Origin: a virus
Length of the DNA: 26,042 bases
Direction: 5' to 3' (one strand)
Virus record (IMG/VR): IMGVR_UViG_3300048015_000345
Location: 1-26,042 of that record
Of this stretch, positions 1 to 26,042 are shown one piece after another. Positions within the stretch are counted from its first letter, which is position 1. Every line of letters starts with the position of its first letter. The notes beneath the pieces are model-generated. The model was not told the origin of the DNA. It saw only the letters and a list, made by a program, of their open reading frames with translations, and ran no database searches. The position numbers were made by a program, and so were the translations under genes.

Positions 1-666
1 GTGCTCGCCCGCATTCATTCTTTCGTTCTCGTCGGCATCGACGCCATCGCGTGTGAAGTCGAAGCAGATGTTTCACAGCGCGGCCTCGGCAAAGTTACGC
101 TCGTCGGGCTGCCGCAGGCGGCGGTGAAGGAATCGGTTGAACGGGTTCGCCGGGCGATCATCAATTCGGGGTTTTCGTTTCCGGGGCATGCGGTGCTGAT
201 CAATCTCGCGCCGGCGGATGTGAAAAAAGAGGGGCCGAGTCTGGATTTGCCGATCGCGCTGGGGCTGCTTCGGGCGACGAATTTTATCAATACCGATCGG
301 CATAAGGATTTTCTGATCGCGGGGGAACTGGCGCTGGATGGGCGGTTGCGGAAAATCAAAGGGGCGTTGTCGCTGGCGTTGCTTGCAAGATCGCTGGGCA
401 AAACCGGCGTGATTCTGCCGGAGGAAAACAAGCGCGAAGCGGCGGTGGTGGAGGGGATCGAAGTGTATGCGGTTTCGTCCCTCAGCCAGGCGGTGGCGTT
501 CTTGAATGAGATGCTGCCGATCGCTCCGTATGAATTGGACGGCGAGCCATACGCGGTGTCGGCCATTTCATCGCCGCTGGATTTCGCCGATGTGCGCGGG
601 CAGGAAGCGGTCAAGCGCGCAATCACCATCGCGGCGGCGGGATCACACAATATTCTCATGTTGTGA
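1..666 (+). pseudogene. comM: ComM/YifB N-terminal fragment, disrupted by the prophage
   Basis: This is the host gene at the left edge. The product, read from a GTG start, is the N-terminal Lon-protease-like/ChlI domain of the ComM (YifB, Mg-chelatase-like) AAA+ family, with typical stretches such as ARIHSFVLVGIDA near the start, GLPQAAVKESVERVR (about 36-50) and LAPADVKKEGPSLDLPIAL (about 69-87). The last residues, VRGQEAVKRAITIAAAGSHN then ILML, are the segment that in intact family members leads directly into the Walker A loop GPPGxGKT. Here a stop codon follows at once, so the AAA+ domain is missing; family members are normally about 500 residues and this one is 221. ComM is a hexameric branch-migration helicase used in natural transformation. 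The fragment is probably non-functional. The remainder of the gene should lie beyond the other end of the element, outside the window. Confidence 0.9.
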
Positions 667-670
667 ACAA
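650..670. other. Left prophage-chromosome junction (attL region)
   Basis: The ComM reading frame is faithful to the family up to the codons for ILML and then ends in TGA at 664-666, where a glycine codon is expected. The junction therefore lies at or just left of base 663. The sequence right of it (about 667-731) is phage-side non-coding DNA, including an AAAATTTT palindrome at about 671. The exact core cannot be fixed because attR is not in the window. Confidence 0.6.
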
Positions 671-731
671 AATTTTCATCGGTGCGAATTTGATTGATTT
701 GCCCGTGATTTCCCGGCAAAAACTCACGACC

Positions 732-1142
732 TCACGGCACCGGTTGCAGGTGCAACTTCCATAAAATCCAACTGGCGACGACGACCCCGGCAATTTTGAT
801 TGCAAAATCCAGAATCGTTTTCCAACGATCCTGCCCCCGTTCATCATCGCCTTCGACGGCCCTGAGCCGGTCACCCAAAACGGCAAGGGTGCCGGAAAGC
901 CTTTCCAGCTTGTCACCGATCTTTTTGAATTCGGCCTGCTCGCTTTCGATGAGGCAAATACGTTGGGAAATTTCATTGACCTTTTCTGAGGTCCGGCCCT
1001 GCTCGGTTTGCACTTGCCCAACCGAATAACTTACCCCGTGCAATCTTTCATCCAACCGGCCCAACGTGGCATTGACCATGCCCAACGAATCTTGCAACGT
1101 GTAAAGATTCAAACGGGGTTGTTCGATTCGCTCATCACCCAT
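732..1142 (-). CDS. XhlA/holin-like membrane protein with coiled coil
   Basis: The 136-residue product, read from the ATG at 1142, is a charged helical segment followed by a single hydrophobic C-terminal segment (about residues 106-128, around FAIKIAGVVVASWILWKLHL) and a very short tail. This is the layout of XhlA/haemolysin-type accessory lysis proteins and some holins: a coiled coil plus a C-terminal membrane anchor. It is the last phage gene before the chromosome, a common place for lysis functions. A longer reading from the GTG at 1190 would overlap the upstream glycosyltransferase gene. The 1142 start is preferred because TACATA sits 5 nt upstream of it, as at eight other genes here. No endolysin lies beside it, so the lysis role is inferred from layout only. 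Confidence 0.6.
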   Translation of the reverse strand: MGDERIEQPRLNLYTLQDSLGMVNATLGRLDERLHGVSYSVGQVQTEQGRTSEKVNEISQRICLIESEQAEFKKIGDKLERLSGTLAVLGDRLRAVEGDDERGQDRWKTILDFAIKIAGVVVASWILWKLHLQPVP

Positions 1143-1147
1143 GCCTG

Positions 1148-1153
1148 TATGTA
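1148..1153 (-). promoter_or_regulatory. TACATA box before the XhlA-like gene
   Basis: TACATA on the minus strand, 5 nt (CAGGC) before the ATG at 1142 and immediately after the TGA stop (1154-1156) of the glycosyltransferase gene. It is one of nine such boxes placed 4-5 nt from a start codon. Confidence 0.5.
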
Positions 1154-2665
1154 TCAACGAATCGAACCCCTTTTGCCTCCACACCCGCACCCCTTGCGGG
1201 CCTTCTCAGGCACTTTGACCGGTGCCTTTGTGTCAACATTCAAATGAGCAAACACGGCCCCCCAAACGGCCTCGGGGTTGGTCCATGCACTTTCGGGCAA
1301 TTCAATCATCGTGCCTTTGTTGGCCCCCTTAATCAATTCTTTGTAGCTCCACCAATGATAATGGTTCGGTGGTGAGAACATGATTGTTGGCGTGTCCATC
1401 ATTGCGGCCAAATGCGAAACACCCGTATCACCGCCCAAATAAATTCGGCACTTGCCGAGCAAATCCACAGTGCCTGCGGTCGACCCGTCCGGGTGATCCC
1501 ATGCTCTTGCATCTGCTTCCACGTCAACCGATGTTTCGGGCCGTCCAACCAACCCAACTGTTAAACCGGCAGCACGCAAGCTCTGCACGACCTCAGTCCA
1601 GTGTGTCCAATTTTTTTCTTTCCCGTGTTCCCGATATCGAGGGCATACGGCAACGTCGATGTTGGGCAACACCGATTTCACTGAGGGCATGAATTTCGTT
1701 TCAAGGTGACCCCATGCCCAGGGGTTTGGGTAGTCGCCTTTTAGAATGGCATGATGAGGAAATCTATCGGCAAGAATTGCACGGGTTCTAATGTCATCAC
1801 CGCTACCATCTTCGCACCGGTGACTATCCGGTATTCCCTCAGGCCAATCATAAAAGAACTCAGTTGCATGGGGGTACAAACATTCTTCACCACGGCGGCA
1901 ACACACAACAATGTTTTGGGCATTTAGTTCATGCACCCAACGAACGTGCCGACAAATCATCCAACCGAATTCACCATAGTACGGCATCACAACGGCGTTG
2001 GTTAAATTCCGAACGGGGTGATAAATCGCAGGTTCCTCAGGGTCAACCGGACGTGAATCGGAACGGTAAGTCATTGACCCGCCGCCCGGCAACACCGCAA
2101 TTGGAAAACCGGCCCAATGAATCATCGTGCCGAGGCGAAGCTCGCAATAGGCCCCGCACATAGGCAACTTGCTAACCTCAACCAATGCCCGACGTGAGAG
2201 CATTAACCCCGACATTGGCGAAACGGCAACCGCATGAGGAACCCAATCATTGGGCAGGTTGTTCAACTCATGCCAATACACCCAATCATCACGACCCCTC
2301 AACACCGTATCGGCGGCGGCAGCATCGGCATTCCACACCGACCGATAGAACGAACGAACCCCAACCGAGGCATAGGTGTCATATTCAAGAACGATATATC
2401 GTTGCGCTTCAACACGGGCCGGTGAGTTGAACCATTCCAGAATGACCAAATCCAAATTGGCCCAATTGGAACCACTTGCAACCCGCCGGACCTCAACCGC
2501 ATTAGGCAAGGGGTTAGCCCGATATGAGGCACACGCAGGGCCTCCGTCGTCGCACCATAGGGGAATGATTGGCACGTCGGGATTGTGCCGTTGAATTGAT
2601 TCCAAATTCTGGCAGGTGACCTCATCATTTTTATGGTGCGTAAACAGAATGACACAATCCAACAT
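1154..2665 (-). CDS. Two-domain glycosyltransferase (GT-A-like plus GT9-like)
   Basis: The 503-residue product appears to join two sugar-transfer domains. The N-terminal half (about 1-215) looks like a GT-A nucleotide-sugar fold: it opens with CVILFTHHKNDEVTCQNLESI and has an acidic metal-site-like motif VLEYDTY at 92-98. The C-terminal half (about 220-470) resembles GT-B heptosyltransferase/ADP-heptose-type (GT9) enzymes, with the nucleotide-binding signature GGDTGVSHLAAMMDTPT at 411-427. The protein ends in a short basic Cys/Gly tail (KGCGCGGKR). The ATG overlaps the stop of the GT25 gene (TAATG), so the two are translationally coupled in the tail operon. The family assignment of the N-terminal half is tentative. 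The substrate could be the Ser-rich tail protein or host surface glycans; the sequence does not say which. Confidence 0.75.
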   Translation of the reverse strand: MLDCVILFTHHKNDEVTCQNLESIQRHNPDVPIIPLWCDDGGPACASYRANPLPNAVEVRRVASGSNWANLDLVILEWFNSPARVEAQRYIVLEYDTYASVGVRSFYRSVWNADAAAADTVLRGRDDWVYWHELNNLPNDWVPHAVAVSPMSGLMLSRRALVEVSKLPMCGAYCELRLGTMIHWAGFPIAVLPGGGSMTYRSDSRPVDPEEPAIYHPVRNLTNAVVMPYYGEFGWMICRHVRWVHELNAQNIVVCCRRGEECLYPHATEFFYDWPEGIPDSHRCEDGSGDDIRTRAILADRFPHHAILKGDYPNPWAWGHLETKFMPSVKSVLPNIDVAVCPRYREHGKEKNWTHWTEVVQSLRAAGLTVGLVGRPETSVDVEADARAWDHPDGSTAGTVDLLGKCRIYLGGDTGVSHLAAMMDTPTIMFSPPNHYHWWSYKELIKGANKGTMIELPESAWTNPEAVWGAVFAHLNVDTKAPVKVPEKARKGCGCGGKRGSIR

Positions 2666-3624
2666 TAGACCCCCAACGCCATTTTAATTTCAACAGGCAA
2701 CCGTTCCATTGCCTCATCTATAGAGGCGGCACACACTGAAAAAACCGGGTCCAATGTGTGCGGTTGCAAGGCCATTGCGAGAGCATGAGGGTGAACGATT
2801 GCAACCACCGAACCGGCGGCAAGTGCATCGACCTGGGACTTCTCGATTTGCCCCCTTAGTTTTCCGATATGCAAATCATCGGGCCTTAGAACGGTCAATA
2901 GTTTTTGCCTTGCCATTTCCTCAACAACGTCGTCGGGTGCGTGCAAAATTAAGATTGGCCTTCTATCACCGCCCATGATCCAATGTTCTGACCCCTTATC
3001 TTTGCCCTCGATATCCGACCAACTCGCCCGTTGTCCGGCAATTTGAATGCGAGGCCCATACACTTTATGTGCCTTGCATATGGCACTAATCAAATGATCG
3101 GCATGGCCTGAGGTCGAAACAAAATGCCGGTAGAGGGTCTTACAGAAATCGAGTGTTGCAATGTAGAAGTGTGTGCGGTTCATTCCCGGCAACTTTAGAA
3201 CCCTATCGTTCATCTTTTCCGGCACCCCATCCCAAGGTTGGTAACCGGGCAACAATAGTTCCCAATCATCGGGAACCGATGATAGGAACCGTTTCATTTC
3301 ACCGACAAAGTCACGACCCCGAAGAACCTCAAAATCATCCTCCAACATGATGATGCCGGGTTGGTTGTTTTCAATTGCGGCACCGAGGCATTCTTCGTGT
3401 GACCTCTTGCACCCATAGGCCCCGGACATACCGCCGCCCAAATGCTCAGGGAGCGGCAAGGCCCAACCGTTGATTGCCTGAAATGTTGTAGGCCATTGAA
3501 ATAGTTCGGACCAACTGCAGGCCCTCAATTGTGCGTGAGTATCGGCCAACCGGTCGGTTCTACTCTTTAGGTTGATGAGAAACACGGGCCATGTTTTGAG
3601 GTCCGCAATTGCCCGGTCATTCAT
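2665..3624 (-). CDS. GT25-family glycosyltransferase
   Basis: The 319-residue product shows the landmarks of glycosyltransferase family 25 (LPS-type sugar transferases): VFLINLKSRTDR at 14-25 matching the family's opening strand, GCKRSH at 71-76, and the metal-binding MLEDDFE at 93-99. The rest is typical in size for the family. It has a good ribosome-binding site, GGAGG, 4 nt before the ATG. The start lies 8 nt inside the end of the Ser-rich tail protein gene, and its stop overlaps the next glycosyltransferase (TAATG). In bacteria this family adds galactose or glucose to lipooligosaccharide, and other members modify proteins. Its position directly after a very Ser-rich structural protein makes tail-protein O-glycosylation a reasonable inference. 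Confidence 0.85.
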   Translation of the reverse strand: MNDRAIADLKTWPVFLINLKSRTDRLADTHAQLRACSWSELFQWPTTFQAINGWALPLPEHLGGGMSGAYGCKRSHEECLGAAIENNQPGIIMLEDDFEVLRGRDFVGEMKRFLSSVPDDWELLLPGYQPWDGVPEKMNDRVLKLPGMNRTHFYIATLDFCKTLYRHFVSTSGHADHLISAICKAHKVYGPRIQIAGQRASWSDIEGKDKGSEHWIMGGDRRPILILHAPDDVVEEMARQKLLTVLRPDDLHIGKLRGQIEKSQVDALAAGSVVAIVHPHALAMALQPHTLDPVFSVCAASIDEAMERLPVEIKMALGV

Positions 3625-5434
3625 TGGCCTCCGTTATTCCCGGCACGAATCGGGGCCGTGCAACCTCAACCGGCGGGCCTTGCCATTCCAGTTTCTTACC
3701 GCTTCCCGATGAGCCTGAGGAATGCGACGAACCTGAAGGGCAGGCACAATCACTTGGCGTGTCGGTGCGTGCTGGCGGCAACGGCGGTTGAGTTGTTGAC
3801 GGCCCCTGCGTGTACCAATAGGCACAGGTCAAAGAACCATCATTACCCGTAGACGTGCCAAACAGGCCCCATGATCCGACCGGCATCGTTTGACCGTTGC
3901 CGTTGATTGGAACCGTTGAACCAGCGGCCCCGAGGTTTTCCAACGACAACCACGCACCGGCGGCACAACTGTATTCTTGCAAGGTCACCCAATATTGCGG
4001 TGTCGTCGATGAACCCGAGGAACCCGACGACGTTGAGCCGGACGATACAGAACCGGACAACGACGAACCCGAACCACTTGCACTGCCAGTTGAACCCGAT
4101 GAGCCTGAGGAACCCGACGATTGAGACGATTGAGACGATCCACCGCCGCCACCGGTTGACGACGAACCGCAGCAACATGGAATAGATGATTGTGAGGATG
4201 AACCATCGGAAAAACTTACGGTGAGGGTGCATCCCGAAATTGAAACATTGGTAACATAGGTGCCGGTGCCGCCACCACCTGAGCCGGAACCCGACGACGT
4301 AGACGTAGACGACGTTGATGAACCTGAGGAGGCACCACTTGAACCCGACGACGGGCAATTGTTGGGTGTATACGTTAGCCCCGCTGATGGTGCCGCCGGG
4401 AATGCCCCGCAGGGTACCGTTTGCTCAGGCCCGTTGCATGTTGCACCGGAAATATAGTAATAGGCATTCTGCCCCGTGCCGGTCCAAACGCCAGTTTGAA
4501 CGCTACCGGTTGGCATACAGTTGACACCGTCACGAATCACCGGCCCCCAGGTCTTAGTCTGACAGTTGTAGGTTGCCGAAAAAGCGAAATAACAAGTGAA
4601 TGCCCCGCCTGAGGAACCGGAACCCGATGAACTAGACGAACCGCAATTAGGTGTCGTGGTTGGTAATGTCGTTGGTTCCGCCGGGAAGTTGCCGCAACCG
4701 TGCGTCTGCTCAGGGCCGGGGCAGGGGTTGCCTTGAATGTACCAATATGCTGAGGTGCTATTGGGGTTAGCTTGAACCCAGGTGTTGAATTGCAATGCCC
4801 CGATTGGCATACAATTCACGCCAGATTTTTGAGGCGGTCCCCATACTTTTGTTATGCAATTATAAATCGACACATAGGCAAACACGCAGGCATAGTTGCC
4901 CGATGAACTAGACAACGACGACGTGCCTGAGCCGGGGCAACAGGTGCCTGCCCCAGGTGCCGTTGAAGAGGTCGCATTTTCATAGGCAAAGGAATAAACG
5001 GGCGTGCGGTCATTCCCCGGTGTGACCTCGGGGAAATCCATCCTCATCCACACAATCGGTGACCCCTGAACCGGCAATACAAATAATGACGACGATATTG
5101 ATTGTGAATCCCCTTGAATTCCCGAGGCCGTGTTGCTGGCCTCAACCGCATTTAATGCGTAGGTCGTCGCACCGTTGCAACAATCACCCGTGCGGCCATT
5201 CTCTTTATTCACCCACTCATCATTAGAATCACGCACGACCTCAACCCAACCATATTTCCAACGGTTCGGGGCAAAGGTGCAATAGCATTCAAGCCGTGAC
5301 CAAAACCCCCGTTCGTTATAGGATCGTTTCAACGAACGATTGCCGATGTTGTTCACCGGTTGGTTGTTCACGGACTCCACGGCGGCAACGATTTTTTTCG
5401 CTGCCCCCAATGTGAATGATGCGGTTTGTGCCAT
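3617..5434 (-). CDS. Ser/Gly/Cys-rich modular tail protein
   Basis: The 605-residue product has an N-terminal domain (about 1-155) and then three related Cys- and Trp/Tyr-containing modules at about 181-255, 279-349 and 480-555. They are separated by low-complexity linkers made almost only of Ser, Gly and Thr (about 160-178, 262-278, 360-393 and 412-478). Modules one and two share clear landmarks: YNCxTKxWGP, GVNCMPxG, AYWYI or YYYI, then GPEQTxxCGxFPA. A further cysteine cluster (PCCCG) lies near 420. The start overlaps the upstream stop (TAATG). Position after the tape measure suggests a tail-tip or receptor-binding protein displayed outside the virion. The paired cysteines suggest disulfides, and the Ser/Thr linkers are plausible O-glycosylation substrates for the two glycosyltransferases that follow. 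I recognise no named family. Confidence 0.7.
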   Translation of the reverse strand: MAQTASFTLGAAKKIVAAVESVNNQPVNNIGNRSLKRSYNERGFWSRLECYCTFAPNRWKYGWVEVVRDSNDEWVNKENGRTGDCCNGATTYALNAVEASNTASGIQGDSQSISSSLFVLPVQGSPIVWMRMDFPEVTPGNDRTPVYSFAYENATSSTAPGAGTCCPGSGTSSLSSSSGNYACVFAYVSIYNCITKVWGPPQKSGVNCMPIGALQFNTWVQANPNSTSAYWYIQGNPCPGPEQTHGCGNFPAEPTTLPTTTPNCGSSSSSGSGSSGGAFTCYFAFSATYNCQTKTWGPVIRDGVNCMPTGSVQTGVWTGTGQNAYYYISGATCNGPEQTVPCGAFPAAPSAGLTYTPNNCPSSGSSGASSGSSTSSTSTSSGSGSGGGGTGTYVTNVSISGCTLTVSFSDGSSSQSSIPCCCGSSSTGGGGGSSQSSQSSGSSGSSGSTGSASGSGSSLSGSVSSGSTSSGSSGSSTTPQYWVTLQEYSCAAGAWLSLENLGAAGSTVPINGNGQTMPVGSWGLFGTSTGNDGSLTCAYWYTQGPSTTQPPLPPARTDTPSDCACPSGSSHSSGSSGSGKKLEWQGPPVEVARPRFVPGITEANE

Positions 5435-6327
5435 TAGCTCAGGCCCCCAAAGAATGCCGTGAAGTCTGCCTCCTGCTCAATATTGAAAGTGAGGAACACC
5501 GGTTGTGCGCCGGGTGCCAACTCATCCCCGTCGCCGTCCAACAATGCCGGTGCCGAAAGCAGGTCACCGTTCTTATCCTTAATCTGAACCAATTCATCGT
5601 TGTCGTCGGTCGTGTAATAACCGGCGTCCAACACATTTTCCGTGAACCCATCGGTTCTAACAAGAAGGTTGATTGTCACCGTGTAAGTTGCGGTGCCATC
5701 ATTCAACGGGATTGAACCACTTTGTTCAGCATCCACACATTTAACGGTGCGTGTGTCAAATGATCGTGAGATACCCGGCAAGTTAAGAGTGACGGAACCG
5801 GAATTAACCTTGCCCCTCACACCATTGAATGATGCCGATTGTTCCAATGTCGTTTGATAAGAGATTGAAATCGTTTCATCGACATAGGTCACCGTCAAAG
5901 CGGGGTCAAAGGGTTGATTTGCTGAGTTGACGATTGCATTGTTGTCGTTGTCAAAGACGGCATTTTGTTGGTAATCCTGCCCTGCGAACGTAACATTTAC
6001 GTTCCATTTGGTGTTAGATTGTGAGGGCGTATATTGCCAAAGGCCCTGTATCTGCACCGCATATGTGTATGGTCCAATGCGTGTTGGTTGTGATGAGTTG
6101 ACTAGAAACAACGTGCCGTCATATTCCAGATACGAACCTAGAGCCGGAACGGTGTTGGTGCCGTCACTGGCGGTCATTGCCGATACAGGGTCACCCCGCC
6201 AAGTTTGATCGGTGGTTGCACTCCATGTTTGCGTGACCGTGACCGTAACAGAACCATCAGTGCCAACCTTGCCGGTCACCTGATCTTCTCTAGTGCGGTC
6301 TAATGCTACTGTTGCCCATGATCCCAC
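5434..6327 (-). CDS. Putative tail-tip (distal/minor tail) protein
   Basis: The 297-residue product is rich in beta-strand-type sequence and contains no motif I can name. The reading starts at GTG 6327, where GGGGGA lies about 4 nt upstream, 12 nt after the tape-measure stop; an ATG two bases away is in another frame. The C-terminal part has acidic, Asp/Asn-rich stretches (about 240-270: DDNDELVQIKDKNGDLL, DGDGDEL) that could bind Ca2+. In siphoviruses the gene after the tape measure usually encodes the distal tail protein or another baseplate component, so the call rests mainly on position. The stop overlaps the start of the Ser-rich protein gene. Confidence 0.55.
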   Translation of the reverse strand: MGSWATVALDRTREDQVTGKVGTDGSVTVTVTQTWSATTDQTWRGDPVSAMTASDGTNTVPALGSYLEYDGTLFLVNSSQPTRIGPYTYAVQIQGLWQYTPSQSNTKWNVNVTFAGQDYQQNAVFDNDNNAIVNSANQPFDPALTVTYVDETISISYQTTLEQSASFNGVRGKVNSGSVTLNLPGISRSFDTRTVKCVDAEQSGSIPLNDGTATYTVTINLLVRTDGFTENVLDAGYYTTDDNDELVQIKDKNGDLLSAPALLDGDGDELAPGAQPVFLTFNIEQEADFTAFFGGLS

Positions 6328-6339
6328 ATTCCCCCAATC

Positions 6340-8163
6340 TTAAAAGTTTATAATCGTGTTCTGGTCCTGCTGGTCATCCTGTCCAAAGTTATAGAGTTGT
6401 TGCAGGTAATATTGAATTTGCTGTTGAATGGCTAAATTTTGTTTTGCCAGTGCAACCTGTTGTGCGGCGGGGTCTGCGTGTTTCGGTTCCTGAGGTAACC
6501 GGAAATCAAACCGCCGGACCTCGGCCCCCGCATGTTTATTTTCATCTTTGTTGGCCTTGCCTAATTCTTTGCCCTGCTTGTCTATTGCCTCACTGGCCTG
6601 TTGAGCCGTCAAAAGACCCTCGGTATATAGAGCGTTGATTTTGTCCGTTTCATCTTTGAATTTCTCCAAAGGTGACATTGACGATTCAATCAATCGCTTG
6701 GCATCCTCACTATCTTTTTTGAATTGTTCGGCGGCATCACTCTGCTTTTGCAAGGCATCGGCCTGCTTTAATTGGGCATCGTTGGCCCCGTCCCTTTTGA
6801 GGTCGTCTAATTTCTTTTTTGCTTCGGTCATTCCGACCTGTGCGGCCTCACGTTGTAGAGAGGTCATTTCCTCAACTACTTTTTTCTGTTGTTCGATGGT
6901 TTTTAGGGCGGCGTCCTCGGCCTGCTGGCGTTGGTTGAGTTGGGCAAACATATCCCTTTGCCCGGCATCGTCGGTGTGAAGTTTGGCCCATTGTTCGGCA
7001 ACCTTTTCGTCGGCACCCTGTTGCAATGCGTCAATCTTTGCCGCCGTCTCATCCAACTGTTTAGACCATTCTTTCAGGCCCTCGGTGTTCTTTTTGTAGG
7101 TTTCTTCGGCCTTGGTCTTTGCAAGGAGGTCCAATGCTTTTTGGACCTCACCGGCACCGCCGCCTAGTTTGTAAATCTCATCTCTGACTTTCCCCACGGA
7201 GTCGGGTTTCAAGTCGTCCAACTTTTTTTGCAGATCGTCAAGGTATTCGATTACGGGGGAACGTTCGGCCGCACGTTGTTCACCGACGATAGCAATAGAT
7301 GCGGCTTTGGCGGCGTCGGTGATTTTCTGTTGTTGATCCTTTGCCGCATTGGTGAGGCTTAACATCGTGCCTACCAATTGGGTTATGTTGGTGTTGAGGG
7401 TCTTCCATTCAGCGGAACCGGCTGAAGCGTGCAAAAGTTCCTGCCTCATCTGATTCAACACCGGCTGCAACTTGTCACGTTCGGCCTTAACCGAATCGTC
7501 GATGCCCTTCATTTGCTCATCAAATTGATGTTTAAGGTCATCCTGCTTTTGAGCGAATGAGAAATCGACCTCGTATTTCTTGCGAGCCTCAGGGGGCAGC
7601 ATAGATTCGACAACCTTAGCGTTGGCCTCGGCGGCAATTTTCCCCCATTCACGAACGGCGTTGGTCGCATCATGCACGAGCTTGACACGGGTCTCCATGA
7701 TTGCGTTGCCCAATTCTGCGGTCTTATTGATATCGTCGATTTGGGATTTCTCATGCGTGAACATTTCACGAATGTTTTGCCCGGCCTCAACGAATGAACC
7801 GAGGATCGGAATTGATTTACCGATGCCAACGGCAAGGCCGGTGCCGTCGATTTGTCCCTTACGGAATTGGTCGGTTAATTCTGCGGCCTTGCCCGTGGCA
7901 TTTTTGAGTCCCTCACCGAGGAGCGTAATACCGGCAACGGCATAACCGCCCCTGAGAGTCTTTCCCAACTCATCTAATGTTGAACCACGGCCTGCACCGG
8001 ATTTGAGGGAATCGAGAACACCCCTGAGACCACCGACCTCGGTTTTAGTTTGCTGTACCTTTTTACGGAACTTTTCGAGGTCACTTTCGGCCTGATTCGT
8101 GCCTTTGGTGAAGGCATCGCTTTGGGCCTCTAGGGTCGTGACTATTTTGCCAAGTGATGCCAT
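6340..8163 (-). CDS. Tape measure protein
   Basis: The 607-residue product is strongly helical and charged (Lys/Glu/Gln-rich, long stretches with coiled-coil character at about 200-540) with a more hydrophobic Gly/Ala/Leu segment near 70-100. That composition, and its place after the tail-chaperone frameshift gene, are the standard signature of a siphovirus tape measure protein, which sets tail length and passes into the host at DNA ejection. By the usual rule of about 1.5 angstroms per residue it would specify a tail of roughly 90 nm, which is short. The ATG overlaps the stop of the small upstream gene (TAATG), with GGGGG about 6 nt upstream. No lytic domain is visible within it. Confidence 0.85.
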   Translation of the reverse strand: MASLGKIVTTLEAQSDAFTKGTNQAESDLEKFRKKVQQTKTEVGGLRGVLDSLKSGAGRGSTLDELGKTLRGGYAVAGITLLGEGLKNATGKAAELTDQFRKGQIDGTGLAVGIGKSIPILGSFVEAGQNIREMFTHEKSQIDDINKTAELGNAIMETRVKLVHDATNAVREWGKIAAEANAKVVESMLPPEARKKYEVDFSFAQKQDDLKHQFDEQMKGIDDSVKAERDKLQPVLNQMRQELLHASAGSAEWKTLNTNITQLVGTMLSLTNAAKDQQQKITDAAKAASIAIVGEQRAAERSPVIEYLDDLQKKLDDLKPDSVGKVRDEIYKLGGGAGEVQKALDLLAKTKAEETYKKNTEGLKEWSKQLDETAAKIDALQQGADEKVAEQWAKLHTDDAGQRDMFAQLNQRQQAEDAALKTIEQQKKVVEEMTSLQREAAQVGMTEAKKKLDDLKRDGANDAQLKQADALQKQSDAAEQFKKDSEDAKRLIESSMSPLEKFKDETDKINALYTEGLLTAQQASEAIDKQGKELGKANKDENKHAGAEVRRFDFRLPQEPKHADPAAQQVALAKQNLAIQQQIQYYLQQLYNFGQDDQQDQNTIINF

Positions 8164-8342
8164 TATTTGCCCCCGTTTCTCTTGTTCTTATGGTTGGCAT
8201 TGACAATGGCCTTCAACCGGGTTTGGATTTGTTTCAACTCATATTGGAATTCTTTCAACTCAGCTTGAACATTGCGTGACAATTGACAAAAAACGTTGTC
8301 GTCGGCACGAAATGAATGGATTTGATCGAACGTTACTTTCAC
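8163..8342 (-). CDS. Small protein between tail chaperone and tape measure
   Basis: A 59-codon frame runs from a GTG at 8342 to a TAA whose last base is the first base of the tape-measure ATG (TAATG). Its GTG overlaps the TGA stop of the frameshifted chaperone product (GTGA). The product starts VKVTFDQIHSFRADDN, continues through a Gln/Glu/Lys-rich helical stretch (QAELKEFQYELKQIQ) and ends in a basic tail (NHKNKRNGGK). Tight overlap at both ends fits a real, translationally coupled gene. I do not recognise a family; position would fit a tail-assembly accessory protein. Confidence 0.55.
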   Translation of the reverse strand: MKVTFDQIHSFRADDNVFCQLSRNVQAELKEFQYELKQIQTRLKAIVNANHKNKRNGGK

Positions 8343-9009
8343 ATGCCCCCCAATGCTTCCAGTGCCGACAACGACGCCAATGCCGAATCACTCAGGCCCT
8401 CACGTTCGGTTGCGTCTTCCAATGTCTTTTCCCGCCGCAACGACTTGGGCCAATCAATGCGGTAATCATTTGCGTCATTGCCTTTTGCCCGTTCGGCAAG
8501 CAGGGCTACGGTTGCAAGTGCGACCTCCAACCGCAACGTGGTATCTAGTGGGGATATGCGATCAAATGAACGCCATTCGGCAAAATCGGCGGCATCCATG
8601 CGGGCATTTAATTCATCGAACGTGAGGCAACCACTACGAAGGCATAGTTGATGTGCCAATATCTCATCGGGGTTGGCTAGTTTTTTTTTGCGTTTTCTTC
8701 CGTGCTGCCTTTGTCCATCTTATTGATTCGCAGGGCATGGTCGAAAAGACACGACAACACCGGTAACGGCAATTCCGAAATTCCGTCCCAATCCTCATCG
8801 GTGAAAAGTCTTTTGCCGTTCTCATCGCAAATCGTCTTTGCCAGCAATTGGGCATAGATCATTTTCGGATCGGCATCGGTGCGTTGGTCTTCCCACTTAA
8901 AGAGGTCCGACATTCCCATAACCCGAATGCCGACGTTCCCAAAATCGGGAACGTCTACAACCTCCATCTTCACCCGGCGGTTTAAGATGTCGTCTTTACT
9001 CAACATCAT
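8339..9009 (-). CDS. Tail assembly chaperone, -1 frameshift form (GT-like)
   Basis: A second open frame continues past the TAG of the short form in the -1 phase, down to the TGA at 8339-8341. It has no convincing start of its own; the first possible one is a TTG well inside it. Slippage at A-AAA-AAC (8680-8686) re-reads base 8680, giving a join of 9009..8680 and 8680..8339 and a fusion of about 223 residues that continues KKK then LANPDEILAHQLCLRSG. The extension (about 113 residues) is the T-like part, which in lambda contacts the tail tube protein. This arrangement is the classical programmed frameshift of phage tail chaperones. Confidence 0.8.
8677..9009 (-). CDS. Tail assembly chaperone, short form (G-like)
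   Basis: This 110-residue product ends just after a run of nine A's (protein end ENAKKN, then TAG). The ATG at 9009 overlaps the tail-tube stop (TAATG) and has AAGGA upstream. It lies between the tail tube and tape measure genes, where nearly all long-tailed phages place their tail assembly chaperone pair. The short form is made without frameshifting and would be the abundant partner that coats the tape measure protein before tube polymerisation, as lambda gpG does. The assignment comes from synteny and the slippery site rather than from sequence similarity. Confidence 0.8.
   Translation of the reverse strand: MMLSKDDILNRRVKMEVVDVPDFGNVGIRVMGMSDLFKWEDQRTDADPKMIYAQLLAKTICDENGKRLFTDEDWDGISELPLPVLSCLFDHALRINKMDKGSTEENAKKN
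8680..8686 (-). other. Programmed -1 frameshift slippery site A-AAA-AAC
   Basis: On the minus strand nine A's followed by C (8689-8680) stand directly before the TAG stop of the short chaperone. In frame this reads AAA AAA AAC TAG, containing the efficient X-XXY-YYZ heptamer A-AAA-AAC. Slipping back one base opens the 113-codon downstream frame. Confidence 0.85.
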
Positions 9010-9479
9010 TATTCCTTATGTTCCGGGTTCACAACGACCTCGGCCTTATCGTCATGCTTCAATGCGTCACCGCTGGCGTTGGTAATTGAGGAAATCATAA
9101 AGGTTGCCTCTGTCACCATCTTATCTTTCAACGGGAAACTATCACCAAAAGAGGTCAGAATGCCCCCGTATGTTCTCACGTTGCTATCGGGTGAAGTCAC
9201 TGTCATTTGGCATTGTGTGTTAAGCAGACCATAGATTGCCGCAGCCTGAGCGGCGGAATAGGTGATAGAGATTTCCAATTCACCGCCCTTACCCCAACCC
9301 GGAATCAATTCGGGAATGTTCGTAGGACTATCATATCGTTCAATTTCAACTGGCGTGTAAGTGGTCTTAGGCATTTTGATATCTAAGACCTCGGCCAATG
9401 ATGTAAAGGTGCCTGCCGTGGTCGTTGCGTTGTAACCAACGCTAGTACCCTTACCAATTCGTGCAACTGTAGCTGCCAT
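9009..9479 (-). CDS. Major tail (tube) protein
   Basis: The 156-residue product lies between the tail-completion gene and the tail chaperones, the standard place of the tail tube protein. It starts MAATVARIGKGTSVGYN and has the TSLAEVLDI stretch (about 25-35) and a beta-rich middle (GKGGELEISITYS, FPLKDKMVTEATF) characteristic of siphovirus tube proteins. The ATG at 9479 is chosen over an upstream in-frame TTG (9491) because the TTG lies inside a hairpin and GGGGG stands 6 nt before the ATG. Its stop overlaps the chaperone start. As the tube subunit it should be among the most highly expressed products of this operon. Confidence 0.75.
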   Translation of the reverse strand: MAATVARIGKGTSVGYNATTTAGTFTSLAEVLDIKMPKTTYTPVEIERYDSPTNIPELIPGWGKGGELEISITYSAAQAAAIYGLLNTQCQMTVTSPDSNVRTYGGILTSFGDSFPLKDKMVTEATFMISSITNASGDALKHDDKAEVVVNPEHKE

Positions 9480-9484
9480 TAAAA

Positions 9485-9513
9485 CCCCCAATAGGTGACA
9501 ACCTATCTAGGGG
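9485..9513 (-). promoter_or_regulatory. Hairpin in the leader of the tail tube gene
   Basis: A compact inverted repeat, ATAGGT-gaca-ACCTAT (9491-9506), is extended by CCCC (9486-9489) and GGGG (9510-9513). On the minus strand it ends 6 nt before the tube-gene ATG and is followed by TTTT. It could slow or partly terminate transcription, stabilise the 3' part of the mRNA, or mask the G-rich ribosome-binding site. Confidence 0.45.
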
Positions 9514-9527
9514 TTCACATTGCATTT

Positions 9528-9944
9528 TCATTGGTTGAAGATCATTGTGAACGTCGCACGTTTAATGAATTCGTTAAATGCCTCACTTTCAGTTTCCTGG
9601 GCATCGTCATCACTCACACCATCTTCATCGAGGAAACACCCTTGCACCGTCACACCGCCCCATGTTCCGGCCTGAGAATCTAAAGCACTCACCACGGCCC
9701 AAATGAGGGCATCGGGGTCGTTGTAATTAAGACCAATTGCGGCAATTTCTACCTTGCAGGTCGTGTATCCATCGGTGCCGGAATAGGTTTGCAACGTCGA
9801 TACGTCTGAAATGCGATACACCAACATTGGATAAGTGAGGTCGGCAATACGGGCAAGTGAGGGATAAATACGATTACTCACCAATGCCGTGATGGTGTCG
9901 GTATCCAACAACTGAGAAACAATGGCCTGTGCGGGTGAACTCAT
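9528..9944 (-). CDS. Tail completion protein, DUF3168-like
   Basis: The 138-residue product (starts MSSPAQAIVSQLLDTDTITALVSNRIYP) resembles the DUF3168 family, the tail-terminator/completion proteins of HK97-like and lambda-like phages, with the typical opening of two helices followed by RIYPSLA and a strand ending TYPMLVYRI. It follows the gp10-like gene and precedes the tube protein, as expected. The ATG at 9944 is preferred to an in-frame upstream start, which would overlap the previous gene. TACATA lies 5 nt upstream and no Shine-Dalgarno sequence is visible. Confidence 0.75.
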   Translation of the reverse strand: MSSPAQAIVSQLLDTDTITALVSNRIYPSLARIADLTYPMLVYRISDVSTLQTYSGTDGYTTCKVEIAAIGLNYNDPDALIWAVVSALDSQAGTWGGVTVQGCFLDEDGVSDDDAQETESEAFNEFIKRATFTMIFNQ

Positions 9945-9948
9945 GCAC

Positions 9949-10389
9949 TTATGTAGCGTCACCGCAGGCACTCTCTATTTGGTCCAACCACGAATCAATA
10001 ACGGCCTGTTGAGCGGCCTCCTTGTTTTCCTCAAATGCCTTGCCCAAAAAGTTGTTTGCTGGAATTGATTTGCGTTTGTCACCCAACTTGCGGTTGCCCT
10101 GCTTGTGACCATAGATTAGGAACGAGGCATAAAATGCTTTGCCGGTGTAGTCTTTTGCACCCATACCGACGTTGATTTTAGTTACACCCTTGCCAGCCTT
10201 TCCCGAACGTACCTTGATAGATCGTTTGACCAATCCACTTTCAACCGGTGCCGCCGCCTTTGCCGCCTGTTGAATGATCTTTGCACCGACACGCAGGCCC
10301 TTCTTGATGATGGATCGTTGGACCTTTTTATCAAGTGCCTTTAATTTGGCCTTAGTTGCCTCGATTTGTTGTTCGGTGTTATCACTCAT
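9949..10389 (-). CDS. HK97 gp10-like head-tail/tail protein
   Basis: The 146-residue product has the HK97 gp10 family pattern: a basic helical N-terminal part (KAKLKALDKKVQRSIIKKGLRVGAKIIQQAAK) followed by AAPVESGLVKRSIKVR (about 46-61) and a C-terminal YASFLIYGHKQGNRK ... IPANNFLGKAFEENK segment. These proteins act at the neck, in tail attachment or completion. It is preceded by AAGG about 7 nt before the ATG and follows the head-closure gene by 6 nt, so it is an internal gene of its operon. Confidence 0.85.
   Translation of the reverse strand: MSDNTEQQIEATKAKLKALDKKVQRSIIKKGLRVGAKIIQQAAKAAAPVESGLVKRSIKVRSGKAGKGVTKINVGMGAKDYTGKAFYASFLIYGHKQGNRKLGDKRKSIPANNFLGKAFEENKEAAQQAVIDSWLDQIESACGDAT
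9950..9955 (-). promoter_or_regulatory. TACATA box before the tail operon
   Basis: TACATA, then AGTGC, then the ATG at 9944. The box overlaps the end of the gp10-like gene, whose last codons are ACA TAA. Confidence 0.5.
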
Positions 10390-10395
10390 TTTGCC

Positions 10396-10833
10396 TTATT
10401 TCGGTGGATTGGGTTCGGCACAATAGAGGGTCATCATTCGGTGTTTCCAATTCTCATCGGATATGCCTTGGATCGTGAAATATCGAACCGGCGGGGCATA
10501 CACATTCATTGCCGCCAGTTGATCCAATGACGACCCGGCAAGTTGATCCAACGACGAATCGGTTGCCGACAAATTGATTCCACCAACTTGAATGCGATGA
10601 GTGACCCTAATGAGGTCATTGTATCGGATGATGATTTGCAACGTCGAATTGGCGGCGGCGGCGTTGGCCTGTGTGATGTCGATGAGAGAGCCACGAAGGG
10701 GTTTAATTTGGCCCCAAAGGGTCGTTACCAACGTCCATTGCGAATAGTCTGAGGTCGAAACCTCGTTAAAAGCGTTGCGGTTCGTCGGCGGTGCAATGAT
10801 GTTGAGTTGTGTTCTAATTCCCCCGGCCCTCAT
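10396..10833 (-). CDS. Head closure / head-tail joining protein
   Basis: The 145-residue product matches the phage head-closure (head-tail adaptor, SPP1 gp16-like) pattern: it starts MRAGGIRTQLNIIAPP, has DYSQWTLVTTLWGQIKPLRG (about 29-48) and ends with a beta strand containing RYFTIQGISDENWKHRMMTLYCAE. It carries an internal duplication, SSLDQLAG then SSLDQLAA, in the middle of the protein. The start has the strongest ribosome-binding site in the window (AAGGAGG, 4 nt before the ATG) and lies 17 nt after the connector gene. Confidence 0.8.
   Translation of the reverse strand: MRAGGIRTQLNIIAPPTNRNAFNEVSTSDYSQWTLVTTLWGQIKPLRGSLIDITQANAAAANSTLQIIIRYNDLIRVTHRIQVGGINLSATDSSLDQLAGSSLDQLAAMNVYAPPVRYFTIQGISDENWKHRMMTLYCAEPNPPK
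10517..10564 (-). repeat. Tandem 24-bp duplication inside the head-closure gene
   Basis: Two adjacent 24-bp units, beginning at 10517 and 10541 and differing at a few positions, encode the repeated octapeptide SSLDQLAG/SSLDQLAA. The reading frame is preserved. Confidence 0.7.
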
Positions 10834-10850
10834 GTTCCTCCTTCGGTCGA

Positions 10851-11438
10851 TTATGCAACCGGTGTTTGCCTTGCACGACGGCCATAGAATGCCTCCAGTG
10901 AGTGAGGAACCACGGCCATTGATTTATCAGAAACCGATTCACGGTTTTCATACATCGTGCCAGCGTGTGTGCGTATCGCCATGCGAATATCTGAAGGCAC
11001 CGTGGTTGCATCGGGGCCTAGTCCCGCCGTATATGTCACGACTAACGGCCCGGCCCAACCTGAGGGCAAGTAAAGCAGATCGGCGTTGCCCGCCGCCTCA
11101 ACAACGGCATTGGTGACGGCGATGCCGTTGTCGGTGACGGTGACCGAACCGGGAACAACCGGCCCCCGTGGCAACGGCACGACCGAATCACGCAGGCCAT
11201 AGTGTGAACCTGGGAACCGGTGATGGTCGTGCCAATACGTTGCGGTGATCGTGCGATTCACCAACGACATTGCCATTGATTCCTCGGCAAAGATCGTTGC
11301 GGCGGCAATCATGTCATTGACCAATGTCGCCTCGTTTGGATCGGCGGCGGTGTCGGGGTCCAACCTCAGGAAATAAGTGAGGTCGTCAAACGTCAAGACC
11401 GGCACGTTGGGGAATGGATTTGAAATCTGATAAATCAT
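10851..11438 (-). CDS. Head-tail connector protein, HK97 gp6-like
   Basis: The 195-residue product has the gp6-like connector features: an N-terminal LTFDDLTYFLRLD motif (about 15-27), a helix of the type LVNDMIAAATIFAEESMAMSLVNRTITATYW (about 39-69), and a C-terminal GPDATTVPSDIRMAIRTHAGTMYENRES segment that is very typical of the family. It binds below the portal and starts the neck. The start overlaps the preceding gene by one base (TAATG). Confidence 0.85.
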   Translation of the reverse strand: MIYQISNPFPNVPVLTFDDLTYFLRLDPDTAADPNEATLVNDMIAAATIFAEESMAMSLVNRTITATYWHDHHRFPGSHYGLRDSVVPLPRGPVVPGSVTVTDNGIAVTNAVVEAAGNADLLYLPSGWAGPLVVTYTAGLGPDATTVPSDIRMAIRTHAGTMYENRESVSDKSMAVVPHSLEAFYGRRARQTPVA

Positions 11439-11704
11439 TATTTCTTTTCGACATTGGCCTGTGCCTTTTCATCCTCACGCATCTTTGCAATTCGCTTGTC
11501 TACTTTTGCTTTGCGTTCGTTCTTTTCCTCGTCGCTCAACTTGTCGTCGAATTGGTTCGTTGGTTCGGGGTCATTCTCTAATTTTGCAATGCCCGATTTG
11601 AGGAACCCCTGCAACATTTTATCGTTGTGAATTTCGTAGGTCTTTCCGGCAATGAATACCTCACGTTCGGTTGACAACGAATGAATCATGGTGACTTTTT
11701 TCAT
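11438..11704 (-). CDS. Small highly charged protein at the head of the connector operon
   Basis: This 88-residue protein begins MKKVTMIHSLSTEREVFIAGKTYEIHND and ends in a Lys/Glu/Asp-rich tail from about residue 48. A small gene between the capsid and the gp6-like connector is common in HK97-like phages; the N-terminal part, with an IAGKTYEI strand and a following GFLKSGIAK helix, resembles the small phage proteins often found there. It opens a new unit: it follows the capsid terminator directly and has TACATA 5 nt upstream and no Shine-Dalgarno sequence. Function unknown. Confidence 0.65.
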   Translation of the reverse strand: MKKVTMIHSLSTEREVFIAGKTYEIHNDKMLQGFLKSGIAKLENDPEPTNQFDDKLSDEEKNERKAKVDKRIAKMREDEKAQANVEKK

Positions 11705-11709
11705 ATGGT

Positions 11710-11715
11710 TATGTA
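11710..11715 (-). promoter_or_regulatory. TACATA box before the connector operon
   Basis: TACATA, then ACCAT, then the ATG at 11704. It lies 13 nt downstream of the T tract of the capsid terminator, where a new promoter would be expected. Confidence 0.55.
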
Positions 11716-11728
11716 GTGAACGTGAAAC

Positions 11729-11756
11729 AAAAAACCCCCGGCATATAGCCGAGGGT
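11729..11756 (-). terminator. Rho-independent terminator after the capsid gene
   Basis: On the minus strand ACCCTCGGC-TATAT-GCCGGGGGT forms a 9-bp stem with one G-U pair, followed by TTTTTTG. It lies 27 nt after the capsid stop and separates the head from the connector unit. Confidence 0.9.
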
Positions 11757-11783
11757 CTTTTGCGTACAGGAACAAAGAACTAA

Positions 11784-13016
11784 TTAGGGAAGAACCAACG
11801 TTGCAATTGCACGAGGATCATATCCGGCGCAACAGAATGCAAAGCTATTGAATCCCTGTTGTGCAGGGCGTTCGGAATAGTTCACGTATCTGGCAACCGT
11901 CTGGTCACCGGCATAGCGAACCTTGAAACCGAGACCCGACATTACAAACCCAACAACCTGCCCGCTAGAACCACCAAGGGCATTAAGGTAGTCAGTAAAG
12001 ACAACCGGGGTGCCATTGAAGAATCGAACATCGAGGTTCTGAGGGTCATTGAAAGTCAACAACGGCTGGCCGGTTGTTGAGACTAAGTTTTCCATAGCCG
12101 ACAGAACCGATTTGTTGACAACAATGACCTTGCGGCTGTTGTAATATTTCGGCAATGCACGGTTGAGGGCAACAAAGTTTGCGTAGGTTACACCGCTATC
12201 GGTCGCAGCACTAATGTGAGTAGTGATGGTTGAATCGGCGGCAATCTGTGCCATTACAGCAGCCTCAAATGCCAATTCACGACCATAGATCAAAGCAGGC
12301 AGCAACTCGCTCAACATATCAAAGTCAACGGCCTGCAATTCCAGCTCGCTAATCCAGGTGGTGTCACTCTGGAAGGTCGTTGGTTTGAGGTCGATGCCAG
12401 TAATGCCCGGCGGATTTTCAGTTTCAACCGTGGCGTTTTCCGAAACGGTCGAACCTGCTGTAGGCAAGGCAATTGGGTAAGTGATTTCACGGGTCGTTGC
12501 CGTTACCAGCGGTGACATACCAACGGCGGCAAGGGCCTGCACGAGGGTGTTAGGTGCCGTTGGGGTGATGAGGTCAAGAACATCCTTAGGGTATGCGATA
12601 CCGTTGGAGGTCGTTGAACTAATCGTTGCACCGGTTACGGCAAATTTCTTGCGAGGATCGCCAGCGGTTTTGCCCCAATAGTCCAATGCACTATTGAAGG
12701 TCTTTTTGCCCTCGGCGGTTTTGAAGAAATCGAGTGACTTAACCGAATTCTTGACTTCAATTTCGGTTTCCTCTTTACCGGGAACCTCAGTTGGCAGAAC
12801 GATTTTCTTTTCGTCTTTAGACTTAAAGGCATCTGACGCAAAGCGGGCATTGCGTTCGTCGAGGTCTTTAATGACCTGCATACGACTAAATGCGTTATCG
12901 CTTTCGGCCTTTTCCTCATTCGTGAGGTCACGTTTTTCTTCGATAGCTTTTGAAAGCAGGGCATCCGACTTGGTTTTGAGGGAATTAAATTCCTCTCTCA
13001 ATACTGAAATATCCAT
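11784..13016 (-). CDS. Major capsid protein, HK97 fold
   Basis: The 410-residue product has the HK97-family layout: an N-terminal helical, charged delta (scaffold) segment (about 1-110), normally removed by the prohead protease, then the capsid domain. Family landmarks include GIAYPKDVLDLI, NTLVQALAAVGMSPLVTATTREITYP, TTWISELELQAVDFDMLSELLPALIYGRELAFEAAVMAQI and a C-terminal GFKVRYAGDQTVARY segment. The ATG at 13016 (MDISVLREEFNSLKTK) is preferred over an in-frame start at 13064, since coiled-coil delta domains usually begin this way. It is followed by a strong terminator, consistent with high expression. The leader between protease and capsid contains a perfect inverted repeat. Confidence 0.92.
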   Translation of the reverse strand: MDISVLREEFNSLKTKSDALLSKAIEEKRDLTNEEKAESDNAFSRMQVIKDLDERNARFASDAFKSKDEKKIVLPTEVPGKEETEIEVKNSVKSLDFFKTAEGKKTFNSALDYWGKTAGDPRKKFAVTGATISSTTSNGIAYPKDVLDLITPTAPNTLVQALAAVGMSPLVTATTREITYPIALPTAGSTVSENATVETENPPGITGIDLKPTTFQSDTTWISELELQAVDFDMLSELLPALIYGRELAFEAAVMAQIAADSTITTHISAATDSGVTYANFVALNRALPKYYNSRKVIVVNKSVLSAMENLVSTTGQPLLTFNDPQNLDVRFFNGTPVVFTDYLNALGGSSGQVVGFVMSGLGFKVRYAGDQTVARYVNYSERPAQQGFNSFAFCCAGYDPRAIATLVLP

Positions 13017-13041
13017 TGTAGTTTCCGTTGATTGTTTGTCA

Positions 13042-13058
13042 GTTGTGAATCTCACAAC
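13042..13058. promoter_or_regulatory. Perfect 7-bp inverted repeat in the capsid leader
   Basis: GTTGTGA-atc-TCACAAC lies 26 bp upstream of the capsid ATG, in the only sizeable gap (73 bp) of the portal-protease-capsid unit. The size suits a repressor operator or a small RNA hairpin; no protein partner is known. Confidence 0.4.
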
Positions 13059-13089
13059 GTCCACACGTTCAACCGAAAACTCTGCTCGG

Positions 13090-13758
13090 TTACCTCAGTG
13101 CAAAAGTATCTAGTGCCAATCTCTTTAATTTCAATTGTGCATCTAACAATTTTGTGTAGGTTGGCACTGGTGGAAGGGCCGGTGTAGGCGGTTCCTTATG
13201 CTCAATATCCGTTGCCGTCATAGCTGGAATTGGTGTAATAGTGACCTCATCGACGGTGAACCTATTCACACTCACAACATCGAGGCCGTTGTCGGTGTCG
13301 TCACCATCGGTGATATCGTAATCCTCAAATCCATTCGCCATTGAAAACGACATACCGGCAACATCACCCCTAGCAACCCAGGCACTGACATCGTTCCCAA
13401 TTTGGGTGCCGAGGTTCAAATCCAATTCGATTGGTATTCCAGTTTCATCGGGTTGACCGATGCGGAGGGATTTATTGGCCGTGGTTCCCAATGGCGTATC
13501 AAACTGATGGTGCCACAGGGCCATTACGGGTGAGGTCCAATTGATCGTTGCATTGTTGGGGATTTGAACGACATAACCGCCTCGGTCGTCTGAGGTCGTG
13601 CCGGGAACGGCGTTGTTGGCAAACACAATCGGATAACCGGTCAATGTCACAATGCCGTTGGTGCCATCACCGGCGGCAAAGGATTTGGCCTTCACTCTCA
13701 GATTGCAACGATGAGCCGAAACGATTTGACGGCCCGAAAACTTTTCACGGTTTTTCAT
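13090..13758 (-). CDS. Prohead (HK97-type) maturation protease
   Basis: The 222-residue product shows the herpesvirus-assemblin-like fold signatures of phage prohead proteases: VTLTGYPIVFANNA near the N-terminus, a catalytic-type histidine region MALWHHQFDTPLG (about 79-91), the serine region GMSFSM (135-140) and the third-residue region DEVTITPIPA (170-179). It removes the capsid delta domain during head maturation. The ATG overlaps the portal stop by 4 nt (ATGA) with a GGGGGGAG ribosome-binding site. The Pro-rich C-terminal segment (PPTPALPPVP, about 191-200) links to a short charged tail. Confidence 0.88.
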   Translation of the reverse strand: MKNREKFSGRQIVSAHRCNLRVKAKSFAAGDGTNGIVTLTGYPIVFANNAVPGTTSDDRGGYVVQIPNNATINWTSPVMALWHHQFDTPLGTTANKSLRIGQPDETGIPIELDLNLGTQIGNDVSAWVARGDVAGMSFSMANGFEDYDITDGDDTDNGLDVVSVNRFTVDEVTITPIPAMTATDIEHKEPPTPALPPVPTYTKLLDAQLKLKRLALDTFALR

Positions 13759-15371
13759 ACTCCCCCCTCATTTGCTTTTGCCTGATTTGTCAGAATTTCG
13801 CTTGCGATTGCCCCGAGGTCCGGTTCATCGTGACCGGCAATGATGCCCCGCACACCGGCGGCATATCGTTCACCCACCGCCTGGGCGGCACCATCGGTGA
13901 CCGGGTGACCCATTGCCGCCAACGTGGCAAAGATCGGTGCGACGGAATCGGTTGCATATCGCTTTTGATCTTCAGCGAACACATTGCCCCAACGGGTAAG
14001 GGCCTCACGGTCGCCACCGTGGCGTTTAGAGGCCGTTTCTAGGGCCTTGGACGTTTTCGACGACACACGGGCCGAGGCATCGGCGAACAATGCGGCAAAG
14101 GCCGTGAGGTCGGGCAGCTTGCGTGATTGCTTTTGCGGTTCATCCTCTTTGCGATCAACCGCCGGTGTTGATGGATCGGTGACAGGCGGCGGGTTGTTCG
14201 TACCGCCCAATGTCGCCAGCTTGTCGGCGTTGGGGTCGGTGTCGGGTGCATAGCCCAACACGTTGCGAGCCTCGTTCGGTGTGATGATTCCCGCCGCCTT
14301 TTGGGCAATCGTGACATTGCTTTCGGTTGCCGTGTCACCACGGATAAGGGCATTGGGGTCGATATGGATTCTCAGGCCCTTTGCCAACTCTGCCGGTGCC
14401 ATCAATTTTGCACTCAATTCCGATTCATCGGCCTCGATGAGGGGCCGGAACAAATCACGCACGACGGCCTGCTGCTGCTGTTCAACGGCTGCGTTGTATT
14501 TGCCCTCGGATAAATCAAACATCATCACAGGCGGCACACCGGTAATTTGTGCAATCTGTTTCGTACTCAGGGATGAAAGTTGAATCGTTTGTGATTGTTC
14601 GTTACTCAGGCCGTTGTTGGTGAAAGTTGCACCATCGCTCAGAATCAACACGTCATTATCAGCATTGGACCCGCTGAATTTAGTCCTAATTGTTCTTTCG
14701 ATTTCCGTCTGCTTTTCTGGAGACAATGCTTTATCAATGTTGATGGTTCCCCGAATAACACCACCCTTAACGAGATAGCGGGTGATGAACCTATCAACGT
14801 GCCTTGCCCGTTCAAATGTCTCGGTTAAGAGTGTGATAGGATTCAATCCTTTAAGGCCGTCATAACTCAGGCCCATTAAGTGGATCATGTCGGCATATGC
14901 GACGACGTGGCAGTTGCGACCTCCGACGTAATACCACGTTGATATATTTCCATCGTCGTCAATCCACCGGAACGGCCAAACCAATTCGGGAAAGTGTTGG
15001 TGCAACTCGACAGGTCGGAATTGAGAATCACGAACAATTTCGGCATAACCGTTGCCCGTGTGCGACCGATGAAAAAACAATGAACGCCAGAAATCAAACG
15101 ACGTTTGATAAGAATTCGGTTTGATGGTCAATAGACTGGTGACGGGATGATTGATATCGACGTTGTTATTTTGAATCGACCTCGGGAACGAGGCCATATT
15201 TGAGGCAATGTAATTCATTGCCCGCCAATAAGACGGGATTGTCAAAACCGAATATGAATTAACAAGTGCGTTCGGCAAGACGTTGGGAATTGAATCGATG
15301 ATATTCATACCACCGATGCCCCCGATTGCCCCTCCGATGCCGTCAAAAGTCTGAAGATTGGTCGTTGCCAT
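13755..15371 (-). CDS. Portal protein, HK97 family
   Basis: The 538-residue product follows the HK97 portal pattern: VLTIPSYWRAMNYIASNMASFP near the N-terminus, HPVTSLLTIKPN, FDFWRSLFFHRSHTGNGYAEIVRD, ADMIHLMGLSYDGLKGLNPITLL, and TKQIAQITGVPPVMM. It forms the dodecameric DNA channel at the capsid vertex. The C-terminal part (about 420-538) is a longer Ala/Ser/charged extension than in HK97 and looks helical; its role is unknown. The ATG at 15371 is preferred over an in-frame upstream start that would overlap the terminase end, because TACATA sits 5 nt before it. No Shine-Dalgarno sequence is visible. Confidence 0.9.
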   Translation of the reverse strand: MATTNLQTFDGIGGAIGGIGGMNIIDSIPNVLPNALVNSYSVLTIPSYWRAMNYIASNMASFPRSIQNNNVDINHPVTSLLTIKPNSYQTSFDFWRSLFFHRSHTGNGYAEIVRDSQFRPVELHQHFPELVWPFRWIDDDGNISTWYYVGGRNCHVVAYADMIHLMGLSYDGLKGLNPITLLTETFERARHVDRFITRYLVKGGVIRGTINIDKALSPEKQTEIERTIRTKFSGSNADNDVLILSDGATFTNNGLSNEQSQTIQLSSLSTKQIAQITGVPPVMMFDLSEGKYNAAVEQQQQAVVRDLFRPLIEADESELSAKLMAPAELAKGLRIHIDPNALIRGDTATESNVTIAQKAAGIITPNEARNVLGYAPDTDPNADKLATLGGTNNPPPVTDPSTPAVDRKEDEPQKQSRKLPDLTAFAALFADASARVSSKTSKALETASKRHGGDREALTRWGNVFAEDQKRYATDSVAPIFATLAAMGHPVTDGAAQAVGERYAAGVRGIIAGHDEPDLGAIASEILTNQAKANEGGV

Positions 15372-15376
15372 TGCGA

Positions 15377-15382
15377 TATGTA
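15377..15382 (-). promoter_or_regulatory. TACATA box before the portal
   Basis: TACATA, then TCGCA, then the ATG at 15371, in the 23-bp gap after the large-terminase stop. Confidence 0.55.
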
Positions 15383-15394
15383 GGGGTCCAACGA

Positions 15395-17380
15395 TCAAAC
15401 TACCGTGATAGTGCCTCCCCAATCTTTCGACGGTTCAATTGCGGATCGTTTGGCCTCAGTAAGTGCCGTCACCAATGCGGCAATGCCGTCAATCTTTGCC
15501 CCCCTACGGCCCTTGTAACCATCACCGCCCTTAGTCCCTCTATACCCCGGTTTCACAGGCCAATATCCGCCATGTTTACCGGGTTCTACTTCCACCACTT
15601 CTGCGTGCGCCCTCAACACGGCGTTGGCCTCTATGGTGATACTCCCCTCAGTTAATCTTCTATCCGCCTCAACACACCCAGGCGATACTGAGAACCCCTG
15701 CGCCACCGGCACACACGTCAAACCCTTTTGTTCCAACTGATAAATGACGGCATCGGCCTTATATCGGTCATATCCAACCGTGGTGATTGGGTGTCGTTGG
15801 TGAAGGTCAATGACCCATTGGGCAATACGAGCCTGCACCGCCGGTGTGATCGTCGTTTCATCCAACAACGTGATTGCACCCAATGCCGCCCATTCGTAAT
15901 ACTGGTGACCCTCAGATTTTTGGTACTTGTCCGCCGTTGCCCGTGGCAACCAAAAATGGGATTGAATGTAAACCCGGTCACTTGACCAATAGACGGCAAC
16001 GGCGCAGCACAGGTCATCACCCTGAGATAGATCGAGGGCAACGGTGAGGGTCAACCCTTTGACGGACTCAGGATCAACCGGCCCGGTGTTGGCGTCCCAT
16101 TTCTTTAAGTCAAGCCATTTCGTTGTTGCTTGAACGTGTTGCCCCAAATATAGCTGCCGCCATTCTCTCTCCTGCTCAGGTAAACCCTTCCGGCGTTCCC
16201 ATTCCTTTTGCAAGGCATCTTCCGTGATTGTTACTCCAATCATCGGGTTGGCCTTACGCCATGTTGCAGGATCGTCTATAGGATCGTCCGGGGCAGCTTG
16301 CCAAAGGATCGGGTACAAACCGGGGTCAACTCGCTTGCCGCTGAGAACATCTTCAGCCTCGGCTTGCATGATGCCGTAAAGACCGTCACGGGTTGTGCCG
16401 GTGTTGGTCGCAATCCATGTTAGGGGTTCGGGCCGTTTGATAGTTCTACTTTGTAGGTCGTTGAATGCCTCGGCATTTTTGTTTTGGTGACATTCTTCAA
16501 ATATGATTACACCGGCAGCGGCACCGGCCTTCGGACCTTTGCCCGAAACAATGTCCCAAATGGTGCCGGTCAATTTGTTTTTGATCGAATATTGGTTGAT
16601 CTTAGTTCGATTGAACAATGCCGGTGAGGCTCGAATCATTTCCTTTGCCGGTTCAAAAGTCACCCGGTTTGATTGGGCATAGTCGGAGGCAAGGCAAAAA
16701 ATTTGGTTGCCCGGTTCTGAGCCTAAATAAAATTCATATAAAGCCGCAATCACAAGGATCGGGCTTTTGCCGCAACCGATTGAACCGTTCCAGAATACAC
16801 GTTTTATGCGACGTAATTTTGTCTCACGATGTTTGTAGCCCCACACATCCCTGAGGATTCGTTTCTGTATCTCCGTTAATTCAAAAGGCTGCCCCTTCTT
16901 TCGCCCCCGTGTGAACTTTATATATTTGGCGACAAATTTGATCGGACGTTCGGCGGCATCGGCATCGTAGTAATAGGTTTCATCCTCGGTGAGGTCCAAC
17001 ATTCCCGAGACATAAGGCCGCTGGGGTTCGGGTTCGGTTTCCTGAGCCGTTAAGATGTTGTGACAACTCACACACACCGGCATGAGGTTCGATTGATCGG
17101 TCTTTTCGTATTCGTCGCATTGCGCAAGGGGTTTTATATGATGCACATGCACGGCCCAGGTGTTTTGGCACCGACGGCACGTTGGCGAAATCGAAAGTGC
17201 CTCGGCACGGGCTAATTGCCATGCCTTAGAATTGTAAAATGCCTTTGCCTCAGGGTTCCTTAGATGTTGATCGTAAAAGCTATTCTTGCGAGCGGTGACC
17301 TGGGGTTGATGTTTTGAACACCAACCGGATTTAGTGAGTAATTCGGGGCAACCTGAGTGACGGCAGTGAAAACTTGGCAC
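15395..17380 (-). CDS. HNH endonuclease-large terminase fusion protein
   Basis: The 661-residue product begins with a full phage-type HNH protein: a CxxxxC...CxxH zinc knuckle (C6, C11, C21, H24) followed by the ββα-metal HNH unit with C68/C71, HVHHIKP at 78-84, N98 and CVSCHN at 103-108. After an acidic linker (about 112-140) the large terminase continues in the same frame: Walker A GSIGCGKS (199-206), Walker B VIIFEE (291-296), a nuclease Asp in ALDLSQGDD (448-456), GYDRYKADAV (536-545) and the C-terminal AKIDGIAALVTAL motif (628-640). In HK97 these are two adjacent genes whose products cooperate in cos cleavage. The GTG start lies 4 nt from a TACATA box. The gene is alone between a 196-bp gap and the portal. 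Confidence 0.92.
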   Translation of the reverse strand: MPSFHCRHSGCPELLTKSGWCSKHQPQVTARKNSFYDQHLRNPEAKAFYNSKAWQLARAEALSISPTCRRCQNTWAVHVHHIKPLAQCDEYEKTDQSNLMPVCVSCHNILTAQETEPEPQRPYVSGMLDLTEDETYYYDADAAERPIKFVAKYIKFTRGRKKGQPFELTEIQKRILRDVWGYKHRETKLRRIKRVFWNGSIGCGKSPILVIAALYEFYLGSEPGNQIFCLASDYAQSNRVTFEPAKEMIRASPALFNRTKINQYSIKNKLTGTIWDIVSGKGPKAGAAAGVIIFEECHQNKNAEAFNDLQSRTIKRPEPLTWIATNTGTTRDGLYGIMQAEAEDVLSGKRVDPGLYPILWQAAPDDPIDDPATWRKANPMIGVTITEDALQKEWERRKGLPEQEREWRQLYLGQHVQATTKWLDLKKWDANTGPVDPESVKGLTLTVALDLSQGDDLCCAVAVYWSSDRVYIQSHFWLPRATADKYQKSEGHQYYEWAALGAITLLDETTITPAVQARIAQWVIDLHQRHPITTVGYDRYKADAVIYQLEQKGLTCVPVAQGFSVSPGCVEADRRLTEGSITIEANAVLRAHAEVVEVEPGKHGGYWPVKPGYRGTKGGDGYKGRRGAKIDGIAALVTALTEAKRSAIEPSKDWGGTITVV

Positions 17381-17384
17381 CCCT

Positions 17385-17402
17385 TATGTAGGTGACTACA
17401 TA
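17385..17402. promoter_or_regulatory. Two-sided TACATA box between terminase genes
   Basis: The perfect inverted repeat TATGTAG-gtga-CTACATA gives one TACATA on each strand. On the minus strand it lies 4 nt before the large-terminase GTG (17380); on the plus strand it lies 5 nt before the ATG at 17408. This is the only symmetric copy and suggests divergent initiation. Confidence 0.55.
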
Positions 17403-17407
17403 CCGAT

Positions 17408-17557
17408 ATGCGTTTAGTCGAAATCATTGACCTATGGGAATCTAGTCGAAATGTACCTTACACAATTGAGACGACCTGCCCAACAAGTGTAAGGCTCCGA
17501 TGTTGTTGCCATCGTGTTGCCATCGTGTTGCCATCGGTTCGATTTGGAACATCTTAG
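17408..17557 (+). CDS. Possible 49-codon plus-strand gene in the terS-terL gap
   Basis: A short frame starting at an ATG exactly 5 nt after the plus-strand TACATA box runs to the TAG at 17555-17557. The product begins MRLVEIIDLWESSRNVPYT and ends basic and Cys/Val-rich (RLRCCCHRVAIVLPSV). It covers the three 11-bp repeats. The only support is the correctly spaced box; there is no recognisable family and no Shine-Dalgarno sequence. It may be a leaderless small gene or chance. Confidence 0.3.
   Translation: MRLVEIIDLWESSRNVPYTIETTCPTSVRLRCCCHRVAIVLPSVRFGTS
17415..17452 (+). repeat. Direct repeat TAGTCGAAAT x2
   Basis: TAGTCGAAAT occurs at 17415-17424 and again at 17443-17452, 28 bp apart, beside the terminase gap box. 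It is a possible protein-binding site. Confidence 0.5.
17504..17536. repeat. Three perfect tandem copies of an 11-bp unit in the terS-terL gap
   Basis: TGTTGCCATCG is repeated exactly three times, one helical turn apart, at 17504-17514, 17515-17525 and 17526-17536. Regularly phased repeats next to terminase genes are candidate packaging (cos/pac) recognition elements. Confidence 0.75.
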
Positions 17558-17576
17558 ATAAGGTTGTTGACCGTTC

Positions 17577-17927
17577 TTAAACTTCCAATTCTTCCGGTTC
17601 GTCGGCGGTGAGGTCAAACCCCCTTGCATTTGGTGTGAGGCCCAAATCGGCTAATGTTCCCCTGAGCATCTTTGTCGTTTCGCCCCAATTCTTATACCAA
17701 GGTGACGGCCCCATTACGCCGTTACTATATTCCATCGTCTGCCCGTCACTCAAAACCCGTTGATATGCCTCACGGTTGATTTGCCACGTCTGGCAATGTT
17801 GAACCATGATTGCACGGTCGGCATTGTTGAGCCGTCCGAGGTCGGTTAGTTCCTGAGTGATTCGTTGCCATTCTTTCAGGGACTCACCCTTTAGGATCGT
17901 TGGAGGTTTAATGTTGTTAGTTGGCAT
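17577..17927 (-). CDS. terS: Terminase small subunit, P27 family
   Basis: The 116-residue product has the P27-type small-terminase pattern: PTILKGESLKEWQRITQELTDLGRLNNADRAIMVQHCQTWQ (about 9-49), then a DGQTMEYSNGVMGPSPWYKNWGETTKMLRGTLADLGLTPNARGF segment. Such proteins recognise packaging sites and load the large subunit. Its start overlaps the end of the preceding small gene by 11 nt. The 196-bp gap to the large terminase is unusual, as these two genes normally abut, and the gap holds the repeats and a two-sided TACATA box. Confidence 0.85.
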   Translation of the reverse strand: MPTNNIKPPTILKGESLKEWQRITQELTDLGRLNNADRAIMVQHCQTWQINREAYQRVLSDGQTMEYSNGVMGPSPWYKNWGETTKMLRGTLADLGLTPNARGFDLTADEPEELEV

Positions 17928-18150
17928 TGTCTACTAAATCAATTGATGCCTTAGAATTCCACGAAGACCATGTGATTTCTTTGTCTGCTGGCATTCTGGC
18001 ATACAGCATTTCACACGGCGTTGTCACTTCACACGCTACGCACCCCCTATCGTAAGACATTAGAAGGCCGTGCTTCTCAACTAATGCCTTGTAGTCTTCC
18101 CAAAATGCTTTCAACTCATCCCGTGTTGGTGGTTTTACAGTTTGTTCCAT
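17917..18150 (-). CDS. Small hypothetical protein upstream of the small terminase
   Basis: The 77-residue product, METQ-like start (MEQTVKPPTRDELKAFWEDYKALVEKHG), contains two cysteines in GCVACEVTTPCEM (about 36-48) and is acidic. It opens the small-terminase unit, with TAAATA (a one-base variant of the TACATA box) 5 nt upstream and no Shine-Dalgarno sequence. No family is recognised. Confidence 0.6.
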   Translation of the reverse strand: MEQTVKPPTRDELKAFWEDYKALVEKHGLLMSYDRGCVACEVTTPCEMLYARMPADKEITWSSWNSKASIDLVDNAN

Positions 18151-18155
18151 AATGT

Positions 18156-18161
18156 TATTTA
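18156..18161 (-). promoter_or_regulatory. TACATA-like box (TAAATA) before the small-terminase unit
   Basis: TAAATA, then ACATT, then the ATG at 18150. It has one mismatch from TACATA with the usual 5-nt spacing. Confidence 0.4.
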
Positions 18162-18267
18162 GTAACGGGGTCGTCGGATCGTTTCAAAAAAAATGCGCAA
18201 CTTGGGGGGCGGGCTGGCGACGACCTGCCATTTTGTCACAGACCCCACCCCGCCATTGTGTCGCCCT
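18162..18267 (-). other. Intergenic region with GC-rich repeats and an eight-T run
   Basis: On the minus strand this gap holds G- and C-rich blocks (GGCGGGGTGGGG and CCCGCCCCCC) that can pair over a long loop (for example GGGCGAC with GTCGCC), then TTTTTTTT at 18186-18193. The T run is separated from the best stem by about a dozen bases, so it is only a possible terminator. Confidence 0.3.
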
Positions 18268-18939
18268 TTACGTGCCAAATGTTGCATAGTTCCAGACATA
18301 TGATTGACCTGTTAAGAACGTCGTCGTTCCTGAGTGCAATGCCACACCTGTTGTTGATGAGGTAACATAGGCACCAATATAGTTTGCCGCCGTGAGGTTG
18401 CCGGGCGACAACATCGCAATCGATGCGTTGTTGTAAGGTGTTGCAAAGGTCAACACCGCAACCACGGTGTTAGTTGTGATAGTTCCGCTTGCGGTCATTG
18501 TAATAGAACCGACTAAGTCACTACCTGAGTTGGTCACCGTGCCGGTTGTGCCTGCACCATTTGCGGCGGCAAGGGTCGGTGTTGCTGCCGCATTACCAAT
18601 GTGACCATTGACAACTAAGTTACCGCCTTCGATGACTAAGTTACCGGCACCGATGTTGACGGCCTGACAAGCGAGAATGCCATTCACTTGCAAGCTACAT
18701 TCGGTGTCATTAAAACCCTGCACGATTACAGAAGTGATATCTTCGTTGTTGGTCAATAGAACCTGAGCATTGCTAGGGCCTTGAATTCCAGATGTCTGAA
18801 TGATCGCAGGCGGATTCTCTAATGAATTTAGACGTGACCCAATTGCCGTGAAATTGTTGTTGAGAAACACACCGCCGGTTGATGTTGGTGGTGGTGTGAT
18901 TACAGATAACCCGTTTACTGTTGTTGTCGTTGCACTCAT
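18268..18939 (-). CDS. Tail-fibre-like protein
   Basis: The 223-residue product is rich in Thr, Asn, Ser, Ala and Gly. It has a short N-terminal part (MSATTTTVNGLSVITPPPTS), a helical SRLNSLENPP stretch, then beta-prism-like repeats (AVNIGAGNLVIEGGNLVVNGHIGN), and a C-terminal region of strand-like alternations. It has the look of a phage fibre or receptor-binding protein. It follows the SGNH-spike gene with a GAGGA site about 7 nt before the ATG at 18939; a TTG at 18951 is possible but overlaps the upstream stop. The pair may form one fibre complex. Confidence 0.55.
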   Translation of the reverse strand: MSATTTTVNGLSVITPPPTSTGGVFLNNNFTAIGSRLNSLENPPAIIQTSGIQGPSNAQVLLTNNEDITSVIVQGFNDTECSLQVNGILACQAVNIGAGNLVIEGGNLVVNGHIGNAAATPTLAAANGAGTTGTVTNSGSDLVGSITMTASGTITTNTVVAVLTFATPYNNASIAMLSPGNLTAANYIGAYVTSSTTGVALHSGTTTFLTGQSYVWNYATFGT

Positions 18940-18947
18940 TATGTTCC

Positions 18948-20708
18948 TCAATTCAGAATGTCACTATTCACACCCGCAACGACAGTTCCTGCCGTTCCAC
19001 TCACACTATTTGAACCCGCAATGACCGTTTGTTGATCGTAGAATTTGCCTTCTTGCAATTTGACGTGTGACACCAAATCGGCGGCAAGTAATGCGTGTCC
19101 CTCAGTGTTTGGATGGACCTGCAACCCTGCGGCGGTCGTGCTGTATTGCGTTGTCGTCGATGTTAGGAAACCATAGTTTCGAGACGACAAATCGTAATAG
19201 CTGGTTTTATCATCGCCAGAAAAGGCCGTTTTGTACGCATTGAAACCGTTTAGAATTGCCGTGTTTACTGTGGTCACATTGTCAGAACACAAAATCGTGT
19301 TGTCACTTGGCGATGCCCAAACGATGAGCGTATTTGCACCAACTTTATTGCGAATAGTCGTGAGCATCGACGTTACATCATTCGCTAATGTCGTTGCACT
19401 TGCACCACCGTCATTAGTGCCATGACAAATCAAAACATAGTCGGGTGTGCCGAAATTCCTGGCATTCACCGAATCATACATCGTGAAAGTGTTGATAAAT
19501 GATGGTGCAGGATTTGGTGACGATGCCGATTTCTGTACGCCTTGCCCTGAGTATGCAACGATTCCAGTTTCGGCGTTTAATCCGTGTCCAACCAATGCCG
19601 CAAAACTCAACTGACAAGCATTACCGCCAAGTGACGTGCAATTGTAACCTCGGGTGATAGAGTCACCGAAAATCAATGCCTTCTTAGGCCGAATGGTTGC
19701 GTTGCCAGTTGGTGCGACGAATCCTGCACCTGCACCGTAATCGGTTTGAATGCCGCTGATCCTCACACCGTCAAAACTAGTTCCAATATTCCAAGTGTTA
19801 TTCTCGGCATTTGGTTCAAAACGAATTTCGGCATTGTGACCGAACACCGGCGCACCACCGGTGATGTAATACATTCCTGAGGTCGTCAATTGCGTCTTTA
19901 CCCAAGGGCCATTATCCAAGCTCGACAGAATCCACGGATAAGACGAATCACCAATCGGTGAAACATCGACATTGATTCCAATTGTCGTGCCGGTTGTCCC
20001 TACTTTGATGCCGTTGCCCGTGTGCATCCATTCAAGACTTGTACCTGGGTTGATGTAGTGACCCGGTGTGAGTCCGAGGCCGATGCTATCTGGCGGCAAC
20101 ACGTTCGTTGCGGCACCCTGATAAACGAAAAGGTTCTTAATTTGGATTCCGGCGGTATCGGTGGAATTGCTTCCGCCGAGCGGACCCGATTCAATCGTGA
20201 CGAAATTACCGAACGTCAAACCGCTGGGATATGACATCGATGCCTGCGGTGAACCGTTGATGGTGTATGAAATCGTTGATGATGAGACGAAGAATTCAAA
20301 ATGGTATATCGTTGGTGCGCTCGAATTGCCCGAGGTCAAGTTCAAACTCTGCGTGTGCAAATTTCCAACCGTATCCATTCTGTAAAGAACGATTGACCCG
20401 TTTTCAGTGTATCGCAATTCAACACCGCCAGTATAAGGATTGCCAGCGGTCGCAGAACCAATCACGATTCCCATATATCCGCCAAGTTGTGACGGCACTT
20501 GTATATCGAAACTAACGACCGTACCTGCCGACGATGTTGTTGCCGGAACGGCAATATATGCCTGTGTTCCTGAGTTGTTTCGCAACCAACCCGAGGGCGT
20601 AATCGTGTATGCACCCTGAGTAACGGTGTAATTAGAATTATATGCGGTAAGGTTAAGATCGGCACCGGTTGCGTTGTTGAATAAGTCAGAAAAGATCAGT
20701 GATGACAT
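18948..20708 (-). CDS. Tail spike with C-terminal SGNH/GDSL hydrolase
   Basis: The 586-residue product has a beta-rich N-terminal half (about 1-200) resembling a LamG/concanavalin-type carbohydrate-binding domain, then a linker (about 200-340) and an SGNH/GDSL hydrolase domain (about 343-555). Hydrolase landmarks are IFGDSITRGYN (block I, nucleophile Ser350), GTND at 430-433 (block III) and VHPNTEGHALLA (block V, His532). The acid that usually stands three residues before the His is not there (Leu529), so activity could use another residue or be weak. Such enzymes remove acetyl or other ester groups from surface polysaccharides and serve phages as depolymerase-like spikes. It sits outside the main tail module, in the methyltransferase unit. 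Confidence 0.75.
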   Translation of the reverse strand: MSSLIFSDLFNNATGADLNLTAYNSNYTVTQGAYTITPSGWLRNNSGTQAYIAVPATTSSAGTVVSFDIQVPSQLGGYMGIVIGSATAGNPYTGGVELRYTENGSIVLYRMDTVGNLHTQSLNLTSGNSSAPTIYHFEFFVSSSTISYTINGSPQASMSYPSGLTFGNFVTIESGPLGGSNSTDTAGIQIKNLFVYQGAATNVLPPDSIGLGLTPGHYINPGTSLEWMHTGNGIKVGTTGTTIGINVDVSPIGDSSYPWILSSLDNGPWVKTQLTTSGMYYITGGAPVFGHNAEIRFEPNAENNTWNIGTSFDGVRISGIQTDYGAGAGFVAPTGNATIRPKKALIFGDSITRGYNCTSLGGNACQLSFAALVGHGLNAETGIVAYSGQGVQKSASSPNPAPSFINTFTMYDSVNARNFGTPDYVLICHGTNDGGASATTLANDVTSMLTTIRNKVGANTLIVWASPSDNTILCSDNVTTVNTAILNGFNAYKTAFSGDDKTSYYDLSSRNYGFLTSTTTQYSTTAAGLQVHPNTEGHALLAADLVSHVKLQEGKFYDQQTVIAGSNSVSGTAGTVVAGVNSDILN

Positions 20709-21015
20709 TAGGCCCCTTTGGTAATTGTTTCTTTCGTGGTCGTTTCACCACGGGTTTATCTAGGGGCCTGAGATAGTGTTTTCGTGGCATCGGACCTTCA
20801 CCGCAATAATGCCTTGCGACGTTCCTGAGGTAATCCAACCATTCGGCGGCATACATTGGATTCAATCCCAATCGCTTGCCGATTATTGAGACTTTGACCT
20901 TGTGCCGGTTGCGGGTGTAGTTGCTGGAATCACAAAGCAGGTCAATGATGCGTGACAAATCGGGGTCGGTTCTCAGGAGGTCTATGACCTCATCACTGTC
21001 GATTGCTGGTGCCAT
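20686..21015 (-). CDS. Hypothetical protein, possibly DNA-binding
   Basis: The 109-residue product starts MAPAIDSDEVIDLLRTDPDLSRIIDLLCDSSN, has a helix-turn-helix-looking segment (KVSIIGKRLGLNPMYAAEWLDYLRNVARHY, about 41-70) and ends basic (RPRKKQLPKG). It begins 3 nt after the methyltransferase stop and runs 23 nt into the spike gene. A role in DNA binding is suggested only by the helix pattern and charge. Confidence 0.55.
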   Translation of the reverse strand: MAPAIDSDEVIDLLRTDPDLSRIIDLLCDSSNYTRNRHKVKVSIIGKRLGLNPMYAAEWLDYLRNVARHYCGEGPMPRKHYLRPLDKPVVKRPRKKQLPKGPNVITDLF

Positions 21016-21018
21016 TCA

Positions 21019-21741
21019 TTAGTTGAGTTGGGCCTCGTTGATTCTTTGCCGTGCAATCTCAAAATAATCCTCATCCTTTTCGATGCCGATGAATTTGCGA
21101 CCGGTTCGCACGGCGGCAACACCGGTTGTGCCTGAGCCTAAACAGCAATCCAACACCGTATCACCGGGGTTGGAATAGGTTCGGATTATCCATTCCGCCA
21201 GTGCAACCGGTTTTTGTGTTGGGTGTTGTTTCGTGCTTTGACGTTCTGAGGGAACACGCACGATTGACCTGGGGTAATATTCGGTAGTGTAGGTTGATGG
21301 TGTGTTTTTGTAAGGGCCATAACAATCGGACAACGTTCTGCCGCCGCCTTTGTTGTGCCTTTTCCCTTGCACCATTTGAGGGTTGTATGTTGACCTGCGG
21401 ATCGGGCTAAAGATCAAAAGTGATTCGTGATTCCTGAGCGGTTTTCTTTTGCAATCCAAATGCCCGGTTGTGCCGACTTTGTCCCAAATTAGATCGTACA
21501 AAAACCATTTGGGATTTGAGTTGTACAGCGTGGCCGTGAACGGCATTGCACTATTTAGGACGATGCAACCCCTCGGGTGAATGATCCTGCGGAATTGTTC
21601 CCAAAGTGGCGCAAAGGGTATCAAATTATCCCAACCGCACTTTGTTACAGCAAAAGGCAAATCGGTTGCAATTAAATGGCAACTGGCATCGGGCAAGGTT
21701 GGTAGAATGTTGAGGCAATCGCCATGATGTAAGTCTATCAC
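21019..21741 (-). CDS. DNA methyltransferase (beta-type N6-adenine/N4-cytosine)
   Basis: The 240-residue product has the circularly permuted beta-class order: catalytic motif first, SAM-binding motif last. The catalytic motif reads ATDLPFAVT (about 25-33), a DLPF variant of the usual DPPY, and the SAM motif is DTVLDCCLGSGTTGVAAV (about 193-210). The middle has TQKPVALAEWIIR (about 174-186), as in other phage solitary methyltransferases. No restriction partner is present, so a protective or regulatory role in phage DNA is likely. The GTG at 21741 is preceded by TACATA 5 nt upstream and no Shine-Dalgarno sequence. Confidence 0.85.
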   Translation of the reverse strand: MIDLHHGDCLNILPTLPDASCHLIATDLPFAVTKCGWDNLIPFAPLWEQFRRIIHPRGCIVLNSAMPFTATLYNSNPKWFLYDLIWDKVGTTGHLDCKRKPLRNHESLLIFSPIRRSTYNPQMVQGKRHNKGGGRTLSDCYGPYKNTPSTYTTEYYPRSIVRVPSERQSTKQHPTQKPVALAEWIIRTYSNPGDTVLDCCLGSGTTGVAAVRTGRKFIGIEKDEDYFEIARQRINEAQLN

Positions 21742-21746
21742 GGACG

Positions 21747-21752
21747 TATGTA
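21747..21752 (-). promoter_or_regulatory. TACATA box before the methyltransferase unit
   Basis: TACATA, then CGTCC, then the GTG at 21741. It is part of CACCTACATA, also seen at 17385 and 22041. Confidence 0.55.
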
Positions 21753-21762
21753 GGTGACCTTT

Positions 21763-22035
21763 TCAGTTTCTGGCGGTTCCCCGTTTTGCCCGCTTCTCAA
21801 TCCTTCCAATTCTGGCGGTGAGGTCTTCCAACACTGGCAGAAAATATTTTTCTAGTCCCTCGATTAAATGGTTGAGCCGTCTATCAACCATGTCATTGAC
21901 TTCGTTCTGGAATTCGTTGTGCCGCCCAATTGTTTCCCAGATAGCTGTTCGCTCTGTGTTTAATTCCTTTTTCAGCATTTTGACAAGTTCAAAGTTGTTG
22001 GAAATCGCACCATTCATGTTCTTAAGTTGATCCAT
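21763..22035 (-). CDS. Small coiled-coil protein
   Basis: The 90-residue product (MDQLKNMNGAISNNFELVKMLKKELNTE...) is helical and charged with heptad-like spacing of hydrophobic residues (NEVNDMVDRRLNHLIEGLEKYFLPVLEDLTARIGRIEKR, about 45-83), so an oligomeric coiled coil is likely. The ATG at 22035 is chosen because TACATA lies 5 nt upstream; an in-frame upstream extension would overlap the opposite-strand HNH gene. No family is recognised. Confidence 0.6.
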   Translation of the reverse strand: MDQLKNMNGAISNNFELVKMLKKELNTERTAIWETIGRHNEFQNEVNDMVDRRLNHLIEGLEKYFLPVLEDLTARIGRIEKRAKRGTARN

Positions 22036-22040
22036 GCCAA

Positions 22041-22046
22041 TATGTA
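22041..22046 (-). promoter_or_regulatory. TACATA box before the coiled-coil gene
   Basis: TACATA, then TTGGC, then the ATG at 22035. It lies in the narrow space between the minus-strand start and the plus-strand HNH gene start. Confidence 0.5.
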
Positions 22047-22047
22047 G

Positions 22048-22488
22048 GTGCCTCACTCTAAATATTGGGTGAGAACATGGCGGAACTATAGTTGCCCTCA
22101 GTGTGGGGCCGTTCGGGTGATGGTGAATAAGACCCAGCACGAAGGCCGGTTGTGCCGGAAGTGTTCAATGGTCAACCGGCATGGTTCGGGTTCCAAATAT
22201 GTTTCCCGCCTGAGGTTTCAAACATGGCGGGTCAATGCTGGCAAACGGGGTTTAGTTTGGCAAATCACCGAGGCCGACATAGATGCCCTTTGGGAGGCTC
22301 AGGGAGGCCGTTGCCGGTTCACGGGGTTGCAGTTGGGTGACGATGCAAGTTTGGATCGGATCGACAACGACCTCGGCTATTTCGTTGGCAATGTCCAGTT
22401 GGTAGGCCGGGCGTTGAACATGGCAAAGGGGTCAATGACCGATGAACAATTCATTGAACTATGCCGGGCCGTAGTTGCGAACCAATAA
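22048..22488 (+). CDS. HNH-type (homing-like) endonuclease, lone plus-strand gene
   Basis: The 146-residue product has an N-terminal zinc ribbon (C16xxC19 ... C36xxC39), a middle region ending in EAQGGRCRFTGL (about 84-94), and the HNH-like ββα segment SLDRIDNDLGYFVGNVQLV (about 101-119) with NMAKGSMTDEQFIELC after it. This is a common form of phage HNH protein, often mobile (free-standing homing nucleases). The GTG at 22048 is the first start after an in-frame stop. The minus-strand terminator just downstream would stop opposing transcription before it runs antisense through this gene. No TACATA box precedes it, so its expression route is unknown. It may have arrived independently. Confidence 0.8.
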   Translation: MPHSKYWVRTWRNYSCPQCGAVRVMVNKTQHEGRLCRKCSMVNRHGSGSKYVSRLRFQTWRVNAGKRGLVWQITEADIDALWEAQGGRCRFTGLQLGDDASLDRIDNDLGYFVGNVQLVGRALNMAKGSMTDEQFIELCRAVVANQ

Positions 22489-22524
22489 AAAAGCCCGGCG
22501 GTGAAGGTAAAAACACCGCCGGGC
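22487..22524 (-). terminator. Strong rho-independent terminator of the small-gene unit
   Basis: On the minus strand an 11-bp perfect stem, GCCCGGCGGTG paired with CACCGCCGGGC around a 10-nt T-rich loop, is followed by TTTTTTATTGG. It ends the transcript of the 73-codon gene and protects the plus-strand HNH gene from antisense reading. Confidence 0.92.
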
Positions 22525-22565
22525 CTAAGTTGGTTCCCACCGTCCAAGGAGGTAACAACTCCTTA

Positions 22566-22787
22566 TTATAGTGCCGCCATTCTTTTTTTTCGATCCTCAA
22601 TTGCCGCACGTTCTTTTAGTCCAGCGTCAATAGCCCGTGCTGCATCGTCACGGCGTGCGGCAAACCGTTTGACCCAGCTTCTACTTTTGCCCAAACGGTA
22701 GAGTGCGGCACGTTGGGCCGTGGTTGAGGCCGTTGCAACGGCATAGTCGGCATTCAATTCGGTGAGGTCTAGGGGTGCCGTTTCCAT
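22566..22787 (-). CDS. Small Ala/Arg-rich hypothetical protein
   Basis: The 73-residue product (starts METAPLDLTELNADYAVATAST) is helical and basic in its second half (RSWVKRFAARRDDAARAIDAGLKERAAIEDRKKRM). TACATT, a one-base variant of the box, lies 5 nt upstream and a strong terminator follows, which supports a real monocistronic unit. It directly follows the iteron region. No family is recognised. Confidence 0.55.
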   Translation of the reverse strand: METAPLDLTELNADYAVATASTTAQRAALYRLGKSRSWVKRFAARRDDAARAIDAGLKERAAIEDRKKRMAAL

Positions 22788-22792
22788 GTTTT

Positions 22793-22798
22793 AATGTA
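22793..22798 (-). promoter_or_regulatory. TACATA-like box (TACATT) before the 73-codon gene
   Basis: TACATT, then AAAAC, then the ATG at 22787. It lies between the iteron region and the gene. Confidence 0.45.
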
Positions 22799-22825
22799 GT
22801 GGTTCAAGTTTGAATTGCGTTGCAG

Positions 22826-23031
22826 ATTAATAACGGGAAGTGGCGTAAGTGGGCAAAGTGGCGTGAAATCTGAACATTTCCCCCGCTCACGTTTGCCGTT
22901 CCCCTTATTAATAAATTACTTTCCATCAACAGATGAAGATTTCAGGGTTGCCACTATGCCCACTTGATGAGCGGGGGAAATGTTCAGATTTCACGCCACT
23001 TTGCCCACTTATGCCACTTCTCGTTATTAAT
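22826..23031. repeat. 64-bp inverted repeat with AAGTGG iterons, candidate replication origin
   Basis: The arms 22826-22889 and 22968-23031 are inverted copies that agree at 62 of 64 positions, with a 78-bp spacer. Each arm carries three AAGTGG units in 9-bp phase, and the spacer holds a further, partly diverged copy of the same segment plus an AT-rich stretch (TTATTAATAAATTA). It lies just downstream of the PrimPol-helicase genes and contains no gene. The arrangement of phased iterons plus AT-rich DNA beside replication genes is that of a phage or plasmid replication origin; a regulatory cruciform is the alternative. Confidence 0.7.
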
Positions 23032-23063
23032 TATGCCTTTTTGACCCCGTTAAGGGCATAAAT

Positions 23064-23128
23064 GGAAGTGGGATAGAAACGGGTCTTGCCCACTTCTATC
23101 CCACTTATGCCACTTCTATCCCACTTCC
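23064..23128. repeat. Second iteron cluster with a 15-bp inverted repeat
   Basis: GGAAGTGGGATAGAA at 23064-23078 is perfectly inverted at 23114-23128. Within the cluster CCACTTCTATCCCACTT is directly repeated (23090-23106 and 23110-23126). CCACTT units start at 23090, 23101, 23110 and 23121, close to one helical turn apart. TTATTAAT follows at 23131. With the 64-bp repeat this makes about twelve AAGTGG/CCACTT units. Confidence 0.75.
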
Positions 23129-23133
23129 GATTA

Positions 23134-24723
23134 TTAATTCGGGTAGTTCGGAACACACGATTTCAACTCCGTGAAAAATTCAGATACCGGGATTTCCGTC
23201 CCCGGTATGGTTGTGAGTTTTGGGCAGTTGCGGATTGCTTCTATCCGGATCATTTTCCGACCGTCCAGTGTTCTTTCGGTGATATCCCATTTCCACGCTT
23301 TGCGTAAAGCGGGTGCGAACCGTCTGAGTTGTCCAGCGGTTGCCCGTGCCGTCTGAGGCAGTTTTTTCAATTTCTCATGGTCCCCATTACATGCACCGGT
23401 TAATAGATGGTGTAAATTACCCGCCGTTAATTCCAACGTACCCTTGGCATCGGCAAGTTCAACCCTGAGTAATTCGAGCAGCAAGCTATCGTCCAATGAC
23501 TCAGTTTGATTGGTTTCCTCAACCGCCCGGTGAACGTTGTAGAACGTGAGGTCACCCATACAGGCCGTGACCCAACGAATGGAATCGGCCATCCGGCCCA
23601 AGGTCGGCAATTCGACCTCATCGGACCCGAGGCCCCTAACCATTAGGTCAAGTAACGCACCAAACATGCGGGGTAATTCCTCATCGAATGCCGCAAATAG
23701 AACCTTTTCCTCCATCCGGTGTTCGATTACCGGTTGCCTCACAATGATCGACCGTGATGCCAAATCCTGGGCCGTAATGACCTCAGGAATGGAATTGCAC
23801 AATACCGGTGAACATATAGCCAACGTCATCATTTCGTCGTTGGAATATAGTTTCCGTGTTTTAATGCCGCCGCCAGTTGAGGCCCTGCATAGCACGTCGG
23901 AAAACTCACTGTCAATATAACTCACATTGTCATAGGCCAAGATATGTTCGTGTTGCGCCTGCACCCCGAGGTCATGTTCACTTTTAGGTTTGCCACTTAA
24001 TTCACCGACCAACACCGGATCGACAATGCGGCGGATGAATCGGCACACGATTGATTTGCCAGAACCCTGTTCACCGATGAGTGAGGTACAGAAATATGGG
24101 CCAAACCCTTTACACGCATCTAAGATTGCACCGGTGATGAGTGTGAACCCCTCATCGGTGCATGAACAAAATTCTTTCAACCTTTTCATTGACCCGCCAG
24201 CAACGGGCAAAGGCAATTCTTTCATTGTTGCTGAGTGCCTGAATTTTACGGGTGCCGGTGCCATTGGTAGTATTCGCCAACCCTCACGGGAAATCTCAAC
24301 AACCGACCAATCGGCCCTGCCGAGGTCGCAATAGATGCGGTCACCGAATCTAGTCCAACGGTTGGACGTGGTATATTTTGTATACTTCCTGGCATTGAAT
24401 GATAGAATTTCACAGGTCGATCTAAGTGCCTTATCATTCGCTACCATTCCAGTTGTTTCGAAATAAACACCGCTGAGATATTCACGAAAATCATGCCGTG
24501 ATATCGGTCGATTTTCAAAGTGGTCACCGACTTCGATAGTTGCCCATGCGACACCGCCCTCGGTCCAAAGTTCGGCATTCAAACCTATCTTAACCAAATC
24601 CTCGGCGGTTGTTGGTTTCTTTTTCTTACCGATTCCGTTGCTGTTGTTGTCCGGTGCCTCAACCTCAGAATACTCAATATCAATAGCTGCTGCTGCGTCC
24701 GACATATTTTCAAAATTACTCAC
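23134..24723 (-). CDS. Phage replication helicase-type ATPase
   Basis: The 529-residue product has Walker A GEQGSGKS (217-224), Walker B-like HILAYDNVS (260-268), a sensor-like CRASTGGGIKTRKLYSNDE stretch (279-297), then SPVLCNSIPEVI and the arginine-containing DLASRSIIV motif (320-328). This is the ATPase family found beside PrimPol genes in phages and plasmids, which is presumed to load or act as the replicative helicase. The N-terminal 200 residues carry no recognisable domain. It begins at a GTG that overlaps the PrimPol stop (GTGA), so the two are coupled; an ATG six codons in is an alternative. Its 3' end abuts the iteron region. Confidence 0.85.
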   Translation of the reverse strand: MSNFENMSDAAAAIDIEYSEVEAPDNNSNGIGKKKKPTTAEDLVKIGLNAELWTEGGVAWATIEVGDHFENRPISRHDFREYLSGVYFETTGMVANDKALRSTCEILSFNARKYTKYTTSNRWTRFGDRIYCDLGRADWSVVEISREGWRILPMAPAPVKFRHSATMKELPLPVAGGSMKRLKEFCSCTDEGFTLITGAILDACKGFGPYFCTSLIGEQGSGKSIVCRFIRRIVDPVLVGELSGKPKSEHDLGVQAQHEHILAYDNVSYIDSEFSDVLCRASTGGGIKTRKLYSNDEMMTLAICSPVLCNSIPEVITAQDLASRSIIVRQPVIEHRMEEKVLFAAFDEELPRMFGALLDLMVRGLGSDEVELPTLGRMADSIRWVTACMGDLTFYNVHRAVEETNQTESLDDSLLLELLRVELADAKGTLELTAGNLHHLLTGACNGDHEKLKKLPQTARATAGQLRRFAPALRKAWKWDITERTLDGRKMIRIEAIRNCPKLTTIPGTEIPVSEFFTELKSCVPNYPN

Positions 24724-25736
24724 GACAACCCCCCGATTACTTTTTCAATTTCCTCACTTCTATCAATTACGCACCCATATCCCCTCGATGCCAACCTAGC
24801 TGCGGCAAGTCCAAAATCACCGCCGCACCTGAGCAGGGCAAATGCCGCAAATTTCGAGTAGTTGCCCCCCTGTTCAAACGGCGGTGCCGACGACGTGAAA
24901 ACGTGTAGGTTGTTTTTGTCACCGTGAACCGATGCCGATATGCCGTCCGACGTGTCTTTACCGGGTCGTGTCCACCCGTCCCGTGTCTCAACCCAACCGA
25001 ACGGTTCTAATACCTCGGCCCAGGTCACCGCCTGTTCATAATCGTCACCGGGTCGATAACCGGTTGGGAATTGTTCACGATCATTGGTTGCCCGTGCGGT
25101 GCGGATTGCCACCGGTTGCCTGTATTTGTCCCTTTGCCGTGCGTGTTCGAGAAACACGGCCCGAACCTCAGGTGTGATGGTTGGCACGTCTAGCAATGAC
25201 CCCTGCGTGAGGCGGTAAGACCGTCCGCTTTTGTGTGTGTCATCGGGTGAACCGGGTGCGACGAACAATCCACCCTCGCCTCGTGTTTCGATGAGACTTT
25301 CACCGGCACTATTGCGGGCAAATTTCTGGTTCCCTTCAATGACCTCACACCGCCAAACGACGTGCCTGCCGCCTGAGGGTGTTGCAATAATGGGTAAGGT
25401 CCATGCGACCTTATCTGCCATAGGCGGCAAGTTGAACCGCCAGAAACGATAATCCATTGACTCTGGGGCGGTGCTACGGTTGTCAAAATCTAACACTTCC
25501 AGATTGCCGGATCGTTCACCGCACAAAATAGCGATGCCGCAAGGCCCATCTTCGTGCCGCCAGAAATTGGCCCACTCATATTCAGGCACCCCGCCCCGTG
25601 ACCACTTCCACAGGCCCTTGGTGTCTTTACTTTTCTTTCGGATCGGCACACAGGCCAAACCCGCTTTGGTATATTCCCTCACCCATTGTGCCGGATTCCT
25701 TTTTGAATTCGGTTCCTCACATACTACAATATTCAT
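24720..25736 (-). CDS. Primase-polymerase (PrimPol, archaeo-eukaryotic primase type)
   Basis: The 338-residue product has the three PrimPol motifs in order: NLEVLDFDN (78-86, catalytic D83 and D85), the SGGRHVVW histidine motif (121-128, H125) and ETRGEGGLFVAPGS (150-163). An N-terminal WVREYTKAGLACVPI segment (18-32) and GIAILCG (67-73) are also typical of the bifunctional DNA primase/polymerase N-terminal domain. The C-terminal 100 residues look like the accessory helical domain. It makes primers and probably extends them at the phage origin. The ATG at 25736 is chosen because AAGGA lies 6 nt upstream; an earlier in-frame start at 25799 lies beside a hairpin and adds non-conserved sequence. 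Confidence 0.9.
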   Translation of the reverse strand: MNIVVCEEPNSKRNPAQWVREYTKAGLACVPIRKKSKDTKGLWKWSRGGVPEYEWANFWRHEDGPCGIAILCGERSGNLEVLDFDNRSTAPESMDYRFWRFNLPPMADKVAWTLPIIATPSGGRHVVWRCEVIEGNQKFARNSAGESLIETRGEGGLFVAPGSPDDTHKSGRSYRLTQGSLLDVPTITPEVRAVFLEHARQRDKYRQPVAIRTARATNDREQFPTGYRPGDDYEQAVTWAEVLEPFGWVETRDGWTRPGKDTSDGISASVHGDKNNLHVFTSSAPPFEQGGNYSKFAAFALLRCGGDFGLAAARLASRGYGCVIDRSEEIEKVIGGLS

Positions 25737-25754
25737 GTTAATCCTTATTGGTGT

Positions 25755-25770
25755 CGGGCGTGGCAGCCCG
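25755..25770 (-). other. Small hairpin in the PrimPol leader
   Basis: CGGGC (25755-25759) and GCCCG (25766-25770) form a 5-bp stem upstream of the PrimPol ribosome-binding site. It is a weak candidate for leader control. Confidence 0.25.
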
Positions 25771-25787
25771 GTTCCTTTTCTTGAACT

Positions 25788-25815
25788 ACACCCCGGCACA
25801 CACCGGGGTGTTTTT
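25788..25815 (+). terminator. Terminator-like hairpin between the HTH gene and PrimPol
   Basis: ACACCCCGG (25788-25796) pairs perfectly with CCGGGGTGT (25803-25811), followed on the plus strand by TTTTTAATTAA. The T tract is on the plus side, so it would best stop plus-strand transcripts, although no plus-strand gene was found immediately left of it. On the minus strand the hairpin lacks a U tract. Confidence 0.5.
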
Positions 25816-25847
25816 AATTAAACACGACCGATTCATTACTTCCAATT

Positions 25848-26042
25848 TCATTTCGCTTTGTCCTTTTTCAGTTTGATACCCATAGATCGCAATTTCTTCT
25901 TCACTTCCGCAACCTCAGCGGGTGAATAACCTTTGCGGATGCCGTCACCAGTTTGCGGCACCGCAACTAACCCCAACCGTCTGAGTCTGTAATACACCGT
26001 CGTGGGTATTCCTAATTCTTTCAATAATTCAACTACAGTCAT
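25848..26042 (-). CDS. Small HTH (MerR/excisionase-like) DNA-binding protein
   Basis: The 64-residue product (starts MTVVELLKELGIPTTVYYRLRRLGL) has a MerR-like helix-turn-helix with a short wing (VPQTGDGIRKGYSPAEVAEVKKKLR, about 28-52) and a basic tail. Single-domain proteins of this kind are commonly phage regulators or excisionases. Its start codon is the last base triplet of the window, so any upstream promoter, box or integrase partner cannot be seen. It precedes the replication genes in the transcription order. Confidence 0.7.
   Translation of the reverse strand: MTVVELLKELGIPTTVYYRLRRLGLVAVPQTGDGIRKGYSPAEVAEVKKKLRSMGIKLKKDKAK

Follow-up and report, generated by a model that had tools for sequence, protein, structure and literature searches.

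The window analysed here, which is the whole of the 26,042-base virus record IMGVR_UViG_3300048015_000345, carries a TACATA box 4-5 nt before the start codons of genes that open transcription units. In all likelihood, and judging from sequence, this box is a phage-specific promoter element of the -10 type that functions without a -35 element, answers to an RNA polymerase specificity dictated by the phage and gives rise to leaderless mRNAs. The presence of the start-linked boxes is itself confirmed, and a layout with the same spacing built on TAAATA occurs in a second, distant phage family.

Start-linked boxes in the window phage

Positions 1-666 of the window (plus strand) contain a fragment of a host yifB/comM gene (77% protein identity to Phycisphaerales genomes), and from about position 730 onward the window is occupied by a minus-strand block of tailed-phage genes. 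Because the host fragment is followed by this block, the window is interpreted as a Phycisphaerae provirus, the right end of which is missing. In addition to the packaging and head genes listed in Table 1, the block encodes tail genes, a methyltransferase and a primase of the prim-pol type. In the large terminase subunit gene an HNH endonuclease is fused N-terminally, while HNH and terminase occur as separate ORFs in the relatives inspected (e.g. L157 and L158). Two glycosyltransferase-like genes (families 9 and 25; 1154-3624, minus strand) are located at the end of the tail block. An HNH/endonuclease VII-like gene (22048-22488, plus strand) lies antisense between boxed genes, and its product displays weaker PHROG matches to T4 Srd-type anti-sigma/sigma70-decoy families that are perhaps due only to the HNH fold.

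All coordinates given in the first-pass annotation proved right, both for the TACATA copies, located 5 nt before six start codons and 4 nt before that at 17380, and for the TACATT and TAAATA variants, both at 5 nt (Table 1). No further TACATA exists on the minus strand, as it had also reported, so that all seven minus-strand copies are found 4-5 nt before a start codon. The distance from the first base of the hexamer to the start codon is 10-11 nt, and the start codon is ATG or GTG in every case. The sole plus-strand copy (17397-17402) forms a 7-bp inverted repeat with the terminase gene box, and the intergenic gap involved (17380-17577) contains these two head-to-head boxes together with a tandem repeat of ca. 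11 bases (TGTTGCCATCG). A TAAATA-N5-ATG inside the methyltransferase gene is probably a chance occurrence and possibly an internal start.

The overall number of TACATA copies is ordinary, with 8 in the window vs 5.15 +/- 2.63 in shuffles. When all hexamers were scanned at spacings of 2-12 nt before ATG or GTG over the whole window, TACATA-N5-RTG came out as the top hexamer/spacing pair (7 of 8 copies, P = 4e-10 to 6e-10); in this unbiased scan none of 300 dinucleotide shuffles matched it, the best of them giving 1.2e-8. The conserved core is CTACATA: of the 10 window sites, 9 have a C immediately before the hexamer, and 9 have an A at hexamer position 6 (as TAAATA does by definition). Further upstream of the core, no position shows clear column conservation across the 10 window sites, which is the basis for considering a -35 element absent, as had been noted. 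TGn precedes the box at one of the 10 sites only, namely 1148.

Two small tests, each opposing 9 boxed genes to 19-20 others, agree with the earlier description of gene organization. Calculated anti-Shine-Dalgarno (anti-SD) pairing is weak for boxed genes (one-sided Mann-Whitney, p = 0.0009) and strong in most unboxed genes, those inside units having SDs or overlapping starts as described, and the upstream gap of boxed genes has a median of 79 nt vs ca. 0 (p = 0.0003), in line with a unit-opening position. For the 88-aa gene at 11704, the U-run of the preceding terminator lies ca. 24 nt from the ATG, and the only promoter-like element in between is the box.

Many SDs of the window read GGGGG or GGGGGG instead of GGAGG (2665, 5434, 6327, 8163, 8342, 9479 and 24723, minus strand). 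One of these sites is associated with a terminator-like hairpin (9474-9530, minus strand; -22.5 kcal/mol, z -4.1) that ends in GGGGGUUUUA immediately 5' of the ATG of the tail tube gene (9479) and whose right arm doubles as the sole SD of that gene; attenuation or translational control is possible at this location.

Table 1. Boxes, terminator and selected genes of the window
Feature	Position	Strand	Context
TACATA box	1148..1153	-	5 nt before ATG 1142 (136-aa gene 732-1142); directly after the stop of the upstream gene
CTACATA box	9950..9955	-	5 nt before ATG 9944 (tail completion/terminator gene); overlaps TAA stop of the upstream gene (CTACATAA at 9949)
CTACATA box	11710..11715	-	5 nt before ATG 11704 (88-aa gene after capsid gene)
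Intrinsic terminator hairpin with U-run	11727..11763	-	Between capsid gene and box 11710; -27.2 kcal/mol, z -6.9
Capsid gene	11784-13016	-	Named from PHROG match
Portal gene	13755-15371	-	
CTACATA box	15377..15382	-	5 nt before ATG 15371 (portal gene)
HNH-terminase large subunit gene	15395-17380	-	
CACCTACATA box	17385..17390	-	4 nt before GTG 17380 (HNH-terminase large subunit gene)
CTACATA	17397..17402	+	5 nt before ATG 17408 (49-aa ORF, probably no gene)
Terminase small subunit gene	17577-17927	-	
CTAAATA variant box	18156..18161	-	5 nt before ATG 18150 (77-aa gene overlapping terminase small subunit gene)
TAAATA-N5-ATG	21552-21557	-	Inside methyltransferase gene
CACCTACATA box	21747..21752	-	5 nt before GTG 21741 (DNA methyltransferase gene)
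CACCTACATA box	22041..22046	-	5 nt before ATG 22035 (90-aa gene)
CTACATT variant box	22793..22798	-	5 nt before ATG 22787 (73-aa gene)

TAAATA boxes in a distant phage family

Relatives of the window phage were gathered from Phycisphaerae genomes and IMG/VR by means of terminase, portal, gp10-like and connector proteins, and many were found whose packaging and head proteins are 30-50% identical. The idea that related phages would carry the same hexamer was borne out only in part: no close relative with the TACATA layout was found, but the distant G399 family has TAAATA at equal spacing. No box occurs in L176/L425, L256, L157, L158 and L424, whose proteins are 40-50% identical, and this speaks against the promoter reading. 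The single TACATA-N4-ATG of L256 belongs to an AAGG SD and was discarded, and none of the TACATA copies present in L424 lies before a gene. An IMG/VR search with the exact extended box TCACCTACATANNNNNATG returned at least 120 hits, corresponding to AT-rich phages with chance copies, none of which shows the programme. L488 was picked out when the de novo scan used on the window was run on each locus. When TANATA hexamers were tested on ca. 425 loci, two strong cases only emerged, the window and L488, the latter with TAAATA (P = 2e-8 at 4-5 nt). L488 is part of G399 (IMGVR_UViG_3300048929_000773, 35,251 bases).

In G399, TAAATA-N4/5-RTG occurs 12 times on one strand vs 0 and 1 for the reversed control. 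Three relatives of this phage (L514, L515 and L516), with portal proteins 85%, 85% and 69% identical, contain 5, 2 and 9 occurrences vs 0 for the control. Since the family was found after testing many loci and these three relatives were not used for finding it, the significance of the G399-family result rests mainly on conservation in L514-L516. As in the window, boxed genes of G399 are devoid of SD (p = 0.0007). All 11 orthologous starts compared among G399, L514 and L516 have retained the box, as far as the contigs reach, and these starts belong to a 79-aa gene, the terminase small subunit, portal, major capsid, a 72-aa gene, an 85-aa gene, major tail, tail tube, tape measure and two more; over the same comparison, identity between G399 and L516 averages only 34% in the 25 nt upstream. 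In nine of the 11 orthologous genes the box is found 4-7 nt from the start with no clear SD. The remaining two, encoding the major capsid and major tail proteins, have the box 31-38 nt upstream, with an SD (TTGGAG, GGAGC, AGGAG) between box and start. The terminase large subunit and protease genes are unboxed in all phages of the family compared.

The G399-family box reads G[A/C]TAAATA, with a preferred extension giving GATAAATA or GCTAAATA, and no clearly conserved upstream column that would correspond to a -35 was detected in 24 sites of the family. At boxes 17740, 20252 and 28772 of G399 (L511/L512), the TAA of TAAATA also serves as stop codon for the gene upstream. Two further genes of this phage encode a reverse-transcriptase-like protein and a HigB-type toxin (L511 9723-10469 and 7535-7867, respectively, minus strand).

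The window phage and G399 are only distantly related (portal 24% and terminase 24% identical). The portal gene and a small post-capsid gene are boxed in both the window phage and the G399 family, the head genes of both phages having been named from PHROG matches, and in both a terminator-like hairpin and its T-run (read by eye in G399, L514, L515 and L516) immediately precede the small post-capsid gene. Given the one-base difference between the boxes and the distance between the families, no common descent is claimed for the two systems; the TACATA layout is known from the window phage alone, and its replicate is another family with a box that differs by one base. The named phages nearest to G399 (Rhizobium, ca. 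40% identity; Labrenzia) have no box.

Promoter, ribosome signal or operator

In the two closest host genomes compared (G001 and G002), TACATA-N5-ATG has no match, and CTACATA-N4-6-RTG, which occurs 7 times in the 26-kb phage, is found once in each (7.3 Mb together) vs 31 and 36 occurrences (67 in total) of the reversed control pattern. Since the motif is nearly absent from these two genomes, the box is regarded as the phage's own. Use of the box by the host was considered and discarded, the few CTACATA-N4-6-RTG matches in G001-G003 falling inside genes or before tiny ORFs. Over 0.6 Mb of host sequence, no TACATA was found before genes; SDs occur at ca. -10 to -14 and TANNNT is in mild excess at -12 to -15, which perhaps reflects some leaderless host genes.

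This excess, together with a leaderless bias suggested for Planctomycetes (PMC5397173), would suit a situation in which, as in Deinococcus and Actinobacteria, leaderless promoters are read by the host housekeeping sigma, the box serving as a poor -10 and nothing being dedicated to the phage. Such a situation is unlikely, as host relatives do not place TACATA before genes, the box has no T at position 6, and the second family has independently fixed TAAATA with an equal defect. The A stands in place of the T that varies least among bacterial -10 elements; this is a point against a -10 reading and the reason why TACATA is not simply a host -10. The term "-10-like element" used in the first-pass annotation needs correcting in this respect, for position 6 of TANNNT. 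That an AT-rich hexamer clustered by chance and was selected post hoc is hardly credible: the hexamer was indeed spotted by eye and its total count is unremarkable, but after correction for all hexamers and spacings it is still above every shuffle, and the layout is replicated by a conserved second family.

The box occupies the SD position of genes that have no SD, and could in principle be a ribosome-recruiting or translation-control sequence replacing the SD on longer mRNAs. A phage precedent exists in the start-associated sequence of cluster K mycobacteriophages, a repeated 13-bp motif (GGGATAGGAGCCC) that contains an SD and lies 3-7 bp before starts (PMC3203893). Both are phage-specific, repeated, asymmetric, in one orientation, a few nt before many starts and absent from the host, but the present box differs in sequence and has no SD core, and that of the second family also sits at a distance with a separate SD. 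What argues for a promoter and not a ribosome signal is this displacement: at the major capsid and major tail genes, 31-38 nt separate box and start, and an SD then appears. Pairing with 16S rRNA as a non-SD signal was also rejected, the complement of CTACATA being absent from six related 16S rRNAs (taken from same-class genomes, the three nearest MAGs having no 16S gene). Finally, the gene at 11704 and its G399 counterparts lie directly behind terminators, so that a promoter is needed within the same few nucleotides. A ribosome signal is on these grounds disfavoured and quite improbable. It is very improbable that the box is no promoter core but a site (operator or stoperator) to which a phage repressor or another DNA-binding regulator would bind. 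The sites are asymmetric, strand-biased and genome-wide, like the many short asymmetric stoperators found in one orientation in cluster A (PMC6550527), and two boxes make up an inverted repeat at 17385-17402. However, the boxes differ from stoperators in sequence and length, they are palindromic at only one of about ten sites, and they keep a spacing to start codons fixed to within 1 nt that operators do not need; an operator would also leave the loss of SDs unexplained. Stoperators are targets of the immunity repressor of the phage, and no repressor gene was recognised in the window.

The promoter reading of the box can be compared with several known systems, and the literature searched contained no promoter type described for planctomycete phages. 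For a -35-less box with a TAAATA core, the nearest known design appears to be the T4 late promoter, an 8-bp TATA box (TATAAATA) at the -10 position with no -35 (PMC2988020). The likeness to these gp55/gp33/gp45-dependent promoters lies in a simple box without -35, presumably at the -10 position, and the last six bases of the T4 box are the TAAATA of the second family. Compared with the 8-bp T4 box, the window CCTACATA matches at 5 of 8 positions and the commonest G399-family form GATAAATA at 7 of 8, the position fitting only if the start codon is taken as +1. The window box would then span -11 to -6, which corresponds to the 3' portion of the T4 box provided that the latter covers -13 to -6, as deduced from A(-13) and the 8-bp length. 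Differences from T4 are that the box abuts start codons here, with mRNAs predicted to be leaderless, that the window box is TACATA, that the stretch following it is not AT-rich, and that the context is that of a siphophage or prophage. TANNNT-led leaderless genes of Deinococcus-Thermus and Actinobacteria have a -10-like motif ca. 10-12 nt before the start and no SD (PMC3160421, PMC12340547). The window boxes likewise come without an SD and begin 10-11 nt ahead of the start codon, but they carry A where those genes have the T of position 6, and they are phage-specific, with hardly any copies in host relatives. The middle/late promoters of Thermus phage P23-45 are gp39-directed, -35-independent and served by a switched host RNA polymerase at an extended -10 (PMC7403470); -35 independence is shared, whereas the TGn of the extended -10 is nearly always missing from the window sites, and no gp39-like gene was recognised.

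Proposed mechanism and significance

The reading of the box as a dedicated promoter yielding leaderless mRNAs, already put forward in the first-pass annotation, is supported by the leadered genes with SD behind the same box in the G399 family and by the succession of terminator, box and start. An RNA polymerase with phage-set specificity would recognise CTACATA in the window phage or G[A/C]TAAATA in the second family without a -35, and would start transcription ca. 6 nt downstream of the box, on the first base (A or G) of the start codon. The resulting mRNAs would have no leader and would be translated without SD from a 5'-terminal AUG or GUG, which suffices for leaderless initiation in mycobacteria (PMC4633059). 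About nine such promoters would split the minus-strand block into units for DNA packaging, portal, head-tail, tail and accessory genes, the genes inside a unit being translated via SDs or overlapping starts. Where the box lies 31-38 nt off, as for the capsid and tail genes of the G399 family, a leadered mRNA would use its SD. We infer promoter activity, the exact start site, the timing, which is probably late, and a sigma specificity that is phage-encoded or phage-modified.

The proteins scanned in the window and G399 included no recognisable sigma, RNA polymerase or known specificity factor, nor was any gp55, gp33 or clamp gene recognised; the window lacks its right end and the contigs may be fragments. 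Proteins of the gp55 type are very divergent. A 109-aa protein (20686-21015) considered as a possible regulator was set aside, with a predicted fold (pLDDT 59.6) too low for use.

The shared layout in two distant families suggests a little-known way to switch on phage genes. Tentatively, temperate siphophages whose hosts are unrelated to each other (planctomycetes and probably proteobacteria) may share a phage-specified polymerase specificity for -35-less TA(A/C)ATA, with the start codon as first mRNA nucleotide, functionally like T4 late transcription. If so, they would run late expression across the whole genome on leaderless mRNAs, by means of a small sigma or sigma-remodelling factor yet to be discovered. 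Many leaderless structural genes would be an unusual programme for any phage, and the contrast seen in the second family, in which an adjacent box comes without SD and a distant one with SD, makes the coupling of promoter position and translation mode directly testable. The boxes point to a phage transcription-specificity factor and supply a working rule by which the starts and units of such phages can be called.

Follow-up and report, generated by a model that had tools for sequence, protein, structure and literature searches.

Virion glycosylation has been described for the mycobacteriophages Che8, Corndog and Myrna (Freeman et al. 2023, as cited in PMC12363180, PMC12619734, PMC11256854 and PMC10877033), where the capsid and the tail tube are named as the glycosylated proteins, in line with the mention of other such phages in the initial annotation of the locus studied here. 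In staphylococci, SdgA and SdgB are glycosyltransferases (GTs) encoded beside an SD-repeat adhesin, to which sugars are added stepwise, giving protection against proteolysis (PMC3794999). In this work we analyzed a phage locus in which a Ser-rich tail gene and two GT genes overlap at the end of the tail operon. From its sequence, this locus is probably a cassette for O-glycosylation of a virion protein, with the Ser-rich tail segments as target.

The DNA analyzed, a window of 26,042 bases that constitutes an IMG/VR record, contains the 5' part of a host comM gene and a siphophage-type provirus. The first 221 codons of comM lie at the left end of the window, cut directly ahead of the Walker A motif, and this part is 77% identical to the intact comM of two Phycisphaerales MAGs (L002 and L003). 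Judged by sequence, the window covers the left part of a provirus that lies inserted in the comM gene of a Phycisphaerales (planctomycete) host. Beyond comM the provirus is on the minus strand, and Pfam and PHROG matches revealed siphophage-type genes for a Prim-Pol primase, a GDSL-lipase protein, an HNH-fused large terminase, a portal, a protease, a capsid, connectors, a major tail protein and a tape measure protein (TMP). The tail operon ends in the order TMP, gene 5434-6327, Ser-rich tail gene, GT genes, ORF 732-1190 and comM (Table 1), and the cassette is ∼0.5 kb from the comM junction. The three cassette ORFs, all on the minus strand, have the coordinates, the overlaps and the place at the end of the tail operon that were initially annotated.

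Table 1. Features of the comM junction, the proposed glycosylation cassette and the adjacent tail genes.
Feature	Coordinates	Strand	Basis or remark
Host comM, 5' part	1..666	+	Provirus left junction, cut before Walker A motif
Small ORF with one hydrophobic segment	732..1190	-	Weak hemolysin/XhlA-like match
Fused GT-A + GT9-like glycosyltransferase, 503 aa	1154..2665	-	PF01075; halves separate elsewhere
D-T-G-x-x-H motif, aa 413-418, GT9-like half	1412..1429	-	Alignments A8/A9
E94-x-D96 motif, N-terminal GT-A half	2378..2386	-	Invariant in alignment A7
GT25 glycosyltransferase, 319 aa	2665..3624	-	Pfam match and AF2 fold
GT25 motif E95-D96-D97	3334..3342	-	Invariant in alignments A1 and A6
Ser/Gly/Thr-rich protein, tail-tip position, 605 aa, proposed glycosylation substrate	3617..5434	-	ORF
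Diverged module 3, aa 479-566	3737..4000	-	
Longest S/T/G-rich segment, aa 426-475, predicted main O-glycosylation region	4010..4159	-	
Second S/T/G-rich segment, aa 366-391	4262..4339	-	
Cys-containing module 2, aa 278-360	4355..4603	-	52% identical to module 1
Short S/G linker, aa 265-275	4610..4642	-	
Cys-containing module 1, aa 180-264	4643..4897	-	
Conserved tail protein upstream of cassette	5434..6327	-	Homologues after TMP in related phages
Tape measure protein	6340..8163	-	phrog_1538, E 1e-6

In mRNA sense, gene 5434-6327 overlaps the tail gene by 1 nt (AGCTAATGGC), the tail gene overlaps the GT25 gene by 8 nt (GCCAATGAATGACC), and the GT25 gene overlaps the fused GT-A/GT9-like gene by 1 nt (TCTAATGTTG). 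Because of these start/stop overlaps, the four genes are very probably carried on one message; no promoter or terminator above chance level was found within the cassette. The 5434-6327 protein had no PHROG match and no significant Pfam match, but its homologues are placed after TMP in L102, L104, L281 and L283-L285, and one further match was obtained in L034. The small ORF between the cassette and comM (phrog_937, E 0.002; KD19 1.91) could conceivably be holin-associated.

The tail protein contains 18% Ser, 14% Gly and 10% Thr. Its S/T/G-rich runs, of 11, 26 and 50 residues, alternate with three Cys-containing modules of ∼85 amino acids each, and no relative of the Cys-containing module was found in 298 genomes of the class Phycisphaerae. 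Serine density reached 18 residues in 30. Control DNA totaling 1,291 kb, from comM loci of mostly planctomycete origin, contained no ORF of at least 250 amino acids with 16 or more Ser in 30 residues. A threshold of 10 in 30 was too loose (90 control ORFs), so 12-18 in 30 was used in the tests described below.

The window GT25 matched PF01755 with an E-value of 1.2e-4 and 22.5 bits, just below the 24-bit cut-off, which its homologues from L114 (39.1 bits) and L246 (36.9 bits) clear. The EDD metal-binding motif, E95-D96-D97, is kept in all 16 alignment rows. The AF2 model (pLDDT 86) has a GT-A fold of the GT25 type with an extra C-terminal α/β part (residues 224-319). Its nearest structure was the catalytic domain of COLGALT1 (Z 19.8, 2.7 Å, 188 residues), followed by mimivirus R655 (Z 17.3) and a bacterial β1,4-GalT (Z 15.7). 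GT25 entries occupied ranks 1-10 (Z 15-19.8), with a gap to the N-acetylglucosaminyltransferases (13 and below). A phmmer search of the PDB with the window GT25 returned nothing.

In the second enzyme, residues 338-445 matched PF01075 (E 6e-9; 36 bits, cut-off 22), and D413, G415 and H418 are invariant in this GT9-like half. No Pfam family matched the N-terminal GT-A half, whose DxD-type motif, E94-x-D96, is unchanged in six sequences. The fusion is real, because each half has homologues encoded by genes of their own, which span 243-347 amino acids of open frame for the N-half and about 310-340 amino acids for the C-half. The AF2 model of the fusion had a pLDDT of 45, phmmer against the PDB gave only marginal heptosyltransferase matches, and a profile of the full fusion contained no usable conserved stretch. 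Stand-alone C-half homologues are present in seven loci (L102, L104, L281 and L283-L286) whose terminase, portal and capsid show kinship with those of the window phage, the nearest by portal being L281 (52%). In all of them except L286 the gene lies directly or one gene behind a head-tail adaptor homologue, inside the head-tail connector cluster, a point in favor of a virion target. Relative to these phages, the window carries its GT9-like enzyme at the tail-operon end and with an extra GT-A half.

Relatives were found through the comM host match, which led to the class genomes, and then with profiles. Single-protein searches of viral contigs (GT25, GT9, tail, 5434-6327 and portal proteins) gave no matches, because the window proteins are too divergent. 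An annotated phage collection contained no relative of the GT9 fusion, and weak GT25 matches only, in unannotated metagenomic records. When the window GT25 alone was used as a query against the 298 class genomes, ten places were recovered, and in five of them, prophage-type loci from three genomes (L112, L114, L115, L116 and L117), a Ser-rich tail gene lies just ahead of the GT25 gene in a window-like order. The full order TMP, tail protein, Ser-rich protein and GT25 was observed in L112, L114 and L116, with the TMP strongly supported in L114. The GT25 of these five loci carries a C-terminal sulfotransferase-type domain, confirmed as PF13469 for L114, and also for L246. In L118, a GT25-sulfotransferase gene lies beside an apparently decayed tail gene, which speaks neither for nor against a link.

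A GT25 profile recovered 67 viral contigs. Grouped at 60% identity, the GT25 genes formed 30 clusters. In nine clusters a Ser-rich ORF ends less than 2.5 kb upstream on the same strand, compared with 1.4 expected at a random position (P≤2e-5, simulation); the profile was seeded mostly with Ser-rich loci, which biases the fraction upward but not the position test. About 20 of the 30 clusters have no Ser-rich neighbor.

The reverse search started from A2, an N-terminal domain common to the Ser-rich proteins of L112, L114, L116, L138 and others, which matches no Pfam or PHROG family. A search of viral contigs made without reference to GTs gave 80 A2 loci, 10 Ser-rich and 70 Ser-poor, and those with at least 1.2 kb of sequence downstream of the tail gene were tested. 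Behind the Ser-rich tail genes we found a GT25-sulfotransferase (L202, identical to L203, and L246), or GT4 and/or radical SAM and a GT2-like protein (L243, L244 and L255). GT25 was found in none of 45 Ser-poor loci with equal downstream sequence, and Pfam recognized about 4-5 GTs among their 67 downstream proteins; Ser-poor tail genes are now and then followed by GT2 genes. Of 40 class-genome loci that formed an independent set, selected on their A2 score, two were Ser-rich (L331 and L332), and each has GT4 and a GT2-type gene behind the tail gene. The Ser-poor loci of this set had no GT25, and for the 61 proteins behind them no GT family was among the 25 of 28 Pfam families listed. Taken together, the A2 family has the layout of Ser-rich adhesin systems, with GTs beside the Ser-rich candidate substrate and rarely beside Ser-poor ones: GTs follow the Ser-rich gene in 7/7 loci, and any Pfam GT follows a Ser-poor gene in at most about 6/81. 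The Fisher test gave 2.7e-7, or 1.3e-5 if five lineages are counted, values that overstate independence, given the kinship among the Ser-rich A2 lineages.

A tree of 111 A2 domains requires six changes of the Ser-rich state, at least four of them forced by well-supported branches; some of its branches are long, and its bootstrap values had not completely converged. Inheritance of a single block from a common ancestor fails to explain the link, because the partner GTs differ between Ser-rich lineages (GT25, GT25-sulfotransferase, GT4/GT2). As read from these sequences, the pattern is one of convergence on a Ser-rich gene plus GT rather than of one inherited block. The N-terminal motif of the window tail protein, F[ST]xxAAxRI..., recurs in L102/L104, whose tail genes are Ser-poor and have no GT25 seen nearby, and in L152/L159/L161, whose tail genes are Ser-rich and are each followed by a GT25-sulfotransferase. 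The window tail family thus appears to agree with the A2 result, on few relatives and a weak alignment. L034, a further prophage inserted at this comM site and carrying a homologue of 5434-6327, has no Ser-rich gene, and no GT was recognized in it by eye. The A2-family and AAxRI-family tail genes together cover at least 250 viral contigs and about 130 genomic places.

These results bear on the purpose that the initial annotation considered plausible, O-glycosylation of the tail, with modification of the host receptor as the alternative. The comparative sequence evidence clearly favors the former. In several lineages, and with more than one GT family involved, GTs accompany the Ser-rich tail region, and the structure nearest to the GT25 fold is that of a protein O-galactosyltransferase, COLGALT1. 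By sequence and model evidence, the proposal is partly supported. We envisage a protein in tail-tip position whose compact modules are separated by mucin-like Ser/Thr/Gly stretches. The translationally coupled GT25 would add a first sugar to Ser/Thr hydroxyls of these stretches in the cytoplasm while the late genes are expressed, either ahead of tail assembly or as it proceeds. The fused GT-A/GT9-like enzyme might then extend the glycan by one or two more sugars, with gene coupling supplying substrate and enzymes together. Once glycosylated, the stretches could form stiff stalks that face the host and resist proteases, or could be carbohydrate ligands. In this scheme we infer the substrate, which sugar is added and to which residues, the order of addition, the linkage and the benefit.

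Both enzymes could instead alter a host surface polysaccharide and so block superinfection by lysogenic conversion. Accessory genes gather at the late-operon or attachment-site end of prophages, hence the tail-gene neighborhood, and the short distance from the cassette to the comM junction fits this idea. LPS biosynthesis is the best-known setting of the GT25 and GT9 families, GT25 includes LPS/LOS enzymes, bacterial β1,4-GalTs come close behind COLGALT1 among the structures, and host-genome homologues of the N-half lie beside genes that, read by eye, resemble UDP-galactopyranose mutase. However, the enzyme genes overlap the tail gene, and the cassette has no flippase or clear membrane-embedded GT. 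Furthermore, dependence of the GTs on the Ser-rich state of the tail gene is not predicted by a host-surface role, which we therefore regard as unlikely.

The enzymes might also glycosylate other virion proteins (capsid, tail tube or neck), the Ser-rich stretches being mere flexible linkers. L102, L104 and L283, which keep the GT9-like gene behind the head-tail adaptor and whose tail is not Ser-rich, point in this direction, and such a target may apply to the GT9-like half alone. For the cassette as a whole it is quite improbable, and it leaves unexplained why GTs lie specifically behind Ser-rich A2 tail genes. A chance meeting, with Ser-rich linkers and GT genes each being common around the tail ends of these phages, would agree with the many phage GT25 genes that lack a Ser-rich neighbor, but the position test, the reverse test in the A2 family and the repeated changes of Ser-rich state on the A2 tree make it very improbable indeed.

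If tail O-glycosylation is correct, a Ser-rich tail-tip protein would join the mycobacteriophage capsid and tail tube as a target of virion glycosylation, and this in a phylum for which few phages have been studied; a defined enzyme would also be linked to a defined substrate. The pairing of a Ser-rich tail gene with sugar-attaching enzymes recurs in many distantly related phages, which suggests a sugar-coated tail part. As a sequence rule, a Ser-rich tail gene followed by a GT or GT-sulfotransferase would predict glycosylated, possibly sulfated, tails in environmental phages. More tentatively, a widespread, undescribed class of planctomycete-associated siphophages may have repeatedly evolved mucin-like tail tips, whose stalks would be glycosylated and in many lineages sulfated (GT25-PF13469) or otherwise modified (pyruvyl transferase, methyltransferases), the genes for these enzymes being immediate neighbors of the stalk gene.

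Among known systems, COLGALT1/GLT25D1, the collagen hydroxylysine galactosyltransferase, shares the GT25 catalytic fold and acts on a protein, but its acceptor is collagen hydroxylysine and its identity to the phage GT25 is 18%. Mimivirus R655 and the PBCV-1 capsid GT (Z 17.3 and 11.2), the latter in a structure entry titled as acting on the major capsid, are likewise virus-encoded GT-A enzymes, although of giant viruses of eukaryotes rather than tailed phages. The GtrABC serotype conversion genes are also GT genes of temperate phages; a Gtr system consists of a flippase, a bactoprenol GT and a membrane GT. No Pfam or PHROG match to a flippase GtrA, to GtrB or to a multi-pass GtrC was found in the cassette, and neither GT25 nor GT-A/GT9 has a convincing transmembrane segment (the GT25 maximum, 1.68, falls inside the predicted α/β part). 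SdgA/SdgB have in common with the cassette two GTs beside a Ser-rich-repeat substrate, and a stepwise logic is proposed here by analogy, but they are non-GT25 enzymes that transfer GlcNAc to cellular adhesins, not to a phage tail. The enzymes of the cassette match GT25 and GT9 profiles rather than SDR/SRRP-type enzymes (SdgA/SdgB, GtfA/GtfB), and the putative substrate belongs to a phage tail operon instead of being a cell-wall-anchored adhesin; the cassette would thus work like Ser-rich-repeat adhesin glycosylation without being a member of that system. Our searches of the open literature turned up no description of a Ser-rich tail gene with a coupled GT25 or GT25-sulfotransferase gene, which is weak evidence of absence; phage virion glycosylation is already known, and this coupling is what appears to be new. 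With the mycobacteriophages the locus shares the linkage of phage GT genes to structural genes. Their phage-encoded GTs, according to the cited sources, modify the phage's own structural proteins, at the C-termini of capsid and tail-tube subunits. Here, the same is proposed for a planctomycete phage: the putative target is Ser-rich, occupies the tail-tip position and is encoded by a gene that overlaps that of the enzyme, and the enzyme is a GT25, in many relatives fused to a sulfotransferase.

In planctomycetes, comM appears to serve repeatedly as an attachment site. In the window, the gene breaks off directly before the Walker A motif, and 3 of the 80 comM loci examined are interrupted at the same place. 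Near the interrupted comM of one of these, L034, we observed a homologue of the conserved tail protein encoded upstream of the window's glycosyltransferase cassette.

Positions of the interrupted comM genes and of phage genes in the window
Feature	Locus	Position (strand)
comM, 5′ part	window	1-666 (+)
comM broken at the same position	L034	10001-10672
comM broken at the same position	L038	
comM broken at the same position	L071	
Conserved tail protein	window	5434-6327 (-)
Large terminase with N-terminal HNH endonuclease domain, single ORF	window	15395-17380

The window junction (644-666) contains CACAATATTCTCATGTTGTG, the ends of which form a CACAA/TTGTG inverted repeat. CACAA...TTGTG is also present at the L034 junction, and intact comM carries the first half only. 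This repeat is a candidate for the recombination core.

In loci L243, L244, L255, L331 and L332, GT4 and GT2-type genes lie downstream of the Ser-rich tail gene, with a radical SAM protein in between in the first three. This arrangement is a second cassette form, without GT25. The undescribed A2 domain of tail proteins occurred ∼130 times in 70 of the 298 Phycisphaerae-class genomes searched, with a maximum of 8 copies (genome G153).

By eye, a Hint/intein-like segment (NCFLYGTLVRL...) was seen between Ser/Gly-rich stretches of the Ser-rich tail proteins of L116, L117, L136, L138 and L144. Genes for GT25 fused to a sulfotransferase-type domain adjoin these tail genes. Putative self-processing of such proteins is possible.

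Stand-alone genes homologous to the GT-A half of the fused enzyme occur in host genomes at L107-L109. By eye, the genes beside them resemble UDP-galactopyranose mutase fusions and giant YD-repeat-like surface proteins; these neighbours hint at galactofuranose use.

Among phages related in terminase, portal and capsid, the HNH part is fused to the terminase in L281, whereas it is a separate gene in L102 and L104.

Follow-up and report, generated by a model that had tools for sequence, protein, structure and literature searches.

Here, we report that a likely virus of planctomycete bacteria encodes its DNA-packaging motor together with an accessory nuclease in a single protein rather than two. 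The window, the whole stretch of DNA analysed here (26,042 nucleotides, positions 1 to 26,042 of IMG/VR record IMGVR_UViG_3300048015_000345), contains a genuine in-frame join of a packaging-type HNH endonuclease to an HK97-type large terminase subunit (TerL) in a single polypeptide. We favour, with a probability of about 0.62, the reading that this is an evolutionarily maintained fusion that arose from a terS–HNH–terL gene order, and that its tethered HNH domain nicks at cos together with the TerL of the same chain. The fusion, its parts and its neighbours lie as follows.

15395–17380, minus strand: HNH–TerL fusion open reading frame (ORF), 661 amino acids plus stop, GTG start at 17380
17033–17380, minus strand: HNH part (phrog_144 type), residues 1–116, by matches to phrog_144 and PDB 5h0m
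17309–17365, minus strand: N-terminal zinc knuckle C6/C11/C21/H24, residues 6–24, by residue alignment
17045–17179, minus strand: HNH core, residues 68–112, with H81, N98, H107 and four zinc cysteines, by Pfam and alignment
16973–17032, minus strand: linker, residues 117–136, frame 0, by codon log-odds, linker alignment and a dip in pLDDT at 111–120
17000–17002, minus strand: ATG of residue 127, aligning with the TerL N-termini of unfused relatives
16373–16867, minus strand: TerL ATPase, Pfam residues 172–336, with Walker A GSIGCGKS and Walker B VIIFEE
15446–16288, minus strand: TerL RNase H-like nuclease, Pfam residues 365–645, with D450, D538 and D631
17577–17927, minus strand: terminase small subunit (TerS; Terminase_4, P27 type), directly upstream of the fusion, by Pfam and PHROGs
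13755–15371, minus strand: portal protein, immediately downstream (the ORF extends to 15422 with TTG; ATG at 15371)
13090–13758, minus strand: prohead protease S78, by Pfam
11784–13064, minus strand: HK97-fold major capsid protein, by Pfam and PHROGs

The fusion ORF runs without an internal stop, and its GTG start lies two codons past an in-frame TAA; this start is supported because unfused relatives, too, open with ‘MPS’ ahead of the first knuckle cysteine. The HNH part is followed by a linker of around 20 residues and then by a complete HK97-type TerL. Pfam assigns HNH to residues 68–112 (5.3e-7), TerL_ATPase to 172–336 (1e-11) and TerL_nuclease to 365–645 (1.8e-20), all exceeding their curated cut-offs, and PHROGs places phrog_144 (HNH) at 5–116 (6.7e-28) and phrog_9 (TerL) at 114–650 (4.5e-107). 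Sequence matches in the PDB comprise the terminase large subunit 6z6d (137–566) and the HNH endonuclease 5h0m (4–114, 9.7e-14). An earlier sequence-only reading of this DNA had claimed an HNH protein and a large terminase in one frame, and the two libraries bear this out: both domains score above cut-off in one ORF, and the window’s HNH has no stand-alone gene. An AlphaFold2 model of the fusion, built from a 99-row alignment, has a mean pLDDT of 91.5 and a pTM of 0.75, with low-confidence spots at about 28–40 and 111–120 (pLDDT down to 67 in the latter); its best fold match is PDB 6z6d, the HK97 large terminase (5.1e-34), and its HNH part contains an HNH-like beta-beta-alpha core (E78–81, E99–102 and H104–114).

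Both enzymes appear complete in the window. Every HNH and zinc-knuckle residue that the sequence-only reading had listed is present, namely the motif H81/N98/H107, the preceding H80, the zinc cysteines C68/C71/C103/C106 and the knuckle C6/C11/C21/H24. The full TerL it described is likewise found, with a P-loop ATPase carrying Walker A, Walker B and the coupling motif, and an RNase H-like nuclease with its three acidic residues; the Walker A lysine, the catalytic Glu and the three nuclease Asp are all intact. Peculiar to the window are an E for D at residue 295 and the unusual Walker A sequence, and across the aligned clade the TerL motifs are retained except for single changes.

The left 663 bases of the window (1–663, plus strand) code for an N-terminal piece of comM/yifB with 77% identity to that of two Phycisphaerales metagenome-assembled genomes (MAGs) and 75% to that of a third. 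The match stops at about 661, in the Walker A coding region, and nothing past CTCATG matches the comM of related MAGs; the break looks like a prophage integration junction. By these comparisons, the source is likely a phage or prophage of Phycisphaerae, within what is likely the host order. The genomes G413 and G516, key relatives obtained in a search of the class, whose HNH and terL loci are the closest among cellular genomes, belong to the same order as the comM MAGs, because the genomes carrying comM loci L086, L087 and L088 (G001, G002 and G003) were retrieved by an order search centred on G413.

Unfused relatives show the arrangement from which such a join could have come. The Phycisphaerae prophage cassettes L353, L354 and L295 and the IMG/VR loci L368, L369, L448 and L478 share the window’s terS–HNH–terL order, itself unusual, carry the same knuckle-bearing HNH and encode a TerL 35–44% identical to the window’s, but have HNH and TerL as separate ORFs. 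HNH and TerL are separate in G413 (two loci) and G516, where the order is terS–HNH–terL–portal. Wherever a clade contig covers both sides, a small sample, the HNH keeps its place between terS and terL, and this synteny argues against mobility. The HNH and terL ends overlap in L353 and L369, abut in L368 and are separated by a spacer in L295; the HNH gene of L353 terminates within the start of terL, in another frame, and GGAGG precedes that terL start. Three junctions hold inserts. In L354, the insert is a second, different HNH ORF (6489–6998, plus strand; Pfam HNH) between the packaging HNH and terL, and in L448 and L478, the window’s sister group, it is a glycosyltransferase-like ORF, the Pfam run having covered L478.

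HK97, which the sequence-only reading had taken as its model, does keep the three components as separate genes, but its layout is not that of this lineage: its HNH gene lies at the far genome end (39054–39413), with terS from 50 and terL from 542, in contrast to terS–HNH–terL. HK97 gp2 shares the TerL family phrog_9 with the window, and the head genes are HK97-type in both, whereas the TerS families differ (phrog_5601 against phrog_83). Both HK97 gp74 and the window’s HNH match phrog_144, although their best families differ (phrog_144 against phrog_2323), the gp74 match begins beyond the knuckle, and the two sequences are only distantly similar (37% over 41 residues, E 0.06). Passages in the literature describe cooperation of the HK97 HNH protein with terminase in cos cleavage (PMC10448857) and give gp74 a part in site-specific cleavage (PMC12817073).

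Further in-frame HNH–TerL fusions occur on seven other contigs (L363–L367, L443 and L446). A hidden Markov model (HMM) scan of 440 loci, a sample enriched for relatives and containing near-copies, identified TerL in 419 ORFs and HNH in 195; 80 comM loci (L086–L165) were left out before counting. Both domains were found in 11 ORFs, corresponding to 8 distinct contigs including the window (L444, L445 and L447 duplicate L364, L365 and L367, and L001 is the window), all in one clade; L449 begins at a contig end and stands outside the fused/unfused tally. The architecture, described as unusual in the sequence-only reading, is therefore uncommon (8 distinct contigs among 419 TerL ORFs) but not unique. 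The clade alignment, used as a probe, retrieved L363–L370, five of which (L363–L367) hold both domains in one ORF, while the 652 bases examined upstream in L370 contain no HNH; a probe built from the fusions added L443 and L446. In the second library, each of the seven matches phrog_144 and phrog_9 within one chain. They resemble the window in the order of the fused parts, in an alignable linker and in their neighbours: terS lies directly upstream in all six that cover that side (L364, L365, L366 (partial), L367, L443 and L446; L363 begins at a contig edge, its upstream side absent), and the portal gene lies downstream in all seven. They differ from the window in their HNH residues, as set out below, and in standing apart from it in the TerL tree. 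Near its N-terminus, the L367 fusion is missing a usual start codon.

Other searches yielded relatives in unfused form. Single-protein scans of viral contigs with the fusion, portal and capsid, and of genome contigs with the fusion as query, gave no relative. A degenerate Walker A pattern matched nine stretches, one of them near a TerL, which was unfused. Broad TerL and HNH alignments used as probes returned distant relatives only (84 TerL ORFs besides that of the window, and 81, none fused); in the set of 81, terL is followed within 50 bases by an HNH ORF in 17 places and preceded by one at a distance in 10. Whole-genome matches were obtained in 30 of 392 sampled Planctomycetota genomes, 25 of 397 of the class and 4 of 26 of the order, and in 79 of 398 from the phylum of an Oscillospiraceae MAG, four draws that overlap; in the matches listed, HNH and TerL always lie at separate places, the ORF-level check covering the fetched loci. 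Two sets of candidates were rejected. A one-piece tblastn match to the TerL of Elener reaches into the HNH part, but Pfam finds no HNH there, and the long open frames at planctomycete TerLs (L168, L169, L171 and others) lack any HNH match and resemble read-through of GC-rich sequence. In a separate TerL lineage (L060, L215, L236, L238, L243 and others), an HNH ORF follows directly after terL in 17 places among 80 loci, with gaps of a few bases or overlaps, making this lineage a candidate for C-terminal fusions.

Among phage records, 1548 of 50,697 matched the fusion, and in the 60 of these matches that were listed, the three with both parts are two-piece joins: one, H3, is annotated with an endonuclease, a TerS and a TerL as distinct features, and the remaining two carry no annotation. 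L366 as query matched 2385 phage records, none shown as a fusion among the 15 matches listed; 495 of 72,556 plasmids matched, with none a fusion by its features among the 15 listed. The architecture is nevertheless probably not without database precedent. Two UniProt entries from uncultured Caudovirales phages, A0A6J5QUV0 and A0A6J5RK67 (‘HNHc domain containing protein’; 586 and 602 amino acids, 16–17% identical), match the fusion model structurally in BFVD and, compared by name, length and alignment scores, are probably earlier unremarked fusions. The titles and passages of the literature searched contained no published description of an HNH–terminase fusion. The profile phrog_4581 (395 positions), annotated as a terminase small subunit, aligns with HNH domains at about 26–114, and HNH–TerS fusions may thus exist too.

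To place the fusions relative to one another, we used a tree of the TerL part with 23 rows under a mixture model, which replaced a 263-row tree that was too large and long-branched. The window clusters with the unfused L478 and L448 (99/98) on a long branch (1.23), and the seven other fusions form two groups near the unfused L353, L354, L295 and L368. An approximately unbiased (AU) test, with the tested clade named once the relatives were known, rejects a single clade of the eight fusions (p 7.9e-10, or 1.3e-6 once L449 joins them); a clade of the seven others plus L449 is not rejected (p 0.18). Therefore, fusion probably arose at least twice, although one fusion with later splits fits the tree equally. 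A bolder version, which we put forward tentatively and give less than even odds, is that the lineage is a hot spot in which HNH and terL were brought together on at least two independent occasions; the HNH of the L363 group would have been rebuilt as a knuckle-less, often Asn-less motor module, giving a ring that carries its own cos-recognition or nicking domains, with the window at an earlier stage, its HNH intact.

By analogy with HK97, the tethered HNH most likely takes the job of gp74, nicking at cos with TerL. We propose that in an ancestor with the order terS–HNH–terL, in which the HNH and terL ends overlapped or abutted, an in-frame join produced one protein. The P27-type TerS would gather the motor at cos, where the tethered HNH would nick and help the chain’s own RNase H-like nuclease to make the cos ends; the ATPase ring would then translocate DNA through the portal with the HNH domains carried along. 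The literature basis of this scheme is formed by passages in PMC10448857, PMC12817073 and PMC8928760; we infer for the window cos-type packaging, nicking by the HNH part, its cooperation with TerL and a benefit of their fixed ratio and position.

The most serious challenge to a nicking HNH is that the fused domain may be reduced or vestigial, a DNA-binding or structural extension of TerL that does not cut and leaves the TerL nuclease to make the ends. The knuckle residues C6, C11, C21 and H24, kept in the window and in all seven unfused clade HNHs, are absent in all seven other fusions, and an HMM of the knuckle, built from the window and the unfused HNHs, finds none there. The Asn equivalent to N98 is retained in the window, L443 and L367 but is F in L363 and G in L364, L365, L366 and L446 (a loss in five of seven), compared with six of seven unfused HNHs that keep it (L448 has L); L363 additionally lacks one zinc cysteine. 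In keeping with a reduced HNH, Pfam scores are weak, four of the seven passing E 0.001 and three reaching the curated cut-off. Given the knuckle and Asn losses, selection in these relatives may be maintaining something other than catalysis by the HNH part, and the idea of two full nucleases at a 1:1 ratio, advanced in the sequence-only reading, fits the window’s sequence but perhaps not theirs. Against a vestigial HNH, every HNH residue is intact in the window, and H80, H81, C68, C106 and H107 are common to all eight fusions. The HNH cores of the seven other fusions share a mean identity of 0.54 (against 0.53 among the seven unfused), close to that of their TerL (56%), which indicates that the HNH part is not drifting freely. 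Fused pairs have a slightly higher median ratio of HNH to TerL distances than unfused ones (1.0 versus 0.84), and by this comparison the HNH of fused proteins is changing slightly faster, short of free drift. On balance, we consider a non-cutting HNH unlikely, at perhaps one chance in five.

The remaining explanations concern whether the join is what it seems, and how it came about. The fusion might be just one product, with free TerL arising from an internal start at ATG127 or by cleavage in the linker; ATG127 does align with the N-termini of unfused TerLs and the linker is a low-confidence stretch of the model, yet ATG127 lacks a Shine–Dalgarno-like sequence ahead of it, unlike several window genes and the terL start of L353 with its GGAGG, and no linker methionine occurs in any of the five other fusions aligned, making two chains rather improbable. 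An assembly or sequencing artefact is largely refuted. A single indel could join overlapping genes arranged as in L353, and the sequence-only reading had pointed to an error masking a stop or frameshift as what would undo its claim; seven other contigs nevertheless carry in-frame fusions with alignable linkers (for example, L363 CHNVLTAQETTPEP versus window CHNILTAQETEPEP), and the frame 0 coding signal runs through the linker, the codon-usage log-odds over residues 109–136 being +11.5 against −9.4 and −11.0 in the other frames, for a short stretch and a codon table drawn from eight window genes. A selfish homing HNH endonuclease trapped as an in-frame 5′ extension of terL seems very improbable: homing-type nuclease genes do cluster beside terminase genes (passages in PMC10448857), and L354 holds its second HNH ORF between HNH and terL, but the clade HNH is syntenic and of one family whether fused or not, as expected for a part of the packaging module.

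The preferred reading, a maintained fusion whose HNH nicks at cos, bears on why an HNH protein is needed in many cos phages when the terminase itself contains a nuclease. The covalent link suggests that cutting and packing of the viral genome involve the two enzymes acting next to each other, and its natural occurrence suggests that the HNH acts on the motor and not elsewhere in infection. The fusion offers a single-chain reagent for structural and cos-cleavage work, and the series from unfused, through fused with an intact HNH (the window), to fused with a reduced HNH (the L363 group) may indicate which HNH residues packaging needs.

Other features of the window accompany the packaging module. 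The motif GTCACCTACATA occurs at 17385–17396, 21747–21758 and 22041–22052 (all minus strand), twice exactly and once with a single mismatch, in positions that lie upstream of the fusion and of a methyltransferase ORF; allowing up to two mismatches gives five matches against 1.27 expected (0 of 100 shuffles), and the motif is perhaps a phage promoter or operator. Upstream of terS, a large protein (18948–20708, minus strand) contains a GDSL lipase/acylhydrolase domain and is perhaps a tail or surface enzyme. An Endonuclease VII-like gene (22048–22488, plus strand; phrog_3322 and phrog_1035) lies on the strand opposite to the adjoining phage genes. A Glyco_transf_9-type protein is encoded at 1154–2665 (minus strand), with homologues in the structural modules of related phages, near the capsid gene in L356 and L357.

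Follow-up and report, generated by a model that had tools for sequence, protein, structure and literature searches.

A putative prophage replication origin of inverted, 9-bp-spaced iterons at the 3′ end of a helicase gene

The gene-free region at 22788-23133 of the DNA studied here is very probably a cis-acting replication origin of the PICI/P4 type that belongs to a tailed prophage. The window, by which we mean the whole stretch that was analysed, comprises 26,042 bases and is a complete virus record from IMG/VR; origin activity is inferred, without replication data. The region meets the layout tests for such an origin: it lies directly 3′ of the gene for a putative initiator helicase, and iteron triplets in opposite orientation flank the most AT-rich 40-mer of the window. 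An initial annotation had already read the region as an origin, and this reading is supported by the recurrence of iterons at the 3′ end of related helicase genes and by the likeness of the helicase fold to that of the SaPI5 Rep protein.

Genes for the small and large terminase subunits, portal, prohead protease and capsid identify the element as an HK97-type tailed phage; with these genes of its own it is a phage and not a satellite, and we rejected its classification as a PICI. The left end of the window is the start of a host yifB/comM gene. Among 20 genomes tested, this fragment is nearest to Planctomycetota (59% identity), and the window is therefore probably a prophage fragment from a Planctomycetota host, as far as sequence comparison can tell. 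The host portion (1-666) is the N-terminal part of yifB/comM and ends at the start of the Mg-chelatase/ATPase domain; the prophage seems to have integrated inside comM. Near this end of the prophage, two neighbouring genes at 1154-3624 encode glycosyltransferase-like proteins of families 9 and 25 (the match to family 25 is weak). They are followed at 3617-5434 by a Ser/Gly-rich repetitive protein, perhaps tail-related, which is the second strongest repeat cluster of the window and is coding in nature. A single reading frame at 15395-17380 encodes the terminase large subunit (residues 114-650) with an HNH endonuclease domain fused in front of it (residues 5-116), and a putative virion protein at 18948-20708 carries a GDSL lipase/acylhydrolase domain (residues 346-540).

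The putative origin region occupies the 346 bp between the helicase stop codon and the next gene. It contains two arms of 64 nt, the left at 22826-22889 on the plus strand and the right, its reverse complement, at 22968-23031 on the minus strand; the arms match at 62 of 64 positions and are separated by 78 nt. The left arm begins with a ATTAATAA box, continues with three AAGTGG iterons at 22838, 22847 and 22856 (22838-22861, plus strand) and ends in about 27 nt without iterons. The right arm holds the inverted triplet, with CCACTT at 22996, 23005 and 23014 (22996-23019, minus strand), and the spacing is 9,9 in both. The spacer at 22890-22967 is a putative melting (DNA-unwinding) element. Its 40-mer at 22905-22944, which starts with TTATTAATAAATTA, has 22.5% GC, the lowest value among the 26,003 in the window. 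A single minus-strand iteron at 22960-22965 lies within a partial third copy at 22950-22965. Closest to the helicase gene is a cluster at 23066-23126 with one plus-strand iteron at 23066 and minus-strand iterons at 23090, 23101, 23110 and 23121 (spacing 24, 11, 9 and 11), which includes 17-bp direct repeats (23090-23106 and 23110-23126) and falls within a second inverted repeat cluster at 23058-23134. The TTATTAAT/ATTAATAA box occurs at four sites (22826, 22905, 23024 and 23131). Read in the orientation of the helicase strand, a mixed cluster beside the gene is followed by a 9,9 triplet, an AT-rich spacer with one iteron and the inverted triplet (>11>9>11>24<52>9>9>36>104<9<9<, with arrowheads for orientation and numbers for spacing).

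Between 22838 and 23126 there are exactly 12 copies of AAGTGG/CCACTT, and the rest of the window predicts 0.15 (Poisson P ~3e-19). The anatomy given by the initial annotation was thus borne out by our recount: the 346-bp gene-free stretch, the two 64-bp arms identical at 62 of 64 positions, the partial third copy in the spacer, the second cluster with its inverted and 17-bp direct repeats, the four boxes and the estimate of about twelve iterons. Its statement that the iterons are phased near the helical repeat was not, as the main period in the window is 9 bp and not 10.5 bp, with spacings of 9,9 in each triplet and 11,9,11 in the cluster. A search for exact 20-mer inverted pairs within 1 kb found no others anywhere in the window. 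As a single strand, 22826-23031 folds with a predicted −78.5 kcal/mol (z = −18.5); the region has no match in Rfam. A GC-skew plot, which had been suggested as a check, gave no support for an origin: the cumulative skew changes sign near 23 kb at a local maximum, not at the minimum that is expected of an origin.

The putative initiator helicase (529 amino acids; 23134-24723, minus strand) has an AAA+ core and a C-terminal winged-helix-like domain at about residues 393-497. We found no family for it in Pfam or PHROGs, and a search of PDB sequences with the helicase profile returned only P-loop noise from ABC transporters, so that a fold search was needed. An AlphaFold2 model built from 59 sequences (pLDDT 89.7) matched the SaPI5 primase-helicase (7OLA/7OM0) best in the PDB, with a Foldseek E value of 1.9e-9 and a Z score of 19.6 over 388 residues. 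The rmsd was 7.4, with domains shifted, and identity in the structural alignment was about 10%, which speaks for a common fold only. Poxvirus D5/E5, NrS-1 and SCC Cch were the next matches. In the model, the C-terminal part consists of helices, a long helix at 459-477 and a two-strand wing at 479-496, the pattern of a winged helix. The gene overlaps by 4 bases, at its start, with that of a PrimPol (359 amino acids; PF09250; 24720-25799, minus strand). A small protein at 25848-26042 (minus strand) runs to the contig end; it appears HTH-like from sequence only, matched no family and has no shown role in the module.

Searches of viral contigs with the single helicase and PrimPol proteins found no relatives. 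Using tblastn, we identified relatives of the helicase on plasmids of Methylobacterium, Methanothrix (archaeal), Chlorohelix, Stanieria and Streptomyces. In Streptomyces pFP11 and the Chlorohelix plasmid (helicases 27-37% identical), the helicase gene is followed downstream by clusters of iterons that include inverted repeats, with a small gene in between in the case of pFP11. A family alignment of seven helicases then retrieved 80 viral and 80 genome loci, in which iterons at the helicase 3′ end recur across bacterial genomes, plasmids and other phages. Among 73 loci with helicases less than 60% identical, 42 had their strongest repeat cluster between −500 and +800 nt of the helicase stop (9.4 expected), and 34 had their strongest inverted repeat in the same interval. 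The initial annotation had named absence of iteron conservation in relatives as a result that would refute it; such clusters are present at the helicase 3′ end even in distant relatives. Iteron words vary by lineage, most with a GACG core, and one locus (L135) has a AGGTGGCGA-like unit three times, close to the AAGTGGC/G unit of the window. The place of the array is conserved and its word is not, as would fit an origin and an initiator that evolve together. No relative more than 40% identical to the window helicase was found, and selection on the AAGTGG array itself therefore cannot be demonstrated. In many relatives (L276, L261, L259 and others), array and helicase frame overlap at the 3′ end of the latter (the last 300 nt or more), and one piece of DNA would there encode both the origin and the protein tail.

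Two further observations concern single relatives. The archaeal member, Methanothrix plasmid pH6Ac (L125), differs in layout and has tandem 11-bp units (AGTTCGAGCAA) at 924-1024, upstream of its primase-helicase gene, and no iterons downstream of that gene. Two other loci (L165 and L166) have GGTGAAC iterons at 9-10 bp, around 1967-2236 of L165, and this word is that of the type-1 iterons of phage P4.

PrimPol is not a constant partner of the helicase. With a profile of our own making, we detected it in only 13 of 75 loci, and other relatives carry TOPRIM-type or DUF3854 domains instead. The primase is thus exchangeable between relatives, which leaves the helicase and the iterons as the core. 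Of the neighbouring PrimPol and helicase genes that had been offered as an origin trait, the helicase stands, but PrimPol is not a necessary neighbour. We also looked in 30 loci for co-variation between the base before the GACG core of the iterons and columns of the helicase alignment; the winged helix showed no excess (mean z −0.3), and no recognition code was therefore found.

The spacing of the iterons is shared more widely than their sequence. For each spacing from 6 to 24, we counted the loci in which some 5-mer occurs three times at that interval in the zone from −800 to +900 nt of the helicase stop. Triplets at spacing 9 were present in 35 of 74 loci, every other spacing in 0-4, and the density of spacing-9 triplets in the zone was 15.9-fold that in the rest of the same loci. 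We also counted inverted pairs, defined as two copies of a 6-mer at spacing d and, no more than 450 nt away, two copies of its reverse complement, also at d: d = 9 occurred in 31 of 74 loci, d = 18 in 16 and any other value in 0-4, with about 0.009 pairs at d = 9 per equal length outside the zone. The binomial P values are ~1e-26 for triplets and ~1e-43 for inverted pairs; they call for caution, since the loci share ancestry and the counts were made on the very loci that had suggested the rule. A second set of 392 Planctomycetota genomes, queried with the window helicase, gave seven loci with triplets in the zone (P ~2e-4). An exact 9-bp triplet is missing from about half of the 74 loci. Nine base pairs are also three codons, a caveat for arrays that overlap the helicase frame; a coding cause is disfavoured because no such excess was seen at 6, 12, 15 or 18, and it would leave the inverted pairs unexplained. 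Judged from these relatives, 9 bp is the significant period and the helical repeat is not. The general 9-bp rule may be new, judged against open papers only.

Before the rule was known, viral contigs had been scanned for the AAGTGG triplet at 9 bp. Among the matches listed, 107 of 120 loci were set aside because their triplets fall in open reading frames of 150 codons or more, which left 13 intergenic loci, at least five of them with five or more copies within 300 nt. Four of five such copy-rich intergenic loci, again among the matches listed, lie directly 3′ of a primase-helicase gene of another Pfam family: three follow DUF5906/VapE-type helicase genes (L027, L089 and L121) and one a DUF3631 helicase gene (L107). 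In L027, the first of these, a very AT-rich spacer separates the two halves of the inverted pair. A profile of the window helicase family hit none of these loci. Another intergenic locus among those listed (L086) is probably a coding repeat at a contig end, and the three-copy intergenic loci listed had no replication gene nearby where checked.

The alternative that survives best, though we consider it unlikely, is a folded hairpin or cruciform origin as proposed for pRN1 and phage BIP-1, in which the 64-bp stem, and not the linear iterons, would be what is recognised, with priming by PrimPol in the loop. The match of the arms at 62 of 64 positions and the predicted stability of the single strand fit this model, as do the roughly 27 nt per arm that carry no iterons and yet match between the arms. 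Replication of pRN1 depends on an intact 100-nt stem-loop immediately after its PrimPol-helicase gene (PMC4234260), and the window resembles it in placement, with a 64-bp stem and a 78-nt loop downstream of PrimPol and helicase genes; the authors of the pWTY27 study also suggested a stem-loop (PMC3583192). The relatives, however, keep iteron triplets but have short arms (inverted-repeat score 58 for the window, 27 for the next best locus), and binding by Cch2 requires direct repeats, not inverted repeats (PMC7581432). Priming by PrimPol from an extruded cruciform, as the initial annotation had it, is possible but unsupported as stated, because a stem this long is found only in the window. By comparison with the relatives a cruciform may aid initiation without being required, and with arms of such unusual length a hairpin may, by analogy with pRN1, still play some part.

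In iteron plasmids, the iterons commonly serve in copy control as well. The region could accordingly be an autoregulatory operator or an incompatibility or copy-control locus, with the helicase or the HTH-like protein encoded at 25848-26042 bound to the iterons and the origin elsewhere, and P4 does have separate ori and crr sites. We regard this as improbable, more so than a hairpin origin: the region lies downstream of the operon, not upstream, the one promoter-like match near it is no more than chance would give, and the AT-rich core and inverted symmetry match origins. There is very little to be said for a MITE-like mobile element, bounded by 64-bp terminal inverted repeats, that inserted into the gap. 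It would explain long, near-identical terminal arms around 78 nt with TTATTAAT at both outer ends, but the same iterons and TTATTAAT box continue outside the element up to 23139, a 24-nt word of the arm occurs in no viral contig, and relatives of unrelated sequence have their iterons in the same place and layout. Equally remote is a transcription terminator or structured RNA of the helicase operon, for which there is a strong stem-loop directly after the stop codon, but no Rfam match, no terminator role for iterons on both strands and no more terminator-like sites in 22500-23400 than expected by chance, both of those found lying inside the helicase gene.

For the region as an iteron-based origin, we propose a mechanism that is inferred, without binding or footprint data. 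The C-terminal winged helix of the helicase would bind the AAGTGG iterons, and the inverted triplets, together with the cluster next to the gene, would guide the assembly of two hexamers face to face on the two arms. These hexamers would melt the AT-rich spacer and unwind outwards, and the adjacent PrimPol could lay the first primers for both forks. The predicted outcome is bidirectional theta replication after excision, and the long arms would mainly reflect two-fold symmetry.

Known systems share parts of this arrangement. A classical iteron plasmid origin of the RepA, RepE or TrfA kind, with direct iterons of ~17-22 bp and an initiator that is not a helicase, was rejected in view of the 9-bp, partly inverted lattice and the AAA+ helicase neighbour. 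Like the window, pRN1 and BIP-1 have a long stem-loop directly downstream of a PrimPol/SF3-helicase/winged-helix gene; they have no reported origin iterons, whereas the window has both iterons and stem. The plasmids pFP11 and pWTY27 resemble it in a PrimPol gene, a RepA and adjacent iterons with inverted repeats. In footprints, the pWTY27 RepA covers a long inverted repeat within the iterons next to the PrimPol gene, and the pFP11 RepA is reported to bind its iterons (PMC3583192). Both are circular theta plasmids with other iteron words (AGGGACGCA / GTGGGAAC), and the spacing in pFP11 is less regular. The pFP11 protein beside PrimPol is a relative of the window helicase (32% identity over 58%), but its equation with RepA is unchecked; the comparison with pWTY27 rests on layout, as homology of its RepA to the window helicase is likewise unchecked. 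P4 has its crr, annotated as needed in cis, immediately 3′ of the alpha gene, and the type-1 iterons annotated there form inverted sets with spacings of 9 and 18 bp. P4 differs from the window in its two cis sites, its GGTGAAC iteron and its alpha protein, a single primase-helicase.

The putative origin of SCCmec Cch2 is alike in word and place: a 23-bp stretch of direct repeats immediately after the helicase gene holds AAGTG three times. The C-terminal domain of Cch2 binds the direct-repeat region 3′ of its gene, and AAGTG is required (PMC7581432). We infer, with the sequence itself unchecked, that 23 bp is 5+9+9, or two 9-bp steps and a 5-bp word. Cch2 differs in its single set of three iterons, in the CCPol-MP pair as primase and in a helicase of the Primase_Cterm type.

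There is a close likeness in layout to PICIs and SaPIs (SaPIbov1, SaPI5 and EcCICFT073), with an origin 3′ of rep, two iteron sets around an AT-rich region and a similar helicase fold. SaPI Rep origins lie directly downstream of rep and are made of iterons, and are recognised by the C-terminal domain (PMC7581432). In the PICI origin, two sets of iterons flank an AT-rich region, and a rep-ori segment replicates a plasmid in E. coli (PMC6092414). The window differs in being a tailed prophage with capsid and terminase genes and a separate PF09250 PrimPol, and in its exceptionally long arms and AAGTGG iterons. The PICI authors considered their layout common to no other known bacterial replicon (PMC6092414). 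Contrary to this published view, we propose, with about even confidence for and against, that D5/SaPI-type self-loading helicases of several families share one origin code, in which inverted pairs of 9-bp-spaced iteron triplets lie beside the 3′ end of the gene; the code would hold for tailed phages, satellites, islands and plasmids alike. On this view a single winged helix of the loading hexamer would cover 9 bp, and a row of three on each side would seat a head-to-head double hexamer. It is still not understood how self-loading hexameric helicases come together as two opposed rings; the conserved geometry of the 9-bp triplets makes this directly testable, and the rule would tie phages, satellites and plasmids to one loading mechanism. 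The origins of most uncultured phages are unknown, and inverted 9-bp pairs at the 3′ end of SaPI/D5-type helicase genes would locate them from sequence alone. The loci compared here suggest that the PICI-type origin layout is far more widespread than the islands in which it was described.
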